Below, piece after piece: positions 1 through 64,000 of a DNA stretch of 64,000 nucleotides. A program made the translations under genes and the position numbers. The notes under the pieces are model-generated. The model did no database searches and had not been told where the DNA came from. It was given only the letters and a program-made list of their open reading frames with translations. Every line of letters starts with the position of its first letter. Position 1 is the first letter of the stretch. The DNA comes from a virus, in IMG/VR virus record IMGVR_UViG_3300026165_000001, positions 1 through 64,000 of that record; one strand, written 5' to 3'.

Positions 1-694
1 CCGTGCCCGTGATCTCAATAGTCTTGCCATTGATCGTTCGGGCCATATCACCCAGCTTCTCGTTCATGAAGAACTTGATCAGCTTTTCATCTTCAGTAAC
101 AACTGTCGCAAGATGAATATGATGACGGGGGAGAAACTTGACGTCCATGACCCGGGCCACGACCTTGATACGTTGACGCAAATCACCAACGTAGCCGTTG
201 GCTTTATGGCTGGCATAAAACTCATCCATTTGGTCGCGCTTGTCGGCCATCCGACGGCTGTTGGGAAGGCTGACAATCATAGCCAGCTCTTTGTTAACGT
301 CAATCTCACCTTTGTCAAACATCCTGCTCAACTGGAGATTGTAGTCATTGATCAGGCCGTCACGGCCATGCTTGACAAGGTTATCGGCCATCTTGTCCAT
401 GAGCAAGACCTGGTCAAAGTAGCTGAAGATTTCCTGTGCCTTCTGTTCATCTTCTGATGTGGTTTCGACACGATAAAGTTCCACACCATCACCATTGGTC
501 TGTGGTTTGGCGCCGTGGCGAACCCGCAACGTGCGGAGAGCAACCGTGCGGTTGTCATCAACACGCTGATCAGTATCTTGATCGTAGTATCCCTGGTTGG
601 ACTTGATAAAGCCTTGTTCGCGATCAATCGCAACGGCGACAGCAAGTGCCTCCATCAGGGGATATTTTTCTTTTGTAGGGCGATATCCAATCAT
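1..694 (-). CDS. Hypothetical protein, 3' end beyond window
   Basis: The reading frame is open from an ATG at 694 to the window edge, giving at least 231 residues; the C-terminus lies outside. The start is supported by AAGGAAG placed 6 nt upstream, and a sigma70-like promoter lies at 733-762. The N-terminus reads MIGYRPTKEKYPLMEALAVA; the rest is charged and mostly soluble-looking, with no membrane segment or catalytic motif that I recognise. Because it follows an early-type promoter it is probably an early protein. I cannot name a function. Confidence 0.8.
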   Translation of the reverse strand, partial: MIGYRPTKEKYPLMEALAVAVAIDREQGFIKSNQGYYDQDTDQRVDDNRTVALRTLRVRHGAKPQTNGDGVELYRVETTSEDEQKAQEIFSYFDQVLLMDKMADNLVKHGRDGLINDYNLQLSRMFDKGEIDVNKELAMIVSLPNSRRMADKRDQMDEFYASHKANGYVGDLRQRIKVVARVMDVKFLPRHHIHLATVVTEDEKLIKFFMNEKLGDMARTINGKTIEITGT

Positions 695-732
695 CGGACT
701 TCCTTCTGATTTGTAATACTTCTAATGTTGTT

Positions 733-762
733 AGTATACTGCGAGACGCCCCGGGGCGTCAA
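733..762 (-). promoter_or_regulatory. Sigma70-like promoter with palindromic overlap
   Basis: On the minus strand TTGACG (757-762) and TATACT (733-738) are 18 bp apart, upstream of the gene starting at 694. A perfect 16-bp palindrome (GACGCCCC/GGGGCGTC, 745-760) covers part of the -35 and the spacer. It could be an operator, or a terminator hairpin for the small gene ending at 759, although no T-run follows it. Confidence 0.6.
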
Positions 763-872
763 GCAATTTTATCGTATTCAGGACGATGTTCTGCACCAAT
801 CTTCAGTGCATAGAGGTAACCAATTCCAAGCGCCAGAAGCGGGCAAGCTACCAAAACAATCAAGATATCCAT
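759..872 (-). CDS. Small membrane peptide (37 aa)
   Basis: This short frame starts with ATG at 872 behind AAAAAGGAA (about 5 nt spacing). It encodes 37 residues with one hydrophobic stretch (about residues 2-24) and a charged tail ending in EYDKIA, so it is predicted to be a single-pass inner-membrane peptide. It lies 19 nt downstream of the gene ending at 892 and is probably cotranscribed from the early promoter at 1220-1248. Function unknown; small early membrane peptides in phages often act on the host envelope or in superinfection exclusion, but nothing here shows that. Confidence 0.6.
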   Translation of the reverse strand: MDILIVLVACPLLALGIGYLYALKIGAEHRPEYDKIA

Positions 873-891
873 GTTAGTTCCTTTTTGAGGT

Positions 892-1194
892 TTAGTCGTT
901 GAACACAACAGCACTGAGACCTTGTCCCGGGCTGATGTAGTGAAAGGCGAGAATGTCCTCGCCACTTGCGTCACGCTCCACTTTCTGGAGCATGAACAGA
1001 CGAGTGTCGCCAGTGCGAGCACTGCGAATGTAGAAGCAGCCCATCTCGCGGATTTGGAGTTCGCTGACTTCGGCGAGGAACAGGTTCTTGCTCTTGTCGA
1101 AATCAAACTTTCGGCTGCTGATCGTTGCAGGCTGGCTAGACGCAGTATTGCAACCTGGAGTCAGTGCAGCGAGCATTTCAATTTTGGATGCCAT
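892..1194 (-). CDS. Hypothetical early protein (100 aa)
   Basis: The start is taken at ATG 1194 because AAAGGAG sits 6 nt before it; an in-frame ATG at 1200 directly abuts the Shine-Dalgarno and is less likely. The product is a small soluble protein with a strand-rich centre and no motif I recognise. Its promoter-leader cassette (1203-1248) is nearly identical to those upstream of the genes at 20379-20723 and 21540-21851, so the three are likely coregulated early genes. Confidence 0.7.
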   Translation of the reverse strand: MASKIEMLAALTPGCNTASSQPATISSRKFDFDKSKNLFLAEVSELQIREMGCFYIRSARTGDTRLFMLQKVERDASGEDILAFHYISPGQGLSAVVFND

Positions 1195-1202
1195 GTCCAT
1201 CT

Positions 1203-1248
1203 CCTTTGCTTACCTTACCAATATAAGCAAGGTAGCTTGGTTTGTCAA
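1203..1248 (-). promoter_or_regulatory. Early sigma70-like promoter with inverted repeat, copy 1
   Basis: TTGACA (1243-1248), a 17-bp spacer and TATATT (1220-1225) on the minus strand. The inverted repeat TTGCTTA-N11-TAAGCAA overlaps the -10, and AAAGGAG follows. The same arrangement with the same 11-bp gap recurs at 20733-20778 and 21859-21904. Confidence 0.85.
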
Positions 1249-1265
1249 CCACTCTTTCAACTTTT

Positions 1266-1502
1266 TTAGGAGTAGCGTTCCAAAATCATTGCAACCACGA
1301 TGAAGATCAACACGATAGCGATGATCCACAAGACAAAGTGGAAGAGAAGTATGAACGGCCAAAACAACATGTAGACGTAGACCAAGATGTTGCCCCACTG
1401 TGTTGCACTCACCGTCCAGGAAAAAATGCCTGGCGCGGCCAGCCAAATGCCAACAAGGTATCCGATGAGCAGATACATGATTGTTTGGATAAGGTTATCC
1501 AC
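1266..1502 (-). CDS. Small polytopic membrane protein
   Basis: A GTG start at 1502 is chosen because AAAGGA lies 7 nt upstream; longer frames would start inside the promoter. The 78-residue product is strongly hydrophobic, with one segment near residues 9-28 and a long Trp/Phe/Ile-rich stretch (about 36-75) that could form two helices. It is predicted to sit in the host inner membrane. A textbook promoter lies directly upstream. Function unknown; a holin or an exclusion protein are possibilities without specific support. Confidence 0.65.
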   Translation of the reverse strand: MDNLIQTIMYLLIGYLVGIWLAAPGIFSWTVSATQWGNILVYVYMLFWPFILLFHFVLWIIAIVLIFIVVAMILERYS

Positions 1503-1527
1503 GTTAGAATCCTTTATTTTCTGATTG

Positions 1528-1556
1528 ACTATACATGAACGACGCCAACATGTCAA
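1528..1556 (-). promoter_or_regulatory. Sigma70-like promoter
   Basis: TTGACA (1551-1556), 17-bp spacer, TATAGT (1528-1533) on the minus strand, 26 nt before the GTG of the membrane-protein gene at 1266-1502. It overlaps the last codons of uvsY. Confidence 0.8.
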
Positions 1557-2014
1557 TCTAGACTGATATCTTCCATGCCCGCCGTGCGAAGCTTGGTGAT
1601 ATTGTTAATTTGGAAGCTTTTGTTATCCAGTCCCTTCATGATGGCTAGATATTTGTTGCGGACGAGTGCAAACTCATTGACCAAGTGCTCCATGTCAATG
1701 TAGTCCTGGTCGCCTTCCGCAAACTTGTCAGCATCACGGCTGCTGAGTGCTTTGTTATAGTGCTCAAGATATTTGCGATACTTCTCACGATGTATCTTGC
1801 GAAGTTCGATGTTGAGATATTCCAAGATAGCATCAACCTCTTGTAACTGAGCAAAGCGATAAGCTACATCACCTGGTATACGTTTGCTGTTCGCTTCGAG
1901 GTTACCCGACAAGAATGTTTCCTTGCGGGCTTCCTCTAGCTCTTTTTCATAATAACTGATTGCAGGGACAATATTTGATAAGTTGTCCTTGACTTTGTTA
2001 TACCATCCAGACAT
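1553..2014 (-). CDS. uvsY: UvsY-like recombination mediator
   Basis: The 153-residue product resembles the UvsY of marine T4-like phages: a helical protein with the blocks IPGDVAYRFAQLQEVDAIL, ALSSRDADKF and VRNKYLAIMKGLD. UvsY loads UvsX recombinase onto gp32-coated single-stranded DNA during recombination-dependent replication. T4 UvsY is 137 residues, so the size fits. Its ATG overlaps the stop of the 83-residue gene before it (TAATG), and that gene follows uvsX, so the three form one operon with gp32 just upstream. The family call rests on remembered conserved blocks and on position. Confidence 0.85.
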   Translation of the reverse strand: MSGWYNKVKDNLSNIVPAISYYEKELEEARKETFLSGNLEANSKRIPGDVAYRFAQLQEVDAILEYLNIELRKIHREKYRKYLEHYNKALSSRDADKFAEGDQDYIDMEHLVNEFALVRNKYLAIMKGLDNKSFQINNITKLRTAGMEDISLD

Positions 2015-2265
2015 TATTCATCCCAGTCTTCGTGGTCTTGATCCTCAATCATATTTTCCTGAACATATGTTCGCAGTGCCTTGTCAAATGTATCACAGAC
2101 TCCATATAGTTCTGGCCCGGCGACACTGAGATCAACAAGGCCCGCCTCGTCAATAGACGTAATAAAGTGTTCCGCTGCGCTGCGTTGATCTTTGACTGGC
2201 ACATAGGTTTTTATGCCAGACCAAAGTTCAACTAGAGCAACCACTTCAGTAGTGTGTAGACTCAT
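2014..2265 (-). CDS. Conserved hypothetical between uvsX and uvsY
   Basis: An 83-residue acidic protein with Shine-Dalgarno GAGGAA upstream of ATG 2265. Motifs such as IKTYVPVKDQRSAAEHF and ELYGVCDTFDKALRTY are, as I recall, kept in a small gene at the same spot in marine T4-like phages. It ends in an acidic tail (EDQDHEDWDE). No enzymatic motif is seen. Its place between the recombinase and its mediator, with stop-start overlap to uvsY, suggests a role in replication or recombination. A perfect late octamer lies 21 nt before the ATG. Confidence 0.7.
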   Translation of the reverse strand: MSLHTTEVVALVELWSGIKTYVPVKDQRSAAEHFITSIDEAGLVDLSVAGPELYGVCDTFDKALRTYVQENMIEDQDHEDWDE

Positions 2266-2286
2266 GTTTATTCCTCATTTCGGGTC

Positions 2287-2294
2287 TATTTATA
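2287..2294 (-). promoter_or_regulatory. Late promoter octamer TATAAATA
   Basis: Perfect T4 late consensus TATAAATA on the minus strand, 21 nt before the ATG at 2265. It would give late transcription of the 83-residue gene and uvsY. Confidence 0.6.
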
Positions 2295-2296
2295 TT

Positions 2297-3388
2297 TTAT
2301 GATTCTGTTGATTGATCTTCAAACTCTTGATCATCATCGTCTTCCAACTTGATTTCATGTTGGTCGAATTCTTCCATGATCACATCCAAGCAACTGTTAG
2401 TATTGGCTTCCCAATGCTTACGGAATTCCTTGGTGACTTCACCAGTGGCTGGGCTAATATATTCCAGCTTGTTACCAGTTTTCTTGAGCAAGTCATGTGC
2501 TTCAAAGAAATCAACAAGGCCGCTGTATGGATCCATGCCAGTGTCCCAAGGTATCCTGACTTGAACACTTTCAAATGGTTTGCTGTAACGGCTTTTGACA
2601 ACCTTACAGGCTGCGCGGATGCCGTGAACTTTGCTTGTCTTGTTGCCTTCAGCGTCTTCTTTGAGTTTGAGCTTCTTGATAGCAACCACAATACTAGCTG
2701 CATAAATCATGCCACTACCACCTGAGATCTTGTCATCTGGATCAAACATGTCCTGACTTGCATATGTATGGTTTGTGCACACCATGCCGATGTTAAGATC
2801 ACCAAACATATTGACACAGTTAGTAACAAGTGCTTTTAGTTGGCGTGCTTTGCGACCCATGTCACCTTTCATGTCACCTTTTTCAAACTGATTGATGTCG
2901 GTTGGTGTGAGCAACATTCCCAAACTGTCTACTACAAATAGAATCTTGGGTCGGTCTTCGTCTTCGACTCCTCCATATTCAGCGCGGTAATCCTTAACAA
3001 AATCACTGATAACTTTCGCAACATCATCAATCATGGCCATGTTAAGCTTGAGCAGCTTGTTTTCGTCAGTGTCCACGCCAAGGGCATGTAGCCAGCTTTC
3101 ATCCAATGCGTTTTCACTATCAATCAACACGACATAAATGCCTTGCTCTTGTGCGTGACGCACTAGATTACCAGCCGCAATAAAGCTCTTGCCAGCGCCG
3201 CTTTCACCTGCAAGCATTGTGACCTTGCCGAGAGGAACGCCTTTATGGAAATCATTGCTGATGAGTTTGTTAAGTGTGTAATTACCTGTTGAAATCCAGG
3301 TGTTTGGGTCACGGAAGCCTACACTCAGTCCCGTAACGCTTTTCGTAATCGATTTTCTAAATTTGCTTACATCAAATGCTCGTGCCAT
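2297..3388 (-). CDS. uvsX: UvsX RecA-like recombinase
   Basis: A 363-residue RecA/RAD51-family strand-exchange ATPase. The Walker A motif GESGAGKS is at residues 61-68 and a Walker B-like hydrophobic strand (ILFVVDSLG) lies near residue 150. It catalyses homologous pairing on gp32-covered DNA for recombination-primed replication and repair. T4 UvsX is about 390 residues. The start is set at ATG 3388, with GAGGAG 7 nt upstream; an upstream in-frame ATG lacks this. The C-terminus is acidic (DDDDQEFEDQ), as in UvsX/RecA. It lies between gp32 and uvsY. Confidence 0.95.
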   Translation of the reverse strand: MARAFDVSKFRKSITKSVTGLSVGFRDPNTWISTGNYTLNKLISNDFHKGVPLGKVTMLAGESGAGKSFIAAGNLVRHAQEQGIYVVLIDSENALDESWLHALGVDTDENKLLKLNMAMIDDVAKVISDFVKDYRAEYGGVEDEDRPKILFVVDSLGMLLTPTDINQFEKGDMKGDMGRKARQLKALVTNCVNMFGDLNIGMVCTNHTYASQDMFDPDDKISGGSGMIYAASIVVAIKKLKLKEDAEGNKTSKVHGIRAACKVVKSRYSKPFESVQVRIPWDTGMDPYSGLVDFFEAHDLLKKTGNKLEYISPATGEVTKEFRKHWEANTNSCLDVIMEEFDQHEIKLEDDDDQEFEDQSTES

Positions 3389-3412
3389 GTATTTCTCCTC
3401 AGTTGGCAAAAT

Positions 3413-3434
3413 GGACGGGCCTAATGGCCCGTCC
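3413..3434 (-). terminator. Hairpin terminator after gene 32
   Basis: GGACGGGCC / GGCCCGTCC form a 9-bp stem with loop ATTA on the minus strand, followed by ATTTTG, between the gp32 stop and uvsX. It is likely a partial terminator or mRNA-stabilising hairpin. Confidence 0.6.
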
Positions 3435-3451
3435 TGGGTTTGAGTGTGAAA

Positions 3452-4456
3452 TTAACCGGCCTCTTTACGAGCTCGGATGGCTGCGAGAATATCCTTCGCA
3501 TCCTTGCCTCCGCCAGAAGATTCTTCTGGAGTTTCCACAGGTGCTGTTGCCGCTGTGGCCTCCTCTGAATCTTCGGCTCGGGTCTCCACGCTTTTAGCCG
3601 CGGCAGGTTCGGCTTTGGGCGTAGAGGCTTTTGCGGCACGGTCGCTTGCTCCGCTATTGGGTGCATCCATGCCGTATGGACGGTAATAGTCTGCGAAACG
3701 TTCTGGGTCGTAGAGCTCTCCGTCAACGCTTGCTTCAAACATCTGGAAGATGATGTTTAGATCTTCTTCTGTTGGACGCTTGGGCAAGAAATCATTCAGG
3801 CTGAACAGTCCATGCTCTGTGATAGCATCACGCTCATCCTGATCTAGGCTACGTTCCTTACGTGCCCAGTTGCTTGTAGTGTAATCAGCATACTGACCCT
3901 TCTTGGTCTTTGTGATGCGGAAGTCAACACCTTGATCATAATCAGTTGGAAGATGATCGCCAAAGTCTGGATCCATTAGAGCACTCTTGATAATGTTATG
4001 GATCTGTGTGCTAATGACAAAACGACGGATGGGATTTTCCGGTGTTTCTTCTTCAGTGAATGCACTGTTAACGACCAAACCTTGGTATAGATAACTGCGC
4101 TTCTTCCAATACTTGCGAGCCATGTCTTCCATGCTGGGGTCCTTGAACCAAGGACGAATCTCTTCGTGGACAGGGCACTTCATGCCACTCCACATCTCAA
4201 CACAAGGAACCTTGATAGTGACAGGCTTTGCTTCGTCCTGTCCTTTGATTCCACTGAATGTGAGATTGATCATCTGACGTTCGCGCCAGAAGAAATCGTT
4301 ATCGTCATCTCCATCTGGGAGGAAACGAATCACGCTTGTTTCATTTTCCGGGGTGTTCCAGTGTGGGTATATCTGGTTATCGCCACCAAATTTTTTCCCA
4401 CCTTTACTCTGCTCCTGCTCGAGCAGTTTCGCACGAATTTCTGCGAGTGTTGACAT
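3452..4456 (-). CDS. 32: gp32 single-stranded DNA-binding protein
   Basis: A 334-residue homologue of T4 gp32, which coats single-stranded DNA and organises the replisome. The N-terminal basic LAST-like region (about 1-25) should drive cooperativity. The core has the zinc-ligand region VPCVEMWSGMKCPVHEEI, with Cys85, Cys94 and His97. The C-terminal third is an Ala/Glu/Pro-rich acidic linker of the kind used for partner binding, ending in a short mixed-charge helix. T4 gp32 is 301 residues. ATG 4456 has GGAG 7 nt upstream. It has its own sigma70-like promoter (4544-4572) and a late octamer at 4598-4605, fitting expression throughout infection. Confidence 0.93.
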   Translation of the reverse strand: MSTLAEIRAKLLEQEQSKGGKKFGGDNQIYPHWNTPENETSVIRFLPDGDDDNDFFWRERQMINLTFSGIKGQDEAKPVTIKVPCVEMWSGMKCPVHEEIRPWFKDPSMEDMARKYWKKRSYLYQGLVVNSAFTEEETPENPIRRFVISTQIHNIIKSALMDPDFGDHLPTDYDQGVDFRITKTKKGQYADYTTSNWARKERSLDQDERDAITEHGLFSLNDFLPKRPTEEDLNIIFQMFEASVDGELYDPERFADYYRPYGMDAPNSGASDRAAKASTPKAEPAAAKSVETRAEDSEEATAATAPVETPEESSGGGKDAKDILAAIRARKEAG

Positions 4457-4543
4457 TGTATTTCTCCTATATTAGCCTATGTTTGTTACCGGTAATCCGG
4501 CTCATGTTAGTTTCGAGACAAGCAAGTTAAAGCTAACTCCTTG

Positions 4544-4572
4544 AATATACACAAAAAACCACTGAGTGTCAA
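4544..4572 (-). promoter_or_regulatory. Sigma70-like promoter of gene 32
   Basis: TTGACA (4567-4572), 17-bp spacer, TATATT (4544-4549), minus strand. It leaves an untranslated leader of about 80 nt before the gp32 ATG, which could hold the autogenous control site known for T4 gene 32; I see no clear pseudoknot. Confidence 0.85.
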
Positions 4573-4597
4573 TAACTCTTTGATTTCCGTGCACATT

Positions 4598-4605
4598 TAT
4601 TTATC
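4598..4605 (-). promoter_or_regulatory. Late promoter octamer GATAAATA
   Basis: Minus-strand GATAAATA at the end of the preceding gene, about 140 nt upstream of gene 32. It gives gene 32 a possible second, late promoter. Confidence 0.45.
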
Positions 4606-5263
4606 AGAAAAATCCTGCGAACTTAGGATGAGACTTGATAATCTCAAACTTTTTAGCATTCAATCTATCATGAATTTTGTCAGCACGGATCTCTAGTAGG
4701 TATTGATCTAGCGGTTCAATATTGGTCTTGACTGGTCCTTGCCATGCATCCATTGCATTAGGCATATCGCGAATTTGCTGTTTGATTTTTTCAGCGGCTT
4801 CTTTCTGACCACGATATAATAGTTCATCATATTTGTCCCAGAGTGCATCTCTTTCGTCATTATAATCTTCAATGAATTGATGAAGGCTTTTGTAAATCTT
4901 ACCAAGCACGACAAATTCTTCACGTTCACGTTTGTGATGTTGTCCTCTTGATTTAGCGTTAGCATAGCCCCAGTTGAAAGGTATAATCTTGTAACGTTGT
5001 GACAGTTTTGTTTGATCTATAACATAAACGATATCTGCCCAATGCTTGGCATAATTGATGTCGCGTGTAAGGCTAACACCTTTGAGCCAAAAGCTATCTT
5101 TATATTCAGGATGATCGTCTTTCAATCGTCTACCACCAGGCCAGAATCTCTGAGTTGTTCTACCTTCGATTCGATTTTCTTTTAGTTGCTTTGCTGCATG
5201 ATCGAAACGCACCCCATGATATAGGGGTGCGTCTCTGCCTTCAGTTATTTGATGTAGTCTCAT
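4604..5263 (-). CDS. Putative ADP-ribosyltransferase-like, capsid-tagged protein
   Basis: A 219-residue protein with the outline of an ADP-ribosyltransferase: PLYHGVRF near residue 13 (NAD-site strand), GVSLTRD at 62-68 in the place of the STS motif, and EREEF at 113-117 as a possible ExE catalytic loop. The N-terminus MRLHQITE then G matches the T4 capsid-targeting pattern ending in IxE that gp21 cleaves. T4 Alt is an ART packaged in this way and injected to modify host RNA polymerase, so this may be a compact Alt-like effector. The ATG overlaps the stop of the 885-residue gene (ATGA) and lacks a strong Shine-Dalgarno. The fold call is by motif only. Confidence 0.5.
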   Translation of the reverse strand: MRLHQITEGRDAPLYHGVRFDHAAKQLKENRIEGRTTQRFWPGGRRLKDDHPEYKDSFWLKGVSLTRDINYAKHWADIVYVIDQTKLSQRYKIIPFNWGYANAKSRGQHHKREREEFVVLGKIYKSLHQFIEDYNDERDALWDKYDELLYRGQKEAAEKIKQQIRDMPNAMDAWQGPVKTNIEPLDQYLLEIRADKIHDRLNAKKFEIIKSHPKFAGFF

Positions 5264-7917
5264 GCGCCGAAGAGTTTGCGAGTATCACTGTAACGGTTCA
5301 AAGTCTCGTTGATAGCATCAAGCTCAGTCTCGTAAACATTTTCACTATCAGACTCAAGCTGTTGCTCGTCAACTTGACCGGCGCGCTTGATAACGTTGAT
5401 TGCCTGCATGGCCATGTTGATGTATTTTCCACCAAGATCATGAACTGCATCTGATACTTTCATCATCATGTTGCTGAGTTCATCATCCTTGACGGCTGGC
5501 GCCAAAAAGTCTACCATTGCTGCGACTTCAGTTGCTGGGTCGTTGAATCTCTGGTTGGTTGGTGATTCTGGATCATCAAAATCAACCTCACGATTGAAGT
5601 AAATGTCGTCTTTGTTTTTCATTACATAACGCGCAAGTGATACAACCTGCTGCTCTAGTTCTTGACGATTGCGGTATGTTTCAATAACCCGTGCAACATA
5701 AGGAAGACTGTCTGCGATGCTTTCATCAAAATATGTCATTGTGGTTTCACTTTTGAGTTCGTCAATACGCTCTTGCGGCACTTCGCTTTTTTCCGTTGTG
5801 AAGCTTTCCAGTTGTGTCTTGTAACCAGTTGGGTTAGCCATCTTCTTGAGGTTATTGCGCAAACCACTGATACGTGATGTGATTTCTTCGCCTATCTGTT
5901 GGTCTTCAAAAAAGTCATTTCGACGATTTTTACGATTGAACTTCTTGAGCTGATTGAGCTCTTCCATTGTTTCGTAAATGTGCTGTCCAAAGTCATCAAA
6001 CGGCGTACCGCCTTCCTTAACATGGCGGGCCATGGCTTTTGCAGCGGTGATATTGTTGCTTGGAAACTTGAAACGTTCGCCTTCACTATTTTCAATGAAG
6101 ATGCTTTCGATCTGCCGTGTTCTTGCGCCACGCTTTTCTTCATCTACATTGCGCTTATGACGAACAATGAGACGAGCGTCTCCTAGTTCGTTAACGCTTT
6201 TACGTGCTGATCCGTGCCAGCCGCTGAAGCCCTCACTAACTGATTCAGGCAACTTGCCAACTGGTCTGGCTGTAGGATCAACCCCATCAAGATCTCGTTT
6301 TTTCTTAAATCTTCGTGTAAACCCTCTGTTTTCTGCACGATCTGCATCTGATCCGGGTCCTTTTACATCTCTTATTCGTTTATCAAAATTCATGTATGTT
6401 TTCTGATCAGCCTTGTATCGTTTTTGCCTTAGCTTATCGCCGGCGTCAACTCCATGATTATATGGTGCTGTTGAACCTTTTGTTTTCAATACCTGAGCAG
6501 CACGTTTTTGTGATCTCTCATCTTGATCTTTCGGATCGCCCCTGCGGATACGACCAGCAGTAGCTGGATATGAACCGGCATGAGGATTATTTCTCCATAC
6601 AGGATCCGTAATTGCACCTTGCTTCATAGCTTTCTGTCGTGGTGTCAATTCATTTAATTGATCTGTCTCATCAACACGGTCTGGTGCATTTTCAGGATCA
6701 CCTGTCTTAGCAAACCTTTTGGCGTGAACATGGTCTTTGAATGTTTTCATCGTGCCTTCTTGGTTTTTTGCCCACCAGCCGCCATCCTTCAATTTCTTTA
6801 CAGTGCCTTCGGCTTGTGCACCACCCCAACTTGATTCTTTAGTCATAACCTTAACCCTCTTATTGTTTTTTGCGTCGCGGATTTCACAATTCTGGCCTGG
6901 TTTAATATCTTCCATTTTCACATTCTCCTTGACCCGTGATGGATCTGGTTGTCCATCATGAATCATTTCATAGTAGGATAGGATTGCATCATAATTTGGC
7001 TTGAACAAAAGACGATCTGAAAAACTAAGTTCTTCATTTTCCTTCCACTTCTTTTTAATTGTTGCACGAGTGATTGGCTCACCTTTATGTTCCTTATAGA
7101 GCTCTGCCGCCCAAGTCTTGGGATTTCCAATACTTGCTTTTCCTTTGAAATATACCTGCCAGCTTGGATGAATAGCCGAACCACCCTTTAGATCAAATGA
7201 TTGCTGAGTGCCTGTGTGTTCTTTAACCATGATCTGCATCTTCTTTCCATTTGTAGTATTGCGAATCTCACAGTGCTTGCCTGGCTTGACATCCTGCGTT
7301 GCTTCCCATTCTCCATCGCGAATCTTTTTCATGACTGCTGCTCGCGTCATCTCTCGTGCTTCATTTACTGATTCATCTACAGGAATCAATGTGTTTAACG
7401 GGCGGCGCATTGTTCTTCCTTTGTCATCTTTCCCGTCAGCAAATGTTTTCATTTTACCCATATATTCAACGCGGTCAAAACCAGTGATTGTCATTACATT
7501 GCTGCTACTTTTGCTTGGAAGAACACGTTGTCCTACTTTGAATTTTCCACCCAGCGGTTTTGCTGCTTCTTCTACCTTGTTTTTTGCCATGTATGCGAAA
7601 TCCTTGGGTCCAATTGATTTGCCAAATGTCTTAACTGTGTATTCAATAATATAACGATTGGCTAGGTTACGTAGTCCCTTGAGCATTGCTGCGATGTCCT
7701 TGGGTTCTGTGTCCTTGGACAAATTAACAACAATTTCATTAGATGATTCATCAGCAACAAAGTTAACCATCATCTGGATATCCTTAGCATAGAAGCGGCG
7801 GGCTTCAGATGGATCTACAACCTTTTTGCCGCTTTCTGTGAACAATACAATATCGTGACCAAAACCCTTAATGATTTTGAATATCTGTTCTGAAATATGC
7901 TCAATTGAACTTGCCAT
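5260..7917 (-). CDS. Large modular virion-associated protein (885 aa)
   Basis: Residues 1-115 form a compact domain with the block EARRFYAKDI; I recall similar sequence in marine T4-like phages but no known role. Then come small beta modules: FKVGQRVLPSKSSSNVMTI, and a duplicated unit (PGKHCEIRN...MVKE and PGQNCEIRD...MTKE), KOW-like in look. The middle is basic and repeat-like (Arg/Lys/Asp), and the C-terminal 300 residues are helical and acidic. There is no membrane segment. It sits among virion and packaging genes, so a structural or injected role is likely. The ATG follows a late octamer by exactly 5 nt with no Shine-Dalgarno, suggesting a leaderless late mRNA. Confidence 0.7.
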   Translation of the reverse strand: MASSIEHISEQIFKIIKGFGHDIVLFTESGKKVVDPSEARRFYAKDIQMMVNFVADESSNEIVVNLSKDTEPKDIAAMLKGLRNLANRYIIEYTVKTFGKSIGPKDFAYMAKNKVEEAAKPLGGKFKVGQRVLPSKSSSNVMTITGFDRVEYMGKMKTFADGKDDKGRTMRRPLNTLIPVDESVNEAREMTRAAVMKKIRDGEWEATQDVKPGKHCEIRNTTNGKKMQIMVKEHTGTQQSFDLKGGSAIHPSWQVYFKGKASIGNPKTWAAELYKEHKGEPITRATIKKKWKENEELSFSDRLLFKPNYDAILSYYEMIHDGQPDPSRVKENVKMEDIKPGQNCEIRDAKNNKRVKVMTKESSWGGAQAEGTVKKLKDGGWWAKNQEGTMKTFKDHVHAKRFAKTGDPENAPDRVDETDQLNELTPRQKAMKQGAITDPVWRNNPHAGSYPATAGRIRRGDPKDQDERSQKRAAQVLKTKGSTAPYNHGVDAGDKLRQKRYKADQKTYMNFDKRIRDVKGPGSDADRAENRGFTRRFKKKRDLDGVDPTARPVGKLPESVSEGFSGWHGSARKSVNELGDARLIVRHKRNVDEEKRGARTRQIESIFIENSEGERFKFPSNNITAAKAMARHVKEGGTPFDDFGQHIYETMEELNQLKKFNRKNRRNDFFEDQQIGEEITSRISGLRNNLKKMANPTGYKTQLESFTTEKSEVPQERIDELKSETTMTYFDESIADSLPYVARVIETYRNRQELEQQVVSLARYVMKNKDDIYFNREVDFDDPESPTNQRFNDPATEVAAMVDFLAPAVKDDELSNMMMKVSDAVHDLGGKYINMAMQAINVIKRAGQVDEQQLESDSENVYETELDAINETLNRYSDTRKLFGA

Positions 7918-7921
7918 ACTG

Positions 7922-8365
7922 TTATTTATCCTGATCTATTATTTTAACATTAGGGTTTCTTCTCTTGACGCGATCAACAACGTGTGATAGATATTCCTGA
8001 CCCATTTTTGTTGAACTGCTACGTTTGATAGCTTTGTTCTTTTCTCTAGCATAATCCGCAGCGGCTTGATATAGCTCACTTGCGAGTCCACGATTACGAT
8101 AATCTTCATCAACAATGACGTGCTTGAGCCATAGTTCATCATTGTCATATGGATTTATTTGTAATGCTAGACTTGATACAACTCGTTGCCCATCAAAATG
8201 AGCAATGTGTATTTCTTTATCCATTTCATTTACATGAAGATAGCGTAGCCTTTCAAATGTATCCTGATTGACATCTTGGTTACGGGAAATGAAAAGAGCT
8301 AGATCATTTCCCGGCATGATTTTCATCTGTATGTCGTTATTTTCAAATAGATGTCGATATCTCAT
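7922..8365 (-). CDS. GNAT-family acetyltransferase, possibly capsid-tagged
   Basis: A 147-residue GNAT protein. The acetyl-CoA-binding segment is VIVDEDYRNRGLASELYQAA, with the motif A pattern V-x-x-x-[YF]-R-x-R-G-[LI]-A. The N-terminus MRYRHLFE then N matches the (I/L)xE capsid-targeting pattern, so it may be packaged and injected. The ATG at 8365 overlaps the terminase stop (TGATG); a GTG one codon earlier is an alternative. Its own stop lies in the late octamer that starts the next gene. The acetylation target is unknown. Confidence 0.75.
   Translation of the reverse strand: MRYRHLFENNDIQMKIMPGNDLALFISRNQDVNQDTFERLRYLHVNEMDKEIHIAHFDGQRVVSSLALQINPYDNDELWLKHVIVDEDYRNRGLASELYQAAADYAREKNKAIKRSSSTKMGQEYLSHVVDRVKRRNPNVKIIDQDK
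7923..7930 (-). promoter_or_regulatory. Late promoter octamer GATAAATA, leaderless type
   Basis: Minus-strand GATAAATA, then ACAGT, then the ATG at 7917: a 5-nt gap. The TAA of the upstream GNAT gene is part of the octamer. No Shine-Dalgarno precedes the ATG. Confidence 0.6.
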
Positions 8366-9924
8366 CACAATATTCCGATGGGCATGGGTCGTCTTAGTTC
8401 AGCATCATCAAAACTATCCTTGAGATCAGTGAATGCGTCCTCATCATATTTGGCAACTTGCATGGCCATGCGAACAGCAAGGAGGGTTGACATGACAAGA
8501 TCGTCTGTATCCCCGTCCTTTGCTGCATAGCTGTTTCCCTTTGCTACAAAAGTTTTGAGTTCGCGAGTAAGGTTCTTGCTGCGAACCTTCATTGTTTCTT
8601 CTTCAACCCAACGCTTGAGCTTTGCGCAAGAAGCAAGTTTTGTGCCGTGGGTTGTGTTAAACCCTTTTCTATATCTTCTTACGTTACCCCGTCGCCTTGG
8701 CTCACTAAGGAAAATCCCTGGCAGATTTTCTTCACCCATTTCTTCGATAGAAACTAGGGCGGCTTCACCTAATGTATTGTTTTCTACACTGTAGTAGATT
8801 TCACTATTCGGTGCAGCATCTTCAAGCTCTTCCAAAATACTTTTTAATACTTTGATTTGACCTTGGACTGGAGTCTTATTGTGTTGCCATTCGCCAATCT
8901 GACGCATGCCAGGTATAGCAAATACTTGAATAGCAGAAGGGTCGCCGCCCGTTCCTAGGCTTGGATCTAGTGCCACTAGATAGGTTTGCTCATCACGAAT
9001 TGCATCATACCATCGGATCTGGCCGCTTCGACGCAGTGGCTCCATGCCGAGGTCCATTTCGGAGAGGAAAATAGAATTGATAAGAGTTTCATCGAACGCA
9101 ATGAATTCACATTCATGCTCACGGCGAAATCGTTCATCGCCAATTTTGGATCTTTCGTTCGTTGCCCATTCTTGATCGCGATCTGGATGTTGATCCCACT
9201 TAACAATATATGGACGGAAACCATTTACGCCTGTTTCTGTTTCATTACCAAACTCATCAACGCGACGATTAGCTTGCTTCCAGATTTGAGCAAATTGGTC
9301 GTCATCTTGGTTGGGTGTTGAGGTAATAATACACTTACCACCAGTACTCAATGTTGGTGAGATACTGGTCCAAAATTCCTGGGCCACACGTGGCGGCACA
9401 AAGGCAAATTCGTCCAAGTAAACTAGTGAAAGTGAAAGACCACGTCCGGTGTTTTCTGTGGTAGCTTGCGCAACAATTTTACTACCGTTGTCAAATTCAA
9501 TGCTTCCTTTATTATATGCTGTTACGCCAGCCCTAATATAGTCTGGGCAACTTTCATACATATAACGTAGACGTGTCATGATTTCTTGTGCACCGTCACG
9601 TTTGTGAGCAGCAACTAATATGGTGCTATCCGGCTTAAACATAGCATACCAAAGCAAGTATGCAGCCGCGCAAGTGGACTTACCAGTCTGGCGACTAAGC
9701 AAGCTGATTGAATAACGATAATCATTGTAGCTGTTGATCAACCCTTCCTGATAGTCAAACAACTGGAAAGACATCCGTCCTTTTGTTGGATGTTGAATAT
9801 AACAATAGTTTCTAATGAAATGTAACGGATTAACTGAGCAAAGTGCGAGCTCTCTCAGTTCTTTTTGTGACATCGCCTGTTCTTGATACGGGCGTTTGAC
9901 AAGATCTGTATTTACAGTATTCAC
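8365..9924 (-). CDS. 17: Terminase large subunit (gp17)
   Basis: A 519-residue packaging motor with ATPase and nuclease domains. Walker A is SRQTGKST (77-84), Walker B LVYLDE (167-172) with coupling motif TSTPN after it. The RNase H-like nuclease domain starts near VALDPSLGTGGDPSAI, which supplies a metal-binding Asp. It pumps DNA through the gp20 portal and cuts headful lengths. T4 gp17 is 610 residues; this one is shorter. The start is GTG at 9924, with AAGGAG well placed. It lies downstream of gp16 with several virion-type genes between. Confidence 0.95.
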   Translation of the reverse strand: MNTVNTDLVKRPYQEQAMSQKELRELALCSVNPLHFIRNYCYIQHPTKGRMSFQLFDYQEGLINSYNDYRYSISLLSRQTGKSTCAAAYLLWYAMFKPDSTILVAAHKRDGAQEIMTRLRYMYESCPDYIRAGVTAYNKGSIEFDNGSKIVAQATTENTGRGLSLSLVYLDEFAFVPPRVAQEFWTSISPTLSTGGKCIITSTPNQDDDQFAQIWKQANRRVDEFGNETETGVNGFRPYIVKWDQHPDRDQEWATNERSKIGDERFRREHECEFIAFDETLINSIFLSEMDLGMEPLRRSGQIRWYDAIRDEQTYLVALDPSLGTGGDPSAIQVFAIPGMRQIGEWQHNKTPVQGQIKVLKSILEELEDAAPNSEIYYSVENNTLGEAALVSIEEMGEENLPGIFLSEPRRRGNVRRYRKGFNTTHGTKLASCAKLKRWVEEETMKVRSKNLTRELKTFVAKGNSYAAKDGDTDDLVMSTLLAVRMAMQVAKYDEDAFTDLKDSFDDAELRRPMPIGIL

Positions 9925-9970
9925 CGTTACTCCTTACAGATTCAAACAGGACCCATAAAGAAGAGCTCGT

Positions 9971-10429
9971 TTAGCCCTTCTTTTTATGTGCCTTGTATTC
10001 CTTGAGCATACCCTCTTCAGTATGATCTTCTTCAATCTGAACTTTTTGTGGGTCTGCATTGAGATAACGACGTAGGCTCAAATCAACTGTTTCACCTTCA
10101 GGAGGCTCTTGATAATGGCCACGATCATCATACTGCTTATAGATACTATTGGACCATTCACGCATTTGCTGTTGTTCGGTCTTGGCTGACTTTTTAGACT
10201 TTTCTTTATCCTTAGCAGCTTTCTTTGCTGTTTCTTTTTCGTCACCATCGCCGTCGATATCAGCAAAATCTGGTTTCGCTTCTTCTTCTTCGAGTTCTTT
10301 AGAATCCTGTGCGTCTTCCATTAGGTCACGGATTTGATACATGTTGCGTCCTGACTCGTCTTGTGGCAATTTTTTTGCTGTTTCATTACCTGCGAGCTGG
10401 CGTAGTCTGTCGAGTTCTGTTTTATCCAT
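9971..10429 (-). CDS. Hypothetical acidic/basic protein with DxDGDG motif
   Basis: A 152-residue, highly charged, probably flexible protein. ADIDGDGDEKE near residue 57 matches a calcium-binding EF-hand/dockerin-type loop, followed by a Lys/Ala/Glu helix. The N-terminus MDKTELDRLRQLAG shares the L-x-x-L-A-G peptide seen at the N-termini of the proteins at 13278 and 22835 and at the C-terminus of scaffold gp22. A Shine-Dalgarno AGAGGA precedes ATG 10429. It follows the 169-residue gene by one nucleotide. Possibly a head-core or virion protein; function unknown. Confidence 0.65.
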   Translation of the reverse strand: MDKTELDRLRQLAGNETAKKLPQDESGRNMYQIRDLMEDAQDSKELEEEEAKPDFADIDGDGDEKETAKKAAKDKEKSKKSAKTEQQQMREWSNSIYKQYDDRGHYQEPPEGETVDLSLRRYLNADPQKVQIEEDHTEEGMLKEYKAHKKKG

Positions 10430-10430
10430 T

Positions 10431-10940
10431 TTAGTCCTCTGCTTTCTTCAGATGATCTGCACGCTCTTTGGCAATCTCTTTAAGGAACGAATCTTTAAAC
10501 TTTTCTCCGTAAAATTGCTCTGGGTCGGGTTGCTCAACTTCACTGTATTCTTCGTCAGTTAGGCGTGGTTCATAATTCTCTTCTGGCATCTCATCTGCCT
10601 CGTTTTCAATATGTAGAGGCTCTAGCTTGTTTCGAACGATTAGAAAACGTTCATGGATGCCCATTTTTTGTGTTAGTTCAGCAAGCAACTGAAGTGGGCT
10701 TGCTGGCTGACGCGTTTTGAAGTCGACCATGTAAACCTCTGCGGCATCAATACTGCGGAAATCACGTGGATTACGCTGTATAATTGTTTTCTTTGGCGTT
10801 GTGATATCAAAGCCGTCATACTTTCTTAGGTGCAACTCCATTGCGTCGAGCTGCTCATCAGTTGGTTCTCTAGCAATCTTCACACGAAATTCGTGGACCG
10901 CTTCATTTTCTGCCAAATATTGCCCTAGGTTCTTGGTCAT
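10431..10940 (-). CDS. Conserved T4-like phage protein with capsid-targeting-like N-terminus
   Basis: A 169-residue protein. MTKNLGQYLAE then N closely resembles, in length and ending, the T4 internal-protein targeting peptide that ends in IAE. Next comes a small alpha/beta domain (HEFRVKIAREPTDEQLDAME and DFRSIDAAEVYMVDF) of a type I have seen in other marine T4-like phages. The C-terminus is acidic. ATG 10940 has CAGGAG upstream and a late octamer at 10962-10969. It probably enters the prohead with the scaffold; the biochemical role is unknown. Confidence 0.7.
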   Translation of the reverse strand: MTKNLGQYLAENEAVHEFRVKIAREPTDEQLDAMELHLRKYDGFDITTPKKTIIQRNPRDFRSIDAAEVYMVDFKTRQPASPLQLLAELTQKMGIHERFLIVRNKLEPLHIENEADEMPEENYEPRLTDEEYSEVEQPDPEQFYGEKFKDSFLKEIAKERADHLKKAED

Positions 10941-10961
10941 AGGAATCTCCTGCTATTATGG

Positions 10962-10969
10962 TATTTATG
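10962..10969 (-). promoter_or_regulatory. Late promoter octamer CATAAATA
   Basis: Minus-strand CATAAATA followed by C, 21 nt before ATG 10940 and overlapping the end of the preceding gene. It likely drives 10940 onward, including gp17. Confidence 0.55.
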
Positions 10970-11387
10970 TGTCTTGGTTATTTTTCACTAATATAAAATA
11001 TACCGCTGTTCCCAAATCTTCAGTTACAACGCGGTATCCCATTTTTCCTGCGTAACGATCAAGCATTCTAGAGTATAAATTTGTTCGAGATGACTCGCCT
11101 TTATCACCACTAAATGTAAGAGTGTGTGGCTGATTTTGTTCAACCCACTCTAACATATGATTAATTACTGCTGAGAATATTTTGTTGGCATTGCCCTCAT
11201 GTGTTTGTGTTGTTTTTTTGTTTCTTTTAAAGGCCACCGTCCAATCTTCTGAACTGCTGCCGCTGCTTTGATACATTAGTTCAATATGATCGTTGTCGAT
11301 ATAAGTTTCATAAAACTGGTTATCGAATGTATCAACAGTCTTATCCCAAAAATCTGCCTTGTAGTCGAATAGCTCAAATAATCTCAT
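10965..11387 (-). CDS. Hypothetical protein, MRLFE N-terminus
   Basis: A 140-residue protein with an alpha/beta layout: EDWTVAFKRN, a helix around KIFSAVINHMLEWVEQ, then TLTFSGDKGESSRTNLYSRM and a closing strand AVYFILVKN. This resembles a small phage family I have seen without assigned function; the late helix-strand order could be a degenerate GNAT fold. The N-terminus MRLFE offers an LxE motif at residues 3-5, weaker than the other candidate tags. It is cotranscribed with gp16, overlapping it by 4 nt. Confidence 0.6.
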   Translation of the reverse strand: MRLFELFDYKADFWDKTVDTFDNQFYETYIDNDHIELMYQSSGSSSEDWTVAFKRNKKTTQTHEGNANKIFSAVINHMLEWVEQNQPHTLTFSGDKGESSRTNLYSRMLDRYAGKMGYRVVTEDLGTAVYFILVKNNQDT

Positions 11388-11914
11388 TGGTCATCGTCTC
11401 TTTTCATGCCTGCAAGTATATCACTTAACATATCATTACGTGTTGCAATAATACGTCCTTCTGTTTCTTCTGCTGAATCATCTTGTGTTTTGAGGTGTCG
11501 TTTCTTGAGATAATCAAGCTTTTCGTTCTCGTGTTCCAACTTGGCTTTTTGTATTTGTAGCTTGACCATTTCAAGCTTCTTTTGCGCTTTGTTAGTTTTG
11601 GCGTTGAGCGCATTGGTCATCATGCTACTGGCTGCGTTGAAGATATCAGCGGCATGTCGGTCCTCGACATTTTTACCCAAATCAACTAGGTCATCAAATG
11701 TTTCAATAGCCTTACGTGCATACTCGTCATAATCTGTATCAACGTTGTCTAGCCCGCTGACTTGCGGCAAGGCAGCATCGATTTTGTCTGCCCTCTCCAT
11801 GATCTGATGCATTTCATCTTCTGTGTAACCTTCAATTTCTTCCATGTCATCTTCCTTGACTTCTGGTAAATCCATTGGTGGTAAATTGAAGGTATCTTCT
11901 AATTTGCGTGTCAT
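11384..11914 (-). CDS. 16: Terminase small subunit (gp16-like)
   Basis: A 176-residue, mostly helical protein with long charged helices (around residues 55-150, for example ALNAKTNKAQKKLEMVKLQI), typical of T4-like gp16, which forms rings that recognise DNA and regulate gp17 at the start of packaging. T4 gp16 is 164 residues. It is followed within 1.5 kb by gp17 in the same direction, although four or five small genes intervene. It overlaps its neighbours on both sides by 4 nt. The call is from size, coiled-coil nature and position. Confidence 0.7.
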   Translation of the reverse strand: MTRKLEDTFNLPPMDLPEVKEDDMEEIEGYTEDEMHQIMERADKIDAALPQVSGLDNVDTDYDEYARKAIETFDDLVDLGKNVEDRHAADIFNAASSMMTNALNAKTNKAQKKLEMVKLQIQKAKLEHENEKLDYLKKRHLKTQDDSAEETEGRIIATRNDMLSDILAGMKRDDDQ

Positions 11915-12141
11915 ATTCTGCTCACCCTATAGTTTCCTCTGATGTTGCTGTGCCAAAACTTACCCTTGCTTGGGGCGCGGACCCATTGACGAAATAAACC
12001 TTCGCCCACTCCCAAAACACGATAACGGCGCCCGCTGTTGAGGGTCATGATTACGACATTGGGGCCAGCGTAGTCTAGATCAGCAATCCAACTGCTCATA
12101 ACCTTGACTTCAGCAATAGGTTCTATCTGTTCTAATCTCAT
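11911..12141 (-). CDS. KTSC-domain protein
   Basis: A 76-residue protein consisting almost entirely of a KTSC domain: SSWIADLDYAGPNVVIMTL, then a strand pair SGRRYRVLGV and the closing APSKGKFWHSNIRGNYRV. KTSC domains occur fused to lysyl-tRNA synthetase-like and other proteins and as small stand-alone phage proteins; their role is poorly known, probably nucleic-acid or protein binding. The N-terminus MRLEQIEPIAE ends in IAE, a candidate gp21 cleavage site. It overlaps gp4 and gp16 by 4 nt. Confidence 0.75.
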   Translation of the reverse strand: MRLEQIEPIAEVKVMSSWIADLDYAGPNVVIMTLNSGRRYRVLGVGEGLFRQWVRAPSKGKFWHSNIRGNYRVSRI

Positions 12142-12614
12142 TTACGAGCTCTCTTTTTTGGCATCTTGGGCTTGCGCTGACTGCGTGGCTTTTGTGGTTT
12201 GTTGAAGATTTCCTTTTCTGTAATGATGCGAAATCCAATACCCTGTTGCCTACACCACTGTCTGGCATAATTCCATTTGGCTTCATTGATAACAGCCATG
12301 GCTTGATCATATTGTCCTTTTGCGTTGCCTACCATATGACTACTGGGTTTTACTTCAACCAATTCAGCATGTTTTTTGCCTTCCTTGTCTACATAGATCA
12401 CAAAGAAGTCTGGGACATAATTGCTCTTTTTTCCAGTTATTGGATTGATATAAGGTATACGGTGGCTTTCACTAGCCCAAGCCAGGATGTTGGGATGATT
12501 GTCGCACATACGCATAAAATGAAGTTCCCAACCCGATCGGTATTTGGGAATGTGCTTTCCAACATATTTTTCTGTGTTTTTAGGCTGATAATTGCCTTGC
12601 TGATACGTCGACAT
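12138..12614 (-). CDS. 4: gp4-like head completion protein / TnsA-like nuclease fold
   Basis: A 158-residue protein similar to T4 gp4 (head completion, about 150 residues). The segments YRSGWELHFMRMCDNHPNI, SESHRIPYINPITGK, YVPDFFVIYVDKEG and ELVEVKP follow a PD-(D/E)xK nuclease layout: E in WELH, D in PDFF, ExK in VEVK. gp4 is needed to make filled heads competent for tail joining. The C-terminus is very basic (RSQRKPKMPKKRARK). The ATG is 5 nt after a late octamer and has no Shine-Dalgarno. Confidence 0.85.
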   Translation of the reverse strand: MSTYQQGNYQPKNTEKYVGKHIPKYRSGWELHFMRMCDNHPNILAWASESHRIPYINPITGKKSNYVPDFFVIYVDKEGKKHAELVEVKPSSHMVGNAKGQYDQAMAVINEAKWNYARQWCRQQGIGFRIITEKEIFNKPQKPRSQRKPKMPKKRARK

Positions 12615-12619
12615 AAACG

Positions 12620-12627
12620 TATTTAGC
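12620..12627 (-). promoter_or_regulatory. Late promoter octamer GCTAAATA, leaderless type
   Basis: Minus-strand GCTAAATA, then CGTTT, then the ATG of gp4 (5-nt gap). It lies at the end of the upstream tube-like gene. The octamer deviates in its first two bases. Confidence 0.45.
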
Positions 12628-13278
12628 TTATCCGGTGCTGGATGGTCGTGGAGAACGGCTAGGTTCTATTCCATCATCAAACTGACTTGATTCAACATAT
12701 GTCTGAACACTCTCAGGCTGGAATGTTACTGCCCACTGAACTGGATTGCTGTCGCTGTAGTTCATTGTATCGCCAGTCACCGAGGTAATATATGGTTGCT
12801 TGAGTATCCAACCACGGTGACGGCCGCGGATACCATTCTGTATAATACGGATCTCAGGAAAGAAGTTGCGTGTGGCATTGGGGGTAAAACCTAAATCTGT
12901 TTCAAAGTTGATCTCCACTGTGCTTGTTCCCTCAAGCTGAGTCCTACTTGTCAAACCTTCTGTTCCGTTATAGTAATGAGCAAAATAGTCACGCATGATA
13001 TTATACCACTGGTCATCAAATGTGTCATAAAAACTCACTGTGATCGGATCATAATTGATTCGTGTCTGCACGAAACGCTTTTTGTTGTATTGATTCATCA
13101 ACTGACCATCAACACTAAAACTCGGCTGTGTAACTTCACTAACTTTGTGGTAATTGATAATCGCACGATCATGTGTAGTCAACTGCAATGTGAAATTAAA
13201 CCTCTGACGAGGAATGAGATCCAATGTGCCTGGACTATCTGAGCTATAAACCTCTTGTGCGAAATTGGTGATTGCCAT
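12628..13278 (-). CDS. Tail tube-like protein (gp19 paralogue)
   Basis: A 216-residue protein with the features of a T4-type tube fold: TLDLIPRQRFNFTLQL, NQYNKKRFVQTRINYDPITV, FYDTFDDQWYNIMRDYFAHY and a C-terminal strand QWAVTFQPE. Its layout matches that of gp19 encoded just downstream (13622-14230), so it is a divergent tube paralogue, perhaps a baseplate-proximal initiator, an inner ring or a tube terminator. It overlaps the upstream gene by one base (TAATG). Which tube position it takes cannot be told from sequence. Confidence 0.7.
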   Translation of the reverse strand: MAITNFAQEVYSSDSPGTLDLIPRQRFNFTLQLTTHDRAIINYHKVSEVTQPSFSVDGQLMNQYNKKRFVQTRINYDPITVSFYDTFDDQWYNIMRDYFAHYYNGTEGLTSRTQLEGTSTVEINFETDLGFTPNATRNFFPEIRIIQNGIRGRHRGWILKQPYITSVTGDTMNYSDSNPVQWAVTFQPESVQTYVESSQFDDGIEPSRSPRPSSTG

Positions 13279-13553
13279 TATTGTAGATATGCTCTCGCTT
13301 TGTCTCTATAGATTGTTACACTCGCTACACTGGGATGACGATATAATTTATTCAAATGCTCAGGAAAAACATGAAGCTCATGCTGACTTACGCCTGTGTC
13401 TATTTCAACATATTTTTTGGTTTTCTTGATGTCAGCATACATGTGATCGCCATCAAATGCTTGTATTAGTAAATCAGCAATGTCTTCCATTTTTTCGTCA
13501 TCAATTCCATCTTCATTGATTCCTGAAAGAGCTTTTAGTCTATCTAAATTCAT
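13278..13553 (-). CDS. Hypothetical protein with LxALSGINE N-terminus
   Basis: A 91-residue protein. MNLDRLKALSGINE then D contains an INE motif that fits gp21 cleavage and the L-x-A-L-[SA]-G peptide shared with the protein at 22835. The body is a small acidic helix plus strands (KKYVEIDTG, SVTIYRDKARAYL), with no known domain. AAGGAAA precedes ATG 13553. It lies between two tube genes, just after the terminator at 13571-13613, so its transcription start is unclear; no late octamer is seen directly upstream. Confidence 0.6.
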   Translation of the reverse strand: MNLDRLKALSGINEDGIDDEKMEDIADLLIQAFDGDHMYADIKKTKKYVEIDTGVSQHELHVFPEHLNKLYRHPSVASVTIYRDKARAYLQ

Positions 13554-13570
13554 TGTTTATTTCCTTACGA

Positions 13571-13613
13571 AAAAACGGCCGAAGCAGGCAGTCCGAATGC
13601 TTCGGCCGTTTTT
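13571..13613 (-). terminator. Bidirectional rho-independent terminator after gene 19
   Basis: Sixteen-base-pair stem AAAAACGGCCGAAGCA / TGCTTCGGCCGTTTTT with an 11-nt loop and T-runs on both strands, just downstream of the tail tube gene. It should end gp19 transcripts strongly. Confidence 0.9.
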
Positions 13614-13621
13614 AATTAGCA

Positions 13622-14230
13622 TTATGAACCTGTTGCGTTCGCTTGTGTGACAGTCTCAACGCTAAAGTTTGGATCGCTAAGGTTGTCAATTGCACCAACA
13701 AAGTGTTGTGCGTTGTCATAGCGTAGCTGCACTGAAATGGTCTGGTATTCACCACCACTGCCGTAGTTGGTCTCATTGTATGTTAGGTTTGAAATATATG
13801 CACCGCTCAAAACCCATGTGTCTAGCGGGACTGGATCTGGGTTAGCACCATTCAAGTTTTCAATTTGACACTGGAATTTATAGCTAATACCGGCCTGTGG
13901 TGAGCTCTGGTTTGCCATATCGATCTGCTTCGCAACTTGTTGGTCAAGTAGTGCTGAAGTTGCTGATGTAATGTCGTCACGTAGCTCGATGGTTACAGGC
14001 TCCCAGGAGTGCTTACCAGCTAGGTAGATACGTGAGTTGTATGTGTCCACTAGAACTTCATCATGTGTAAGGTTCGGACGTGTGACGCTGACAACGTTGT
14101 TTGTTGCAACTTTTGTGTCGCCTGCACCCATGTTGATGAAGTTAACGCGGAAGCGGTATTGTAGTTTTGGCATCAGTGTACCTTGGCTTTCGCCGTTTAC
14201 TGGGACACTTAGCTTGTCAAGAACTGCCAT
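13622..14230 (-). CDS. 19: Tail tube protein (gp19)
   Basis: A 202-residue tail tube subunit. It has the gp19 blocks MPKLQYRFRVNFINMG, VSVTRPNLTHDEVLVDTYNS, IYLAGKHSWEPVTIELRDD and an ISVQLRYDNAQ ending. It polymerises into the inner tube under the gp18 sheath. T4 gp19 is 163 residues; this one has an extra C-terminal tail. The start has GAGGAG about 10 nt upstream and a late octamer at 14265-14272; the strong terminator at 13571-13613 makes it a separate high-level unit, fitting a major structural protein. Confidence 0.93.
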   Translation of the reverse strand: MAVLDKLSVPVNGESQGTLMPKLQYRFRVNFINMGAGDTKVATNNVVSVTRPNLTHDEVLVDTYNSRIYLAGKHSWEPVTIELRDDITSATSALLDQQVAKQIDMANQSSPQAGISYKFQCQIENLNGANPDPVPLDTWVLSGAYISNLTYNETNYGSGGEYQTISVQLRYDNAQHFVGAIDNLSDPNFSVETVTQANATGS

Positions 14231-14264
14231 TCGTCTATCTCCTCATAATGCGCTCTGCTCAAAG

Positions 14265-14272
14265 TATTTATC
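14265..14272 (-). promoter_or_regulatory. Late promoter octamer of gene 19
   Basis: Minus-strand GATAAATA followed by C, 34 nt before the gp19 ATG. It is divergent to the plus-strand sigma70-like promoter at 14291-14319. Confidence 0.75.
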
Positions 14273-14290
14273 ATCTAGAGAAAATTTTCC

Positions 14291-14319
14291 TTGACAGCCA
14301 AAACGTCTTACTATATAGT
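14291..14319 (+). promoter_or_regulatory. Sigma70-like promoter, plus strand
   Basis: TTGACA (14291-14296), 17-bp spacer, TATAGT (14314-14319). It points into a plus-strand unit (small peptide plus gene-free DNA) wedged between minus-strand late genes. Confidence 0.85.
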
Positions 14320-14342
14320 ATAACTATAAAGAAGGAAACTGA

Positions 14343-14432
14343 ATGATGTTTATGACTCTTGAAAATCTTGTTATCGGTTCTACGCTGTTTGTAACTGATT
14401 TTGTCAACACTTACGGCGTTCTCTTTCTCTAA
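14343..14432 (+). CDS. Small hydrophobic peptide (29 aa)
   Basis: ATG 14343 follows AAGGAA by 5 nt and a consensus promoter by 24 nt; the frame MMFMTLENLVIGSTLFVTDF continues to a TAA at 14430. The 29 residues are largely hydrophobic and could form one membrane helix. The good promoter and ribosome site make it a credible gene despite its size. It is the only plus-strand coding element between 1 and 23875. It may be a toxin-like or exclusion peptide, or only a leader peptide for the RNA that follows. Confidence 0.55.
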   Translation: MMFMTLENLVIGSTLFVTDFVNTYGVLFL

Positions 14433-14615
14433 GCACTAGAAACTCGTGGACCACGGCCAGATAAGGCTGGAGGACGGGGCTGAGGGGCGATAGAAACCGT
14501 ATTAGACCATCGCCCGGTATATGCATTGTTTCGTAACTACGGCCGTTGAGACTTTCGCTTTTCGGTGATGCCATCCTCAATTAGCTGTAGCAAACGCTTT
14601 GCACTAGTGTAAACT
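14433..14615 (+). ncRNA. Candidate structured RNA / untranslated region
   Basis: This 180-nt stretch has no plausible reading frame, lies downstream of the promoter at 14291 and the 29-residue frame, and is more GC-rich than its neighbours. A 7-bp stem GGGCGAT (14485-14491) / ATCGCCC (14509-14515) and CCAG/CTGG pairs near 14460 can be drawn. It ends at the hairpin 14616-14645. I do not recognise a known RNA family or a tRNA. Confidence 0.4.
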
Positions 14616-14645
14616 TGAAGCCGCTCAATTTATTGAGCGGCTTCA
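14616..14645. terminator. 13-bp hairpin between converging units
   Basis: TGAAGCCGCTCAA / TTGAGCGGCTTCA with loop TTTA. It stands between the plus-strand unit starting at 14291 and the end of the minus-strand membrane operon (stop at 14647). T-runs are weak on both sides, so it could serve as a two-way terminator. Confidence 0.65.
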
Positions 14646-14646
14646 C

Positions 14647-15072
14647 TTATGGCTTGATTATATTATGGTGGGGTAAGACCATGAGTTGATCATCTTCGCC
14701 TTCTGGCTGATCATATGTCAACCACTGTGGTGGTTGACCATCCTTCCTGGCTTCTCTAATTTCTTCCAGCATTGCAGCTTCTTCACGACTGTATGGGTAT
14801 TCATACAAGCGGTGACCTCTGTCGTTGATCGCCCAGAGTATAATTGATGGCTTGTTTGTTATCTCATGCCAAACATAGGCATATTCACCTTGGGGTTTGG
14901 CTTGTATTGGCGCCCCCATTTGCCTTACGAAGAGCTCATAAGCGACTACTCCGATCATAAGAAAACACATCAACGCGATAGATTTTAAAAACCAATGTGC
15001 TGGTGACCAGTAAGCCAGAAAAGAAACAAGCAATGCAGTTAATATGCCTATGAGAGTTAATATTGTTACCAT
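14647..15072 (-). CDS. Membrane protein, third gene of ExbB/ExbD-like operon
   Basis: A 141-residue protein with two N-terminal membrane helices (about 2-21 and 28-48) and a soluble C-terminal half containing NKPSIILWAINDRGHRLYEY and a charged helix EEAAMLEEIREARKDG. No family recognised. The start overlaps the stop of the ExbD-like gene by 7 nt, so the two are translationally coupled, which points to one complex. Sidedness of the soluble part is not clear; with two helices both ends would be on the same side. It may be an accessory or effector subunit of the channel. Confidence 0.7.
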   Translation of the reverse strand: MVTILTLIGILTALLVSFLAYWSPAHWFLKSIALMCFLMIGVVAYELFVRQMGAPIQAKPQGEYAYVWHEITNKPSIILWAINDRGHRLYEYPYSREEAAMLEEIREARKDGQPPQWLTYDQPEGEDDQLMVLPHHNIIKP

Positions 15073-15677
15073 TCGTCATTCCCATCGCTCATTGAAGGCG
15101 GAAGCGTATTTCTTCTCACCTGAACATTTGTTCTTAAGTCCGTGATCTTTCCATCCTGTCCGACGATGAATGACACCACTGTTGTCTCTTGACTAGGGTC
15201 AAGCGTAACCGTGTCTGTAAACACACTGCGGAACGGATTCAGCATGGTCAAATTAATTGTGATGTCTTCTGTTGGTCCTGAACTGCTATAATAATGAACA
15301 TTTACAAAATATTCACCTGGAGGCAAAATTGTGAAACGTATATTTTCATAATTGCGTGATATTACCACTTGCTCACCATCAACCATGATAGTATCATTTT
15401 GTGTGCCGCGGTCATCTCGCTCTAGAACAAAATAACTACCATCCATACGAGTAAACCCAACCCAATCCCTGTCTTTGCCTTGGACCCAAAGATCAATATC
15501 AACATAACTTTCATCATCCCATTCCATTTCGACCATGAAGCGTATGGGAGGATCAATTTGTCCGCCTTGGGTTGGTGGATTGATCATGAGAAAGGCAAGA
15601 ATAAACATCAACGTAATACCCAACAACAAGTTGAATACCAAATCCAAAAATGCTAATCTAAGAGTTCCTGATGTCAT
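15066..15677 (-). CDS. ExbD/TolR-like membrane protein
   Basis: A 203-residue protein with one N-terminal helix, LRLAFLDLVFNLLLGITLMF, containing Asp12 in the position of the proton-carrying Asp of ExbD/TolR/MotB. A roughly 165-residue beta-rich domain that would be periplasmic follows (FMVEMEWDDESYVDIDLWV, LPPGEYFVNVHYYSS). The periplasmic part is larger than that of ExbD and is not OmpA-like. It overlaps the ExbB-like gene by 4 nt (ATGA). Together they would form a proton-driven stator-type complex in the host inner membrane. The family call rests on the helix with its Asp and the partner gene. Confidence 0.65.
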   Translation of the reverse strand: MTSGTLRLAFLDLVFNLLLGITLMFILAFLMINPPTQGGQIDPPIRFMVEMEWDDESYVDIDLWVQGKDRDWVGFTRMDGSYFVLERDDRGTQNDTIMVDGEQVVISRNYENIRFTILPPGEYFVNVHYYSSSGPTEDITINLTMLNPFRSVFTDTVTLDPSQETTVVSFIVGQDGKITDLRTNVQVRRNTLPPSMSDGNDEW

Positions 15678-16126
15678 TCTTCAAGTATCACTAACTGAAA
15701 ATTAATCAACGCTGATAGTATAATACCACTAAGAGATGTAATCAATGCTGCTGCCATTCCGCTTGCCATACTGGTTAGAGCTTGTGTCATTGCAACAGTA
15801 TCTGCTGGATCTAATACAACCCCAGGCCCAAACACACTCCAAAGAACGATCATAAATCCAATCAATGTACCGACGAGACCAATCGAAACAGTGGTTTCGC
15901 CCATATAACGAACCATTTTGTGTTCGTATTCTTCATATGATTTTCGCCAATGCATACGAATCATTAAGATGTGGGCCACCGCCGCAATGCCTAGGTTAAC
16001 GAATGTTAGGTAGGTTTGATCATAATTTAGAATGAAGTCAAACAATCCAAGGTAATATTGGCCTGTTGCTAATACAAACACTGTCAATATTAATACTGTC
16101 CAAAACTTCCAAAATTTCATATTCAT
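15674..16126 (-). CDS. MotA/TolQ/ExbB-like proton channel protein
   Basis: A 150-residue integral membrane protein with hydrophobic segments near 8-28, 40-57, 79-100 and 118-147. TVSIGLVGTLIGFMIVLWSV matches the ExbB/TolQ signature GLLGTVxG, with Thr87 at the channel Thr; MASGMAAALITSLSGIILSA matches the last helix, with Thr130 at the second channel Thr. The short loop between helices 2 and 3 (KSYEEYEHKMVRYMGE) would be cytoplasmic. It is first in a three-gene operon with its own late octamer (16178-16185) and Shine-Dalgarno AAGGA, so it is made at the time of virion assembly. Confidence 0.75.
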   Translation of the reverse strand: MNMKFWKFWTVLILTVFVLATGQYYLGLFDFILNYDQTYLTFVNLGIAAVAHILMIRMHWRKSYEEYEHKMVRYMGETTVSIGLVGTLIGFMIVLWSVFGPGVVLDPADTVAMTQALTSMASGMAAALITSLSGIILSALINFQLVILEE

Positions 16127-16145
16127 TAATTTATCCTTAATGATT

Positions 16146-16176
16146 GTGGGGCAAAAGTGTTTCCACCTTGCCCCAC
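16146..16176 (-). terminator. Hairpin between gene 18 and the ExbB-like gene
   Basis: Nine-bp stem GTGGGGCAA (16146-16154) / TTGCCCCAC (16168-16176). It follows gp18 on the minus strand and overlaps the expected start of the late transcript from 16178. No clear T-run, so it is either a weak terminator for gp18 or an mRNA-end hairpin. Confidence 0.45.
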
Positions 16177-16177
16177 T

Positions 16178-16185
16178 TATTTATC
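16178..16185 (-). promoter_or_regulatory. Late promoter octamer of ExbB/ExbD-like operon
   Basis: Minus-strand GATAAATA, 51 nt before ATG 16126 and downstream of the gp18 stop. It gives the three-gene membrane operon independent late expression. Confidence 0.7.
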
Positions 16186-16202
16186 ATAATTATCAACGTA
16201 TA

Positions 16203-18647
16203 TTATAGAGCGCCGGTGTTGACAATACGGATTGGAATGTAGATGAATTCCACCGCCTTGGTCGGAGCAATTGCTACGTCAATATATAGTTCGTTGCGGT
16301 CGATTCGAATCGGTGTATTGTTTGATTCGTCACATACAACCGCAAAGTCAGTGAGTGCTCTCTTGGTTAGCAAGTCGCTTAGGAAGCTTTCGAACAATTG
16401 GACGGCACGTTGACGTGTCAATGTGTCGTTCTGTTCAAAGAGCAGCGGACGTGCAATCTCGTCGAAACGCTCACGTAGGTAAGCAACGAGACGTGCTACG
16501 TTGACTCGATCCAATGCGCTGCTGGTTGAATGCAGGGTCTTCTGACCAAACACAACTACACCCTCTAGAGGGAATTGAGCAATTGGGTTCATCTTGTTCA
16601 AGTATAGTGCGTCACGCTGGCCTTGGCTAAGTGATACTGCCTTGAATTCTTCTTCTGTTGTGATGTAACCAACTGCGCTACCGTTCTGCACGACACCACG
16701 CGTCAAGCCTGCTGGAGCAAACCATGGATAGCTGATGTTGTCGTTGTATGCGTAGGTGTAGAGCACCATGTGACTTGCTGGAACGGTTACTGTGGTTCCG
16801 GCTGGTGTTGTTGAACGCCCAGCTGGGTAATAAACCGCACTGTAGGTGTTCTTTGTAACAAGACCTTCATCACCGTTTTCTGTTGCGCCAGTGCCTTGGA
16901 CCCAGTTAACAGCTTCTGTTGGTGTGAGACGCATTGGAGTATCAATAATGATAAATCCTGTTTCGCCACGGTCGCTGTTAAGCGTTACCAACTCGTCTGT
17001 TAGTTCTGGGAAGTTTGGAGCCGCAAGTAGGGTGAAGTTACGATTTGGATCACGTAGATCTTCGTTACCTGCTACTGCTGCTTGCATTGCTGTTGCAATA
17101 ACTTTACGTTGTGCCAAACGACTAAACACGCCGCTGCCATTGGCATTATTTGCGGCAGCATTGGTCCAAGCATCAACAGTTGATGCTCCACCGTTGATTG
17201 AAACGCCTTCAGTCCATACACGAACTGTTCCGCTTGACAGCGCCATGTTGACAGCTAGCATGTTGGTTGGGTATAGTGCTTCATCTGGTGCTGAATCAAA
17301 GTCAGTGCTGTTTGAATCGTGTGCGGCACCTGCTGTGATTGTGCTGTCTGCTGTGAAGTCAGCGAACAATACACCACGGTCTGTGGTTTGGTCTGTGTTG
17401 TCATATAGCAACCAGTTTGAACCATCATAACGGTAAAGCTTGGGATATTCAGCTTCTGTTCCATCTGTTTCAACCCAAATGTCGTCTGTGCTTGGTGAAG
17501 TTGGCTCTATTGTTGAGTATGTTACGTCTGCTGAATCAATACGTAGCCAATCTGTTCCGTCATTGATGTAAAGATCAAGATCTGTAACAGTTGGATCATA
17601 CCAATATGTTCCTGCAACTGGATCTCCAGTTGGCTCAGCTGCCTGTGCATATACTTCTTCAGCAATCGCACTGGCTGTGGTATCAACTTCTTCGATCTCA
17701 AAACCAGCATTTGCGGCTGTAAAGTTGAGTGCAATATTACCATCGGTCATGTCATTAATGATGTCTGTTGCGCTTGTTCCATCTTGTGCGACGTAAGTTG
17801 TGCCGCCGTCGTTTGAAACACCTTCAACCTCAACAAGGCTGAAAACACCCAGGCTATTTGACTGATAGATGACAAGATTAACACCATTACCTGGTGACGT
17901 AGTCTTGACCCAAATGTCGTCTGCTGCTGGTGATGATGGGCTGCTATAGTGTGGAGCATATGTTACTGCTGTGGCTGCTAGGTCAGCAATGTTTGCTGTG
18001 TCAACACTTTCCCATGCTGAACCGTCACTATAGAAATAACCAATTGCAAATCCAGTTGAGCCATCACTTAGCACGGCAACTAGGAAGTCTCCTGCTGCGC
18101 CCACGGTGGTTGATGGTGTATATGACTTAGGGTCAGAAACTTCACCGCTGGCAGCGGCAAGATCAACCTCAACGGTTACAGTTTGTAGGACCCATGCTGA
18201 GCCGCTCCAAACGTGGATACCATATGAGCTAGCGTCAGTGTCTAGCCAAAACTGGTTGCCATTTGCTGGTCCAGTTGGTGCTGTTTCGCTTGATTCAAGT
18301 CCTGCAAGGTCAACGTCTGCACGGACAACGTATGCTTGTGAGCCTTGTCCTAGATAACTGTATGCAGCTAGGAGACCATATTCGCTTGTCTCTGCACCTT
18401 CAGTGGCTGCAAAGGTCGGGTCTCCGAAAAATTGGGTTAGTTCTCTCTGTGATGTTACTGGAACAACAAGATTGGCATTAGCTGCCTTTGTGTATTTTGC
18501 GATGCCATCAGTTTCTGTTCCTGTTGGATCTGTCTTGTCTTGTGCTGTAGCAACAATGACTAGAGGAATTGTGCCAGAACCCGGGCTGGCATATGCGCTT
18601 TCGTCAACAACTGTTACGTCAACGCCTGGTGATACTAGTGTAGCCAT
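16203..18647 (-). CDS. 18: Contractile tail sheath protein (gp18)
   Basis: An 814-residue sheath subunit. The N-terminus MATLVSPGVDVTVVDESAYA and the C-terminal domain (RQRAVQLFESFLSDLLTKRA and ELYIDVAIAPTKAVEFIYI) are the conserved gp18 ends that link subunits. T4 gp18 is 659 residues; the excess comes from about five short modules between residues 120 and 420 (for example NQFWLDTD...WSGSAWVL, DDIWVKTT...YQSN, GTYWYDPT...DGTDWL, DDIWVETD...DGSNWLL), which would decorate the sheath surface. CAGGAG and a late octamer (18688-18695) precede the ATG. Confidence 0.95.
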   Translation of the reverse strand: MATLVSPGVDVTVVDESAYASPGSGTIPLVIVATAQDKTDPTGTETDGIAKYTKAANANLVVPVTSQRELTQFFGDPTFAATEGAETSEYGLLAAYSYLGQGSQAYVVRADVDLAGLESSETAPTGPANGNQFWLDTDASSYGIHVWSGSAWVLQTVTVEVDLAAASGEVSDPKSYTPSTTVGAAGDFLVAVLSDGSTGFAIGYFYSDGSAWESVDTANIADLAATAVTYAPHYSSPSSPAADDIWVKTTSPGNGVNLVIYQSNSLGVFSLVEVEGVSNDGGTTYVAQDGTSATDIINDMTDGNIALNFTAANAGFEIEEVDTTASAIAEEVYAQAAEPTGDPVAGTYWYDPTVTDLDLYINDGTDWLRIDSADVTYSTIEPTSPSTDDIWVETDGTEAEYPKLYRYDGSNWLLYDNTDQTTDRGVLFADFTADSTITAGAAHDSNSTDFDSAPDEALYPTNMLAVNMALSSGTVRVWTEGVSINGGASTVDAWTNAAANNANGSGVFSRLAQRKVIATAMQAAVAGNEDLRDPNRNFTLLAAPNFPELTDELVTLNSDRGETGFIIIDTPMRLTPTEAVNWVQGTGATENGDEGLVTKNTYSAVYYPAGRSTTPAGTTVTVPASHMVLYTYAYNDNISYPWFAPAGLTRGVVQNGSAVGYITTEEEFKAVSLSQGQRDALYLNKMNPIAQFPLEGVVVFGQKTLHSTSSALDRVNVARLVAYLRERFDEIARPLLFEQNDTLTRQRAVQLFESFLSDLLTKRALTDFAVVCDESNNTPIRIDRNELYIDVAIAPTKAVEFIYIPIRIVNTGAL

Positions 18648-18687
18648 GTATGATCTCCTGTCAAAGCTTATATTTTTGCTCTGCCAG

Positions 18688-18695
18688 TATTTATT
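18688..18695 (-). promoter_or_regulatory. Late promoter octamer of gene 18
   Basis: Minus-strand AATAAATA followed by C, 40 nt before the gp18 ATG. Confidence 0.7.
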
Positions 18696-18738
18696 GGGCG
18701 GCTACTTATCTGGGGTGGTTACGGTGATAACTACGTGC

Positions 18739-19365
18739 TTAATTACCTACTGCGCGTTCAACATGCTTTTTTAGTTCTGATAGATCACCGTCGTTTGGTA
18801 TCGTTTTTTCAAACTCTGTGGCATAATCCAACCAGCGCCATTCGCTCTCGTGGATTTCTGGATAATCTCGCATCCAATCAGTGTCATAACGATTGTCAGA
18901 AATTGCTTTCTGAACCCATTCTGGATCAGGGCCACGTTTAACACGCCACACCTCGCCATTCATCTTGCGAATGAGATCGCGTTCGTTATAAAATCGAACG
19001 TCAGGTATCACATAATTTGTTTGGGGATTTTGTTCAAGCACCTGCTTGACCATGAGGACCCAGATTTGACCATCAAGTCCTCGACGCATACAATCTGTGC
19101 CCACGCGCTGCATGACCAATCTTGGAGTGAGATCATATCCAAGTTCTTGGCTCCACCACGGATCTGGTGTTTCTCGCCACTCACGACTATCAGGTGTATC
19201 ACCCTCAACCATGCCACGATCCCAACCAAAGAGGGTGGAAACTGTGTCTTTCAGCCTATCTGCATAACTGAGTTTTGTAAATCCATAATCTTCAACTAAA
19301 ATGTCGCCCACTGTGCCTTTACCACAACCGATAAAGCCACAGACACCAATAATTCTTCTTTTCAT
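18739..19365 (-). CDS. 1: Deoxynucleoside monophosphate kinase (gp1-like)
   Basis: A 208-residue P-loop kinase with Walker A GFIGCGKGT at residues 10-18, a T4 gp1-type LSYADRLKD helix and a lid region RYDTDWMRDYPEIHESEW. It phosphorylates dNMPs to dNDPs for the phage precursor pool, in the cytoplasm. T4 gp1 is 241 residues. GGAG lies 6 nt before the ATG. A sigma70-like promoter (19387-19415) is upstream, consistent with early or middle expression, although the gene sits next to late gp18. Confidence 0.88.
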   Translation of the reverse strand: MKRRIIGVCGFIGCGKGTVGDILVEDYGFTKLSYADRLKDTVSTLFGWDRGMVEGDTPDSREWRETPDPWWSQELGYDLTPRLVMQRVGTDCMRRGLDGQIWVLMVKQVLEQNPQTNYVIPDVRFYNERDLIRKMNGEVWRVKRGPDPEWVQKAISDNRYDTDWMRDYPEIHESEWRWLDYATEFEKTIPNDGDLSELKKHVERAVGN

Positions 19366-19386
19366 TTGATCTCCAGAGTATTCATA

Positions 19387-19415
19387 CTTATAGCATGAAA
19401 ACTCTTAAAAATCAA
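19387..19415 (-). promoter_or_regulatory. Sigma70-like promoter of dNMP kinase
   Basis: TTGATT (19410-19415), 17-bp spacer, TATAAG (19387-19392), minus strand, about 22 nt before ATG 19365. Confidence 0.6.
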
Positions 19416-19419
19416 TCAC

Positions 19420-19680
19420 TTATTGTCTTTCAAGTTTTCTCATGAGGGCTTGCTGGTTTCGTTCATCAATACGCTCAGTAAGCCTATCTACCTCGGATTC
19501 AGTTCCTCTCAGAATGTCACGAGTCAAACCCATGATGACTATTTGCTCATCTTCGGAAAGTTCGCCAGTCTGCTTACAATACCATTCCTTGAATTCATCA
19601 ACAAGGCGAAGAGCTTGAGCTCGCTTCAATTTCATGCGTCGAAGATCATTCATGTTTTTTTCAAATTCTGTCTCTGTCAT
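19420..19680 (-). CDS. Hypothetical helical protein (86 aa)
   Basis: An 86-residue, highly charged helical protein (EFEKNMNDLRRMKLKRAQAL, EVDRLTERIDERNQQALMRK) that could form a coiled coil. No family recognised. Its start overlaps the stop of the preceding gene by 4 nt, and it is the last gene of the minus-strand early cluster that begins at the promoter near 20750 or earlier. Probably a cytoplasmic early protein. Confidence 0.65.
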   Translation of the reverse strand: MTETEFEKNMNDLRRMKLKRAQALRLVDEFKEWYCKQTGELSEDEQIVIMGLTRDILRGTESEVDRLTERIDERNQQALMRKLERQ

Positions 19681-19937
19681 GATTCCAACTTGTTCATTGC
19701 TTCATCTTGTCCTAATTGATCGATCATTTTTTCCAGAGCCTGTGGAAAATGATCGACCATCATTGAATCGTCAGGCAAACTTGTGTAAAGCGAGTTAAGA
19801 AAATAGATCATGAAGCCGTCACGCTTTGCTAGCGCCATAACGTCGGGCGATCGCTTTTCAATAAGCTTGGCTTCTTTGTGCAATCTTTCAACCAGTTCGC
19901 AAACTAGGGCGGCACGAGGATCATCATATCTCATCAA
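19677..19937 (-). CDS. Hypothetical protein (86 aa)
   Basis: An 86-residue helical protein (ALVCELVERLHKEAKLIEKR, VDHFPQALEKMIDQLGQDEA). No domain recognised. The start at 19937 lies within the last codons of the small basic gene (14-nt overlap), so translational coupling is likely. It is in the early cluster of short genes; function unknown. Confidence 0.65.
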   Translation of the reverse strand: MMRYDDPRAALVCELVERLHKEAKLIEKRSPDVMALAKRDGFMIYFLNSLYTSLPDDSMMVDHFPQALEKMIDQLGQDEAMNKLES

Positions 19938-20091
19938 AAGGTCGTCCTTTGTGCTTGCGCTTTCGATCTATTTTTGTCTCACGCTTGTCAGGAATGGTCC
20001 GTTGGGTGAACCCGCTGCGAGGATCCCTCAAAGTAGCCGCAACTGGGTTGCGGCCTTTGGGCATCTTGATTTTTGCAGGTTTCTGTGCCAT
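19924..20091 (-). CDS. Small basic protein, ArfA-like pattern
   Basis: A 55-residue, strongly basic protein. The start is taken at ATG 20091; AGGAA lies further upstream than usual, inside the previous gene, 7 nt away from its stop. The segment NPVAATLRDPRSGFTQRTIPD followed by a Lys/Arg-rich stretch resembles the layout of the ribosome-rescue factor ArfA (NA..aLLxDPxFRxRV...KKGKGSYxRK), but the key KGKGSY part is replaced. It may bind RNA or the ribosome; this is only a resemblance in pattern. Confidence 0.5.
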   Translation of the reverse strand: MAQKPAKIKMPKGRNPVAATLRDPRSGFTQRTIPDKRETKIDRKRKHKGRPFDEI

Positions 20092-20098
20092 GGCGTTA

Positions 20099-20368
20099 TT
20101 AATCGTTCCTAATCTCACCGGTTTCCAGGTCCAAAACGATAACCTGATAGTTGGGACCGGCACCAGCGCCGACCGTAACCTCTGTGGGGTTCTCAACGTC
20201 AGAGATTGCAGTGCAGTCAACAACGTCGTTTCCTTGCCAGATCAACATGGATCCTTCAACGTCATATCCCATGTCCCAGGCTTCTGCGCTGGTAACAGTT
20301 CGATATTCTTTGCGGTCCCACGCAAGGGCTACAAGTGACGCAACATGAAATTTCTCGAAAATAGTCAT
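20099..20368 (-). CDS. Hypothetical early protein (89 aa)
   Basis: The start is set at ATG 20368 with AAGGA 7 nt upstream; a longer frame exists but runs through the upstream gene. The 89-residue product starts MTIFEKFHVASLVALAWDR and ends in a strand pair YQVIVLDLETGEIRND. No domain recognised. It follows the 114-residue gene by 10 nt and is cotranscribed from the early promoter at 20750-20778. Confidence 0.7.
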   Translation of the reverse strand: MTIFEKFHVASLVALAWDRKEYRTVTSAEAWDMGYDVEGSMLIWQGNDVVDCTAISDVENPTEVTVGAGAGPNYQVIVLDLETGEIRND

Positions 20369-20378
20369 TTTCCAATCC

Positions 20379-20723
20379 TTACATGTAAAGCGGGCCAGTC
20401 CACTGGATGGTGTAGCCACCATCAAGGACGTTGCCACGGCTGTGGTTGCGGGCCGGAGCGTTGTAGCCAGCAGCCATAAGGATGGTGCCCTTGGGGAACT
20501 TCTTGTCCGTGTCAGTGGCAACAATAAAGCCCCAAACGCTGCGGTTGGAAACAATCTTGATATACTTCCGACCAGGGAGGACTTCAAAGCCGGCGTTGAA
20601 CTCTGCGACCATCTGTTCATTGATCTCAGTCAATTCGTCTTTGCCACGCAGGGTGTAGGTCAGGTAGTCCGCCTTGATGGCTTCAACCAGGGCGTCTACT
20701 GCGTTGTCGAGCGTCATTTCCAT
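20379..20723 (-). CDS. Conserved hypothetical early phage protein
   Basis: A 114-residue protein. ATG 20723 is chosen because AAAGGAG is 7 nt away. The C-terminal half reads GRKYIKIVSNRSVWGFIVAT, KFPKGTILMAAGYNAPARNH and RGNVLDGGYTI; I recall this block from unrelated phages and plasmids, where it has no known function. It is probably a small beta barrel. It heads an early operon with the inverted-repeat promoter cassette. Confidence 0.75.
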   Translation of the reverse strand: MEMTLDNAVDALVEAIKADYLTYTLRGKDELTEINEQMVAEFNAGFEVLPGRKYIKIVSNRSVWGFIVATDTDKKFPKGTILMAAGYNAPARNHSRGNVLDGGYTIQWTGPLYM

Positions 20724-20732
20724 CGTGTATCT

Positions 20733-20778
20733 CCTTTGCTTACTCATATAATATAAGCAAAAAGCCTTGGTTTGTCTA
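20733..20778 (-). promoter_or_regulatory. Early sigma70-like promoter with inverted repeat, copy 2
   Basis: TAGACA (20773-20778), 17-bp spacer, TATATT (20750-20755), inverted repeat TTGCTTA-N11-TAAGCAA over the -10, then AAAGGAG. Same cassette as copies 1 and 3. Confidence 0.82.
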
Positions 20779-20816
20779 CCAGAAAGTGAAACTAATTTTT
20801 CTTGGTCTTCAATAAC

Positions 20817-21089
20817 TTAAAGATTTTCTGAAAGTTTTTTCATCATGCTTTCATTTACATAATCTTGTTGATCCTCAATGAGGTTAGACAATTCCACAAG
20901 ATCTGTGGTGTTGACAACATCCTCAACTATCTGACTACGTTTCATGACACCATTACGTATTTCATCCCGACTAAGATATGGATAGTGCCATATCAGAGCC
21001 TCTTCAATCGCTTTAATCGCCTGTTTCTGAAGCACAGCAACCTGAGTCATATATTCGTCGTAAAGGTTTTCTTGTTTTTCAGTCAGCAT
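20817..21089 (-). CDS. Hypothetical helical protein (90 aa)
   Basis: A 90-residue helical protein (ENLYDEYMTQVAVLQKQAIK, VNTTDLVELSNLIEDQQDYV). The ATG directly follows the stop of the zinc-motif gene (TAGATG), and GGGAGG provides the ribosome site. No recognised domain. It ends before the promoter cassette of the next gene and belongs to the unit from the promoter at 21876-21904. Confidence 0.65.
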   Translation of the reverse strand: MLTEKQENLYDEYMTQVAVLQKQAIKAIEEALIWHYPYLSRDEIRNGVMKRSQIVEDVVNTTDLVELSNLIEDQQDYVNESMMKKLSENL

Positions 21090-21530
21090 CTACTGCCTCC
21101 CAGCGCAAACAGGTCCGAGACCAGATTGAATACTTTCAGGGACAGTGAGTGTCCGTCCACACGCGCCACAAGTGCCGCTGTGGTAAAACTCAAGCTCTTG
21201 GGGCATCTTGCCAGCACAGACTTGCTTGAGTGTCCAGTTGAGGGCTTTGAAGCTTGCTGCATCAGGCTTGCCTTTGCGCCCAAAAAGCACTTGTCCAGAA
21301 CGACGAGTATCGATATAGCCGATGTATCCGTAATCAGTCTCGTTGTTGGGACCACGGAGCGCGCTGACAAAGCGGATGGTTGCATCCTTGTCACGCTTGC
21401 GGCTGATTTGGTAGGTAAAGCGGGCGCCGGTGCGTTTGCTGACAACAGTGAACAGGGCGCGGCCCGCATAGACAAAACGCTGGATGTCAGTGGGGTCGGT
21501 CATCTGGCCTTCAAAAAGATCGTCTTGCAT
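21090..21530 (-). CDS. Zinc-motif early protein (DUF6011-like C-terminus)
   Basis: A 146-residue protein. The N-terminal part is strand-rich (ALFTVVSKRTGARFTYQISR, YGYIGYIDTRRSGQVLFGRK). The C-terminus has CGACGRTLTVPESIQSGLGP followed by VCAG, a treble-clef-like zinc site of the DUF6011 type that occurs in phage and mobile-element proteins. It may bind nucleic acid. ATG 21530 is preferred over the GTG just before it because AGAGGA is 4-5 nt upstream. It is second in the operon after the 103-residue gene. Confidence 0.75.
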   Translation of the reverse strand: MQDDLFEGQMTDPTDIQRFVYAGRALFTVVSKRTGARFTYQISRKRDKDATIRFVSALRGPNNETDYGYIGYIDTRRSGQVLFGRKGKPDAASFKALNWTLKQVCAGKMPQELEFYHSGTCGACGRTLTVPESIQSGLGPVCAGRQ

Positions 21531-21539
21531 CACGTCCTC

Positions 21540-21851
21540 TTAGCGCAGGGTGGTGTGAAAGCCGGTTTCGGCGGTGAACAGCTCTTGCAGCATGTCAGCG
21601 TAAACACCTTCATGACGCGAGATCGTTTTCCACTCTAGCTTGCGGATACGACCAAACTCAACGTTATAGGTGTCGCTGCTGTGGTCATATTCAACACGCA
21701 GGCGGTTAGCGCGGTTTCGGGCGCCGGTGCCAAACTGTAGGGCAAGTCCACCATCACCGCTGAGAGCAACCATGTTCTTGCCACCTACCATCAGTAAAAA
21801 CTGACGTCCACCCATCTGGTCGAGAATGGTTTGGGCAACTTGATTGGACAT
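21540..21851 (-). CDS. Conserved hypothetical early phage protein
   Basis: A 103-residue protein of a family I have seen in many phages: N-terminal AQTILDQMGGRQFLLMVGGK, then beta strands (LALQFGTGARNRANRLRVEY, DTYNVEFGRIRKLEWKTI) and a C-terminal helix. No function is known. AAAGGAG is 5 nt before ATG 21851, downstream of the inverted-repeat promoter, so it is the first gene of an early operon. Confidence 0.8.
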   Translation of the reverse strand: MSNQVAQTILDQMGGRQFLLMVGGKNMVALSGDGGLALQFGTGARNRANRLRVEYDHSSDTYNVEFGRIRKLEWKTISRHEGVYADMLQELFTAETGFHTTLR

Positions 21852-21858
21852 AATATCT

Positions 21859-21904
21859 CCTTTGCTTACCCTACCAATATAAGCAATGTGCCTTGGTTTG
21901 TCAA
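21859..21904 (-). promoter_or_regulatory. Early sigma70-like promoter with inverted repeat, copy 3
   Basis: TTGACA (21899-21904), 17-bp spacer, TATATT (21876-21881), inverted repeat TTGCTTA-N11-TAAGCAA over the -10, then AAAGGAG. The -35 touches the stop of the gene at 21901. Confidence 0.87.
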
Positions 21905-22089
21905 CCAGAAATATAAGGTTCTTTGCCTTTGGGACGATACCACGTTTTTTGCTGGTGTAGCTTGCCTAGCATGTCGTTAAGCAGACGCTTGCGATCTGGG
22001 CTGTCTGTAGCTGATAGCTGCTGCCGAAGTGCAGACTCAATGATTTCAAGATCTTCAAGATCAAGTTCAAAATATCGATTATAAGTCAT
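21901..22089 (-). CDS. Small conserved phage protein (62 aa)
   Basis: A 62-residue protein, MTYNRYFELDLEDLEIIESA at the N-terminus and KLHQQKTWYRPKGKEPYISG at the C-terminus: a helical hairpin with an aromatic basic tail. I recall very similar short proteins in marine T4-like phages, without a function. It follows the GNAT-like gene by 5 nt. Confidence 0.7.
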   Translation of the reverse strand: MTYNRYFELDLEDLEIIESALRQQLSATDSPDRKRLLNDMLGKLHQQKTWYRPKGKEPYISG

Positions 22090-22094
22090 GGTTA

Positions 22095-22823
22095 TCAGTT
22101 ATCTTTAGGTAGTTTTTTTGGGTTTATCACTGTTCGGCTAGGATCTGATGGAGCAGGAGCAGTCCATCCCAAGGATTTCATTTTTTCCCATGCTGCTTTT
22201 GCTGCGGGCTGTTGGAGTCCACTAGCATGGAGAAGAAGGCCTTGCTTGTCAAGCCATTTGGCTGCTTCTTGATACATAGCCAGGGCGATTCGCTGTCTTT
22301 GGAAGTCCTCATTGACTCTAATATAATCAACAAGAGGCTTGTCTACATGAAATTTCTTAAATTTTTGGAATTCTTGAGCATTATTCTTATTCAGTTTTGG
22401 ATCATCAACCATTTCCAAATAATGATCCAAGGTTTCACTATCCATGTCTTTGATCTTGCTTTGATCTGACCAAGCAAGATCCCACCCTTGTGTTCTCGGA
22501 ACATATCGACCCAAAATTGTGTATGTCACTAGTGTTTTTTTGACTTCGTCAGGCATATTACGCCAATGTGTTCCAACTAGTTCTCGTGGTATGTATTGTT
22601 TTAGAATATAATTAACCATTGATGGATATCTGGCATCAAATCGTTCTTTGGGAATGTATGATATTTTAAGGTAGCCAGCCTCCTTGCCATTGACTCGGGG
22701 GACCAGCTTGTGCACAATCCATTCACTATTAAAATTTCGATCTGATTCAGAATCCTGGTGTAACTCAAATTTAATATCGTCACCAGCTTTGGTCTTGTAT
22801 TCTACAATATCCTGAATACGCAT
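22095..22823 (-). CDS. GNAT-like protein with capsid-targeting-like N-terminus
   Basis: A 242-residue protein. The C-terminal segment DYIRVNEDFQRQRIALAMYQ, followed by EAAKWLDKQGLLLHASGLQ and AAKAAWEKMKSLGW, has the order of the last half of a GNAT acetyltransferase (strand 4, pyrophosphate loop, helix 3, strand 5, helix 4), though the RxxGxG/A loop is altered (QRQRIA). The N-terminus MRIQDIVE then Y fits the IxE tag for capsid targeting. It is therefore a candidate injected acetyltransferase, a second one beside that at 7922-8365. Start choice is weak: no clear Shine-Dalgarno. Confidence 0.6.
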   Translation of the reverse strand: MRIQDIVEYKTKAGDDIKFELHQDSESDRNFNSEWIVHKLVPRVNGKEAGYLKISYIPKERFDARYPSMVNYILKQYIPRELVGTHWRNMPDEVKKTLVTYTILGRYVPRTQGWDLAWSDQSKIKDMDSETLDHYLEMVDDPKLNKNNAQEFQKFKKFHVDKPLVDYIRVNEDFQRQRIALAMYQEAAKWLDKQGLLLHASGLQQPAAKAAWEKMKSLGWTAPAPSDPSRTVINPKKLPKDN

Positions 22824-22834
22824 TGTGAATCTAC

Positions 22835-23068
22835 TTAACTGCCTGGATAAATTTTAATCACGTCTTGCGGTTCTTGGCTGCCACCAATCGCTCTGTAAGC
22901 ATACTCTTCTTCAACTGAGATTCGGTCTGTTGGATCATAATATGTTTGTAAATGGTTGATCAGATCACCCACAGTCATTCCATCCAAGTCCACAATATCC
23001 AATCGTGAACCTTGAGTCTTTTTAGCTTCCTTAACACCCGCAAGAGCTTTTATTCTGTTAATATCCAT
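22835..23068 (-). CDS. Hypothetical protein with LAGVKE N-terminus
   Basis: A 77-residue protein. MDINRIKALAGVKE resembles the N-terminus of the protein at 13278 (MNLDRLKALSGINE) and ends in a possible VxE cleavage site. Beyond this the two differ: here a LDIVDLDGMTVGDLINHLQT segment and an acidic C-terminus ending DVIKIYPGS. AGGATAAG precedes the ATG. It stands between gp13 and the GNAT-like gene; probably a minor virion or core protein. Confidence 0.6.
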   Translation of the reverse strand: MDINRIKALAGVKEAKKTQGSRLDIVDLDGMTVGDLINHLQTYYDPTDRISVEEEYAYRAIGGSQEPQDVIKIYPGS

Positions 23069-23072
23069 AATC

Positions 23073-23813
23073 TTATCCTATAATGATTCCAAGCCCAGCA
23101 CTACCTTCTTTGTAGAGCTTGATATCTTCTTCTAGCTGAGCCATGGTTTCTGCTGCATCAGCTTTGAGTTGATCGCCATTTAGCGTAGTGCCTCCCTGTG
23201 GACCAGCAACAGTTGCAAACTTGCCACGAGCTTCGCCCAGCATGAACTTGCTCATAGCCAATGAATACTCTTTGATCCATGGAAGCGCATAGTGATCTAC
23301 AAACAAGTCGTCTTCTTCACGATATTGATAGACATGTGCGTATATAGGACGCGGATATCGTGGTCGACGGTGCAATATCAACTGGTGCTTGGTGCGGTTC
23401 CACGTATATGTGTATTCAGCACCGAACAAACGACCAAGGGTTTCGTGATATTGAGCTAGGAAGTCATACATAGCAAGTGTTCCGCTCTGTCCGCTTCCAT
23501 AGCCGCGCAGGAAGGTGTTCCAGTAGTTTGCTTCAAATGGTTCAAACTCAACACCGGTTGATGTTGTTCCGCTTACTCTTCCGTAAAGATCTTTTACGTC
23601 AATGATATTGTCTGGAAATGTGTATGTGTTGACATCTTCGGTAATCTCAAAAAAGTGAAAGTTTTCTTCGACAGCGTTCTCACTTCGTTGTCTATATTTT
23701 TCTAAGGCTTTGTCGATTGATAGTTCATAGTGCTCAGGGTCGAGTTCAACGTCAACCATCTGGCCACCAAGTCTCAACTCAATCTCTTTTGTGATTTTTG
23801 CGCGATCTGTCAT
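23073..23813 (-). CDS. 13: Neck protein gp13-like
   Basis: A 246-residue protein with the gp13 pattern: an N-terminal ELRLGGQMVDVELDPEHYEL and ALEKYRQRSENAVEENFHFF, followed by NTYTFPDNIIDVKDLYGR. gp13 and gp14 form the head-completion neck through which the tail is attached. T4 gp13 is 309 residues. It is divergent from gp14 (23875) across a 61-bp region with a late octamer for each. CAGGAG precedes the ATG. Confidence 0.75.
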   Translation of the reverse strand: MTDRAKITKEIELRLGGQMVDVELDPEHYELSIDKALEKYRQRSENAVEENFHFFEITEDVNTYTFPDNIIDVKDLYGRVSGTTSTGVEFEPFEANYWNTFLRGYGSGQSGTLAMYDFLAQYHETLGRLFGAEYTYTWNRTKHQLILHRRPRYPRPIYAHVYQYREEDDLFVDHYALPWIKEYSLAMSKFMLGEARGKFATVAGPQGGTTLNGDQLKADAAETMAQLEEDIKLYKEGSAGLGIIIG

Positions 23814-23833
23814 AAAGTGCTCCTGCTGTCAGG

Positions 23834-23841
23834 TATTTATT
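23834..23841 (-). promoter_or_regulatory. Late promoter octamer of gp13 (divergent pair)
   Basis: Minus-strand AATAAATA followed by C, 20 nt before ATG 23813. The plus-strand octamer for gp14 is 9 bp away, so the two late promoters are back to back. Confidence 0.7.
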
Positions 23842-23850
23842 GCGATACTG

Positions 23851-23858
23851 GATAAATA
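23851..23858 (+). promoter_or_regulatory. Late promoter octamer of gp14 (divergent pair)
   Basis: Plus-strand GATAAATA followed by C, 16 nt before ATG 23875. Confidence 0.75.
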
Positions 23859-23874
23859 CCCGAAAGGAATCGCT

Positions 23875-24981
23875 ATGCCTCGCCTCTCTATGTGGAGTCC
23901 AAATAAGACCAACGACTACAAGTTCTTTGACCGCACTATCCGCGAGCAGTTTCATGTTGGCGGGACGGGGGCAATTATTCACAAGTATGTTGGTCCTGAA
24001 GATGGACAACTATCAGATGATCCTAGTCGACCTGATTATCAAAACAATAATGTTATAAACGAAACAACTATACAAGACTTGCTGTTACTTGAAAATCGTG
24101 ACCGCAAGTATGACAAAGATCTATACGAATTGCGCGGCATTTATAATGTAAGCGATAACGACTTTGACCTCACACAATTTGGCCTATTCCTTACAAACGA
24201 CACACTATACATGACATTCCACCTTAATGAAATGGTTGAAGTTTTGGGACGTAAACTCATGAGTGGCGACGTTATTGAGTTGCCGCATCTTATCGAACAA
24301 TATGCTCTTGATGCAGACACGCCGCCCATTCCTAAATTCTATACTGTTAGTGATGGTAACAGAGGTGGTGAAGGTTTTAGTGCTACTTGGTGGCCACACA
24401 TTTGGCGTGCCAAGCTTGAACCAATTACTGACAGCCAAGAGTTTGACGATATCCTAGGAAATGCAGATGATGCCGACAGTATGAAGAATGTATTCAGCAC
24501 ATTTGCCAAAGAAATGGATATCACTGACGCTGTAGTTGAAAGTGCTGCGGGAAATGATCCTATTGGCGGCGCTACTCAGCTTGTAGATCATCTCTACAAC
24601 TATGTCAATGAACAAGGATATAATTGGGATCCTGGCGAGACTATAGCATCAGGCGATAATTTTCCAAGCACACCAAATCAAGGTGACTTCTACATACGCA
24701 CAGATTTTCGTCCAAACCGTCTCTTTGTTTACAGGGATACACGTTGGGTGAGACTATACGATAACATCGACGACCGCACTTGGAGCGATAGAACGTTCAA
24801 TGCTTCAACCTTTGTAAATAATATCGATACAGATGTAGCCACAGGGCGAGAATATAATTCACGCCAGAGCATTGAAGATGCGATTCGTCCACGAGCAGAT
24901 TATGATGGCAACGCGGATGTTGATCTGGATGAAAGTTTTGATGTTAGTTTCAATAACAAAGATTTTGGAAATGATCCATAA
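23875..24981 (+). CDS. 14: Neck protein gp14
   Basis: A 368-residue neck protein. ATG 23875 is chosen because AAAGGAA is 6 nt upstream. Blocks typical of T4-like gp14 are seen: YKFFDRTIREQFHVGGTGA, LLLLENRDRKYDKDLYELRG, FDLTQFGLFLTNDTLYMTF, HLNEMVEVLGRKLMSGDVIE. T4 gp14 is 256 residues; the extra length includes a module FPSTPNQGDFYIRTD...RDTRWVRLYD (around residues 263-295) like those in gp18. It joins the head with gp13 and gp15. Confidence 0.92.
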   Translation: MPRLSMWSPNKTNDYKFFDRTIREQFHVGGTGAIIHKYVGPEDGQLSDDPSRPDYQNNNVINETTIQDLLLLENRDRKYDKDLYELRGIYNVSDNDFDLTQFGLFLTNDTLYMTFHLNEMVEVLGRKLMSGDVIELPHLIEQYALDADTPPIPKFYTVSDGNRGGEGFSATWWPHIWRAKLEPITDSQEFDDILGNADDADSMKNVFSTFAKEMDITDAVVESAAGNDPIGGATQLVDHLYNYVNEQGYNWDPGETIASGDNFPSTPNQGDFYIRTDFRPNRLFVYRDTRWVRLYDNIDDRTWSDRTFNASTFVNNIDTDVATGREYNSRQSIEDAIRPRADYDGNADVDLDESFDVSFNNKDFGNDP

Positions 24982-26333
24982 TGCAATATTTTTACGATGA
25001 ACAAATAAGAAAATACCTCTTGCAATTTGTGCGAATTTTCGGAAATTTCACAGTTCAAAAAGGTTTTGATGCACAAGGAAATCCTGTTTACGAAACTGTG
25101 CCTGCGCGTTATGGTGACATGAGTAGACAAGTCGGTCATATTCTCAAAGAAAATAGCGAGAACAGTTTAAACACTGTTCCTTTCATTAGTTGCTATGTTA
25201 ACAATCTTGAAATGAAACCAGATCTCCGTCGTTATCCTCAATTTGAAGAAACTCTACAAGTAATAGAAAAAGAGTTTGATGAGGATAGCCATACCTATCT
25301 AGAAAACCCAGGCCAGAGCTATAATGTGACGCGTTACCAACCTGTGCCATATTTGCTTACCATGAACGTTGACATTTGGACCAGCAATACTGATCAAAAG
25401 CTTCAGCTTCTTGAACAAATTCTTGTCTTGTTCAATCCTGGAATCAACCTACACACAAATCAAAACACACTGGATTGGACCAGTCTTGCATATTGTGAAA
25501 TGACAAATACGACTTGGTCAAGTCGTAGTCTTCCAAGCGGAGCCGATACTGTTATTGATGTCGCAACGCTAACATTTGAGATGCCTATCTTTATCAATCC
25601 TCCTGTCCGTGTTCAGCGTATGAATATCATCCATACTATCCTTACACAAATTCATACCCTAGACTTGGAAGACTTTGAAACTTGGACTGTGGACGCAATC
25701 ACAGGAGATAATAGCAGCTTTGTGGTCACAACACTGGAAGATTATTGGATTCGTTTTGAAGATGGCAGCGCCTTGTTGTTACAACGCAATGGTGATGATC
25801 AAGGTGGTTTAGGCACAGTTCTAAATTGGGAGAAGGATGTGTTCAGCAATTATGGTGAATTGCGTCCTGGCATAAGTCAGATTCGTTTACGTCAGGGTGA
25901 CGACGTAACAGATCCCAGTAGCGATGTAATAGGAACGATTGATTTTGATCCAAACAATAACCAAAGATTAATAGTAAATATTGATGCAGACACTCTTCCT
26001 AACAACACACAAGGAACGGTTGACGCTATTATCAATCCACAAAATACAGGCCCGGGTGATGGCAACTTGCCCAGTGCAGTTCTTGGACAGAGATATCTTG
26101 TGCTTGACGAAGTTCCAAGTGGTGGAATTTGGGGGACCATTACAGCGGGCAAAAACGATATTATTGAATTTAATGGTGGTTCATGGGTCGTCAGTTTTGA
26201 CTCAAGTGCTAATGGTGGCACAGAATATGTAACTAATACTGCTACCGGAGATCAATTTGAGTGGACTGGTGAGTTTTGGCAGAACAGTTATGAAGGCACT
26301 TACCGAGAAGGTTGGTGGCGTCTTTACATATAA
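24981..26333 (+). CDS. 15: Tail sheath terminator / completion protein (gp15-like)
   Basis: A 450-residue protein whose first 240 residues match the T4-like tail completion family: MQYFYDEQIRKYLLQFVRIF, VPARYGDMSRQVGHILKENS, NTDQKLQLLEQILVLFNPGI and FEMPIFINPPVRVQRM. It would cap the finished tail for head joining. T4 gp15 is 272 residues; the remaining 200 residues here are an extension ending in a module (NDIIEFNGGSWVV, GEFWQNSYEGTYREGWWRLY). Its ATG overlaps the gp14 stop (TAATG). gp3 and gp15 are hard to tell apart by eye. Confidence 0.75.
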   Translation: MQYFYDEQIRKYLLQFVRIFGNFTVQKGFDAQGNPVYETVPARYGDMSRQVGHILKENSENSLNTVPFISCYVNNLEMKPDLRRYPQFEETLQVIEKEFDEDSHTYLENPGQSYNVTRYQPVPYLLTMNVDIWTSNTDQKLQLLEQILVLFNPGINLHTNQNTLDWTSLAYCEMTNTTWSSRSLPSGADTVIDVATLTFEMPIFINPPVRVQRMNIIHTILTQIHTLDLEDFETWTVDAITGDNSSFVVTTLEDYWIRFEDGSALLLQRNGDDQGGLGTVLNWEKDVFSNYGELRPGISQIRLRQGDDVTDPSSDVIGTIDFDPNNNQRLIVNIDADTLPNNTQGTVDAIINPQNTGPGDGNLPSAVLGQRYLVLDEVPSGGIWGTITAGKNDIIEFNGGSWVVSFDSSANGGTEYVTNTATGDQFEWTGEFWQNSYEGTYREGWWRLYI

Positions 26334-26336
26334 ATA
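26329..26336 (+). promoter_or_regulatory. Late promoter octamer TATAAATA, leaderless type
   Basis: Perfect TATAAATA that includes the TAA stop of the gp15-like gene, then GACAC, then ATG 26342: a 5-nt gap with no Shine-Dalgarno. Confidence 0.65.
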
Positions 26337-26341
26337 GACAC

Positions 26342-26785
26342 ATGACAATCAGAGCAAGCGGATGTATTCTACTAAGCGAGAATACAAAAAGGATTTTGCT
26401 TCAGCTACGAAAACCAGACCGCAAAAACAAAAATTATTGGGGATTTTGGGGAGGCACACAAGAAGGCCAAGAACTTCCTGTGCAAACAATTGAGCGTGAA
26501 TTGGAAGAAGAGCTTGGATTTTTGCCTGACATTACTAAATTTATTCCAATACATAAAATGGTGAGTAATGACGAATCATTTGAGTATGACACATTCCTCG
26601 CCACTGTTCCTCAAGAATTTACACCCAACATAAATGGCGAAAGCGAAGGCTACGCCTGGGTTAACTACGACCGTTATCCAGTTCCGTTACACCCAGGCGC
26701 TAAAATAGTTCTTCAAAATCCTCGTATAATAAGTAAGATCAAAACTGTGGTCGATCAGCTTGTCACTGCCCAGGACATCAGATAA
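26342..26785 (+). CDS. Nudix hydrolase
   Basis: A 147-residue Nudix (MutT-type) pyrophosphohydrolase. The box G-x5-E-x7-R-E-U-x-E-E-x-G-U is complete: Gly38, Glu44, Arg52-Glu53, Glu56-Glu57, Gly59-Phe60. It should cleave nucleoside diphosphates linked to a moiety X; substrate unknown. The ATG lies 5 nt after a perfect late octamer; an upstream TTG/GTG at 26312-26315 behind GAGAAGG is an alternative start. It ends 5 nt before the convergent fibre gene. Late expression of a Nudix enzyme is unexpected for nucleotide-pool cleaning. Confidence 0.88.
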   Translation: MTIRASGCILLSENTKRILLQLRKPDRKNKNYWGFWGGTQEGQELPVQTIERELEEELGFLPDITKFIPIHKMVSNDESFEYDTFLATVPQEFTPNINGESEGYAWVNYDRYPVPLHPGAKIVLQNPRIISKIKTVVDQLVTAQDIR

Positions 26786-26790
26786 TACAT

Positions 26791-27870
26791 TTATGCTAGA
26801 TCGCCTTTGATATTAACAACGTTATTGTCAATAAACTTAATCGTTACAACGCCATATTGACCTGCTGATTGAGTTAAGCCTCCAAGACTTAAAATAGTAA
26901 CAGCTTCTGCTAGAGAAGTAAAATTTAATGCACCCGATCCTGATTGTTCGATATAAAATTCATCTCCAACTGAAAATGTGTTTGATGGAATTTCTACATC
27001 AAAAGGCAATCCACCTGAGTTATTAAGTCGTATGTATGTGCCTGCGTCAATTCCTGCAAGATTGAAAAGGAAATCAGCGGTTACATCTAGAACAGTTGGA
27101 AAACCTCCTCCTCCTCCACCACCACTTTCTATAGCAATATTCGCTTGTCCAGATCCAGCATCTGTAACCGTAACACTAGAACCTGTGAAGTTCAATGTTG
27201 ATGCTGTTCCTACGATGCTCACACCATCATCTTCTACAGCAAAAGATCCACCTCCACCCGAGGAATCAATAGTAATTGTTCCAGCACCATCATCATATGT
27301 AAGTGTGATATTTGATCCAGCAACAAGAAGATCATTTACTCGATCGTCTACTCGTTCATCTGTGTAATATAGATTGCTACCCTCAGATATTTGTGCGGTG
27401 GTTGATGGTCCATTGATTGTTAGTAGGTTAGAACCATCATCGTAACTTAATCCAATATTTGTTCCACCAGCTAACATTGCAGCAACACGGTCGTCTACTC
27501 TTTCGTCTGTAAAATAAAGATTACTACCTTCTGCTAAATCTCCGGTATCATTACCACTTAAATCAACATTACCATCATTTATTTGCTCCCAAACAGCGGT
27601 AACATTTGTGTTGTCCAAACAGACATATATTGCATCATTTGTTTCATCAATCCAAAAATCACCAACAGCAAATTTACCATTACCACCACTACCGTCAACA
27701 TCATCGTTAACAGTGGGCGCGGCAGTTTTGCCTGTAATTTTGAATGGAACACTGTCTGATATATTATCAAAATGTGTGCGTAAATCCTCAGCGGTAATTC
27801 CGCCTGTTGCGTTCGTTGCGAACAATGTATCTGTTAATGTTCTAAAGGTGCTGTTTGAAACTTGTGCCAT
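26791..27870 (-). CDS. Tail fibre protein with short repeats
   Basis: A 359-residue fibre-type protein. Two copies of a repeat (EGSNLYFTDERVDDRVAAML and EGSNLYYTDERVDDRVNDLL), each followed by a GxNIxLxYDDG strand unit, match the repeats of the 1026-residue fibre at 29791. Glycine-rich stretches (GGGGGGGF) break the middle. Residues 48-95 hold an FxxGDFWIDETND..WEQI module of the gp18 type. It probably forms a trimeric shaft or tip for receptor contact, and may be the distal partner of the large fibre. Confidence 0.75.
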   Translation of the reverse strand: MAQVSNSTFRTLTDTLFATNATGGITAEDLRTHFDNISDSVPFKITGKTAAPTVNDDVDGSGGNGKFAVGDFWIDETNDAIYVCLDNTNVTAVWEQINDGNVDLSGNDTGDLAEGSNLYFTDERVDDRVAAMLAGGTNIGLSYDDGSNLLTINGPSTTAQISEGSNLYYTDERVDDRVNDLLVAGSNITLTYDDGAGTITIDSSGGGGSFAVEDDGVSIVGTASTLNFTGSSVTVTDAGSGQANIAIESGGGGGGGFPTVLDVTADFLFNLAGIDAGTYIRLNNSGGLPFDVEIPSNTFSVGDEFYIEQSGSGALNFTSLAEAVTILSLGGLTQSAGQYGVVTIKFIDNNVVNIKGDLA

Positions 27871-27944
27871 ATTTACTTACTCTTGCCTTTTCTGGATTCT
27901 ATCCTGTCTTACTATCTTAATTATCTGTTTTTTCTCGTCGTGGA

Positions 27945-28529
27945 TCAATACTCTTTAATTCCGTATAAAAATCCTCGTCCAGTCATAACACTAGCTGGCA
28001 TCTGGAATCTTAGATTTGTTATATCACTAGTAGTAAAGCGCATTCCGCCAAACTGACAAAGCACTGGTCGATCACCGTTAGCAACTGTTGAGTGATAACT
28101 TCCAGCACCCACAAATCCCGTATAGGCTCCAGCCTCATTGGCATTAAAAATCAACATCTCTAGTCTGAGACCATCCCTTGCACCATCATTACCAATTCCT
28201 TCACCTGAAGCATTGAAGATTAAACGATTATCAACCTCAGTATATAAACTGTTTCCAGCGCCATCTCTGCTTTGGGCAATAGTTGAGTAATCACCACTCG
28301 TGCTGTCCCATGAGACTCCGTTATCTGTTGATGTTTCCATTTCAAAAACACCATCATTTGATGCAAATACAGTATTCACGAAACGGACAACATAAACCGG
28401 ATATGATCCATCTAGATTAAAGATCACACTGGTCGCAGAAAAGTTTTGTGCATCTAGTCGTATCTCAGCCGGACGATAGATTCCCTTTCCGCGGTATCGT
28501 AATTCATTAGTTCTTAGTGTTCCACTCAT
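27945..28529 (-). CDS. Putative fibre-tip / receptor-binding protein
   Basis: A 194-residue beta-rich protein ending NLRFQMPASVMTGRGFLYGI. The G-x-x-LYGI-type ending recurs in small tail or fibre proteins of marine phages and in the neighbour at 29215 (TSIGMSLYGRNY). It is cotranscribed with the next two genes (ATGA overlap at 28526-28529) and with the large fibre. Likely displayed at the fibre end or baseplate for receptor or polysaccharide binding. Family assignment is by ending and context only. Confidence 0.6.
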   Translation of the reverse strand: MSGTLRTNELRYRGKGIYRPAEIRLDAQNFSATSVIFNLDGSYPVYVVRFVNTVFASNDGVFEMETSTDNGVSWDSTSGDYSTIAQSRDGAGNSLYTEVDNRLIFNASGEGIGNDGARDGLRLEMLIFNANEAGAYTGFVGAGSYHSTVANGDRPVLCQFGGMRFTTSDITNLRFQMPASVMTGRGFLYGIKEY

Positions 28530-29215
28530 AGGCTTTGTCCTACTCTTCCCATGTTGTTTGTTGGTTTTTGTCTCACATATAGCACAGCTCTACCTGTAAT
28601 AGTCTCGTCGTTCTCTGTCATAAATGCAAATCCCACAGCGGGATTTGCAAGGGCTACATGACTACCTCCACCACTTGGCATGACAAATACATTATCACTC
28701 CCATTAAGTTGAACTCCCATTGATGAGAATGCGAAAAATTTTCCTAGGGCCACATAAATTTCACCACTCCATCCACCTGCTGTATCCTCATCTCGAATAT
28801 CAGCCGGGTGTAGCATGGCATCGTTCTGTCCACTTCCTCCAGGGGTATCAACATCAGGGGTTCCATCAGCTTGGAGTTCGATATAACTCCAGCTCTTATT
28901 TCCATCATTAAGTATAGGGGCAAGTCGGTGACCATTAGTTCCTCTTGACAGTGGAACCAGTTGGAATCTCCTCGCATCAACCGTTGTGTGTAGGTTAAGA
29001 CAAAGTATTCTGAATTCGAATAGATTTAAGTCTTCTTCATTTGGAGTGAATCCAAATGTCCGTTCGATTACATCAATACCATCCCACCCAGGCATTCTGG
29101 GATCACCAACAGTGCTACCAGGAAGGGACCCAAAGTCAATACTATCCACATAGGACCAGTCCCGGTATATGCTTTCGCCGTTGCCGTCAAGAAGATCGTC
29201 AATGGTAGTTGTCAT
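28526..29215 (-). CDS. Putative fibre-associated protein
   Basis: A 229-residue beta-rich protein (FEFRILCLNLHTTVDARRFQ, AVGFAFMTENDETITGRAVL). It lacks the LYG ending but shares with its neighbours a jelly-roll-like strand content and Asp/Gly-rich loops. It overlaps both neighbours by 1-4 nt. A role in receptor contact as part of the fibre operon is the best guess; no enzymatic residues stand out. Confidence 0.6.
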   Translation of the reverse strand: MTTTIDDLLDGNGESIYRDWSYVDSIDFGSLPGSTVGDPRMPGWDGIDVIERTFGFTPNEEDLNLFEFRILCLNLHTTVDARRFQLVPLSRGTNGHRLAPILNDGNKSWSYIELQADGTPDVDTPGGSGQNDAMLHPADIRDEDTAGGWSGEIYVALGKFFAFSSMGVQLNGSDNVFVMPSGGGSHVALANPAVGFAFMTENDETITGRAVLYVRQKPTNNMGRVGQSL

Positions 29216-29781
29216 TAATAGTTCCTTCCATAAAGAGACATGCCTATCGAGGTTAAATCACCGCCGGGCTCATGTAAAGATACGAATGTGATCTTGGTTG
29301 AGGGATTGTAGGCGCCAGTGGCTCGGAACCTATTTGAATACAAGGCGCCACTAAACTCAAAGTGAGTTGGTGCCGCTGCATATGGATCGAAGATGAGCGT
29401 TCTCAAGGTTTCATCACCTGAGGTGTTGCTAGATATGCTGTTTTTAATACTGTCTCCCCCAGTTGAATTAGTCCCAAAAAAAGCGCCTGTGTTATTTACA
29501 CCATATGAAATATAAGAGTAATCATTTGTGGTAATCCATGTAGGGGTGCTACCAGTGTTTGTTGCTACACGGAATTCTATATCGGTCCCGAATCCTCCAC
29601 TGATGGCAAAAATTTCCATCTCAAGATAATCATAGTCACCATCATATGGTTGGATGTCAAATCCAAGATAATCAGTATTCAATTCCCCTTCACTTCCCCG
29701 GAAGAAGCTGTCAAGTAGCACTCTCTCATTCATATTGTTTCCGTCCAGATCTTGAAGTGATCCAATTTGTAATGTGCTCAT
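29215..29781 (-). CDS. Putative fibre-tip protein
   Basis: A 188-residue beta-rich protein (GDYDYLEMEIFAISGGFGTD, TKITFVSLHEPGGDLTSIGM) ending in MSLYGRNY. It is of the same small tip type as the protein at 27945-28529. AAGGAGG is a strong ribosome site before ATG 29781. It follows the large fibre by 9 nt and is cotranscribed with it. Confidence 0.6.
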   Translation of the reverse strand: MSTLQIGSLQDLDGNNMNERVLLDSFFRGSEGELNTDYLGFDIQPYDGDYDYLEMEIFAISGGFGTDIEFRVATNTGSTPTWITTNDYSYISYGVNNTGAFFGTNSTGGDSIKNSISSNTSGDETLRTLIFDPYAAAPTHFEFSGALYSNRFRATGAYNPSTKITFVSLHEPGGDLTSIGMSLYGRNY

Positions 29782-29790
29782 ATGTCCTCC

Positions 29791-32700
29791 TTAAACAATG
29801 GATAAATTTCCATTTACAGTAATGGTAGTTCCAGTAGCAATTTCAAGTGGTCCTGCTGCGCTGGCATTCTCGTTGGCATCTATGGTTACATCTGTATTGA
29901 GGACTTGCTCATTGACACGGAAGATATCTCCTGGTGCTGATCCAACTTCACCATTCTCGCCTTTGAAAAGACCGGCGCCGCCTCCGCCGCCAAGTGCGGC
30001 CCAAGAACTATTTGAATATCCTTCAAACTCATTATTTGTTGAGTTATAACGGATATATCCATCAGCACCAGTTGGTCTTTGTGCATCTGTTCCTACAGGC
30101 AACCGGATGGCATCAGTTGCGCTGATATCAAGACTAACAGCGGGTGCACCAGTTCCAATACCAATCAAACCATCAGATTTGACAACCAATCTATTATTAG
30201 CGCCATCTGTTTGAAACTGTATATCAGCAGCATCAATGGTTCTCATTATTAGTGAGTCTGTTCCTCTATGAAACAGGCTTGTATTGCCTTCGCTGGCTCT
30301 TAGAATTCTAAATCCATAATCTGTGTAGGTAGTTCCTCCAACAAGATCGATAAATGCATTGCCGTCGCCTGTTCTACCTTCACCGATCTGGATAAAGTGT
30401 GGTGCTGTTCCTGTGCTTCTAGTGAGATTGATGTTGTCAGCGAATGTCTTGTTGCCGCCAATTGTTTGATTGCTTGTTAAATCTACATAATCAGCTGGGT
30501 CGAATGCCTTAACTGCTGCTAGGTTGGTTACCTCACTGTCCATTAATGCTCCAGCCGCTGTAACATTGGCAGTGTCAGTTACATCAGCCAGTGCCTCTAT
30601 GCCATCTAGCTTGGTGCCATCAGATGCGAGGTCTCTGCCATCAACTGTTCCACTTACTGTGATATTGCCTGTAATATCAAGTGCGGCTCCATTGTAGGTA
30701 AGTCCGGTTGTGCCTTCAATAGTGCCATCACCAGTCCATACGCCAACTTGGTTGTCAACTGGTGTGCCTACTTTGTTTACATCCCCTCCTCCAGCAATGC
30801 TAGCCCATGTTCCATCTCCTCTCCAGTATGTTGAAGAACTCGCTCCTGTTCCACCGTTGAGGTTTGATACTGGAAGATTTCCAGTTACTTGACTTGCAAG
30901 ATCAATGTTGGCATCGTTAGTGTATGTGCCAGCACCTGTCCTGCGCATAAATCCATTTGTAGAAAAGTCACTATCCATAACAGCGCCTGCGGCTGCCACA
31001 TTAACAGTATCAGTTACATCTGCTAGTGCTTCAATGCCTGCTAGCTTTGAGATGTCGCCTGCGGTTGTAAACTTATTTGTGGTAGAAGTGTCATCTAAAT
31101 CATCTGGGTCCAATACCACAGCACCCGTCAATCCGTTGACACTGTCAACATCTCCGCCGGCATCAATAGTCAATGTTCCAGCCACATCGTTATATGTAAG
31201 TGTTACATTTGAGCCCGCTGTGAGTAGGCTATCAACTCTATCGTCTACTCGTTCATCTGTATAGTAGAGATTTGTTCCTTCACTTAGATCGTCTGTATCC
31301 TTGGTCCCTAGTCTTGTATCAAAGTCTGTATTGAAAGTGTTGTAGTATGCGGGCTCTGCCCAACTTCCATCTGCTCTCAAAAAGTTGGTTGTACCTCCAC
31401 CTGAGCTAGGGACAATACCACTGTTACTAATGTTGAATGTGCGCAGTAGATCAGTTGCCGCAGGGCCTGTGAGTGCTTCAATATCGCCTGTGCCACTACT
31501 GTCACGACCAAGTATGCGATTGGTAGCAATGTGCTGCATCTTGGCAAAAGTAATAGCTTGATCTGGAACGGCCACTGTGAGTGTTCCTGCCACATCATTA
31601 TATGTTAAGTTAATGGCATCGCCTTCAACGAGAAGTGCTGCAACTCTATCGTCTACTCGTTCATCTGTGTAGTAGAGATTTGTTCCTTCACTTAGATCTG
31701 TTGTAGAATTGCCACTCAAGTCTTGAAGTGCTGTGTCTGCCAAATCGCCCTGTGCTGCTGTGGCATAGTCAGCCGGATCAAATGCCTTAACTGCTGCTAG
31801 GTTGGTTACCTCACTATCCATGAGTGCCCCTGCTGATGTAACATTAGCAGTATCAGTTACATCAGCGCCAGTTTCAATACCTGCTAGTTTTGTTTGTTCG
31901 CTATCTGTAAAGGCATTTGTATTAACATTATTTTCATAAGCAGTCTTGATCTCAGCATCTGTTTGGTCTGCTGTCGCACCAGTTTCAATACCTGCTAGTT
32001 TTGAGATGTCACCTGCCGTTGTAAACTTGTTGGTTGTTGAGGTGTCATCTAGATCATCTGGGTCCAATACCACAACACCTGTTTGTCCATTTACACTATC
32101 AACTGGAGCCGTTCCGCCTGCCGCATCAATAGTCAGTGTTCCTGACACATCATCATATGTGAGGGTAATGTTTGTTCCACCAACCAGTAGACTGTCAACT
32201 CTATCGTCTACTCGTTCATTGGTGAAGTAAAGGTTTGTTCCCTCACTTAGATCGGTAGTTGAACTACCTGAAAGATCCTGTAGTGCTGTGTCTGCCAAAT
32301 CGCCCTGTGCGGCAGTAGCATAGTCAGCCGGATCAAATGCCTTGACATCAGCTAGATTTGTTACTTCGCTGTCCATTAGGGCACCTGCTGATGTAACATT
32401 GGCAGTATCAGTCACATCTGCTAGTGCTTCCACTCCTGCTAGTTTTGTTTGTTCAGCATCAGTAAAGGCATTGGTATCAGCATTATTTTCATAAGCAGTC
32501 TTTATCTCTGCATCTGTTTGATCGGCAGTTGCGCCTGCTTCCACTCCTGCTAGCTTTGAGATGTCGCTTGCGGTTGTAAACTTGTTGGTTGTTGAGGTGT
32601 CATCTAGATCATCTGGATCCAATACCACAACACCTGTTTGTCCATTTACACTGTCAACGTCTCCGCCACTTCCTCCCCCGATCGCGCCCCAGCCTGAGTT

Positions 32701-32871
32701 ATATCCTTCAAACTGACCAAGGTCAGAATTGAAACGTATCATACCATCAACACCAGATGGTCGATTACCTGTTGTGCCTACTGGTAACTTGACAGCACCT
32801 AGAATATCGAATGTGAGTGTCTCGTCTTCAGTTGAGATCAGGTTACCATTATGATTTAAATTAATTGGCAT
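29791..32871 (-). CDS. Large repetitive tail fibre protein (1026 aa)
   Basis: The N-terminus MPINLNHNGNLISTEDETLT is probably the virion-attachment end. Next come tandem repeats of about 180 residues, each with VNGQTGVVVLDPDDLDDTST, KLAG(V/I)E, AFTD(A/S)EQTKLAG, DPADYATAAQGDLADTALQD and NLYFTNERVDDRVDSLL; two full copies and degenerate parts follow. The C-terminus has DAIRLPVGTDAQRP...DGYIRYNS, a second copy of the N-terminal LPVGTTGNRPSGVDGMIRFN unit, and ends GTTITVNGNLSIV. It is an elongated trimer by analogy. A late octamer (32901-32908) precedes it. Confidence 0.85.
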   Translation of the reverse strand: MPINLNHNGNLISTEDETLTFDILGAVKLPVGTTGNRPSGVDGMIRFNSDLGQFEGYNSGWGAIGGGSGGDVDSVNGQTGVVVLDPDDLDDTSTTNKFTTASDISKLAGVEAGATADQTDAEIKTAYENNADTNAFTDAEQTKLAGVEALADVTDTANVTSAGALMDSEVTNLADVKAFDPADYATAAQGDLADTALQDLSGSSTTDLSEGTNLYFTNERVDDRVDSLLVGGTNITLTYDDVSGTLTIDAAGGTAPVDSVNGQTGVVVLDPDDLDDTSTTNKFTTAGDISKLAGIETGATADQTDAEIKTAYENNVNTNAFTDSEQTKLAGIETGADVTDTANVTSAGALMDSEVTNLAAVKAFDPADYATAAQGDLADTALQDLSGNSTTDLSEGTNLYYTDERVDDRVAALLVEGDAINLTYNDVAGTLTVAVPDQAITFAKMQHIATNRILGRDSSGTGDIEALTGPAATDLLRTFNISNSGIVPSSGGGTTNFLRADGSWAEPAYYNTFNTDFDTRLGTKDTDDLSEGTNLYYTDERVDDRVDSLLTAGSNVTLTYNDVAGTLTIDAGGDVDSVNGLTGAVVLDPDDLDDTSTTNKFTTAGDISKLAGIEALADVTDTVNVAAAGAVMDSDFSTNGFMRRTGAGTYTNDANIDLASQVTGNLPVSNLNGGTGASSSTYWRGDGTWASIAGGGDVNKVGTPVDNQVGVWTGDGTIEGTTGLTYNGAALDITGNITVSGTVDGRDLASDGTKLDGIEALADVTDTANVTAAGALMDSEVTNLAAVKAFDPADYVDLTSNQTIGGNKTFADNINLTRSTGTAPHFIQIGEGRTGDGNAFIDLVGGTTYTDYGFRILRASEGNTSLFHRGTDSLIMRTIDAADIQFQTDGANNRLVVKSDGLIGIGTGAPAVSLDISATDAIRLPVGTDAQRPTGADGYIRYNSTNNEFEGYSNSSWAALGGGGGAGLFKGENGEVGSAPGDIFRVNEQVLNTDVTIDANENASAAGPLEIATGTTITVNGNLSIV
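31740..32660 (-). repeat. Direct DNA repeats (about 550-bp unit) in the fibre gene
   Basis: The stretches near 31741-32100 and 32284-32650 are near-identical at DNA level (for example the segments around 31745/32288 and 32041/32593), an offset of about 545-555 bp. Such repeats allow unit gain or loss by recombination. Confidence 0.8.
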
Positions 32872-32888
32872 TTTTGTGAAGATTCCTA

Positions 32889-32917
32889 TTGACTTCCTGG
32901 TATTTATCGCTTATATT
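32889..32917 (+). promoter_or_regulatory. Sigma70-like promoter overlapping opposing late promoter
   Basis: Plus-strand TTGACT (32889-32894), 17-bp spacer, TATATT (32912-32917). The minus-strand late octamer at 32901-32908 lies wholly inside its spacer. It is directed at a gene-free stretch ending in a terminator. Confidence 0.82.
32901..32908 (-). promoter_or_regulatory. Late promoter octamer of the large fibre gene
   Basis: Minus-strand GATAAATA followed by CC, 29 nt before ATG 32871; AGGAA gives a ribosome site between. Confidence 0.75.
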
Positions 32918-32923
32918 GAATAC

Positions 32924-33116
32924 ATATTAAGCGGCTCCGAGGGATATGGGGCGTTGAATAAAGTAACTAGCGTTAGGCACAGGTGAGACCGGACTATTAC
33001 AGCTGGTCACTGACCCTAGTGCACCTGAGGTCGCGTTGCGGCCATAGGGGATCAGAGTAACTAGTAACCATTTCGATCAAGAGTGAACCGGCCCTAGGGC
33101 CGGTTCTTTTGTTTTT
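32924..33116 (+). ncRNA. Candidate plus-strand non-coding RNA (about 190 nt)
   Basis: The stretch is bounded by a consensus promoter (32889-32917) and a strong terminator (33085-33116), contains no convincing reading frame, and lies between two minus-strand late genes. Stems can be drawn: CAGGTG (32980-32985) / CACCTG (33022-33027) enclosing GACC / GGTC (32987-32990, 33005-33008). GTAACTAG occurs twice (32963, 33057). It matches no RNA family I know. Boundaries are predicted from the -10 and the T-run. Confidence 0.7.
33085..33116 (+). terminator. Rho-independent terminator, plus strand
   Basis: GAACCGGCCC / GGGCCGGTTC palindrome (33085-33106) followed by TTTTGTTTTT. On the minus strand it also follows the gp23 stop but without a good T-run, so its main direction is plus. 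Confidence 0.9.
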
Positions 33117-33132
33117 ACTAAAACAACAGCTA

Positions 33133-34293
33133 TTAGCTGAAGGTTAGGTTTGCAGTTGTAACGTCAATGCGGTTTAGGTAGTCCGCAGCGTTACCAAGGC
33201 TTGACGCCTGGTTGCTGAGTTCTACGTATCCGTAACGTGTCATGAAGCTGACAACTGGCTCGAAGGTGCTTGGGTCAAGCACTGTGCCTGAGCTCATTAG
33301 AGGAATGTATGGGCAGTAGAATGCCGCTGCATCTGTCTCGTTTGAACCTTTATATCCGATAAGGATGTTGTCGTCTGTCGCATACTGGTTAACATAAACG
33401 CGCATTGAGCCGTTTAGTGTACCAACGAACTTGGTGTTTGTTGGCGCCTCGAAAGGACCTTCAGTTGTGCGAGCAAATGCACTTGTGGTAGCTGCCTGGA
33501 GCACTGTGAGGATTGTTGGTGAAACAACCATCCAGTTACCAGCGCCACGACGTGTGCGAGCTGCAATGTCGTTTGCTGCCTTGTTGATGAGCACTGCTAG
33601 TGCAGCATGTTCGTCACCAACAAAGGTTGCGGTTCCGCTTACTGCGTTCTGGTCGTATGTGCTGGTTGCAGCACCTGCGAGTGAACGTAGAGATGCTAGG
33701 ATCTCTTGGTCGATTTCAGCAGTGATCTCCTGCGCGAGCGCAGCCATGATCTCTGCTTCAACGTCTAGGCCATGCATAGCTTGTGCGTCTTGCGCAGCTT
33801 CGAAAGTCCAACGTGCGCTGAGCTTACGAGTCTTTGCTTCGACGGTCTGCTTGAGGACCTGGATGTTTAGCTTACGACCAGCCTGACCTTCAAGCACTGA
33901 AGTTGCTTCAGCGCGGTCAGTTGTAGCGTTACCTGAGTAACCGTTAGCAATCTGGAACGGGCTAAGTGCCTCGTCACCAGCAACTGCTGAGTCGAATGTT
34001 TCTGCATAACGGACACGTAGAGTGTGGATTTGACCAACTGGGCCGGTCATTGGCTGCACACCAACTAGTTCGTTTGCAATAACAGTTGGCATAACACGGC
34101 GGATAACTGGTAGGATCACTTTGTTAAGTGTCGCAATGTTACCTGCTGATGTTGAGCCGACTGTTGCAGATTCTGACAACTGCTTCTTGGTGTTTTCAAG
34201 AACAGTTTCCATAACTGACTTTTTGTTACCGGTCAAGCCGTCAACGAGTGCGTCCTTGGTTGCTGACCAGTTTTCGAATAGAACGTCTGCCAT
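33133..34293 (-). CDS. 23: Major capsid protein (gp23)
   Basis: A 386-residue HK97-fold capsid protein: N-terminal SVMETVLENTKKQLSESATV, then VIRRVMPTVIANELVGVQPM, GPVGQIHTLRVRYAETF and a C-terminal FMTRYGYVELSNQ region. It is much shorter than T4 gp23 (521 residues). The site QLSE then S (cut after Glu41) is a good gp21 protease motif, giving a mature start at Ser42. AAAGGAG precedes the ATG. It ends the head cassette 20-67-21-22-23 and forms the hexamers of the head. Confidence 0.95.
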   Translation of the reverse strand: MADVLFENWSATKDALVDGLTGNKKSVMETVLENTKKQLSESATVGSTSAGNIATLNKVILPVIRRVMPTVIANELVGVQPMTGPVGQIHTLRVRYAETFDSAVAGDEALSPFQIANGYSGNATTDRAEATSVLEGQAGRKLNIQVLKQTVEAKTRKLSARWTFEAAQDAQAMHGLDVEAEIMAALAQEITAEIDQEILASLRSLAGAATSTYDQNAVSGTATFVGDEHAALAVLINKAANDIAARTRRGAGNWMVVSPTILTVLQAATTSAFARTTEGPFEAPTNTKFVGTLNGSMRVYVNQYATDDNILIGYKGSNETDAAAFYCPYIPLMSSGTVLDPSTFEPVVSFMTRYGYVELSNQASSLGNAADYLNRIDVTTANLTFS

Positions 34294-34306
34294 TTTAATT
34301 TCTCCT

Positions 34307-35425
34307 TTAGCTTAGTCCTGCTAATTTCTTGAGTTCAATGATATCAGCTGAGCCACCAACGTCTTGCTGGGCGCTCTTGTTGACCTTGTCACCATTAACT
34401 TCACGTACTGGACGCTTGTTTTCAGTGAGTTTAGCCTTCTTTGCTTGTGTCTTAACATCTGAGTCTTCTGAAAGGACACTTGGAAGATACTTCTTGTATG
34501 CTGTCTTCAACTGTGAAGTCTTGACACTTTCAAGTAGTGTTCCCATTAGTTCTTTCTGACCCCTGTTTAGAGGACCAAGCATTTCGCTCATAATTTGCTT
34601 TCGCTCACTCAAGTCGGTTGCGACTCTAGCTTTGCGGTTTGCTTCTTTGAGCTGTTGTTCCCTAGCTTCTATTGCTTCTTTTGATTCAGCAAGGTTCTGC
34701 TTTAGGTTCATTATTTCTTTAGCAAGTTTAGCAGTCTGTGTGCTTTCGCTTAGAGTGCTTGTCATAAACTCGCTTGCGAATGTCTCGAAAATCTTACGAC
34801 CGAACTCGTTTTCCTTAGCTGTTTGAATGTCTTCGTGTAGAGTTGTGAGCTCCTTACGCATAACATTTTCAACCATGGTTTCAAGTTTAGCTGCGCTCTT
34901 CTTGATGAAGTTGCGCTTTGCTTGTTCGATGACTTTTTGACCTTCGCGTACCATTTTGACTTTCTGCTCTGCTAGAGCTCGCTTGTCATCATGGAATTCG
35001 TTGAGTTCTTTGGTTAGCTGCTTGAGAACAAACTCTTCTAGCTTACCAAAATTAGCCTTTTGTGTTTTACGATCCTCACGCAATTCACCGATTTCCTTAG
35101 CTAGAACTTCTTGAACAAAACTATCGAGCATCTTGGCGTGCTCTTTAACCGCTTTCTTGTAACGAACGCGATCTTCTGCGACCTTGGCTTTGTCCGTTGC
35201 GAACTCTTCCAATTCGGTCTTGATAGCTTCCTTCAACATTGCGTCCATTGCTTCAACAATTTGTGACTTGTCATTTTCATAACGAGACGCAAACTCTTCA
35301 CGCAACTCTGCGGTCATAGCCTCGCGCTCTTCAGCAATACGTGCTTCGAACGCTTCGTTTAGCTCTGACTGAAGTTCTTCGTTAAGAACATCGCTGCCGA
35401 GGATTTCTTTAAATGACTTAGGCAT
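34307..35425 (-). CDS. 22: Prohead scaffold core protein (gp22)
   Basis: A 372-residue, almost wholly helical, charged coiled-coil protein (AKVAEDRVRYKKAVKEHAKM, KELTTLHEDIQTAKENEFGR) in the gp22 position. It forms the scaffold inside the prohead and is cut up by gp21. Several LxE sites are seen (VLNE, ELNE, TLSE, NLAE). The C-terminus ELKKLAGLS resembles the L-x-x-L-A-G peptide at the N-termini of proteins at 9971, 13278 and 22835. T4 gp22 is 269 residues. It precedes gp23 by 13 nt with GGGAG upstream of its own ATG. Confidence 0.9.
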   Translation of the reverse strand: MPKSFKEILGSDVLNEELQSELNEAFEARIAEEREAMTAELREEFASRYENDKSQIVEAMDAMLKEAIKTELEEFATDKAKVAEDRVRYKKAVKEHAKMLDSFVQEVLAKEIGELREDRKTQKANFGKLEEFVLKQLTKELNEFHDDKRALAEQKVKMVREGQKVIEQAKRNFIKKSAAKLETMVENVMRKELTTLHEDIQTAKENEFGRKIFETFASEFMTSTLSESTQTAKLAKEIMNLKQNLAESKEAIEAREQQLKEANRKARVATDLSERKQIMSEMLGPLNRGQKELMGTLLESVKTSQLKTAYKKYLPSVLSEDSDVKTQAKKAKLTENKRPVREVNGDKVNKSAQQDVGGSADIIELKKLAGLS

Positions 35426-35427
35426 GT

Positions 35428-36063
35428 TTATTTTCTCCCTAGGTCTTGGATAATTCGAATCATCTCTTCTTTGAGATACTTCTGTGCTCTTGGATCGTGC
35501 TGAACATTAGTTGCTACGTCCCAAATGCTATTAGCACGACGGTGATTCATGATGTGTTCATAAATCGGATCCGGATATGCTTCTGGTGCACTTGGATTCG
35601 CCACGATATCTACCGTAACAATTTCAAACTCTGACACACTGCCTGAGCCATCAACGTTACCACTGCCGCGTGAGCTGACCCCTAGTTTTACACCACTTTC
35701 CAGTAGTGTTTTACATATGTTGCCCATTGGAGTGGGCAACATTTTTAGTTTACCAACACCGTCTGATCCACGCATGTCCATATCGACAATCATGTGGCTT
35801 ACACGGTCAAGGTTGATGTTCAGATCGTCTGGATGATCTGCTTCACCAAGGACTGTATAACCACCAGCAATCTTCTCTTTGAGCGACTTAACGGCGCTTG
35901 TGATTTCATTAACTGGGTATACTCTTTGATTCTGATTTCGCTTATCACCTTGGATGAAGATACCCTGCATATACAGGTCCTTGCCACCTTGGCCATTATC
36001 ATGGCTTTCAGTAGTAATAGACGCTGCATCAGGCGTAATAACTTCTCTAAGAGGTGTAAACAT
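35428..36063 (-). CDS. 21: Prohead core protease (gp21)
   Basis: A 211-residue serine protease of the T4 gp21 family. The expected catalytic His is His77 in GEADHP, with a second near His90 (RVSH), and the Ser lies in GVSSRGSG (130-131). It cleaves head proteins after (I/L)xE during maturation and then itself; MFTPLRE at its own N-terminus has such a motif. T4 gp21 is 212 residues. AAGGAAA precedes the ATG. It lies between the acidic gp67-like protein and gp22. Confidence 0.93.
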   Translation of the reverse strand: MFTPLREVITPDAASITTESHDNGQGGKDLYMQGIFIQGDKRNQNQRVYPVNEITSAVKSLKEKIAGGYTVLGEADHPDDLNINLDRVSHMIVDMDMRGSDGVGKLKMLPTPMGNICKTLLESGVKLGVSSRGSGNVDGSGSVSEFEIVTVDIVANPSAPEAYPDPIYEHIMNHRRANSIWDVATNVQHDPRAQKYLKEEMIRIIQDLGRK

Positions 36064-36077
36064 CAGTTATCGTTTCC

Positions 36078-36965
36078 TTAGTGCTTTTTCTTGTCTTTGA
36101 AAAGGCTTTGTGCCTTTTCGCTTGAGTTACTTGGGTGTGAAACTTTCTTGTCCATCTTGCCCTTTTGCTCTTGTGGTCCAGTAACACTCATTTTCTTTGC
36201 TGAGTCACCTTTACCACCTTTTTCGTCTCCACCAAACTTATTGACTGGCTTTGCATGGCCGCCGCTCATATCGCTTTGGTTTTGCAGAACTGGTGAAGCT
36301 TTTCCGTCTTCATCACCTGACATTGAAACATTTTGCTTGTGTAGCTTTGCGTCTTCGCCTAGGTCATCATCTTCAAGGTCGTCATCTTCAAGGTCGTCAT
36401 CTTCTTCGTCACCCATGTCGGCGTCCATGTCTCCGAATTCATCAGCAACTTCGTCGCCTTCCTCTTCGTCGCCCATTTCGTCGCCCATCATGTCGGCAAA
36501 TACTGCTTTGAGTTCTTCAATAGCATCTTCGACGTTTTGGACTGCTTCTTCAGCATCACCGTCGCCGCCCATCTCTGGATCGTCGTCCATATCTAGATCG
36601 TCGCCCATATCTGGCTCGTCTTCCATGTCCATATCAACGTCCATGTCCATTTCGCCCTCAAGATCGTCAACGGCTTCATCTTCTTCGTCGTCTTCGCCAA
36701 AATATTCTTCAGCTTCGAGTTCGTCTTCCATTGTTTCGAGATCGTCCTCAAAGTCACCTGACTCGTCTTCGTCATGATAACCTTCTTCAAGGTCTTCATC
36801 TTCGTCAAGCTCTAGCTCGTCTTCCACTGCGTCATCTTCTTCAGCTAGGTCAGCATAAATCTCACGCGCTGTTTCGATGAGGTGCTCATGCAACATTTCG
36901 CTGGCAAGTTCACCCTCGCCATTCACCATGTATTCAAGCACTTTTTCGAGTTTTGATTTTGTCAT
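36078..36965 (-). CDS. 67: Acidic prohead core protein (gp67-like)
   Basis: A 295-residue protein that is extremely Asp/Glu-rich over residues 40-210 (runs such as DELELDEDEDLEEG and MDVDMDMEDEPDMGDD). The N-terminal helix (EKVLEYMVNGEGELASEMLH, ETAREIYADL) resembles T4 gp67 (PIP), which is small and acidic; this one is over three times longer. The C-terminal 80 residues are Lys/Gly/Ser-rich. It should act in the prohead core and be degraded. Its own late octamer (37018-37025) and the terminator before it set it apart from gene 20. Confidence 0.8.
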   Translation of the reverse strand: MTKSKLEKVLEYMVNGEGELASEMLHEHLIETAREIYADLAEEDDAVEDELELDEDEDLEEGYHDEDESGDFEDDLETMEDELEAEEYFGEDDEEDEAVDDLEGEMDMDVDMDMEDEPDMGDDLDMDDDPEMGGDGDAEEAVQNVEDAIEELKAVFADMMGDEMGDEEEGDEVADEFGDMDADMGDEEDDDLEDDDLEDDDLGEDAKLHKQNVSMSGDEDGKASPVLQNQSDMSGGHAKPVNKFGGDEKGGKGDSAKKMSVTGPQEQKGKMDKKVSHPSNSSEKAQSLFKDKKKH

Positions 36966-37017
36966 TCTTCACACTCCTTGGCCCATCGTGGGCACTGTTT
37001 TGCATTACTTCAAATAG

Positions 37018-37025
37018 TATTTACA
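37018..37025 (-). promoter_or_regulatory. Late promoter octamer TGTAAATA
   Basis: Minus-strand TGTAAATA followed by C, 52 nt before ATG 36965 and directly after the terminator at 37034-37055. Confidence 0.5.
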
Positions 37026-37033
37026 AAACAAAA

Positions 37034-37055
37034 TGCCTTACCTTAGAAAAAGGCA
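37034..37055 (-). terminator. Terminator after the 68-aa gene
   Basis: TGCCTT / AAGGCA stem with a 10-nt loop, followed by TTTTGTTTTG on the minus strand. Confidence 0.6.
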
Positions 37056-37107
37056 CGAAAAAGGGCAAAAAGTGTGTTTTAATTCCGTGATCTACCTGAC
37101 TAAGTAA

Positions 37108-37314
37108 TCACTCTTCGGCGTCTGGGCTACCGTAGATGTATGCTACATCATCAATTCTTTGCTTTTGTTCAAGATCTTCAATGCTGCGAGTCTTGCGCAG
37201 CTTTTGAAGATGCCGCAAAGTTATACGTGGACGACGTCTGTGATCAATGTTGACCACTGTGTAATCGTCCTGTTCTTCGTCATAATATTCTCTTAGAAAT
37301 TCTTGACTTCTCAT
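37108..37314 (-). CDS. Small head-cassette protein (gp68 position)
   Basis: A 68-residue protein next to the portal gene (4-nt overlap, ATGA). MRSQEFLRE then Y fits the gp21 LxE motif, so it is likely a core protein cut on maturation. The middle RRRPRITLRHLQKLRKTRSI is basic; similar small proteins sit at this spot in other marine T4-like phages. In T4 the small gene 68 (prohead core) is in this cassette, but sequence similarity is not evident, so no symbol is given. Confidence 0.65.
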   Translation of the reverse strand: MRSQEFLREYYDEEQDDYTVVNIDHRRRPRITLRHLQKLRKTRSIEDLEQKQRIDDVAYIYGSPDAEE

Positions 37315-39029
37315 ATTTCCTCATCCCCTTCATCGCCACCTATTGGGCTAGTTTCGTCACCACCTGCTTCAGCATCAAAGTCTTCTTCACCGCCAAGATC
37401 TTCATCAGCTTCAAAATCATCTAGGCTGCCATCAGCACCACCCTGGACACCAACGTTTCCTAGATCACTGAATTCTTCATCATCAACTGATCCTTCTTCA
37501 TTGCCCTTGATTGGATTTTCCTGCTTCCATAGCTTTTCGTTTTCAAGTATTTCATCTTCACTGAGTTGTAGATATTTCTTGAGCATGAATCTCTTGCTCA
37601 AATAATCAACACCTTCAAGTTGACCAAATACACTGGCACGTGAGCTGTTGATTTCAATCTCACGATAATCACTAAAGCTTTGTGGTTCAACAAAGTCCAA
37701 CTCAAACTGACTTGAATCAATTTCATAACCACGGTGCTTGAGGAACAATTTGAATTCTTTATCAAATGATGGTTGAACAATACGTTGCAGTCTCTGGCAG
37801 TATTTTGTAAATCGATATTCTTGAATAAATGCTGTTCCTACACGTCCATCATTATATGTTGCTGTGCCGTCATCTGGTCCAGTAGGTAGATAGCTACTTG
37901 GAACGCGCAAACCACGAGCTAGTTTGTTATTGAAGAATTTGAGGTCATCAATATCACCTAGGTTGTCACCGCCCGGTAGTGTTTCAACTTTACTGCCACG
38001 TCCTTCAGCTGTTTGAGCAAAGAAGTAATCTTCCATGATTGATAGCGGGTTGTATTGCGCATCCATCATATTGCTACCACCACCTGTTCGTGTTGGAATA
38101 CGACGCTGGTGAATTTCGTTCTTTACGCGCTCAACATGAGACATTGCTTGGTGGCTTGGCATATCACCTACGTCAATATAAAAGATACGACGTTCAGGTG
38201 CTCGTTGCACACGGTAAATGATAATTGAGTCTTCAAGCAATTCTTTTTGCTTGTATGTTTTGAAAACAGCATCAAGAATACTATTGCCGAATGGCCAAGC
38301 ATTGTCCATTCCATCTGTTAGTGCCATATGAATAACGTGCTTGGCATCAATTGAAAATTCAACATCTCCACCTGCTCCGCCGTTTACATTGGTAACGTTT
38401 GAAGCATTTCTTTGAGTTGTTGAATTGATCATGTTTGTCGGACTGACACTTGCTCCAGCATAGTTGCCAGGACCTTTTTGATTGGTCGCAACCAGAGTCT
38501 GAAAATTAGGATCCAAATTTTTGATGATATATTGTGATGGTTCTTTACCACGACTTTCGTCAACAATCACACGCAATACGTCAGCTGGGCTTACATAGTA
38601 AAGTTTCCAAGTTTCAGGATCACGCACAAATGGTTGGTCGCCATATTTGACTGTATTACGAAATGTATTAAATATTCGCCTGTTCCAATCATTTACACGG
38701 CACCATTGCTTGAGAACGGTTTGAAGAACATCGCTTTCAGTTTCAGTAGGACTGTCATGCCATTTGATAATGAATGGTGATTCAGTTTCTTCGTCTTGCT
38801 GTGTTGAAAATTCTGCAATCGTGTCTAGAGCAGTATTAATTTCACTGTCCATGTCCATTTGATCATATTGGACATAACGTTCAAGACGATTGGGTTGTCC
38901 AACATATACCTCTGGTAGCCAACTCTGAAAACGCGATGCATCTGTTTTATTTGCGCCGCGTGATTTCCCACCACTTAGTGGACTTTGAGTGCCTTGGTAT
39001 GTTTGAAAATGCTTCTTCCAGCCTGCCAT
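37311..39029 (-). CDS. 20: Portal vertex protein (gp20)
   Basis: A 572-residue portal protein. It has the T4-like blocks WLPEVYVGQPNRLERYVQYD, MDMDSEINTALDTIAEFSTQ, FNTFRNTVKYGDQPFVRDPE, LEDSIIIYRVQRAPERRIFY and GDMPSHQAMSHVERVKNEIH. The dodecameric ring at one head vertex is the docking site of the terminase and the DNA gate. T4 gp20 is 524 residues; the extra is an acidic C-terminal tail (DLGGEEDFDAEAGGD). A late octamer (39056-39063) precedes it. It opens the head cassette. Confidence 0.95.
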   Translation of the reverse strand: MAGWKKHFQTYQGTQSPLSGGKSRGANKTDASRFQSWLPEVYVGQPNRLERYVQYDQMDMDSEINTALDTIAEFSTQQDEETESPFIIKWHDSPTETESDVLQTVLKQWCRVNDWNRRIFNTFRNTVKYGDQPFVRDPETWKLYYVSPADVLRVIVDESRGKEPSQYIIKNLDPNFQTLVATNQKGPGNYAGASVSPTNMINSTTQRNASNVTNVNGGAGGDVEFSIDAKHVIHMALTDGMDNAWPFGNSILDAVFKTYKQKELLEDSIIIYRVQRAPERRIFYIDVGDMPSHQAMSHVERVKNEIHQRRIPTRTGGGSNMMDAQYNPLSIMEDYFFAQTAEGRGSKVETLPGGDNLGDIDDLKFFNNKLARGLRVPSSYLPTGPDDGTATYNDGRVGTAFIQEYRFTKYCQRLQRIVQPSFDKEFKLFLKHRGYEIDSSQFELDFVEPQSFSDYREIEINSSRASVFGQLEGVDYLSKRFMLKKYLQLSEDEILENEKLWKQENPIKGNEEGSVDDEEFSDLGNVGVQGGADGSLDDFEADEDLGGEEDFDAEAGGDETSPIGGDEGDEEI

Positions 39030-39055
39030 AATGATTATCTATTCCTATTTGTGGG

Positions 39056-39063
39056 TATTTATT
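39056..39063 (-). promoter_or_regulatory. Late promoter octamer of gene 20
   Basis: Minus-strand AATAAATA followed by C, 26 nt before ATG 39029; AGGAA lies between. Confidence 0.7.
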
Positions 39064-41341
39064 GACTTTCTTCAGCAGTGCGATTGAGTCTTTGTAGTTG
39101 ACGATTTGTGTCTTCTATCAGTTCTGTTTGACGAGCTAACCAGTCTTCTATTCTAGGTGCAGCTTGATTGTTAAGAAACGCATTCATTTCTTGGGTATTT
39201 GCTTCTATTCCATTGACACCATTGGGTGTAGTCATTGAACCAGGATTAACTGGGCCCGGAGTTCTTTCTAGTATACTGTTATTTTCAAATGGAGTATTAA
39301 GAGCTGGATAACTTTGAGCCTCACGTTGCATCCATTCATTACGTCGTCGTTGCCATTCTAATTGCTCATCGTTAGTACCATCCGTCGGAAATGGATATTG
39401 ATCTTCAAATTTTCCGCTAATTGTTCCATCGCCGGTTGGTTTAATTCCCAGTCCTGTTGCAAAAGCACCAGCTGGTGTCGCGGCGCGGGTGCCTTTTACA
39501 AGCATCGGCAAAAATCGACTCAAAATTCCAGGAGTTTTTGATGCTGCTGCTGATGCACCAGATTTAACTGCGCCTGTGCCGCGTGTAACCCAATTACGCA
39601 ATTGTGAGAATAAGCCGCCAGCACCAGATGCAGCACCTGAACCCCGTCCTAATAGATTTTTAGCACCACCAAGCATTCTTCCTCCGGTTTTACGCCATCC
39701 CCAACCCAACATCTTACGTCCAGGACCTGTAAGAGAGAGCAGCCCAAGGCCGACACCAGCTGCTTTTAACGCATCAGTAAACCTTTCCATACCGGTTGTC
39801 ATTTCAGAATATGAACCTTTTATTCCTTGCCACAGCGTGTTATCGGGTCCGAAATTATCCGAAATATTGCGTATTGCCTCGACCAATTCTCCTCCACTAC
39901 TTTTGACATCAAGTCCGAGATTTTCAATAACTGTTGACAAAGTGCTATCTTTCATACGATTAGTGGTTTCTTGTATGTGGCTTGCAAGTGCGAGGAGTTC
40001 AGTCTCCATTGTGGCTTGAGCTGCATCTTGATGTGCTTCACGATTGGTTTCAACAGCCTTTTCAAGTCCTTGCAATTCACTCACAAGGCTTATCAATTGG
40101 GCCGCGCCATCGACATCTCTCTGTGCAAGTCGACCCAACTGCACCATTTCATCAGCTGGTATGGCATCACCCAGTTCAGCCAATCTGCTAACCAATTGAA
40201 CATTAAATTCACTTGTGTCCATGGTTTTCATGTTGCTACTAACAAAATTAAAAATATCCTGCAACATTGTGTTTGCTTCGCTATTGATTGATGCGATTGC
40301 ACGGACTGCTTCATTATTTGTGGTGCGGAAATCCAACCCTGTTGCGATGGCTTGAGCCATGGCCAAACCAATCTGGTCACCAACTTCCCCGCCGGCGCCG
40401 AATACAGTTGCCAAGGAATTGAAATTCTCGCTCAACCTGCCACCTTCACGCTCTATGCTCATACGGAATGCAGTGATTGCTGGATCGTCTGCCATTTCAC
40501 GACGTTTACGTATCATATCACGTCGATCTTGTCCAGTAATAGCAGCAAGTCCTGTTGTTTCAAGCAATAGATTATTCATTGATTCTGCCAGGCCATCTTG
40601 TATTGCTTGTTGATTCATGCCGCTGCGGCGACGGATTTCAATTTCTTCCAATAACATTTCATTATATTCAGTATTAGTTAAACCAAAGTTATTGAAATCT
40701 CTTGCGAGCACTCTTGCTTCACGGCTAATCCTACTGAAGTTAGCGGCGCCGTCTTGTGCATTTTCACCCATTGCACGAAGTGAATCTCCGTTGCTCATTA
40801 CCAATTTGCCATAGTCTTCCATATTGAGACCTGTTAATGTGGCTTGATGTCTCAATTCTACAAGGCTAGATCCCAATCCAATACCGACATTTGAAAGTTC
40901 ACTGACGTTTTTTGCGAATTCTTCAAGCACACTTACTGCAAATCCCGCAGCGGCGCCGATGGCTCCGATTGGAATCAATGCCTTTACGATGCCAGAAAGA
41001 CTTTCCTTATTAAAGGCATCTGCAAGATCTTTACTAGTGGATTTCAGTGAATTGGTAGCATTTTGCAGAGCCTTTCCGTGATCTTTACGAAATTCATTGA
41101 GCTTCTTTTCAGCTTTAATACTTTCGGACCGATCTTGTTTTGTAGCTGTCTTCAAGTCACGCAATATTTTTTGATTGTCCGCTACTGTCTTTTGACTACG
41201 TCCTGAATGCTTGACCAATTCAGTTAGAGCTTTGGCGCTTGCGAGATTGAACTTTGACATTTCGCGAGCAGTTTCTTCGGTTGCCCAACGAGGAACGCGA
41301 ACACTTTCTCCGCCAATTATAATTTCAATATCATCTGCCAT
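39059..41341 (-). CDS. 29: Tape measure protein (gp29-like)
   Basis: A 760-residue, mostly helical protein. Residues 30-110 are coiled coil (QKTVADNQKILRDLKTATKQ), a hydrophobic segment LIPIGAIGAAAGFAVSVLEE follows near residue 127, and a Gly/Ala-rich patch lies near 560-620. This order (helical body with one or two hydrophobic stretches) is that of tape measure proteins, which set tail length and enter the host membrane. T4 gp29 is 590 residues. It is divergent from the gp26-like hub gene. The assignment rests on architecture and place. Confidence 0.75.
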   Translation of the reverse strand: MADDIEIIIGGESVRVPRWATEETAREMSKFNLASAKALTELVKHSGRSQKTVADNQKILRDLKTATKQDRSESIKAEKKLNEFRKDHGKALQNATNSLKSTSKDLADAFNKESLSGIVKALIPIGAIGAAAGFAVSVLEEFAKNVSELSNVGIGLGSSLVELRHQATLTGLNMEDYGKLVMSNGDSLRAMGENAQDGAANFSRISREARVLARDFNNFGLTNTEYNEMLLEEIEIRRRSGMNQQAIQDGLAESMNNLLLETTGLAAITGQDRRDMIRKRREMADDPAITAFRMSIEREGGRLSENFNSLATVFGAGGEVGDQIGLAMAQAIATGLDFRTTNNEAVRAIASINSEANTMLQDIFNFVSSNMKTMDTSEFNVQLVSRLAELGDAIPADEMVQLGRLAQRDVDGAAQLISLVSELQGLEKAVETNREAHQDAAQATMETELLALASHIQETTNRMKDSTLSTVIENLGLDVKSSGGELVEAIRNISDNFGPDNTLWQGIKGSYSEMTTGMERFTDALKAAGVGLGLLSLTGPGRKMLGWGWRKTGGRMLGGAKNLLGRGSGAASGAGGLFSQLRNWVTRGTGAVKSGASAAASKTPGILSRFLPMLVKGTRAATPAGAFATGLGIKPTGDGTISGKFEDQYPFPTDGTNDEQLEWQRRRNEWMQREAQSYPALNTPFENNSILERTPGPVNPGSMTTPNGVNGIEANTQEMNAFLNNQAAPRIEDWLARQTELIEDTNRQLQRLNRTAEESQ

Positions 41342-41362
41342 GAAAAGCCCTTAAAATACGTA

Positions 41363-41370
41363 GATAAATA
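41363..41370 (+). promoter_or_regulatory. Late promoter octamer of gp26-like gene
   Basis: Plus-strand GATAAATA followed by CCC, 42 nt before ATG 41413. It overlaps the transcribed region of the opposing tape-measure promoter (41396-41403). Confidence 0.7.
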
Positions 41371-41395
41371 CCCAGTGTAGGGTAATCCTTACATA

Positions 41396-41403
41396 TATTT
41401 AGC
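41396..41403 (-). promoter_or_regulatory. Late promoter octamer of gp29-like gene
   Basis: Minus-strand GCTAAATA, 54 nt before ATG 41341. It faces the plus-strand octamer at 41363 across 25 bp, so the two late transcripts overlap at their 5' ends. Confidence 0.5.
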
Positions 41404-41412
41404 GAGATCGAA

Positions 41413-42246
41413 ATGAGTGAAAATCCACTACAGAAACTATATAGAAACAAGAAAGTCTATGTTTCATTGCCCAGCGGTGGCAGATTTTATAACTCTGGTG
41501 TAAAACTCAGTGCAGACAATGAAATCGGCGTTATGCCCATGACTGCCACTGACGAAATCAAACTCAAAACTCCTGATGCTCTGTTCAACGGCGAAGCCCT
41601 ATACGAACTATTCAAGAGCTGTGTGCCAGATATCGAAAATCCACGTGAAATACCAGTGTGTGATATCGACAAATTATTGCTTGCAATTCGCATGGCAACC
41701 AGTGGTTCAACATTGGAGATAAAATCCACTTGCCCTAAATGCAAACACATAGAAAAATATGATGTTGACCTAGGCGTAATCATGAACAGTGCACAAGAAA
41801 TCACTGAAGACAACGCTGTAACATTGGATGACGACATCATTGTTGAAACCCGTCCACTCACACTACAAAGTCAAATCATGGCACAAATGGATTCATTTTA
41901 TCAATACCGTATGCAGCAAATGATCAATGACGATAGTGTGCCAGACGAACAAAAGGCTAAAGAGTTTAATGAAATACTAGTCCAAGCCATCACACTTCAA
42001 ACAGGACAAGTTGCCAGTTGTATTACAAAGGTGACATTGGACGAAGACACTCAAGTAACCGATAGTGAACACATTTTTGAGTGGGTAGAAAACATGGATA
42101 GTCATACTCATAGAAAAATTAAAGATTGTATTGAAAAATTGAGCGATCCAAAAATGAGTGATAGTGTTACCATCAAATGCAGTCAAGAAGAATGTGGTCA
42201 TGAATACAAAGCAAACATTGACCTAAATCCAGTAAATTTTTTCTAG
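41413..42246 (+). CDS. 26: Baseplate hub protein (gp26-like)
   Basis: A 277-residue protein with N-terminal KVYVSLPSGGRFYNSGV and IGVMPMTATDEIKLKTPDAL, the hub-subunit pattern of marine T4-like gp26 proteins. Two zinc-ribbon halves are seen: CPKCKHIEKYDVDL near residue 112 and CSQEECGHEY near residue 257. T4 gp26 is 208 residues and is part of hub assembly. It is followed closely by the 71-residue gp51-like gene. Start at ATG 41413; the ribosome site is weak (GAGATCGAA). Confidence 0.75.
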   Translation: MSENPLQKLYRNKKVYVSLPSGGRFYNSGVKLSADNEIGVMPMTATDEIKLKTPDALFNGEALYELFKSCVPDIENPREIPVCDIDKLLLAIRMATSGSTLEIKSTCPKCKHIEKYDVDLGVIMNSAQEITEDNAVTLDDDIIVETRPLTLQSQIMAQMDSFYQYRMQQMINDDSVPDEQKAKEFNEILVQAITLQTGQVASCITKVTLDEDTQVTDSEHIFEWVENMDSHTHRKIKDCIEKLSDPKMSDSVTIKCSQEECGHEYKANIDLNPVNFF

Positions 42247-42260
42247 CCACCGCCATACAC

Positions 42261-42476
42261 ATGACTCCTGGTGAATTAAGACAATACATTCACGATATGG
42301 AGGTGGAGGTAGAACGACTGGAGGAATACGTATTTGATATAGCACTCTTTAGTGAGGGTGCGATATCTGTTAGTGAACTCCTAGGTATGCCCATGCCCAA
42401 AATACGAAAATTCGAAGAACGCCTAAGCGAAAAAGTCAAAGCAGAAGCTGGCAAGAAGGGAACCGAGTATCTCTAA
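42261..42476 (+). CDS. Small helical protein in gp51 position
   Basis: A 71-residue, wholly helical protein (RQYIHDMEVEVERLEEYVFD, VSELLGMPMPKIRKFEERLS). It follows the gp26-like hub gene by 14 nt. In T4-like phages the hub catalyst gp51 or a tail chaperone lies beside gp26, and the L-G-M-P-M-P segment with a basic C-terminus fits a chaperone-like role. There is no firm similarity. Confidence 0.5.
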   Translation: MTPGELRQYIHDMEVEVERLEEYVFDIALFSEGAISVSELLGMPMPKIRKFEERLSEKVKAEAGKKGTEYL

Positions 42477-42527
42477 TCAACTCAGACGGTTGTCAACCGT
42501 ATATTTCCATCCACTCCACTCTATTAT

Positions 42528-42546
42528 AGTGATGCTTCGCATCACT
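42528..42546 (+). terminator. Hairpin after the gp26/gp51-like unit
   Basis: AGTGATGC / GCATCACT 8-bp stem with loop TTC, 52 nt after the stop at 42476. Moderately T-rich sequence follows. Probable transcript end for the plus-strand hub genes. Confidence 0.45.
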
Positions 42547-42691
42547 AGCTGATTCGCATATCTCATCTCCATTCGCTTCGCTCATTTCGATTCGATCTGC
42601 TTTCAGCATTTCTTATCGTGTTTTACTATGTCGAATTGTCATTCCATTTTGATTTGAATGTTTTGAATCTATTAGGCATTTCCCAGAACCA

Positions 42692-42729
42692 ATAGCCACA
42701 CTTTGCCCGATGAGGCAAAGTGTGGCTAT
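42692..42729. repeat. Perfect 16-bp inverted repeat
   Basis: ATAGCCACACTTTGCC (42692-42707) and its exact complement (42714-42729) around CGATGA. It is one of the strongest hairpins of the window and has no T-run on either side, so it is not a simple terminator. Confidence 0.9.
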
Positions 42730-43055
42730 GGCAGACGTTTCCCGTCACCAACCCAGCAAGCTGGGCCACTCCGTTCCAAAACAACCTTGTATAGCCAGGG
42801 AAGGGCGGTTGAGCGATACCCTTTTATGTTTAGCTTTTCAACGCGGGACCACATCATGCTGTTAACGGCTTACACGATGCTGCCTGTGGGTTCCAAGCGT
42901 GTGAGGAGAGCCCACTCATTTCTCAGGTGTCAATCTGAGTGCGTATATGACTGCGACATGCCAGATCTGTTGCCGAAAATTTGTTTACGGCTCCTCAAGG
43001 CATTCATTGAGGTCGCTATGGTCAGGGTTCTGAGGTTGGTCCTAATAAGCCTATA

Positions 43056-43565
43056 TTAGTTGTGAGCACTTTCAAAGGCAGCTCTATTGAGTTCAAAGAA
43101 ACTATCAAATTCTGTTAGTTTCCAAACAACTCCTTCCTGGTCCGTGTAGACAACGTGTCTGTTGGTTTTGAATGGCAACGTAGCATCAAATCCAACAAAC
43201 TTACCTACACGGGTAATTTTCATAAAAAGAATATTAATGTCATCATCGTCCGCAGCATCTTTGATTTGCTGCAACCAATCTTCGAGAATAGGGATCGGCT
43301 CGTTGAATAGTAATCTATGGAACGGAAAACTTGCGTAGTTTTTACATTCACAGTTAAATCGATTCCAATGATCAGGCGGAACAATGTCGCCCTTCATGTG
43401 ACGTATCTGCCCATCACTCATGAGAATTTTACGGTCGGCATTGCTGCCACCTGTATAAGCCCCACTGTTGGGGACGCGCATGAATGGCGCGCCATAAGTC
43501 TCTGTCAAGTATTTGGCGACATCACGTTCCCACGCGCCGCCCTTGGCTTTGCTTTTACTGGTCAA
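43056..43565 (-). CDS. PD-(D/E)xK nuclease, Hjc-like resolvase candidate
   Basis: A 169-residue protein with KGGAWERDVAKYL (Glu13), VPNSGAYTGG, KGDI (Asp60) and ECKNY (Glu73, Lys75). This spacing E-...-D-...-ExK with a basic KGG start and an NSGA element is like archaeal Hjc-type Holliday junction resolvases. It would cut branched DNA from recombination or replication; T4 uses the unrelated endonuclease VII (gp49). It is the last gene of the operon from gp55 through gp47 and gp46, so a recombination role fits. Overlap with the previous gene is 4 nt. Confidence 0.75.
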   Translation of the reverse strand: MTSKSKAKGGAWERDVAKYLTETYGAPFMRVPNSGAYTGGSNADRKILMSDGQIRHMKGDIVPPDHWNRFNCECKNYASFPFHRLLFNEPIPILEDWLQQIKDAADDDDINILFMKITRVGKFVGFDATLPFKTNRHVVYTDQEGVVWKLTEFDSFFELNRAAFESAHN

Positions 43566-43780
43566 AGGTCTTTAATCATCTCTGCTAGCCCCGCTCCGAC
43601 ATTTCGTGATTTACTATTAAATCCTGTGATGTCAGAACCAAAGTCATATGTCATGCTGGGTAATGTATATGTTGATATCGTGGTGTCTATAGTGCTGGTA
43701 TCAACACCACTATACGGCCTATTAGGATCATCGTAGACTATTCCGCCGTTGTATGAATATGGGTGTGTGTTATAATTCAT
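43562..43780 (-). CDS. Hypothetical protein ending GAGLAEMIKDL
   Basis: A 72-residue protein rich in Tyr, Thr, Ser and Asn, probably unstructured apart from its end. The last residues GAGLAEMIKDL repeat the end of the preceding gene's product (CGPVLAEMINEL). It overlaps both neighbours by 4-11 nt within the gp46/gp47 operon. The shared tail may dock both to a common partner. No function known. Confidence 0.6.
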   Translation of the reverse strand: MNYNTHPYSYNGGIVYDDPNRPYSGVDTSTIDTTISTYTLPSMTYDFGSDITGFNSKSRNVGAGLAEMIKDL

Positions 43781-44018
43781 TTATCATCTCCGCAAGAACA
43801 GGACCACATTTGTATGATTCTGTTATCTTTTTCTGTGTTTTTTTATTCTCTGTAGCTTTTCTTGTCGTTTGTTGGGCCTCGACTATTTTGTATAGTTCAT
43901 CGATATGATTGAAGTCTGCGTTTGCATTAACATAATCATAATCATACCAATGACTTTTAATACTGTCAAGTTGTGAACCGTAATATGTTTTGCTAGGGAT
44001 ATTTTTACTCAATGTCAA
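43770..44018 (-). CDS. Hypothetical protein ending CGPVLAEMINEL
   Basis: An 82-residue protein: a Tyr/Asp-rich N-terminal half (SHWYDYDYVNANADFNHIDE), a basic helix (RKATENKKTQKKITE), and the shared C-terminal peptide LAEMINEL. It starts 14 nt inside the end of gp46, so it is translationally coupled to it. Possibly an accessory factor of the gp46/gp47 nuclease or of the nuclease encoded after it. Confidence 0.6.
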   Translation of the reverse strand: MTLSKNIPSKTYYGSQLDSIKSHWYDYDYVNANADFNHIDELYKIVEAQQTTRKATENKKTQKKITESYKCGPVLAEMINEL

Positions 44019-45777
44019 ACTCCTGATCTGGGCTAAAGCTAGTAAAGCCGTTTTCTTTAACCACGTAGAGTATGTTATTTACTCTTCCAATTAATTCTTC
44101 CCTGTGTGAAATAAGGAATATATTTTTGTTTCTATCGCGGTGCATTTTTTTCAGAACAACAAGTGCACTTTCTACACCATTGCTATCCATGCCACTATCA
44201 ATTAATTCGTCTATTGCCATGAAGTCAATAGGCGTATTGGTGCTTTCGTGAACATCACGGAATGCCCAACTAAGGCCAAGAATCAATCTATTTCTTTCGC
44301 CTCGACTCAAGTTATCAAAATCTAGTTCACGTCCTAATTCTGTAATTTCAACACTGAGATCATTTTGAAATTGAACCTCGTGTGGCAAACCCAACTTGTT
44401 AAGATAATAGTTGAGTCGGCTATTTAAATATTGTAGATTTTGATCAATAATGCGCTTGCGGACAAAACTGTCTTTGTTTGTGAGCAACTTGAGTAAGAAC
44501 TCCTGATGTTCACGCAAGTTATGCAAGCTATTCATTGTCTCCCATTCGATTGTTTGGATGCCAGATTCTTCAAGACTAGCAACTTGTTCAGTATAGGGGT
44601 CTTCTGCCTGTTGCAACCCTTCTAGCTTACTGGTCAAAGTTGCTAGTTGACTTTGTTGTTCATACGCCTCTTGCGCCGTTGCATATTTAGTTGTGGGTAT
44701 CTTGTCTGGCAGCTTGATGGCTTTGATCTTGTGAGTTATTTCTTCGACATTGCCGTTTGCTTCTGCTATGGCTGCTTGATGTCCCTCTATGGCTCTGGTT
44801 TTATTTTTAATGATTTTGTCATTTGAATCATCATGGAGTTCCTGACCACATGCATAGCAAGTATGGTTTTTAGCTGCTTCCAGGTCCTTCTCAGCTTTTT
44901 CCAAGCTACGTTTTTCGCGTTGAATTGTAGCTTCTTCTCCTGATAGAGAGCGTTGTAGTTCTGACAGCTCAGAATTTTTACGACGGTATTCGTCAAGCGC
45001 CACATGCTGTTCAAGTTCGAATTCAATGTCCATGGACTCGAGTTCAGATACAGCTTCTTGAAGCTCTTTGATTTCTTCTGCGTTCTTATTTTTCCATACA
45101 CGTTGCCTACGTTTGAGGTCTTCAATCGAACGTTTAATTTGCTCATTAGCATTCTCCACGCCTTTGACCCGATATTCTTCTTCTTTGATTTGATCCTTGG
45201 TGGTTTTTACCAATTCTTTAAGCACATTTGCTTTTTCACTGAGCAACGTGATTCCCATGAGATTTTCAATAATCTCACGTTGATCATTCGCTCGTAATGC
45301 AAGGAAAGGTTCGTTATATGTGTTTAGAGCAATGAGATGTTTGAACATGATATGATTCATTCCAATCACATTTTCAATCTCATGCTGAGTCAAACGCATT
45401 TCACCCTGTCCTTCGTCAGTTTCCACAACCGCGTCGTGTTCATTGACCAAAAATTTAAGAGTGTTTGGGGCGCGACCCCTTTCAATACGATAGGAATTGT
45501 TACCCACTTCGAATTCAACTGTTACCAACATTCCTTTGTTATTGGTCTTATTGATAAGGTTGTTTTTTCGAATATTAGTAATGGCATTTCCATAAAGAGC
45601 ATAGCTAAGGGCGTTGATCATAGTGGTCTTGCCCACGCCGTTTCGTGAACCATCACCACCAAGATCCAAGTTATTACCCAACACAAGTGTTAGTCCAGCT
45701 TCTTGGAAATTGACGGCCTGGGTAACGTTACCCACGCTCATAAAATTCTTGATTGTGATATTCTTAAACCGAATCAT
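44005..45777 (-). CDS. 46: gp46 recombination nuclease subunit (SbcC/Rad50-like)
   Basis: A 590-residue SMC-type ATPase. The N-terminal P-loop SRNGVGKTT is at residues 44-52; a long coiled coil from about 180 is broken by the zinc hook CYAC at 307-310; the C-terminal lobe has the signature LSRGERNRLILGLSWAF and a Walker B-like DFMAIDELIDSG. With gp47 it resects DNA ends to feed UvsX. T4 gp46 is 560 residues. It overlaps the 94-residue gene by 4 nt (ATGA). Confidence 0.95.
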   Translation of the reverse strand: MIRFKNITIKNFMSVGNVTQAVNFQEAGLTLVLGNNLDLGGDGSRNGVGKTTMINALSYALYGNAITNIRKNNLINKTNNKGMLVTVEFEVGNNSYRIERGRAPNTLKFLVNEHDAVVETDEGQGEMRLTQHEIENVIGMNHIMFKHLIALNTYNEPFLALRANDQREIIENLMGITLLSEKANVLKELVKTTKDQIKEEEYRVKGVENANEQIKRSIEDLKRRQRVWKNKNAEEIKELQEAVSELESMDIEFELEQHVALDEYRRKNSELSELQRSLSGEEATIQREKRSLEKAEKDLEAAKNHTCYACGQELHDDSNDKIIKNKTRAIEGHQAAIAEANGNVEEITHKIKAIKLPDKIPTTKYATAQEAYEQQSQLATLTSKLEGLQQAEDPYTEQVASLEESGIQTIEWETMNSLHNLREHQEFLLKLLTNKDSFVRKRIIDQNLQYLNSRLNYYLNKLGLPHEVQFQNDLSVEITELGRELDFDNLSRGERNRLILGLSWAFRDVHESTNTPIDFMAIDELIDSGMDSNGVESALVVLKKMHRDRNKNIFLISHREELIGRVNNILYVVKENGFTSFSPDQEFDIE

Positions 45778-46058
45778 TCTGGTCGTTCAGATCCATTGTC
45801 TTTTGTGTCTTCATCTTGAAGAGCCTCGTCCATCCAGTCTGGCATTGTGTCTGGATTTTCAGTGATTGCTTTTCCTAGCAGCAACATAAGTGAATCCATA
45901 TCTTGGTCCATTAATTCATGAATTAAACCTTGAAATTCACCATCTTCCATTAATTGTTCGTAACTTTGATCAGTGCCATTTTGTTTTGCACGATCACTCC
46001 ATTCACCAACACGTTCATGCAATTCATTTATTTGGTCTAGTTTCTTTTGATCAGTCAT
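45774..46058 (-). CDS. Hypothetical acidic protein between gp47 and gp46
   Basis: A 94-residue acidic helical protein (QKKLDQINELHERVGEWSDR, IHELMDQDMDSLMLLLGKAI). It follows gp47 by 10 nt and overlaps gp46, so it is made with both. No domain recognised. It may be a small regulator or stabiliser of the gp46/gp47 complex. Confidence 0.65.
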   Translation of the reverse strand: MTDQKKLDQINELHERVGEWSDRAKQNGTDQSYEQLMEDGEFQGLIHELMDQDMDSLMLLLGKAITENPDTMPDWMDEALQDEDTKDNGSERPE

Positions 46059-46068
46059 TAATTAATCC

Positions 46069-47088
46069 TTATAGATTGTTGTATATATCCATTAGTAATT
46101 TTTTGTTGATCATTTCGCTATCAACATTCTGAAGCTGATTATAAACGATTTGATCTACACTTTCCACAACGAAATCACCGTCCTGTGCAGGATCCATTGA
46201 CATTTCGTCTTTCTTGACAGGCAGCAGACTGAGTTCACGTGGATTGAACTGAGTCATAAATGTTTCCTTAATGAAGTTTGCTTCTTCATAACTGATAGGA
46301 ACGTCTAGCATCGCCCGACAATAGGTTTTTTCGTTTAGGTAGTCCTCTGGCGCGTCAATCAGGTCGCTAAGATTGAGGCGGATATAGCGTGGGCCATCAT
46401 AATTGACATAAGTTGGTTCACCTCCCCACTTTAAAAACATAGCACCACGTTGGTCATCCCAGGCATCAGCATAATTGTGAGCAAAAGGACTACCTAAATA
46501 ATGGACTTTGTCCCGCACTTGGCGCTTGTGAAAGTGCCCGCTAAAGACATAGTCAGCTTTCTTGAAATCATCTGCTTTGAGTTCGCCGTGGTCAGGCATC
46601 TCAACAATGGCATTCATCATGAAATGTGGCAACTCAAAATGGCCAAAGACATACTTACTCTTCAGCTTTTTCATCTTTTTCCATTCATCTCCAACTAGCC
46701 AAGGAACCAAGGCGACATCGCCCTGCTCTAAAACATCGTCGTTGATAATGTGAATATTGTCAAACATGTCTCCATATGGGATGGAGTTAATCTCTCGCTT
46801 TTCACGATAGAATAGATCATGGTTCCCAACTAACATGTAGATGTTTTCAAATGCTTTACTCAGCCTGGAAAAGTTGCTTACTGTGTAGTTGAGAGTTGAT
46901 ACGTTAACACTAGCACGATGGTGATGCCAATCGCCTAGGAATATGCAGGTTTCACAGCCACGAGTTTTTGCTTCGTCGATAAACCATTTGATAAACTCTT
47001 CACAGTCGATATTGTGTTGGCGACTGTTATTTTTGTTACCAAAATGAATGTCGGTGAAACACGCGGCGTGTTCAAATAAGTTGTTCAA
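46069..47088 (-). CDS. 47: gp47 recombination nuclease subunit (SbcD/Mre11-like)
   Basis: A 339-residue calcineurin-like phosphoesterase with all metal motifs: DxH (Asp13, His15 in CFTDIHFG), GDxxH (FLGDWHHHR), GNHD (MLVGNHDLF), and GHxH (FSGHFHKRQ). It is the nuclease partner of gp46. T4 gp47 is 339 residues, the same length. The start is TTG at 47088 with GAGGT about 9 nt upstream; no ATG is available before the DxH motif. The gene is downstream of gp55 in one operon. Confidence 0.93.
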   Translation of the reverse strand: MNNLFEHAACFTDIHFGNKNNSRQHNIDCEEFIKWFIDEAKTRGCETCIFLGDWHHHRASVNVSTLNYTVSNFSRLSKAFENIYMLVGNHDLFYREKREINSIPYGDMFDNIHIINDDVLEQGDVALVPWLVGDEWKKMKKLKSKYVFGHFELPHFMMNAIVEMPDHGELKADDFKKADYVFSGHFHKRQVRDKVHYLGSPFAHNYADAWDDQRGAMFLKWGGEPTYVNYDGPRYIRLNLSDLIDAPEDYLNEKTYCRAMLDVPISYEEANFIKETFMTQFNPRELSLLPVKKDEMSMDPAQDGDFVVESVDQIVYNQLQNVDSEMINKKLLMDIYNNL

Positions 47089-47124
47089 GAGTGCGACCTC
47101 GATTTATCTAATGATAATAACAGC

Positions 47125-47403
47125 TTAGTTGCTAGCTGTCAAGTGTTCAAGCTCTGCTCTGATCTCAGATTTCATGATTTCCATAAGTTCAGATTCTGCA
47201 TAGGCTGCATAAAACTCATCAAGATCTTCTGCTAGCGTAGTCTGAAATTTGACATTCATGTCATATTCTTCATCATTGTATGTTGTGGTAAACTTATATT
47301 CTCGATATTTTTCAGTTTCTTCATTCACATACTTCATGACAACGAATTCATTATCATTAACAGTCATTTGCAGAAATTCTTCAGATTGTGTTGTATTTGA
47401 CAT
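47125..47403 (-). CDS. Hypothetical acidic protein (92 aa)
   Basis: A 92-residue acidic protein with an N-terminal strand region (NEFVVMKYVNEETEKYREYK) and a C-terminal helix (ESELMEIMKSEIRAELEHL). AGAGGAA precedes the ATG. It is in the gp55-gp47-gp46 operon. No family recognised. Confidence 0.65.
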   Translation of the reverse strand: MSNTTQSEEFLQMTVNDNEFVVMKYVNEETEKYREYKFTTTYNDEEYDMNVKFQTTLAEDLDEFYAAYAESELMEIMKSEIRAELEHLTASN

Positions 47404-47424
47404 TCTTAATTCCTCTTGTTTTCA

Positions 47425-47691
47425 CTAAGTGACAATTGCATCAAAACGTTTTATGGCTTGTGTCATAGTGTTTCCGTTCTTAGCAACACCCATTAAATGG
47501 AGTCGGATAATTCGAGACCCATCTTCTCTTGGCGTAGCCTTGTCAAACTGATCGTCAATTTGATACACAATGTCAGCAATTGACGAACCACTACCACCAA
47601 CTGTATCCCCGACAGGGCGAATATTATGCATCTCAATAAACTCAGACAATTCGGGCCAATTTTCAATCTTGTATGTTCGTTTTTGTGACAT
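47425..47691 (-). CDS. Hypothetical protein downstream of gp55
   Basis: An 88-residue protein of alpha/beta look (NWPELSEFIEMHNIRPVGDT, SRIIRLHLMGVAKNGNTMTQ). It follows gp55 by 8 nt and is cotranscribed. It may be an early regulatory or recombination accessory protein; no motif supports a function. Confidence 0.65.
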   Translation of the reverse strand: MSQKRTYKIENWPELSEFIEMHNIRPVGDTVGGSGSSIADIVYQIDDQFDKATPREDGSRIIRLHLMGVAKNGNTMTQAIKRFDAIVT

Positions 47692-47699
47692 ATTTTCTC

Positions 47700-48593
47700 C
47701 TAAATAGTATTGTATCCGGCATTTCTTAATTCTTCTTGTTTTTTTTCTTCATCCTCATCCCGAGAACGTTGCTGGGCAGCTTCATCGTCTAGCTGACGGT
47801 TGAAGCTGGGCATGTATCCGCCATCCTGTAACATGTCGTCACGGATGTTTTGGTTACGTTTTTCGAGATTGAGAACACGAGTAAAGCTATTAGTGATGGT
47901 TGCAGTATAGTAAGCGAAAGGATTAGCACTTCTTGCTTCGTTAAACTTGAGTCCAACTTCACTCAACTGTAATAATGCTGCACTTTGCATCTCATCATTA
48001 TATGTATAGCCCCGCCAGTTACCGCGCATTGCATAACGCTCTACCAACTTCATCATCATTTTGGCCAGCTCGCCTGTCAAACCACCATGTGTTTGACTAA
48101 AATGACCGTTATCAAATCCACCTTGCCAGTGGCTACGCAATACTTCCTTTAGTTCACCATCTACAAACGCATAGTGTTTAAATGGCGGAAAGTTGATGCG
48201 AGTGTGTAGGTCTGCTACTGTTTTTGGGTTTTTCTTTCGATTAGGTGTTTCTGGGATATGATCATATGTCATTACACGAAACACAACGTCTTCATCTGAG
48301 ATAGAGCTGGGATCAACACGAAAATCAGCTTGTTTGGGTTTTGTTGATCTCACACCACCTGCATCATGCCACGCATTGATACCTTTTTCATATCCCGCGC
48401 TTGATAGTTGCGCAGCGTGATTTTCTTTTGCCTCATGAATTTTTTCGTCGTCGATCTCTTCTAGAGAATCAACAATGTTGTCAAAATGCTTGTATCGATC
48501 ATCCAAGGCATAGCAATAACTTAGCTTGCTCTTGTGAATTTCCTTTAGCATATCTTTGTTGTTGAGGTATTTTGTAGACTTCTTCCTGACCAT
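47700..48593 (-). CDS. 55: Late sigma factor (gp55)
   Basis: A 297-residue T4-like gp55, the small sigma factor that directs host RNA polymerase to TATAAATA late promoters together with the sliding clamp. The sigma region 2-like core is GELAKMMMKLVERYAMRGNW, RGYTYNDEMQSAALLQLSEV and NPFAYYTATITNSFTRVLNL. T4 gp55 is 185 residues; this one has a longer N-terminal part (about 100 residues). It is first in a long operon and is transcribed from a consensus sigma70-like promoter, consistent with middle expression. Confidence 0.9.
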   Translation of the reverse strand: MVRKKSTKYLNNKDMLKEIHKSKLSYCYALDDRYKHFDNIVDSLEEIDDEKIHEAKENHAAQLSSAGYEKGINAWHDAGGVRSTKPKQADFRVDPSSISDEDVVFRVMTYDHIPETPNRKKNPKTVADLHTRINFPPFKHYAFVDGELKEVLRSHWQGGFDNGHFSQTHGGLTGELAKMMMKLVERYAMRGNWRGYTYNDEMQSAALLQLSEVGLKFNEARSANPFAYYTATITNSFTRVLNLEKRNQNIRDDMLQDGGYMPSFNRQLDDEAAQQRSRDEDEEKKQEELRNAGYNTI

Positions 48594-48614
48594 TTAAGAT
48601 TCCTTGTTGATATC

Positions 48615-48643
48615 AGTATAATACGTTAACCCATTGAAGTCAA
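48615..48643 (-). promoter_or_regulatory. Sigma70-like promoter of gp55 operon
   Basis: TTGACT (48638-48643), 17-bp spacer, TATACT (48615-48620), minus strand; AAGGAA lies before ATG 48593. It drives gp55 and the recombination genes. Confidence 0.87.
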
Positions 48644-48657
48644 GCGGTTTTCAGGCT

Positions 48658-48665
48658 GATAAATA
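48658..48665 (+). promoter_or_regulatory. Late promoter octamer of the baseplate operon
   Basis: Plus-strand GATAAATA, 64 nt before ATG 48730 of the gp48/54-like gene. Confidence 0.65.
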
Positions 48666-48712
48666 TTAGTTAGAAGGCGTTGAATTGTTGGATTGAGGGC
48701 ATGTCACGCTGG

Positions 48713-48720
48713 TATTTATC
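48713..48720 (-). promoter_or_regulatory. Late promoter octamer toward gp55
   Basis: Minus-strand GATAAATA followed by CC, pointing toward gp55 and facing the plus-strand octamer at 48658. It would allow late, self-driven transcription of gp55, with 5' overlap of the two transcripts. Confidence 0.5.
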
Positions 48721-48729
48721 GGAATCAAC

Positions 48730-49380
48730 ATGGTTACAAGACAAGATCTCAGAGCATCATTAACGGTTAAAACCCGTAGCAGAAGTTTCGGCGTGAACAA
48801 TTTTTTCACCGGGACAATACCTGCTTACAACGTTCCCTTCCAAGGACCAGGACAGGCATTAATAAGAACACGTGGTATCGTGTTTCCGTTTACTCCCAAC
48901 ATCAGCGTTGCACAACAGGTTGAATATGGTCAGTATGATGTAGTGCACACAAATTACCAACAGAATGCATATGCAAGGACGCGCAACCCCCAAATACAAA
49001 TTACTGGGGTATTTGTTAGTCAAACGCCAGAAGAAGCAGCGTATACAGTGGGCGTGATGCATTTCCTCAGAGTGTGCAGCAAGATGAATTTTGGTGCCAA
49101 CGACGATGATCGCGGCACACCACCGCCAGTGCTATTGTTTAGTGCATATGGGGCATATAATTTTCAAAATGTTCCTGTATTGATTGGTAGCTTTAACTAT
49201 GTATACCAAGATGATGTTGATTATGTTGAGGTAGAAACAGGGGGCGAAACGGTGCAGATACCATCAATGATGATCATTGCTATCGACTTGCTACCACAAT
49301 ACAGCCCAGAAAAACAAACAAACCAATTCACACTTGATAGTCTTGCAAGAGGAAGTGGCTATAGGAATGGATTTATCTAA
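48730..49380 (+). CDS. 48: Baseplate tail-tube junction protein (gp48/gp54-like)
   Basis: A 216-residue protein with FPFTPNISVAQQVEYGQYDV, VHTNYQQNAYARTRNPQIQI, VGVMHFLRVCSKMNFG and PPPVLLFSAYGAYNFQNVPV, blocks of the tube-initiator or tube-cap proteins that connect hub and tail tube in T4-like phages. T4 gp48 (364) and gp54 (320) are longer, so which of them it replaces is open; the symbol is tentative. It is first in the baseplate operon and overlaps gp53 by one base (TAATG). Confidence 0.75.
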   Translation: MVTRQDLRASLTVKTRSRSFGVNNFFTGTIPAYNVPFQGPGQALIRTRGIVFPFTPNISVAQQVEYGQYDVVHTNYQQNAYARTRNPQIQITGVFVSQTPEEAAYTVGVMHFLRVCSKMNFGANDDDRGTPPPVLLFSAYGAYNFQNVPVLIGSFNYVYQDDVDYVEVETGGETVQIPSMMIIAIDLLPQYSPEKQTNQFTLDSLARGSGYRNGFI

Positions 49381-49667
49381 TGTCATATAAAAGAACAAGT
49401 CATCTCAGAGCAACACCAGTTGTGAATGGTTTTACTCAATTATGGGAACCACCAATCGTTCCAGATTTCACTCGTGCAAAAGAATTTACTATCAATCAAA
49501 AATACAACAAGAGACCAGATTTACTGGCTTATGATCTATATGGTGAAAGTCGTTTTTGGTGGGTATTTGCCATTTACAATAAGAACGATTTAGTAGATCC
49601 AATTAATGATTTTGTTACCGGTACTCGTATATGGATTCCGGATCGCGATTACATTGCAGGAATTTAA
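49380..49667 (+). CDS. 53: Baseplate wedge protein (gp53-like)
   Basis: A 95-residue protein with the gp53 core: INQKYNKRPDLLAYDLYGES, RFWWVFAIYNKNDLVDPIND, and a short LysM-like end GTRIWIPDRDYI. In T4, gp53 (196 residues) joins wedges around the hub. This one lacks the C-terminal half. It overlaps the next start (TAATG). Confidence 0.85.
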   Translation: MSYKRTSHLRATPVVNGFTQLWEPPIVPDFTRAKEFTINQKYNKRPDLLAYDLYGESRFWWVFAIYNKNDLVDPINDFVTGTRIWIPDRDYIAGI

Positions 49668-51742
49668 TGACTTATTTAACAAACAAACTTAACAATTACG
49701 AAACATATACCTATAACATCAGGCTTTATGTTTGTAAACCAGAACGTGTCCAAGACCTTGATGCTGCAATTGATCGGGGTGACGCTATCATTTTGGCTGA
49801 TAACGCACAAATTGCACGATATAATATCAATTCTTTGGAGCAAGTTTTCCGCATCAGCCATTCTTTGGTTCGAGAGGGAGTAGGTAGCCAATTTGATATG
49901 CGCATTGTTGAACCAAATGGTGTTACGTTATTGAGCACCATAAAGGGAATTTGTAATCAACTCGGCATTGCAGACCATCTTAGAGCAACATATATTATCG
50001 CAGTTGATTTTCACGGTAGATTGTCGGATGGCCAGCCGAAAAAATTCCCGCAGACATTTTATTACCCAGTGGTTGTTAGCCAGTTTACATTTAAGGTTGA
50101 TGAAGGTGGAACCAATTATCAAATTCGTTTAGTTGAAAATTCACAAGTTGGATATCAAGTTGCTGCTAATGAAGTAAGAAATACAATTACTATTCAGGCT
50201 GAAACTGTTGGTGAGTTTGTTGACCAATTTGAGGAAAAACTAAACCAATCATTGAGATATTCTTGGAGAGCAAATGCCAGCCTTTCAGCAGGATTGGGTC
50301 CGGATGAATATAAGTTTGAATTTGACGGCACCACAGAAGATTGGCGCAGTTGGAGATTTGAAGTTCTAGATGCTGATTTCCAAGTTGGTGCTGTGAGTTT
50401 TGAAGGTGTTCCGGGAAGAAGTCCTAAATTGCAAGTTGTGGCTATGAACGGAACACAAATTACTACTTTAATGAGTCAAGTCCTACAATTAACAGCGGAA
50501 TACAAACAAATCTTGATTAATCAAGGTGGCGAGATTAGCAATCAAACCATGCGTCGAAAACCAGAAGATGCGTCAAATAGACAGTTGGACGTATTCCCTG
50601 TTTTCTTTAAAATGATTTCAAATGTCGAATACAATGAGTATGATCAATTTCGAGGCGACTATAGAAAAACCTATCGTTATAAACTCAAAGCATATACTGC
50701 GACTGATGAAATTTTGGATGCAAACCAATTTATGTCTAGCATTGGTAATTCAAGCGTTCAGCGTTCAAGAATATTCAATCTAATTGCTGGGGATTTCCTA
50801 CGTAAACGTTATGATTATTATTTTACTGGACGTAATACAGAAGTATTAAGTTTGGATTTACAGTTTGATTATGCTTATTTCAATATCACACCCATGGGCG
50901 ATGGTTACTTTGGTGATCCAGATGTTCAAAGAGCCGTAGCAGCGGGTGATGATATTAGTGTTCGTGATCGTCTCAGTAAAATTGAAATTTTACAAGATGA
51001 CCTGGGAAGCGCAAAAAGCGGTTTAGCTCGCGCACAGAGACAATTTGATAATGCTTTAGGGAGCGGATCAAGAACACAAATTGGTTTTGCTATAGGAAGT
51101 TTGGAGAATGCAAGTATTGAAGTTAATGCAAGGATTGGAGATATCCGCAGCGCCCTAGCAGACGGTTATGATTTTAATCCAAGCAGTGTTCAATACTTAC
51201 AGCGTTGGGTCGAAGATACGATCAGTGATAGTGATACATATGGTTCAGAAAATAACCTAAGAAGCGGCGCATTAAAATTTGGCGCAGTCAAAACTAACCT
51301 TGAAAATAGCGGTGACCTTATTACTATTGAGATGGAAGTTCGTGGTGATCCATACTGGATGGGTAAACCAAATACATTTTATAATCAACAACAAAACATT
51401 GAAGATCTAGTAGACTATGAGGCAGGCGCCCCGAGTTTCTTTCTCAATGTTAACTTGCCAAGCACTGAAGAAGATGCTGACGGTAGACGAAAACCAGATC
51501 CAGATTACATGGTAAGTGGAGTTTATCGTGTTGTCAGTGTAATCAATCGTTTCCATAACGGACAATTTATACAATATCTCGAAGCAGTGCGTGATATTGG
51601 AACAAATGTGGCAACTGTTTATGACATGCTTGCTGGTGACACCAGTGTGGATCTTGCACGAGATCTTGCTTCATTGCGTCAACAAGGAAACTCAATTTCA
51701 CAACGAATTGAGAACGCAAGGCTTGGATTGGATCGTAATTAA
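49667..51742 (+). CDS. Large baseplate hub protein (gp27-like candidate)
   Basis: A 691-residue protein between gp53 and gp5; ATG 49667 overlaps the gp53 stop. Segments RVQDLDAAIDRGDAIILADN, KFPQTFYYPVVVSQFTFKVD, YRVVSVINRFHNGQFIQYLE and ITIEMEVRGDPYWMG are of the hub type (gp27/phage D-like: a late GDPYWMG strand and FxxGxFxQxLxAxR ending). T4 gp27 is 391 residues and binds gp5; here gp5 follows directly. The middle (about 430-510) is helical coiled coil. A hub role is inferred from position and from these strands. Confidence 0.65.
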   Translation: MTYLTNKLNNYETYTYNIRLYVCKPERVQDLDAAIDRGDAIILADNAQIARYNINSLEQVFRISHSLVREGVGSQFDMRIVEPNGVTLLSTIKGICNQLGIADHLRATYIIAVDFHGRLSDGQPKKFPQTFYYPVVVSQFTFKVDEGGTNYQIRLVENSQVGYQVAANEVRNTITIQAETVGEFVDQFEEKLNQSLRYSWRANASLSAGLGPDEYKFEFDGTTEDWRSWRFEVLDADFQVGAVSFEGVPGRSPKLQVVAMNGTQITTLMSQVLQLTAEYKQILINQGGEISNQTMRRKPEDASNRQLDVFPVFFKMISNVEYNEYDQFRGDYRKTYRYKLKAYTATDEILDANQFMSSIGNSSVQRSRIFNLIAGDFLRKRYDYYFTGRNTEVLSLDLQFDYAYFNITPMGDGYFGDPDVQRAVAAGDDISVRDRLSKIEILQDDLGSAKSGLARAQRQFDNALGSGSRTQIGFAIGSLENASIEVNARIGDIRSALADGYDFNPSSVQYLQRWVEDTISDSDTYGSENNLRSGALKFGAVKTNLENSGDLITIEMEVRGDPYWMGKPNTFYNQQQNIEDLVDYEAGAPSFFLNVNLPSTEEDADGRRKPDPDYMVSGVYRVVSVINRFHNGQFIQYLEAVRDIGTNVATVYDMLAGDTSVDLARDLASLRQQGNSISQRIENARLGLDRN

Positions 51743-53487
51743 TGGCAATTAGTAGAGATATATACACACGAAAAGTTCGCTCAGCTTATAATCAACATAC
51801 ACTTGAAAAAGGTTTACGAATTCCGGCTGGGTTATATCGCGGCATTGTGGTTGATATTGATGACCCAAACCGTGAAGGCAGAGTCAAAGTTCAGATACAA
51901 AAGTTTTATGGCGCTTTCCCTGCTGGTGAAACGTCAGCTAGCCAGGTTGCAGGTGACGAATTTTTAGGTGCAATATGGTGTCATCAACTTTTGCCGTTTG
52001 GACAGACATCTCCACCAGCTGAAGGCCCTAATGGAACCGTAAGTCAAAACACTAGCGGGTTTTTTGGCGCCCCGCCCGAACGAGATAATGAAGTATTGGT
52101 TGCATTTGGTAGCGATATGAGCGCTGGTGTAATCGTGGGTATGATACCAGATCCGTTCAAAAGAGAAGGCATAGCAGGAGCAGGCAAAACCCGCACAACC
52201 GCTACTGGCGAAACCACAATTGGTCTTGAAACGTCTCGTACGGCTGGCTCGATTGATGACTTGCCAGACGAACACCCCCAAGCAGAAGTGCTGCGCAATC
52301 AGGGTCTTGACAGAGACCGTATACGCGGACAGAACTTCTCAAGCCCCACTAGAGACCCCAGTTCGCGCGTCGTTGGCATGAGTTCTCCAACTGGTCATGC
52401 CATTGTAATGGATGATGGCAATCTTGAAGATGGCGACAACCTGGGAATGAGGATACGAACCGCCGGCGGCGCACAGATCCTCATGGACGACACAAATGGT
52501 CTAACCTATATTAACAATCGTGAAGGTAATGTATGGATCGAAATGAACCGTAACGGCGATATTGACATCTATGCAGCTAGCACAATCAATATGCATACTT
52601 TGGGTGATTTCAATATGCATTGTGGTGGCAGTTTTAATTTGCAAGCCGGATCTGATATCAACATGAGAGCCATGGGAAGCGTAAAACAACAGGCTGTTGG
52701 TGGCCCTTTTGACATTACATCAGGATCAAATTTAAATCTCACAGCGGATGGAAATGGTAATATGAGCGTTGCTGGTAACTATCGTGAAACAGCGGCTCGA
52801 ATCGACATGAACGGTCCAGCAGCAGAAGTGGCTGCGCCACCCCCCACAAATCAGCTGGCTGGTAACAATGTGGTTACTGAAAGCGTGGCCCGACGTGTTC
52901 CAGAAGCAGAACCTTGGGCTGGACACCTTGATGTTAGTGTGCTTGACACTGGCTCAGCGAGTGGCGCTGTGGCACAAGGAGAAAGTAACAGTTATTATTA
53001 TGGTAGTCCAACAGACCTATCAAGCTATAATGATCAGACTGGTGAATTTGACATCAATAATTTCCCGCCTAGTCAAGGAGGAGAATTCCTTAGCTATTCA
53101 AGCAACGTTGATAGGCGTATTGATCCTGAATTGATTTCCATGGTGGAAGAGGTAGCACGACGTTTTGGTCGACCACTAACAGTCACAAGTGGTTTCCGTT
53201 CTCCCAGTTACAATGCGAAAGTGGGTGGCGCCAAGAAAAGTCAACACCAACAAGGTAAGGCTATCGATGTTTCAGGTAATGGTTTGACTAATCAAGATCG
53301 TCTAGATTTGATCGCAATCGCCAGTGCTGTGGGTATTAGAGGTATTGGTGTCTATAGCGGAGGAAGTCTTCACTTTGACAACCGCAGCGGAGCAAGGGCT
53401 GCATGGGGCAGTGACTATACTCGTGCAAGTGTCCCAAGTTATGCGGTAGCAGCGGCTAATCGTCACCGTAGTGGAGGATTTGGATAA
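51742..53487 (+). CDS. 5: Central spike protein gp5 with M15 peptidase domain
   Basis: A 581-residue spike protein. An N-terminal OB-fold (LYRGIVVDIDDPNREGRVKV, WCHQLLPFG, NEVLVAFGSD) is followed by a beta-helix-like stretch (INMHTLGDFNMHCGGSFNLQ) as in gp5C, and a C-terminal Zn-peptidase of the M15/VanY type: SGFRSPSYNAKVGGAKKSQH, with His502, Asp509 and His544 (SLHFD) as metal ligands. T4 gp5 has instead a lysozyme domain between OB and helix. Here it would cut peptidoglycan cross-bridges. Start overlaps the hub gene (TAATG). Confidence 0.92.
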   Translation: MAISRDIYTRKVRSAYNQHTLEKGLRIPAGLYRGIVVDIDDPNREGRVKVQIQKFYGAFPAGETSASQVAGDEFLGAIWCHQLLPFGQTSPPAEGPNGTVSQNTSGFFGAPPERDNEVLVAFGSDMSAGVIVGMIPDPFKREGIAGAGKTRTTATGETTIGLETSRTAGSIDDLPDEHPQAEVLRNQGLDRDRIRGQNFSSPTRDPSSRVVGMSSPTGHAIVMDDGNLEDGDNLGMRIRTAGGAQILMDDTNGLTYINNREGNVWIEMNRNGDIDIYAASTINMHTLGDFNMHCGGSFNLQAGSDINMRAMGSVKQQAVGGPFDITSGSNLNLTADGNGNMSVAGNYRETAARIDMNGPAAEVAAPPPTNQLAGNNVVTESVARRVPEAEPWAGHLDVSVLDTGSASGAVAQGESNSYYYGSPTDLSSYNDQTGEFDINNFPPSQGGEFLSYSSNVDRRIDPELISMVEEVARRFGRPLTVTSGFRSPSYNAKVGGAKKSQHQQGKAIDVSGNGLTNQDRLDLIAIASAVGIRGIGVYSGGSLHFDNRSGARAAWGSDYTRASVPSYAVAAANRHRSGGFG

Positions 53488-54197
53488 TGCTTAGACTGGT
53501 TGAATCTAATAGACGTATTCCCTGGGAAACATTTACAATACAGGATGAATTTGCTGTCAAGTTTGTAATCAACGTTGGCGTTGCAGTCGTAAGCGAGGAA
53601 ATGCTGAGCTTGATGTTGGGCTATCGTGAATGGAGTGGTATACGTTACATCAATCAGGCCACTGGTGATTATGAAATAGGATATGGTATTGGTGATCCTG
53701 ATGATGAACAAGGATATACTGAGCCGCAAGCATATGCTGACTGGGTTGGATACATACGTAATCGTCAAAAGAACCTTAGAACACAAATTCCAATTGTAGG
53801 CATAACACAAGCCGCATTTGATGCTTTGCTAAGTCTCTATGTTGATACAGGCACTTGGAGAACGGTTCAATCAAATGAAGGATTATATGATCTAGCTGAC
53901 GCTGTTAAAAACTCTAATTGGTTGTTAGTGGCAGATATTATTTCTCGTGGAAATGTCAATCCTGAGCTTCGCAAAAAAGAAGCAGCGGTAGTGCAGCTTG
54001 GTGACTATAACACAATCAAAACAAGACAGCAACAGCGAACCACAGGTATCCAAAAATTAAGAAACGCCTATGTGAGTGGTCTTCCTGAATTTGAAAGAAA
54101 ACAGGCTGAATTTGTATTCTATCGTCAATTTGGATCATTCTTGCCTGGTATGAGCCAGCTAAGGCAACGCCGAATTGTTGCTCAAGCACTCACATAA
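53487..54197 (+). CDS. T4-lysozyme-like (GH24) protein with altered active site
   Basis: A 236-residue protein. Residues 48-68, from REWSGIRY to GDYEIGYGIG, align without gaps to T4 lysozyme residues 11-31. Glu48 matches catalytic Glu11; Gln57 replaces Asp20; Glu63 replaces Thr26; Ile68 replaces His31. Further TQAAFDALLSLYVDTGTW corresponds to the T4L inter-domain helix region. A lysozyme placed after gp5 in the baseplate operon suggests a virion-borne wall hydrolase, or a degenerate one used as a structural part. The start overlaps the gp5 stop (TAATG). Confidence 0.75.
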   Translation: MLRLVESNRRIPWETFTIQDEFAVKFVINVGVAVVSEEMLSLMLGYREWSGIRYINQATGDYEIGYGIGDPDDEQGYTEPQAYADWVGYIRNRQKNLRTQIPIVGITQAAFDALLSLYVDTGTWRTVQSNEGLYDLADAVKNSNWLLVADIISRGNVNPELRKKEAAVVQLGDYNTIKTRQQQRTTGIQKLRNAYVSGLPEFERKQAEFVFYRQFGSFLPGMSQLRQRRIVAQALT

Positions 54198-54216
54198 AAT
54201 ACGCAGTTTTTCATAC

Positions 54217-54224
54217 CATAAATA
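54217..54224 (+). promoter_or_regulatory. Late promoter octamer CATAAATA, leaderless type
   Basis: Plus-strand CATAAATA, then CTGAT, then the gp25 ATG (5-nt gap). No Shine-Dalgarno precedes the ATG. Confidence 0.6.
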
Positions 54225-54229
54225 CTGAT

Positions 54230-54595
54230 ATGGCAACTTTCGTAGGATTTTCAACAGTTGGTAAACGAACAGGCACTCGAGTCCTTGAGGATAAAGAGTT
54301 GGCCAAGCGTGACTTGCTTAATCATTTTTACACACGAAGAGGTGAGCGACTTGGTGAACCTGAGTTCGGAAGCATCTTGCCAGAATTGATTTTTGAGCAA
54401 TTTGACCAATTGGTTGTTCAAGCCGCTGATGAAGACGTCAAAGCAATTATTGGTTTAGACCCGCGTTGGGAATTGATAGACTATCGTATCAATGAGGGCG
54501 ACAAAACGTTGACAATTGAAATACAATTGCGTTACGTCCCTGATCTCAGCGAAGATCGTTTGGTGTTGAAATACACTAGTGAAGAAGAGATTTAA
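54230..54595 (+). CDS. 25: Baseplate wedge protein (gp25)
   Basis: A 121-residue gp25 (T4 132 residues), a member of the lysozyme-like-named but structural wedge family. Blocks: DLLNHFYTRRGERLGEPEFG, LPELIFEQFDQLV and RWELIDYRINEGDKTLTIEI. gp25 with gp6 and gp53 forms the inner ring of the baseplate. It starts exactly 5 nt after a late octamer and ends 3 nt before gp6. Confidence 0.92.
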   Translation: MATFVGFSTVGKRTGTRVLEDKELAKRDLLNHFYTRRGERLGEPEFGSILPELIFEQFDQLVVQAADEDVKAIIGLDPRWELIDYRINEGDKTLTIEIQLRYVPDLSEDRLVLKYTSEEEI

Positions 54596-54598
54596 CAT

Positions 54599-57500
54599 AT
54601 GGCACAGAGTATCCGACAGAGAAATTTGTTTGCAGCAGAAGACTATCGTCTTGTATACGACAGTTTCAAACAAGCAAACTTTCAAGCATACGACTACGAC
54701 ACAATACGTGGCGCACTAGTTGATTATATTCAACAGCAATATCCAGAAAATTTCAATGACTGGATTCAATCCAGTGAATTTGTTGCGCTGATTGAAACAC
54801 TTGCGTTCCTTGCGCACAGTCTAGCCTTTCGTATTGACCAAGCAGGACGTGAAAACTTCCTTAGCACTGCGGAACGTCGTGCCAGCGTTTTGCGTATTGC
54901 TGATTTTCTAGGATACACACCAACACGTCATCAACCAGCTCGTGGTCATCTCAAAGTTACAGGCATCCGCACTACACAGGACGTTTTTGATATCAATGGT
55001 GATAGCCTTAAGAACCAGACAATTGATTTTGAAGACTCATATCAAAACTTTTTATTGGTGATGAATGAAGTATTGAGTGCTACAAATAAGTTTGGTAGAC
55101 CAAACAATAGTATAAGAATTGGCAACGTCAAGAACGACATTTACACCACCAATATTTCAAACAACCGTAATATTGTATTTGATATTCAAGGTGAGGTAAA
55201 TGGGGTGCGTCGTGGGTTTGAAGTGCACGGCACCAATATCAATCGTTCTACCAATACATTGGTTGAATCAGAACCTGATCCGACTGGCAGCTTTAACATC
55301 GTTTACAAAAATGACGGCCAGGGACTCGGTAGTAATGATACTGGATTTTTTGTGGGCTTCAAGCAAGGCACATTGCAATTTAATGATATCACAGCAGACG
55401 AAGCTGTTAGTAATCTCTTGATTGATCTTGGAGCAACCAATGTTAATAACAGTGATATTTGGGTTCAAAGTATTAATGATTCAGGTGAAATAGTAAACAG
55501 TTGGACTAAGGTGGATAGCGGATTTGGTGCTAACACTGTTTTTAACAACATACGACAAGATAACCGAAAACTCTACTCAGTAAAAACAGTAGATGAAGAC
55601 AACGTCAACATTATATTTGGTGATGGTGTCTTTAGCGAAATACCTCGTGGTATTATTCGAATTTGGTATCGCACTGGTATCAATCAGACATACACACTAG
55701 ATCCAGATGATATTGGAACAGTGACTTTTGGTTTCAACTATGATTCACCAGACAATAACACGTATAAGGTAACATTTACATGTGAATTGCAAGATCCAGT
55801 AACAAACGCATCTTCAGCAGAAACCATTACCAGCATTAAAAACAATGCCGGACGTGTTTTTGCTGCACAAGATAGAATGATCACTGCCAGTGATTACAGC
55901 GTTTATCCACTTACTGTTAGCGAGAATATTCGCAAAATCAAAGCAATTAATAGAACATATACCGGACATAGCAGATTTATTCGCGCACAAGATCCCACTG
56001 CAACCTACCAAAGCGTGGATCTCGTGTTTGATGATGGATATATCTATAGTGAAGGCTTGACATATCGAACAAATCTAGCGTTGCCTAGTAACCTCAGTGT
56101 TGATCAAATTTATTATCGCTTTATTGATGAAGCTATCTCAAATCCTGAAGTGATCAATTTGTTCTACAGCAAATATGAAGATGTCAGTGTAGATTTCAAC
56201 AACGTGAGCACAAGCTATGAGTGGCAACAAATTACAAGTGGTTATAGAGGCTCAACTGGTTATTTAACACGGGGAAGTGTTATTCAAAAGATTGGGTCAA
56301 ATGCTACAAACGATCTAAACGATGCTCGCCCAGGAAGCATTGTAGAATTTGTGGAATCACCATACAATAGCGGCACGCTGGGCGAGCCAGGTGATTCTCT
56401 CACAATTATAAATGCTGGTTCAGGATATACGAGTGCACCTACTGTTACCATTCGCGGAACAGGAACAGGCGCTGAAGCCACAGCCACGATAAATGGCGGT
56501 CAGATTTCTGGCGTGACGTTAACGGCAGGCGGAGCAGGATATCAAAACCCTGTTGTCGTTGAAATCACCGGCGGGGGTGGTAGCGGCGCGGCGGCCGTAG
56601 CTCGTGCCCAGTCAGCGGCTAAGACATGGGCTCGTGTAGTTGATGTCGTATCAGATGGACAGGGTATCAATGACAGTAATGGCAATCCTACTGGCCTCAC
56701 ATCACGTGGACAGGGGGCAGTGGTTCTCAATAAGGTCATTCCCAACACTGCTCGTGTAAGTCGTGTGTTTCCAGCATACAAAACACAATTTAGTGACGAA
56801 GAAAGAAACAATATTCTTGATGAGCTAGCAAACCTAAACTCATTTGGTTTGCGTTATGATGAAACTGCTAGCGAATGGAAAATCATACGCTCAGGTGATC
56901 TTCCGACAACTGATGAAAACAATCCAGATAATTTCAGCTTTGAAAATGCTGGTGATTTGAGTAATTCAAACAATGACCATAGTTGGATCATGCGAGTTAA
57001 TTATAGTGCAAGTCGTTGGGAATTTATTTCACGGCGACAGCGATTTGTTTATGGATCCGACGAAAAAATTCGCTTCTTTAATCAAAACGGCAAGAGACGA
57101 TTCAATGTAGAAACAAACAAACCAGAACGCGATGCAATTGTTGTGTCACGAATTAACACAAAGCCAAACGGTAGCCTATTTCCTCTAGAAGAAGATTTGA
57201 CTTTCTTTGCTTACCGTTATTTCACAGAACCAGACGGATACACAGACAATCGAAAAGTAATCGTTACACTGGCTGATGTTGACAATGACAATTATCCAGA
57301 TAATCCTCTTGCATTTAAAACACTATCTGGCAATAACAATATTGCACTGGGAACCGTGACGGAAGACGGAAATGAATACACTGTGAGAACAGAAACTGGA
57401 ACAGAAGTGCCAGGACGCAGCAATTTGACTGCGACGTGGCGCCGCATTAGCACTAGTCGTTATCGCATTGATCCAAGTCTTTCAAATATTATTGATGTGT

Positions 57501-58024
57501 TCGTTCTTAACCAGAATTATGACACTAAATATCGAGAGTGGATTGCAGATAGCAGAAAAGAATCAGAACGCCCAGAAACCCCAACCGAAGTGGAATTGGA
57601 AAAACAATTTGCGGCACTAGATTCCAAGAAAGCAATTAGTGATTCAATTGTTTATCGAGCAGCAGAATACAAGGTGTTGTTCGGTGAATTGGCTGATTTG
57701 GAATTGCAAGGTAAGTTTAAGATCGTGAAAGTTTCTGGAACAACATTGACAGACAATGAAATCAAGTCAAGAGTATTAACTGCAATTCAAAATTTCTTTG
57801 ATATCAATAATTGGGATTTTGGTGAGACGTTCTACTTTACAGAGTTGAGCGCCTATATTCACCAACAACTTCCTGGTGTCATTAGCAGTGTGGTTTTGGT
57901 TCCATTGGCAACCAACAGTCAATTTGGTGACTTATTCCAGATCGGACCAGACAGCAATGAATTGTTTATTCCAGACGTAACACTAACTGATATCGAAATT
58001 GTCGATTCATTGAATTCAATATAA
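54599..58024 (+). CDS. 6: Baseplate wedge protein (gp6) with extension
   Basis: A 1141-residue wedge subunit. The N-terminal domain matches gp6: YDSFKQANFQAYDYDTIRGA, WIQSSEFVALIETLAFLAHS, IDQAGRENFLSTAERRASVL, FLGYTPTRHQPARG. T4 gp6 is 660 residues; the extra includes a beta domain of repeated GSGYTSAPTVTIRG and GAGYQNPVVVEITG units near residues 600-670. The C-terminal DINNWDFGETFYFTELSAYI and ISSVVLVP are the gp6 dimer parts. It forms the inner baseplate ring. Confidence 0.92.
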   Translation: MAQSIRQRNLFAAEDYRLVYDSFKQANFQAYDYDTIRGALVDYIQQQYPENFNDWIQSSEFVALIETLAFLAHSLAFRIDQAGRENFLSTAERRASVLRIADFLGYTPTRHQPARGHLKVTGIRTTQDVFDINGDSLKNQTIDFEDSYQNFLLVMNEVLSATNKFGRPNNSIRIGNVKNDIYTTNISNNRNIVFDIQGEVNGVRRGFEVHGTNINRSTNTLVESEPDPTGSFNIVYKNDGQGLGSNDTGFFVGFKQGTLQFNDITADEAVSNLLIDLGATNVNNSDIWVQSINDSGEIVNSWTKVDSGFGANTVFNNIRQDNRKLYSVKTVDEDNVNIIFGDGVFSEIPRGIIRIWYRTGINQTYTLDPDDIGTVTFGFNYDSPDNNTYKVTFTCELQDPVTNASSAETITSIKNNAGRVFAAQDRMITASDYSVYPLTVSENIRKIKAINRTYTGHSRFIRAQDPTATYQSVDLVFDDGYIYSEGLTYRTNLALPSNLSVDQIYYRFIDEAISNPEVINLFYSKYEDVSVDFNNVSTSYEWQQITSGYRGSTGYLTRGSVIQKIGSNATNDLNDARPGSIVEFVESPYNSGTLGEPGDSLTIINAGSGYTSAPTVTIRGTGTGAEATATINGGQISGVTLTAGGAGYQNPVVVEITGGGGSGAAAVARAQSAAKTWARVVDVVSDGQGINDSNGNPTGLTSRGQGAVVLNKVIPNTARVSRVFPAYKTQFSDEERNNILDELANLNSFGLRYDETASEWKIIRSGDLPTTDENNPDNFSFENAGDLSNSNNDHSWIMRVNYSASRWEFISRRQRFVYGSDEKIRFFNQNGKRRFNVETNKPERDAIVVSRINTKPNGSLFPLEEDLTFFAYRYFTEPDGYTDNRKVIVTLADVDNDNYPDNPLAFKTLSGNNNIALGTVTEDGNEYTVRTETGTEVPGRSNLTATWRRISTSRYRIDPSLSNIIDVFVLNQNYDTKYREWIADSRKESERPETPTEVELEKQFAALDSKKAISDSIVYRAAEYKVLFGELADLELQGKFKIVKVSGTTLTDNEIKSRVLTAIQNFFDINNWDFGETFYFTELSAYIHQQLPGVISSVVLVPLATNSQFGDLFQIGPDSNELFIPDVTLTDIEIVDSLNSI

Positions 58025-58033
58025 GGTAAATTG

Positions 58034-61000
58034 ATGGCAAAAGATTATAGCGCCAACCCAAAAGACGTAAAAAACTTCACACAAGGGGCTGAAGTTGGAC
58101 TGGATCAAAGCTTTCAGGACTATAGTGAGTTTCTGCCCTTTATCAATAGAACAGAATCACTTGAGCGTTTCTTTGGCAGCACTGTCAATCAACTTCTAAG
58201 TTCTGGATCAACTCAGAGTATTGACGCATACTGGGGTCGGCTTGCAGGAAGAAACTATAACCCAAATAACGAACTCTTTCAGTTTGAGCCTGATGCCACA
58301 CGTCTTAACTATCAATTCCAGCCTGGCACAGTGAGCCGTGTTGAAGGCCAAACTGAACAAACTGTTAGTTACATCAATTGGCTCAAGCGTCTCGAAAGTC
58401 TTGGTGCTGATATTAATAACCATGATCGACTTTTCAGTGAGCTGGGATATGTGCTAGACTTGCCAATTAATGCAGATATGTTGATGAATTATCGCAATTA
58501 TTATTGGTTAGAAGGACAAATACCAACAATTGTAATTGAACCCACAGTTGACGATCCAATTGTCATTGATGATATCGTTAAGTTTTCATTCTATACAACT
58601 CCAGAATTGTCAAACTACAAGACTGTTGAGTTTGTGACTGGTTTGCGTGTTAAATTCACAGGCGATTATGTTTCAAGTACGAGCGGAGATTATTTTGCTG
58701 ATTATACATATTCAGTTGAAAATGTGGGCGGTGAAGGAGGAATTAAACTTGTGCCAGTTATTGATGATACTGGTGACAATCTATTCCCGAGCACCACTCC
58801 TTATGAGATAGAAATCCGCGAAGGCTGGGATATATTTGATTATGATACAACACCATTCGATGGCATCGCGCCATTCGATCCATACGACGTCACAACTAAT
58901 CGTGATCGTGAAGATCTAAATCTTAACACTACATATATTGTAATGGAACGTTGGGCAGCCGATAAAAATCCTTGGGCCAGAACAAACAAGTGGTATAGCC
59001 TACATGCAATTGACATCATGGCAGAGTATAATGGCGTTAATGTTGAGGCATATAAAAACGCCTTTACCCGCGCCAATAGACCAATTATTGAATTCCGTGC
59101 AAACATGGAGCTCACAAACTTTTGTGGTAATTTTGCTGGCACAGTTGATTACGCAGTAAGCATCGACCAAGCAAGCCAAATTGGAGACTCAGGCGGATCT
59201 TTCCAAGTCGATAGTGAAAACTCATTGGAAGATGGCGATGTTATTTTTGTTGGTAAACCAGAAACAAATGGTATCCAGCTTGTTGAATTTAATCAAGACT
59301 TCAACAGTGACTTCGACAGCGGCCCAGCACTGAGCGGCGCGTTTGGTCCTCCATATAGCAGCGCATTTGACGTTGGTGTGGCAATTACATTGAATCAAAA
59401 CGCATACCAAGTCAGTATTGTTAGTAATACAATTACATTGACGCCACTTTCACCATATAATGACGGCGATTATGTGATTGTCACTAAGGGAGAACAAAAA
59501 GGATTTGTCTATTGCTTTACAGAGGCTGATGGTTGGCAAGTCGCACAAAATAAAGAATCACGAGGTGATTTCCCGCTATTCAAGCTATATGATGACGAAC
59601 TAATTGATCTTGAAAGTTACGAAAATACAGACTTTGTTGGTGAAAAGATCTTTGGATATCGAGAAAATCCAACAGGCGGATTTGATCGTGAACTAGGATT
59701 TAGTCCATCATTTACGCAGCAAGGATCATTTAACGATTATGAATTTGAATGGACACTTAGCACAAACCGTTATAGTCGTGATGTAACAGTGGACAATTCA
59801 ACTGAAATTCGTGGATACTATTTCTGGCGAGATCGAGTTGAAAACAAATATTATAATGGATGGACACAAGTCCGTGGTGGACAGCGTGTTCCTATTATCC
59901 AAACACAAGTCGCCGACGGAACAAACCAGCCTACATTTGAACTAGGAACAACAGCAGTCAGTCATCCCACTGAATACACTGTGGTTTTCCAGGACGATGA
60001 ATATCGTTGGCACGAACACAGTTATATTGATCGTCATCCTATCGGTGAACCAAATCCAACAATGGTTTGGCGCTATGATACTGATTACAATATCAATACG
60101 TTGATTGAAAACTCTAGCGATTCCTTGGAGTTTGTGCGAGCAATTTCTTATGCTTCAGATACTGTTTCCAGTATTACTTTAGCTAGTGCAACACCGGTTG
60201 AGATCACAGTTGCAGATACATCACAGCTAAAGACTGGTGACCGTGCCACATTTACAAATGTAACAGGAACAACCGAACTCAATGGGAATACTTATGAAAT
60301 CACAGTTGTTAACTCAACTACATTTACACTAGATGGAACAGATGGTGATGATTTCAGTGCTTATGTAAGTGATGGCGACATTACATATGGTGATGGAGAT
60401 ATCACTGTTACTGTAACAGATGATCTAAACACAACTGTAAATGTATCCAGCAGCTATGTATATGGAAAGATATTGTATCGCAATACTAATGATTCAACCA
60501 TTCAGGGAGAGATTTTCCTTTCTGATGAAAATCAAAATAGATACTCTGTAATTCGCAATGGTCGTTATCTCGTAGAAGATGTTGATTACGCATTTAGTGG
60601 CACAACAATTACCGTGACTGCGGAATGCAGTGAGGACGATGTTCTTGAACTAATTTATATTGCTGATGCAGATCTAGAAAATGTTGTTTATGATGTGGCT
60701 CCTATTCACTTCTACAATAACGATAACAAACCATTCACGTTTGTGGGTTATGACGATCTAACAAATCACTTTGCACGACAAATGTCTGCAATGCCAGGAT
60801 TTGATGGTGATGTATTTGGCATTAACAACTACCATAACACGGTGCGACAGCATTCATATGACGGCTTGATTAGACAGCAAATCTTCTCAAGCAAGCGTGT
60901 GCAATATCTAATAGATCAAGAGTCTATTAATCCAGTTCGTGCACTCAAAAATATTTCACGTGATTATGCTGATTTCAAGAAATACTTTATTAATAAAGTT

Positions 61001-64000
61001 CGACAATTGTGGAATACAAATGAATGGTCAACTGTTAGAGAATTGGTTGACCGAGCAATTTCTGACATCAATATTGGAAAAAGCGACGAATTCAAATATG
61101 CACATAGTGACATGGCATATGCTAAACAATTCAGAAGCATTGAACACACAATAACAAATAGCGATACTGAATATGCTATGCCCAGTGTGGTTAACGTTTA
61201 TAATGATCGACAAAACCATATACAAGTCTGGCTAAAGGAATATGATTCAGTGACAAGCCAGTTCATTGAACGTCCGTTGGTCAAGGATATTGATTATACA
61301 ATTAACGGTCCAAATATTGTTTTGACCAGCCCGGCTGAATTTAGTGGTAATGTTGTAAACAGTTCAGATAATGTTGTAAACAGTTCAGACAATGTCATTG
61401 TTGGTGAACCAACCGGTGGACCAGCAACTCTTACCATACGTTGGTATAGTGTAAATCAACTGAGTCATATTCCGCCAAGTGCAGTCAAACTAGGATTCTT
61501 CCGTCCAACACAAATTGAATTTACAGATGGTGTATTGATTGGACATGACGGAAGTCGTTATACTGCAACAAACACAGATATCACCAACACAAAAAGTGTT
61601 GACTTTGATGTTGTCGCGGCTGCACTATACGATTATGAGTTGCGAGTATTCAATAACTTGGTTGATGGACACTTCCTAAGCGATACACAATACAATTATG
61701 AAATGGGGGAATTTTATCCAAACCCTGATGGCGAGTTTGCTTATGATGTATCAGATATCAATGATCGACTCGATGACTGGTATAACCGTTGGGCTATCCG
61801 CAACAGCGTAACTGAAATTGACACGGTTGCTTATGATGCTGGTGATGAATTTACTTGGAATTACAGCACGGTTGGTCCTGAACTGGGTAGCTGGCGCAGC
61901 ATATACACTTATTACTTTGGAACAGATCGCCCACACACACATCCTTGGGAGATGCTCGGACACCGCATCAAGCCTACATGGTGGGATGCAACTTATAGTT
62001 GGACGGCGGGACCTTTGCGTGATGCATTGATTTCAGCCTTGAAGTTCGGCAAAACAGGAGACACAAGCGGTCCTGATAAGATTGATTTGCGTTATGCTCG
62101 TAGCAGCTATGATTGGGACGATGAAACCCTGGTCAGTGATGATGGTTCAGCAACCTTAAATGGTCCTGACACCGCAGGCGTTGTTAGCACACCAGCGAGT
62201 ATTGATGCTGCACGTGATTTTGTTTTTGGTGATTGGAGTGAAACAGAGGATAGATGGCGTAAGAGTAGTGAATATCTTTTTGCGCTTGCTGAAGTCTATT
62301 TGCAACTCAAGCCATACAGGACACACGAGCTATTTTGGTTCCTACATCGTTACAATATTAATCGCAACGTAACACAAGAACAGTGGGTCAATATTGATTA
62401 TTGTATTCGTGCATATAATCAAGAATTGCACAACCAAAAAGTCAAAGACGGTGTTATCGCTAGTATACGTGTCGTTAATGGCGGAACAGGATATACATTC
62501 CTTGATCTTGAATTTGAACAAGGACCCATTTGTTATCGTATTGCTGAAGCACAAGCCTATACATCTGCAGGACGTGTGGTGGCTGTAGCAGTTACAGATC
62601 CAGGACGAGGCTTTGCTAGTGATCCAGTGGTCAATTTGAATGGTCCTCCAAGCGGTTCCGGTGTTGAGTTAGAGTATGTTATTATTTCTGATCTATACTT
62701 CACACACCTAGGATTCAACACTCTTCCAGCAGAAGAATATGTAGTGGTAAATCCAGACTCAACAGACCTAGCTGAACGACTTGATGGCCTTGATATCAAT
62801 TACATGCTACATGTTGGAGGATTTACTGACAAGCGCATACTTGCTATTGAGTTGGATGGTGATTATGATAGTGGTGTTGTTCGTATTCCAGAAACAAGCT
62901 ACGACATTCTAATTGATCGCAATGCTCCAATCAAAACAGCATTTTATTCAGGTGTTCGAATCGATAAAGAGGACGTTGGTTACCGCGTGAGTGGTTACGA
63001 TCTTGATAGTGAATTCTTCAATTATCTTCTGCCATCAACAGCAGGCAAACAGATAAGTGTTGATATTGGAAATACTGAGGTTGTGAAACATCTCAACTGG
63101 AGAAACGAGGTAGCACGAATTCCTTACAATACAGTGCTCCTCAAGCGCCAAGAACTGTATCAGTTCTTGCTGGGACTTGGCAAATACTATGAAAGCATTG
63201 GTTTTGATGCATATACACAATGGGAAGTGGAAGCCAGAGCAGCGATTGAATGGGCATTGGGAACCGACACTGATCCTTTCTATGTGAATGGTATTAATGA
63301 TACAATCAGTTATCATCAAGGAACACGTGGCGTTGTGCAAACAATCGACGTCAATTACGATGGTGTGCCCAACTTGCTTGATCAAAATTTTAAGAATATT
63401 CGACGCAATGAAACACTTGTTTTGAGAGATAATGATAAAACTGAAATCTCAATCAAGAACGGCGAAGATAGAATTTATGGTCTAGGTGTTCGTGTTATTG
63501 AATTTGAACACATCATTACCATTGATAATGTTACATCATTCAATGACGAATTTTATATTCCTGAGTTGGGTGTTGGTCAAAACCGTGTCCGCCTAGTAGG
63601 CGAAAGAACAAGAAATTGGAACGGTCGTGTTGAGGCGGTTGGATACCTTGTGCAAGATACAGGACTTGTTCTCAATATAGAAAGCAGCGTTCGTGAGCTT
63701 GAACAGGACTGGATGACATCTGACAGTAAAGCACTTGAGCGTTTGACACGTCAAACTCGTGGATACAATGTTGGATATTCAAAACCAACATACATGACCA
63801 ATACTTTTGTTAGCGACCGTTCAGGTTATGCGTTTGAAAAGGGTTTGAGAAAATACCGCGGCACTGCTAGCGCAATCGAAGCCATGACCAGGAACAAGAA
63901 CATTTTTGGTCAAGAATTTGAGCATGAACTATATGAAAACTGGATGGTAAGACTGGGAGATTTTGGTGACGTTAGTGAACGCAACCCGATTGAATTCCAA
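58034..64000 (+). CDS. Giant baseplate wedge protein (gp7-like), 3' end beyond window
   Basis: Open from ATG 58034 (GGTAAATTG upstream, weak ribosome site) to the window end, at least 1989 residues. The N-terminus MAKDYSANPKDVKNFTQGAE leads to INWLKRLESLGADINNHDRL and MLMNYRNYYWLEGQIP. A GTGYTFLDLEF / GRGFASDPVVNLNG unit (about residues 1485-1540) is like that in gp6. Near the end, ELYENWMVRLGDFGDVSERN and AYEF-type segments resemble the T4 gp7/wedge end. T4 gp7 is 1032 residues, so this is twice as long. It follows gp6 by 9 nt, the gp7 place in many T4-like phages. Confidence 0.75.
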   Translation, partial: MAKDYSANPKDVKNFTQGAEVGLDQSFQDYSEFLPFINRTESLERFFGSTVNQLLSSGSTQSIDAYWGRLAGRNYNPNNELFQFEPDATRLNYQFQPGTVSRVEGQTEQTVSYINWLKRLESLGADINNHDRLFSELGYVLDLPINADMLMNYRNYYWLEGQIPTIVIEPTVDDPIVIDDIVKFSFYTTPELSNYKTVEFVTGLRVKFTGDYVSSTSGDYFADYTYSVENVGGEGGIKLVPVIDDTGDNLFPSTTPYEIEIREGWDIFDYDTTPFDGIAPFDPYDVTTNRDREDLNLNTTYIVMERWAADKNPWARTNKWYSLHAIDIMAEYNGVNVEAYKNAFTRANRPIIEFRANMELTNFCGNFAGTVDYAVSIDQASQIGDSGGSFQVDSENSLEDGDVIFVGKPETNGIQLVEFNQDFNSDFDSGPALSGAFGPPYSSAFDVGVAITLNQNAYQVSIVSNTITLTPLSPYNDGDYVIVTKGEQKGFVYCFTEADGWQVAQNKESRGDFPLFKLYDDELIDLESYENTDFVGEKIFGYRENPTGGFDRELGFSPSFTQQGSFNDYEFEWTLSTNRYSRDVTVDNSTEIRGYYFWRDRVENKYYNGWTQVRGGQRVPIIQTQVADGTNQPTFELGTTAVSHPTEYTVVFQDDEYRWHEHSYIDRHPIGEPNPTMVWRYDTDYNINTLIENSSDSLEFVRAISYASDTVSSITLASATPVEITVADTSQLKTGDRATFTNVTGTTELNGNTYEITVVNSTTFTLDGTDGDDFSAYVSDGDITYGDGDITVTVTDDLNTTVNVSSSYVYGKILYRNTNDSTIQGEIFLSDENQNRYSVIRNGRYLVEDVDYAFSGTTITVTAECSEDDVLELIYIADADLENVVYDVAPIHFYNNDNKPFTFVGYDDLTNHFARQMSAMPGFDGDVFGINNYHNTVRQHSYDGLIRQQIFSSKRVQYLIDQESINPVRALKNISRDYADFKKYFINKVRQLWNTNEWSTVRELVDRAISDINIGKSDEFKYAHSDMAYAKQFRSIEHTITNSDTEYAMPSVVNVYNDRQNHIQVWLKEYDSVTSQFIERPLVKDIDYTINGPNIVLTSPAEFSGNVVNSSDNVVNSSDNVIVGEPTGGPATLTIRWYSVNQLSHIPPSAVKLGFFRPTQIEFTDGVLIGHDGSRYTATNTDITNTKSVDFDVVAAALYDYELRVFNNLVDGHFLSDTQYNYEMGEFYPNPDGEFAYDVSDINDRLDDWYNRWAIRNSVTEIDTVAYDAGDEFTWNYSTVGPELGSWRSIYTYYFGTDRPHTHPWEMLGHRIKPTWWDATYSWTAGPLRDALISALKFGKTGDTSGPDKIDLRYARSSYDWDDETLVSDDGSATLNGPDTAGVVSTPASIDAARDFVFGDWSETEDRWRKSSEYLFALAEVYLQLKPYRTHELFWFLHRYNINRNVTQEQWVNIDYCIRAYNQELHNQKVKDGVIASIRVVNGGTGYTFLDLEFEQGPICYRIAEAQAYTSAGRVVAVAVTDPGRGFASDPVVNLNGPPSGSGVELEYVIISDLYFTHLGFNTLPAEEYVVVNPDSTDLAERLDGLDINYMLHVGGFTDKRILAIELDGDYDSGVVRIPETSYDILIDRNAPIKTAFYSGVRIDKEDVGYRVSGYDLDSEFFNYLLPSTAGKQISVDIGNTEVVKHLNWRNEVARIPYNTVLLKRQELYQFLLGLGKYYESIGFDAYTQWEVEARAAIEWALGTDTDPFYVNGINDTISYHQGTRGVVQTIDVNYDGVPNLLDQNFKNIRRNETLVLRDNDKTEISIKNGEDRIYGLGVRVIEFEHIITIDNVTSFNDEFYIPELGVGQNRVRLVGERTRNWNGRVEAVGYLVQDTGLVLNIESSVRELEQDWMTSDSKALERLTRQTRGYNVGYSKPTYMTNTFVSDRSGYAFEKGLRKYRGTASAIEAMTRNKNIFGQEFEHELYENWMVRLGDFGDVSERNPIEFQ

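What the first reader, a model, noticed from the sequence alone, without database searches (positions are those of the whole stretch)
4604..23068. A set of non-structural-looking proteins carries short N-terminal (I/L)xE tags like T4 capsid-targeting peptides
Seen: MRLHQITE|G (4604), MRYRHLFE|N (7922), MTKNLGQYLAE|N (10431), MRLEQIEPIAE|V (11911), MNLDRLKALSGINE|D (13278), MRIQDIVE|Y (22095), and MRSQEFLRE|Y in the head cassette (37108). Known: T4 internal proteins and Alt bear a short targeting peptide that gp21 removes after (I/L)xE, and the mature proteins are injected with the DNA; gp21 is encoded here. Inferred: these proteins (ART-like, two GNAT-like, a KTSC protein and others) are head cargo delivered into the host, a set of injected effectors beyond the T4 set.
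Basis: partly seen in the sequence, partly recalled or inferred. Interest (0 to 1): 0.85.

Follow-up and report, generated by a model that had tools for sequence, protein, structure and literature searches.

The report
Head-cargo tags on jumbo-phage effector candidates
A giant-phage fragment and its relatives put a short tag, like the one phage T4 uses to load proteins into its head and then cuts off, on many unrelated proteins including likely host-modifying enzymes, so the tag may reveal from sequence alone what these phages carry into bacteria.

Summary
All seven N-termini are as described, on the minus strand. In the window alone the motif is not significant (11/84 genes vs 33/443 internal-Met decoys, p=0.07). 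Relatives decide. In the 4604 family, 36 of 38 domains have [IL]xE within 14 residues upstream; the two misses are cut by locus ends; 13% is expected by chance. Protein 10431 keeps YLxE in 33/34 and KTSC keeps [IL]xE in 6/6. gp21 is present, and the major capsid protein keeps [ILV]xE at T4's cut site in 12/12. Two relatives put an FKx[FY][LI]xE-type tag on 25 proteins, 16 of the ART family and 9 others, two of these Acb1 anti-CBASS homologues. A tagged homologue of 10431, CBB_210, was found in virions by others. Best reading: T4-type capsid-targeting propeptides on an enlarged cargo set; cleavage and injection are not shown. Proteins 7922, 22095 and 13278 have no informative homologues. A second, LAG-type N-terminus (13278, 22835, 9971) resembles the scaffold's C-terminal motif.

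The parts
4604..5263 (-). ART-like cargo candidate, 219 aa; tag MRLHQITE| at 5240-5263, mature start GRDAPLYHG
   Evidence: 36 of 38 family domains keep [IL]xE upstream; E8 invariant in 21 aligned sequences; model matches Tpt1/KptA Z 11.5 and DarT Z 8.1
7922..8365 (-). GNAT acetyltransferase, 147 aa; putative tag MRYRHLFE| at 8342-8365
   Evidence: PF00583 E=8.1e-11; no match in the phage collection at E 1e-3, only the same virus in loci; similar starts on ART-like proteins, L009 MRYQQLFE|S and L171 MRYCELFE|G
10431..10940 (-). phrog_14802 virion protein, 169 aa; tag MTKNLGQYLAE| at 10908-10940
   Evidence: YLxE in 33 of 34 rows; Y8, L9, E11 invariant in the 32 aligned, Phosso left out; homologue CBB_210 found in virions
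11911..12141 (-). KTSC-domain protein, 76 aa; tag MRLEQIEPIAE| at 12109-12141
   Evidence: PF13619 E=1.2e-7; [IL]xE|[VI] before the domain in 6 of 6 rows although upstream length varies
13278..13553 (-). 91-aa protein with LAG-type N-terminus MNLDRLKALSGINE| (13512-13553)
   Evidence: LAG-type N-terminus; only the same virus matched
22095..22823 (-). 242-aa protein, weakly GNAT-like; putative tag MRIQDIVE| at 22800-22823
   Evidence: Acetyltransf_1 17.1 bits against cut-off 20.7; only 100%-identical copies found
22835..23068 (-).
   Evidence: similar N-terminus MDINRLRELAGTSIQE|A in contig G002, L159:1141
9971..10429 (-).
   Evidence: LAG-type starts in relatives and some LAG[IL] C-termini in the same neighbourhood
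10965..11387 (-). 140-aa protein starting MRLFELFD, tag-like but without Glu
   Evidence: same kind of start, MRLFELYS, on an ART-PolyVal protein (PF18760, 7.6e-20) in contig G005
37108..37314 (-). 68-aa head-cassette protein; tag MRSQEFLRE| at 37288-37314
   Evidence: [IL]xE at a comparable place in 5 of 10 family members, LAQ in 2, not there in 3 (by eye)
35428..36063 (-). gp21 prohead protease (S77)
   Evidence: PF03420 E=1.3e-21
33133..34293 (-). gp23 major capsid protein; expected gp21 cut QLSE41|SATVG
   Evidence: PF07068 E=2.1e-101; [ILV]xE before the conserved core in 12 of 12 sequences incl. T4 (by eye)
34307..35425 (-). gp22-type scaffold; C-terminus IIELKKLAGLS
   Evidence: 9 of 10 complete homologues end in LAG[IL] plus 0-2 residues, the tenth in NAGI plus 3; named by position, no specific Pfam match
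36078..36965 (-). acidic gp67-like core protein
   Evidence: position between portal and gp21; homologues in relatives; no Pfam match

Best explanation
The window encodes a T4-type head-loading system with an enlarged cargo list. Each cargo protein starts with a short peptide (about 8-14 residues) that docks it on the prohead core. gp21 then cuts after (I/L)xE, the peptide leaves, and the mature protein stays with the DNA and most likely enters the host at infection. Shown here: the sequence pattern, its conservation next to the domain in several families, its use on unrelated proteins in relatives, and the presence of gp21 with a matching site in the major capsid protein. Inferred: docking, cleavage, packaging of these particular proteins, and injection. 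Likely jobs by domain: ADP-ribosyl transfer (4604) and acetylation (7922) of host molecules; 10431 is more likely a core internal head protein.
For: 4604 family: 36 of 38 domains keep [IL]xE within 14 residues upstream, the 2 misses being locus-edge truncations; a random 14-residue stretch has it in 13% (3609 of 27225). One firm case where the junction lies inside a chain: L109, after residue 141 of 264 with no start codon in between. 10431: 33 of 34 rows; CBB LTE; Atu_ph07 YLTE once its start is moved upstream. KTSC: 6 of 6 rows. FKx[FY][LI]xE-type tag in G006 (15 of 160 genes; decoys 0 of 528) and G008 (10 of 226; 2 of 596), on 16 ART-family and 9 other proteins. Pooled window and relatives 245 of 1794 vs 452 of 6315 decoys, p=1e-16, inflated by paralogues; phiKZ 3 of 65 vs 13 of 252 and N4 4 of 51 vs 27 of 358 show none. 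gp21 matched in 11 of 20 other records. gp23 site kept in 12 of 12. CBB_210: 13 unique peptides, 60.5% coverage in CBB virions (PMC5259590 passage). T4 gp21 cuts after L/I-x-E and its internal proteins carry 10-19-residue propeptides (PMC9026906 passages).
Against: No processed N-terminus has been seen for any of these proteins. Window-level enrichment is not significant (p=0.07). Proteins 7922, 13278 and 22095 have no informative homologues. The window's own gp21 has ITTE, not [IL]xE, at its conserved N-terminal E|S site. gp32, a non-cargo protein, keeps an [IL]xE at residue 6, so the motif alone gives false positives. [IL]x[KRQ] is also enriched in 5 of 17 sets, so part of the excess may be general N-terminal composition. 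G004, SCTP-2, Phosso and CBB show no significant genome-level excess. Phosso's 10431 homologue lacks the site.
Confidence: 0.78

Rival explanations
1. The N-termini are docking helices for the prohead core or shell and are not cut; conservation of Glu reflects binding.
For: No cleavage data exist; LAG-type N-termini and the E-less MRLFELFD/MRLFELYS starts look like docking elements; in 10431 the Tyr-Leu before the Glu is also invariant.
Against: Small residues (G, S, A, N) mostly follow the Glu; the same [IL]xE stands at gp23's cut site; in L109 the junction sits inside a chain.
Confidence: 0.14
2. The proteins are packaged and processed but act as structural or core components rather than injected effectors.
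For: 10431 and 37108 are conserved and lie near head genes; phrog_14802 is catalogued as head and packaging.
Against: ART, GNAT, Acb1 and zeta-toxin domains on tagged proteins have no evident structural role; tandem copying of the ART family in some relatives resembles host-interaction genes.
Confidence: 0.25
3. The seven N-termini are a chance collection picked by eye from common N-terminal composition.
For: Window-level test p=0.07; gp32 false positive.
Against: Family conservation and tag sharing in G006/G008.
Confidence: 0.05

Closest known systems
T4 capsid targeting sequence (IPI, IPII, IPIII, Alt) with gp21
   Same: Short N-terminal peptide ending in (L/I)xE, gp21-family protease, T4-type capsid; T4 IPII/IPIII MKTYQEFIAE|A is close to relatives' MKSYTQYLTE|A (L047, L051) and MNFKKFIAE|N (G008).
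   Different: More and different candidate cargo families, tandem arrays of tagged ART-like proteins, tagged Acb1, and a second LAG-type N-terminus. The review lists Alt and three IPs as T4's internal proteins (PMC9026906 passages).
Alt and other packaged phage ADP-ribosyltransferases
   Same: ART fold and presumed delivery with DNA; packaging of ARTs in myoviruses was proposed from gene context and MuF fusions (PMC9503650 passages).
   Different: 4604 is a small protein nearest to Tpt1/KptA and DarT folds; that paper's main text does not hold the terms targeting sequence, propeptide or gp21.
P1 DarB N-terminal packaging signal
   Same: N-terminal signal sufficient to load a reporter into a phage head (PMC9024508 passages).
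phiKZ/SPN3US head propeptides
   Same: gp21-related protease and processed head cargo.
   Different: In SPN3US several propeptides exceed 100 residues and only gp45's (20 residues) is of T4 length (PMC5694885 passages); a 50-kb stretch of phiKZ shows no [IL]xE excess at residues 7-12.

Membership tests
T4-type capsid targeting sequence | Short N-terminal peptide ending in (L/I)xE | tested here: met
   the seven N-termini read as stated
T4-type capsid targeting sequence | Cut position conserved in homologues | tested here: met
   4604 36 of 38, 10431 33 of 34, 11911 6 of 6; mixed for 37108, 5 of 10; not testable for 7922, 13278, 22095
T4-type capsid targeting sequence | gp21-family prohead protease in the same virus | tested here: met
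   PF03420 E=1.3e-21
T4-type capsid targeting sequence | Peptide targets the protein to the prohead and is removed there | not testable with these tools
   no experimental data on these proteins
T4-type capsid targeting sequence | Protein present in virions | tested here: inconclusive
   only for homologue CBB_210, by others' mass spectrometry
ADP-ribosyltransferase superfamily (4604) | ART fold | tested here: met
   model pLDDT 83; Tpt1 7yw4 Z 11.5, 2.4 A over 108 residues; DarT 7omx Z 8.1, 4.4 A over 133; Foldseek alone is weak, E=0.54
ADP-ribosyltransferase superfamily (4604) | Catalytic residues and activity | tested here: inconclusive
   H16, S64, R67, E115, E116 invariant in 21 sequences; roles not assigned, no assay
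GNAT (7922) | Match to Acetyltransf_1 above cut-off | tested here: met
   42.7 bits against 20.7
GNAT (22095) | Match to Acetyltransf_1 above cut-off | tested here: not met
   17.1 bits against 20.7; could still be a divergent GNAT
KTSC (11911) | Match to PF13619 above cut-off | tested here: met
   31.8 bits against 25

The most novel reading that the evidence does not exclude
T4-like jumbo phages run a general, signal-peptide-like head-loading system: one cheap N-terminal tag, moved between genes, loads large and fast-changing sets of effectors (tandem ART arrays, GNAT, anti-CBASS Acb1, zeta-toxin fusions). Some cargo may be made as polyproteins that gp21 cuts apart inside the head. A second tag class (LxxL[AS]GxxE-like) loads cargo by copying the scaffold's conserved C-terminal LAG[IL] motif, so that cargo docks where the scaffold tail docks.
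Probability: 0.37. Interest if true: 0.85.

Novelty: new variant of a known kind. Interest (0 to 1): 0.72.

Why it matters
Which proteins a phage carries in its head is usually learned only by proteomics. If the tag is what it appears to be, cargo could be read from sequence in many uncultured T4-like jumbo phages, with clear candidates (ART arrays, tagged Acb1) for proteins that act before any phage gene is expressed. It also extends the T4 targeting sequence from a model-phage detail towards a widely used loading system, with a possible second signal shared with the scaffold.

Tried and rejected
Motif counting in the window alone: not significant, so the case rests on relatives. The 885-aa protein at 5260 (MASSIEHISE) was rejected as tagged: relatives show the Glu in a conserved stretch, xxEeiFnilKg, of varying distance from the start. 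A C-terminal [IL]xE signal, suggested by the LAEMI[KN][DE]L ends at 43562 and 43770: no excess in the window (7 of 84 vs 123 of 1917); p below 0.05 in 6 of the 17 sets (G008, G011, Phosso, Cassandra, CBB, Atu 15-64 kb); not pursued. The conserved [IL]xE of gp32 at residue 6 was rejected as a tag because gp32 is a replication protein (annotated in Cassandra).

Internal junctions: I first took L105 (after residue 488 of 686), L109 (141 of 264) and L166 (146 of 291) as three internal cut sites. Re-checking start codons leaves only L109 firm; L105 has a GTG with a ribosome-site match 18 residues before the site and L166 a TTG 10 residues before it. The odds of the best explanation (0.80 to 0.78) and of the novel case (0.40 to 0.37) were lowered for this, and rival 1 raised (0.12 to 0.14).

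Homologues of 7922 in the phage collection: no match. 22095 gave only 100%-identical copies. A model of 10431 (pLDDT 74, pTM 0.50) gave only generic ferredoxin-like matches, S6 and HPPK, best E 2.2e-3; no function drawn. Pfam gave no convincing ART match for the Atu_ph07 array; 'R-S-E signature' rests on conserved Y38 R39 G40, S85, E235 and on recall of the ART signature. I could not confirm which array proteins were seen in virions: the paper says CDS 31-76 include 29 identified proteins; by my count of record order the array is CDS 53-62 and the head-completion protein CDS 125, a number the paper lists among head proteins; supplements could not be read here. One genome-collection scan found the ART family only on one phage-like contig, by one peptide pattern, so sensitivity is limited.

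Literature searches: I saw no description of such tags outside T4, P1 and phiKZ-like phages in the listings, abstract starts and passages shown; the library lacks most subscription papers and all preprints. No paper was read whole; all were seen as passages found by term.
Full report
What the window is. It is the first 64,000 bases of an 87,355-base uncultured virus record. Its terminase is nearest, at about 53%, to PA5oct-like Pseudomonas jumbo phages, then Phosso, Atu_ph07 and Rak2-like phages. It has a T4-type head cassette: portal (PF07230), gp21 protease (PF03420), gp23 (PF07068), with a gp22-type scaffold and a gp67-like acidic protein by position and homology among relatives.

The observation. 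All seven N-termini are present, on the minus strand. Domain checks: 7922 is a GNAT (PF00583, 8.1e-11), 11911 a KTSC protein (1.2e-7), 22095 only weakly GNAT-like and below cut-off. 10431 belongs to phrog_14802, 'virion structural protein' (3.6e-24). 4604 has no significant Pfam or PHROG match. Its model (pLDDT 83; residues 1-6, most of the tag, below 50) aligns with Tpt1/KptA 2'-phosphotransferase (Z 11.5, 108 residues, 2.4 A) and DarT (Z 8.1, 133 residues, 4.4 A), so 'ART-like' is fair; Foldseek alone was weak (E 0.54).

Is it more than chance? I called genes with a simple script of my own (start chosen by ribosome-site match and length; some starts will be wrong) and compared N-termini with windows beginning at internal methionines of the same proteins. 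For [IL]xE ending at residues 7-12 the window's contig gives 11 of 84 against 33 of 443 (p=0.07). Significant: G002 19 of 125 (p=0.009), G006 27 of 160 (2e-4), G008 32 of 226 (0.003), G005 13 of 91 (8e-4), G011 27 of 135 (3e-4), Cassandra 9 of 43 (0.018), terminase-neighbourhood loci 37 of 283 after removal of near-duplicates (0.004), Atu_ph07 15-64 kb 20 of 66 (5e-6), T4 60-109 kb 11 of 65 (0.011). Not significant: G004 27 of 303, CBB 8 of 58, SCTP-2 10 of 95, Phosso 2 of 79, Atu_ph07 63-95 kb 3 of 46. Controls phiKZ (3 of 65) and N4 (4 of 51) show nothing. [IL]xD is not enriched at p<0.05 in any set; [IL]x[KRQ] is, in 5 of 17 sets, so part of the excess may be general composition (all). At residues 13-18 only Atu_ph07 (p=0.011) and Phosso (p=0.03) rise. 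The pooled 245 of 1794 vs 452 of 6315 (window and relatives; T4, phiKZ and N4 left out; p=1e-16) is inflated by tandem paralogues.

Family conservation. An HMM of the 4604 family found 38 unique domains (E up to 1e-5) in the loci held; 36 have [IL]xE within 14 residues upstream of the [L/F]-[Y/F]-H-type motif, and the other two (L124, L140) are cut by the locus start. A random 14-residue stretch has it in 13% (3609 of 27225); the 36 are related, so no p-value is given. Apart from the Glu and the I/L before it the tag varies: MRLHQITE|G here, MRYDQLIE|G in a 68%-identical relative, MRYHEILRE|S, MKIKDLME|A in SCTP-2, MxxFKQ[FY]LEE|G in G006. In L109 the junction lies inside the chain, after residue 141 of 264, with no start codon between; L105 and L166 look similar but have possible downstream starts. 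A cut site explains the internal copy more easily than a docking helix does.

10431: YLxE stands in 33 of 34 rows; Phosso has YLSS. In the alignment of 32 of these (a copy of the window, a near-duplicate and Phosso left out), 30-86% identical to the window protein, Tyr-8, Leu-9 and Glu-11 are invariant while neighbouring tag positions vary. CBB_210 has LTE|L. Atu_ph07 has YLTE|S once its annotated start is moved upstream. The other phages among the 45 records were not examined. KTSC: [IL]xE|[VI] directly before the domain in 6 of 6 rows, the window's included, although upstream length differs; the 8 Rak2-like hits were not examined. 37108: 5 of 10 family members keep [IL]xE at a comparable place, two have LAQ, three none there (by eye). 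As a specificity check, of 21 families with at least 6 non-redundant members near terminase genes only 10431's family and gp32 have a conserved [ILV]xE in the first 20 residues; gp32 is a false positive.

Protease match. gp23 has [ILV]xE (11 of 12 [IL]) shortly before its conserved core in 12 of 12 sequences with visible N-termini, T4 included; here QLSE|SATVG (by eye; SCTP-2 is cut by the locus edge). gp21 matched in 11 of 20 further records. Of the 12 records with an ART-family match, six have gp21 (G004, G005, G006, G008, G011, SCTP-2) and six do not (G001, G003, G007, G009, G010, G017; 4-92 kb fragments). The window's gp21 has ITTE at its own conserved N-terminal E|S site, which does not fit [IL]xE.

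Tags on unrelated proteins. In G006 and G008 the pattern [FY][KRQE]x[FYLIM][LIFM]xE occurs at 15 of 160 and 10 of 226 N-termini against 0 of 528 and 2 of 596 decoys. Of these 25, 16 are ART-family and 9 are not (10+5 in G006, 6+4 in G008). Of the 9, two are Acb1 anti-CBASS homologues (PF23474, 2.8e-11 and 1.7e-19, above cut-off), one a sub-threshold DUF6934 match; of those tested the rest had no match. The G008 Acb1 matched 916 phage records; in the 20 listed, alignments begin at residue 11 (13 Acinetobacter), 12 (5 Rhizobium) or 2 (2 Vibrio), so most listed relatives align only from the residue after the tag. One of the Vibrio phages, pv27, has an Acb1 homologue starting MKPKSFREHLNQTSTDFITE|APQ, much like T4 IPI's MKTFKEFTSTTTPVSTITE|A: a cultured case; only this one was read. 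Atu_ph07 has an array at 39.5-49.5 kb: of 11 proteins aligned, 10 start M[KR]W.[QD]L[TNI]E, with Y38 R39 G40, S85 and E235 nearly invariant, and one also has a zeta-toxin domain (PF06414, 1.5e-14). The paper reports 29 virion proteins among CDS 31-76, a range that holds the array by my count.

The second class. 13278, 22835 and 9971 start with an LxxL[AS]G-type sequence. Such N-termini occur in 3 of 84 genes of the window's contig (0 of 399 decoys, p=0.005), 2 of 125 in G002 (0 of 446) and 12 of 283 in terminase neighbourhoods (4 of 974, p=1e-5); none in the G008, G011, SCTP-2, Phosso, Cassandra and CBB sets, and several hits in G004-G006 look unrelated. Nine of 10 complete scaffold homologues end in LAG[IL] (NAGI in the tenth); T4's gp22 does not, and those of G006 and G008 were not recovered. 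In the terminase neighbourhoods 15 of 283 proteins also end this way (no decoy was run for C-termini). The simplest idea is that cargo copies the scaffold's tail to dock at the same place; this is inference.

What is known. T4's propeptides and the L/I-x-E rule, and the suggestion that this may be how T4-like phages load various proteins, are in a review (PMC9026906). Packaging of ARTs by myoviruses was proposed from gene context (PMC9503650), without the terms targeting sequence, propeptide or gp21. P1 DarB has an N-terminal packaging signal without a recognised consensus (PMC9024508). The mechanism is therefore known in kind. What appears new is its breadth, the tagged arrays, tagged Acb1 and the LAG class; I saw no description of these in my searches.

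Verdict. Observation confirmed; interpretation partly supported. Targeting and processing are likely (0.78), injection plausible, effector roles open.

Noticed in passing
window 43562-43780 and 43770-44018 (-): Two adjacent small ORFs share the C-terminus G[AP][GV]LAEMI[KN][DE]L; possible C-terminal signal or duplication.
   Followed up: partly
L191:28-552 (Vibrio phage pv27): Acb1 homologue with a 20-residue start ending FITE|A, resembling the T4 IPI propeptide: a cultured phage in which head loading of an anti-CBASS protein could be tested.
   Followed up: partly
L181:13953-14411 (T4 gene 57B): T4's own 57B (2H/Acb1-like; identity as Acb1 recalled) starts MMEFKDFSTGLYVAAKF, which looks like a degenerate tag without the Glu.
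   Followed up: no
L143:12417-13070 and L189:1344-1991: Tagged proteins with a kinase-like glycine loop (GDGKYGTV..AVKVF in the first; by eye), no Pfam match in the one tested; possible head-loaded protein kinase.
   Followed up: no
L188, L189 (NVXB01000001.1): The only relatives of the ART family found in the genome collection lie on one contig with phage genes in a Hyphomicrobiales MAG, with the same FKQYLEE tag.
   Followed up: partly
L185:20894-21688 (Atu_ph07): Annotated start of the phrog_14802 homologue (AUZ94910.1) is 29 residues downstream of an in-frame ATG that restores the tag MKTLQDYLTE|S.
   Followed up: yes
gp21 N-terminus, window 35428-36063 and relatives: gp21 itself has a conserved E|[SGA] site about 17-22 residues from its start in most relatives, T4 MLE|SHDGKD included: a candidate self-cleavage site (by eye).
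   Followed up: no
L171:2235-5646: Tandem proteins built on MRNGLVEFPDGTKRWYxNG-type repeats near the tagged ART-like cluster of contig G011.
   Followed up: no
window 14647-16126 (-): Three consecutive genes between tail tube and sheath, each with a hydrophobic N-terminal stretch, similar genes in G002; function not examined.
   Followed up: no

Follow-up and report, generated by a model that had tools for sequence, protein, structure and literature searches.

Between the tail-fibre and major capsid genes of the 64,000-nt stretch of viral DNA analysed here (hereafter, the window), we found an early-type promoter on the plus strand that holds, inside its own spacer, the minus-strand late promoter of the fibre gene. 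Judged by sequence comparison, both promoters look real, and relatives keep the pair and not the sequence of the RNA that would be read from it. We judge it reasonably probable that two divergent promoters of this uncultured, gp55-type (T4-like) phage, one early and one late, physically overlap at the site; the pair would give a short early RNA and later the fibre mRNA. We regard the site as a candidate gene for an early RNA, with selection apparently acting on the promoter and not on the body. According to a 2010 review of post-transcriptional control in T4, no small trans-acting regulatory RNA of this phage had been functionally characterised, and it was hoped that related genomes would suggest small-RNA candidates (PMC3014915). 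The first-pass annotation had proposed a foldable non-coding RNA whose early promoter encloses the late one, an interpretation that, as a whole, is partly supported by our results.

Layout of the promoter pair and its occurrence beyond chance

The -35 hexamer TTGACT (32889-32894, plus strand) and the -10 hexamer TATATT (32912-32917), part of GCTTATATT, are 17 nt apart within the early-type promoter TTGACT-N17-TATATT (32889-32917). The spacer contains, on the minus strand, the late promoter GATAAATA (32901-32908), just as the first-pass annotation had read it. The fibre ATG (32871) lies 29 nt downstream of GATAAATA and opens a gene of 1026 aa (29791-32871, minus strand; phrog_24456 tail fiber, E=3e-96). 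The late promoter had been called opposing; the two promoters are divergent (back to back) and do not face each other. Judging by the distance to the -10 hexamer, plus-strand transcription would start near 32924, with ATATTAA as the first bases (32924-32930), and the fibre transcript is predicted to start at about 32895; the predicted RNAs overlap neither each other nor the capsid or fibre ORF.

The putative plus-strand transcript would cover about 190 nt (32924-33116) and end at a G+C-rich hairpin followed by a T-run (33085-33116; arms GAACCGGCCCT and AGGGCCGGTTC at 33085-33106, then TTTTGTTTTT), which has the form of an intrinsic terminator. Just beyond it lies the stop codon (33133) of the gene for the gp23-like major capsid protein, MCP (33133-34293, minus strand; PF07068 Gp23, E=2e-101; phrog_138). 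The absence of a reading frame between promoter and hairpin, already pointed out from the sequence, stands: ORFs of at least 20 codons in this stretch start with GTG or TTG, encode 25-36 aa, and none is credible. Lying between the MCP stop (33133) and the fibre start (32871), the stretch 32924-33116 overlaps no ORF and is not an antisense RNA to either gene. A tRNA search found none. No Rfam family matched the window at the gathering score, and a permissive search gave weak, hairpin-driven matches, all of them below gathering. Similar intergenic DNA was sought in an annotated phage collection, with nothing beyond two marginal matches.

A generic sigma-70 scan of 10 kb gave 11 promoters versus 16.5 expected, and a generic terminator scan of the same 10 kb gave 8 versus 8.2. 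Neither shows an excess, so the claim cannot rest on generic scans; the top-scoring promoter of the sigma-70 scan was the site at 32889. The class TTGAC-N17-TATNNT is enriched in the window, with nine copies versus 0.85 expected. Copies also stand directly upstream of the gp32-like SSB, SbcD-like and gp55-like genes, the last of which (47700-48593, minus strand; phrog_12791, E=2.7e-87; phrog_234, E=2.9e-21) is preceded by TTGACT-N17-TATACT (48643-48615, minus strand). Two of the nine copies (14291 and 32889) are on the plus strand, and neither precedes an ordinary gene. The combined pattern TTGAC-N7-TATTTAT-N3-TTAT has one exact occurrence, and 0.06 would be expected by chance with up to two mismatches. 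Regarding the late class, NATAAATA has 16 exact matches in the window, 12 of which fall within the zone from 3 to 75 nt ahead of an ORF on their own strand; this zone makes up 3.9% of the sequence (P=1.8e-14).

Judged by the placement of NATAAATA and the encoded gp55-like sigma, the late promoter class is real in the window, and by the enrichment of TTGAC-N17-TATNNT and its copies before early-type genes, so is the early one. The fibre gene has two sequence features expected of a T4-type late promoter, namely NATAAATA shortly before the start of a late gene and a phage that encodes a gp55-like sigma. The plus-strand site, in turn, looks like an early promoter for host sigma-70: its -35 and -10 hexamers are near consensus and 17 nt apart, early genes of this phage use promoters of the same class, and relatives retain it beyond the neighbouring DNA.

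Other promoters of the window show related arrangements. A second plus-strand early-type promoter, TTGACA-N17-TATAGT, is intergenic among late genes (14291-14650); immediately before it, at 14265, is a GATAAATA on the minus strand. Beyond the promoter come a tiny ORF, about 200 gene-free nucleotides and a hairpin near 14619-14643, and among ten records searched the element occurred only in the same population. At 48615-48665, the minus-strand early-type promoter of the gp55-like gene adjoins the plus-strand GATAAATA of a virion protein gene, the two being divergent and non-overlapping. Three near-identical early promoters precede small genes on the minus strand at 1248, 20778 and 21904 (listed at 1228, 20758 and 21884); they make up a repeated promoter-leader module, T[TA]GACAAACCAAG...GCTTATATT...GTAAGCAAAGGAG, and have GCTTATATT in common with the site at 32889. 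Finally, the gp32-like SSB gene carries late GATAAATA and early TTGACA-N17-TATATT in tandem (4572 and 4598, within 4544-4605, minus strand), a combination known from RB49 and S-PM2 (PMC2984593).

Conservation of the promoter pair across lineages

What is decisive for the reality of the pair, as far as sequence can tell, is its conservation in other lineages. Four contigs (L083, L084, L165 and L168) belong to the same population as the window. Lineages with the capsid-fibre junction came from searches with the fibre protein or with the hairpin (L148, L163 with L164 and L167, L169, L166 and L147), and from a search with the promoter pattern (L179 and L186); that pattern fixes most promoter columns and leaves as independent ones the last bases of the -10 hexamer and +1 to +10. 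TTGAC is present in 6/6 lineages found without the promoter pattern. Among five of them (the window, L148, L163, L169 and L166), mean pairwise identity was 0.88 in the -35 hexamer, 0.60 in spacer positions 1-6, 0.96 in positions 7-17, 0.83 in the -10 hexamer and 0.47 in the discriminator. It was 0.90 at +1 to +7 versus 0.24 at +8 to +50, the latter being the chance level. In L147, TTGACT and the late motif are kept and the -10 is weak (TATGTG), and in L170 the pair is absent. Both lineages found through the pattern retain it, L186 beside an unrelated fibre gene. In the lineages that keep the pair, the overlap geometry is invariant and the RNA variable.

The -35 position of T4 late promoters has no sequence conservation, according to a review of T4 late transcription (PMC2988020), so a late promoter alone does not account for the conserved block upstream of GATAAATA, which points to a plus-strand promoter. 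This bears on the alternative that the plus promoter is unused and the block consists of the late promoter, the start of the fibre mRNA (GTCAACAGGAA) and DNA that the gp55 polymerase contacts further upstream. Such a reading would account for L147, which retains GTCAA and GATAAATA despite its weak plus-strand -10, and for the position of GTCAA in the fibre 5' UTR, near a Shine-Dalgarno-like AGGA. It fits poorly with the six bases between GATAAATA and GTCAA, which are free to vary even though the 17-nt spacing is constant, and with the -10 and +1 to +7, which are on the upstream side of the late promoter, a region unconserved in T4 late promoters. Nor does it fit L186, which has an unrelated fibre N-terminus with a closer TATAAATA of its own and nonetheless retains the whole promoter block. 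We consider this alternative unlikely.

The transcribed body and the manA RNA of related phages

The body between promoter and hairpin is about 70-190 nt long, depending on the lineage, with little sequence in common, and in a covariation attempt on relatives it could be aligned in two lineages only. The first-pass annotation had stated that the RNA can fold, which in our hands comes mostly from the terminator hairpin: the RNA of the window including the terminator gave z=-2.29, and its body without the terminator was no more stable than shuffled sequences (z=-1.00), as was the L148 body (z=-0.22). A conserved folded RNA is not supported by these comparisons, nor is the structured RNA proposed earlier. 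Of the strong rho-independent terminator claimed, the sequence form (a plus-strand hairpin and T-run) is present in the window but not kept in most relatives. The hairpin is common to relatives, and a strong plus-strand T-run was found in 2/7 lineages (the window and L148), the remaining ones lacking it or having it on the other strand; in several relatives the minus-strand T-run is the better one, as a terminator of the capsid gene would have it. The seven conserved bases at the 5' end and the unconserved body would leave the RNA a role of its 5' end, a fast-evolving role or none.

The bodies of the window and L148 have a 17-nt identity in common, GACCCTAGTGCACCTGA. The same 17-mer is also found in other phages, within genes of apparent prohead proteases, and codes there for DPSAP(D/E). 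We considered it as an antisense or recombination link and judged it a chance match; the protease gene of the window itself lacks it.

The candidate's intergenic position is taken by manA RNA (RF01745) in more distant relatives. In 27 of 73 more distant loci, manA stands alone downstream of the gp23 gene, on the capsid strand and with its own TTGAC-N17/18-TATATT promoter, mostly 100-600 nt and up to about 1 kb after the capsid gene (RF01745 or below-threshold relatives in L014, L024-L026, L028-L030, L032, L033, L036, L037, L040, L042-L044, L046, L049, L051, L057, L058, L066, L067, L069, L070, L072, L075 and L078). A stand-alone manA with its own promoter looks unlike a 5' UTR riboswitch arrangement. 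Several of these loci also carry, further on, the freshwater-2 RNA (RF02980).

Hence, one could argue that the window encodes a functional structured small RNA, equivalent to manA at the same place and in reversed orientation. The frequency of manA behind the MCP gene and the 17-nt identity of the window and L148 bodies would be in line with it. On the other side, Rfam gave no manA match in the window at E<=10 nor in L179 at E<=5, our local manA model R1 was silent in the window region and its close relatives, the body folds no better than shuffles, and its sequence and length differ among lineages. We regard this equivalence as improbable, more so than an unused plus promoter. Homology of the window clade to manA, suggested by AGTGCAAG in L179, was rejected after the model searches. 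Early non-coding transcription beside the capsid gene appears to occur in both groups, with different RNAs, and we do not claim common descent.

A proposed hand-over from early to late transcription and related systems

In the reading that we favour, the host RNA polymerase with its main sigma (sigma-70) would use TTGACT-N17-TATATT early and produce a short, ORF-free RNA from near 32924, ending at the hairpin by the end of the capsid gene. Late, the polymerase with the phage gp55-like sigma would use GATAAATA and transcribe the fibre gene the opposite way. Two polymerases could not sit there at once, a point of the first-pass annotation that the overlap geometry bears out. The order would most likely be set by sigma replacement, and the timing is probably explained most simply by this change of sigma, the overlap being a compact hand-over and not the cause of the switch. 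The RNA would have a role that tolerates rapid change of its body, which could lie, for instance, in its 5' end, in fast-changing pairing or merely in being transcribed.

A stronger version, which we hold to be about as unlikely as an unused plus promoter, is that the promoter within a promoter is a true early/late toggle. Firing of the early RNA, deliberately non-coding and fast-evolving, would hold the fibre promoter closed until the gp55 polymerase takes over, with a body free to change and possibly a host-directed RNA. A little less probable than the manA equivalence is that transcription itself is what matters, early plus-strand firing keeping the fibre promoter shut so that an occupancy switch sets the timing or amount of fibre. 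The overlap geometry is indeed invariant although the RNA varies, but late promoters need gp55 and would be silent early anyway, so that extra repression looks unnecessary, and most other late genes of the window have no enclosing promoter. Some T4 origin transcripts prime DNA replication at R-loop origins. A conserved promoter and first bases with a variable body would fit such priming by the early transcript, but we find it very improbable here, the origin idea being weakened by composition (the transcribed body is not an AT-rich unwinding element) and by GC skew, which shows no sustained turn near 33 kb and turns near 48-50 kb.

A comparable geometry was found in four marine contigs (L232, L240, L241 and L246), where TTGACT-N17-TATAAT has TATTTATC in its spacer. 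Their early side has a small gene and a 337-codon gene (a UvdE-like endonuclease in L241), and on the other strand GATAAATA precedes a gene of 431 codons (L240) or 528 codons (L241). The gp55 and gp23 profiles gave no match in L241-type contigs, so their late promoter, which would make this a comparable divergent overlap, is one that we only infer. The promoter pattern of the window occurs in freshwater contigs (L172, L174-L177, L181, L184, L185, L187, L189, L190, L193 and L242) with replication-initiator and RusA-like genes. Given this gene content and the lack of a gp55 or gp23 profile match in those tested, GATAAATA is there probably a coincidence in the spacer. In these freshwater contigs, TTGACT-N17-TATATT is followed by a long non-coding sequence (CATACGGGGCCATTACCCAGCCCTCCTAAATGTAGTAGCTGACAG...) that is strongly conserved, and Rfam found nothing at the gathering score in L175, L176, L185 and L187.

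The window offers a clean case for asking whether early and late promoters overlap merely to save space or to set the timing of expression. Among known RNAs, manA of related marine phages has the same intergenic place, its own early-type promoter and no ORF; the putative RNA of the window differs in lying on the strand opposite to MCP, in giving no sequence or model match and in having no conserved fold. The CfrI antisense RNA of cyanophage S-PM2 is likewise a short RNA (about 225 nt) opposite to neighbouring genes (PMC2984593), but it overlaps ORFs in antisense, while the predicted RNA of the window would end short of the MCP stop codon, clear of both ORFs. Regarding promoters, phi29 has close early (A2b/A2c) and late (A3) promoters, and early transcription gives way to late at a single site (PMC3100819). 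In phi29 these are separate sites switched by the phage proteins p4 and p6, whereas in the window the late promoter sits within the spacer of the early one, a change of sigma is the proposed switch and, unlike in phi29, the early product would be non-coding. Finally, RB49, S-PM2 and Syn9 also combine a host-type early promoter and a NATAAATA late promoter at one locus (PMC2984593); their pairs serve one gene in one direction, whereas the pair in the window diverges towards a non-coding RNA and a gene.
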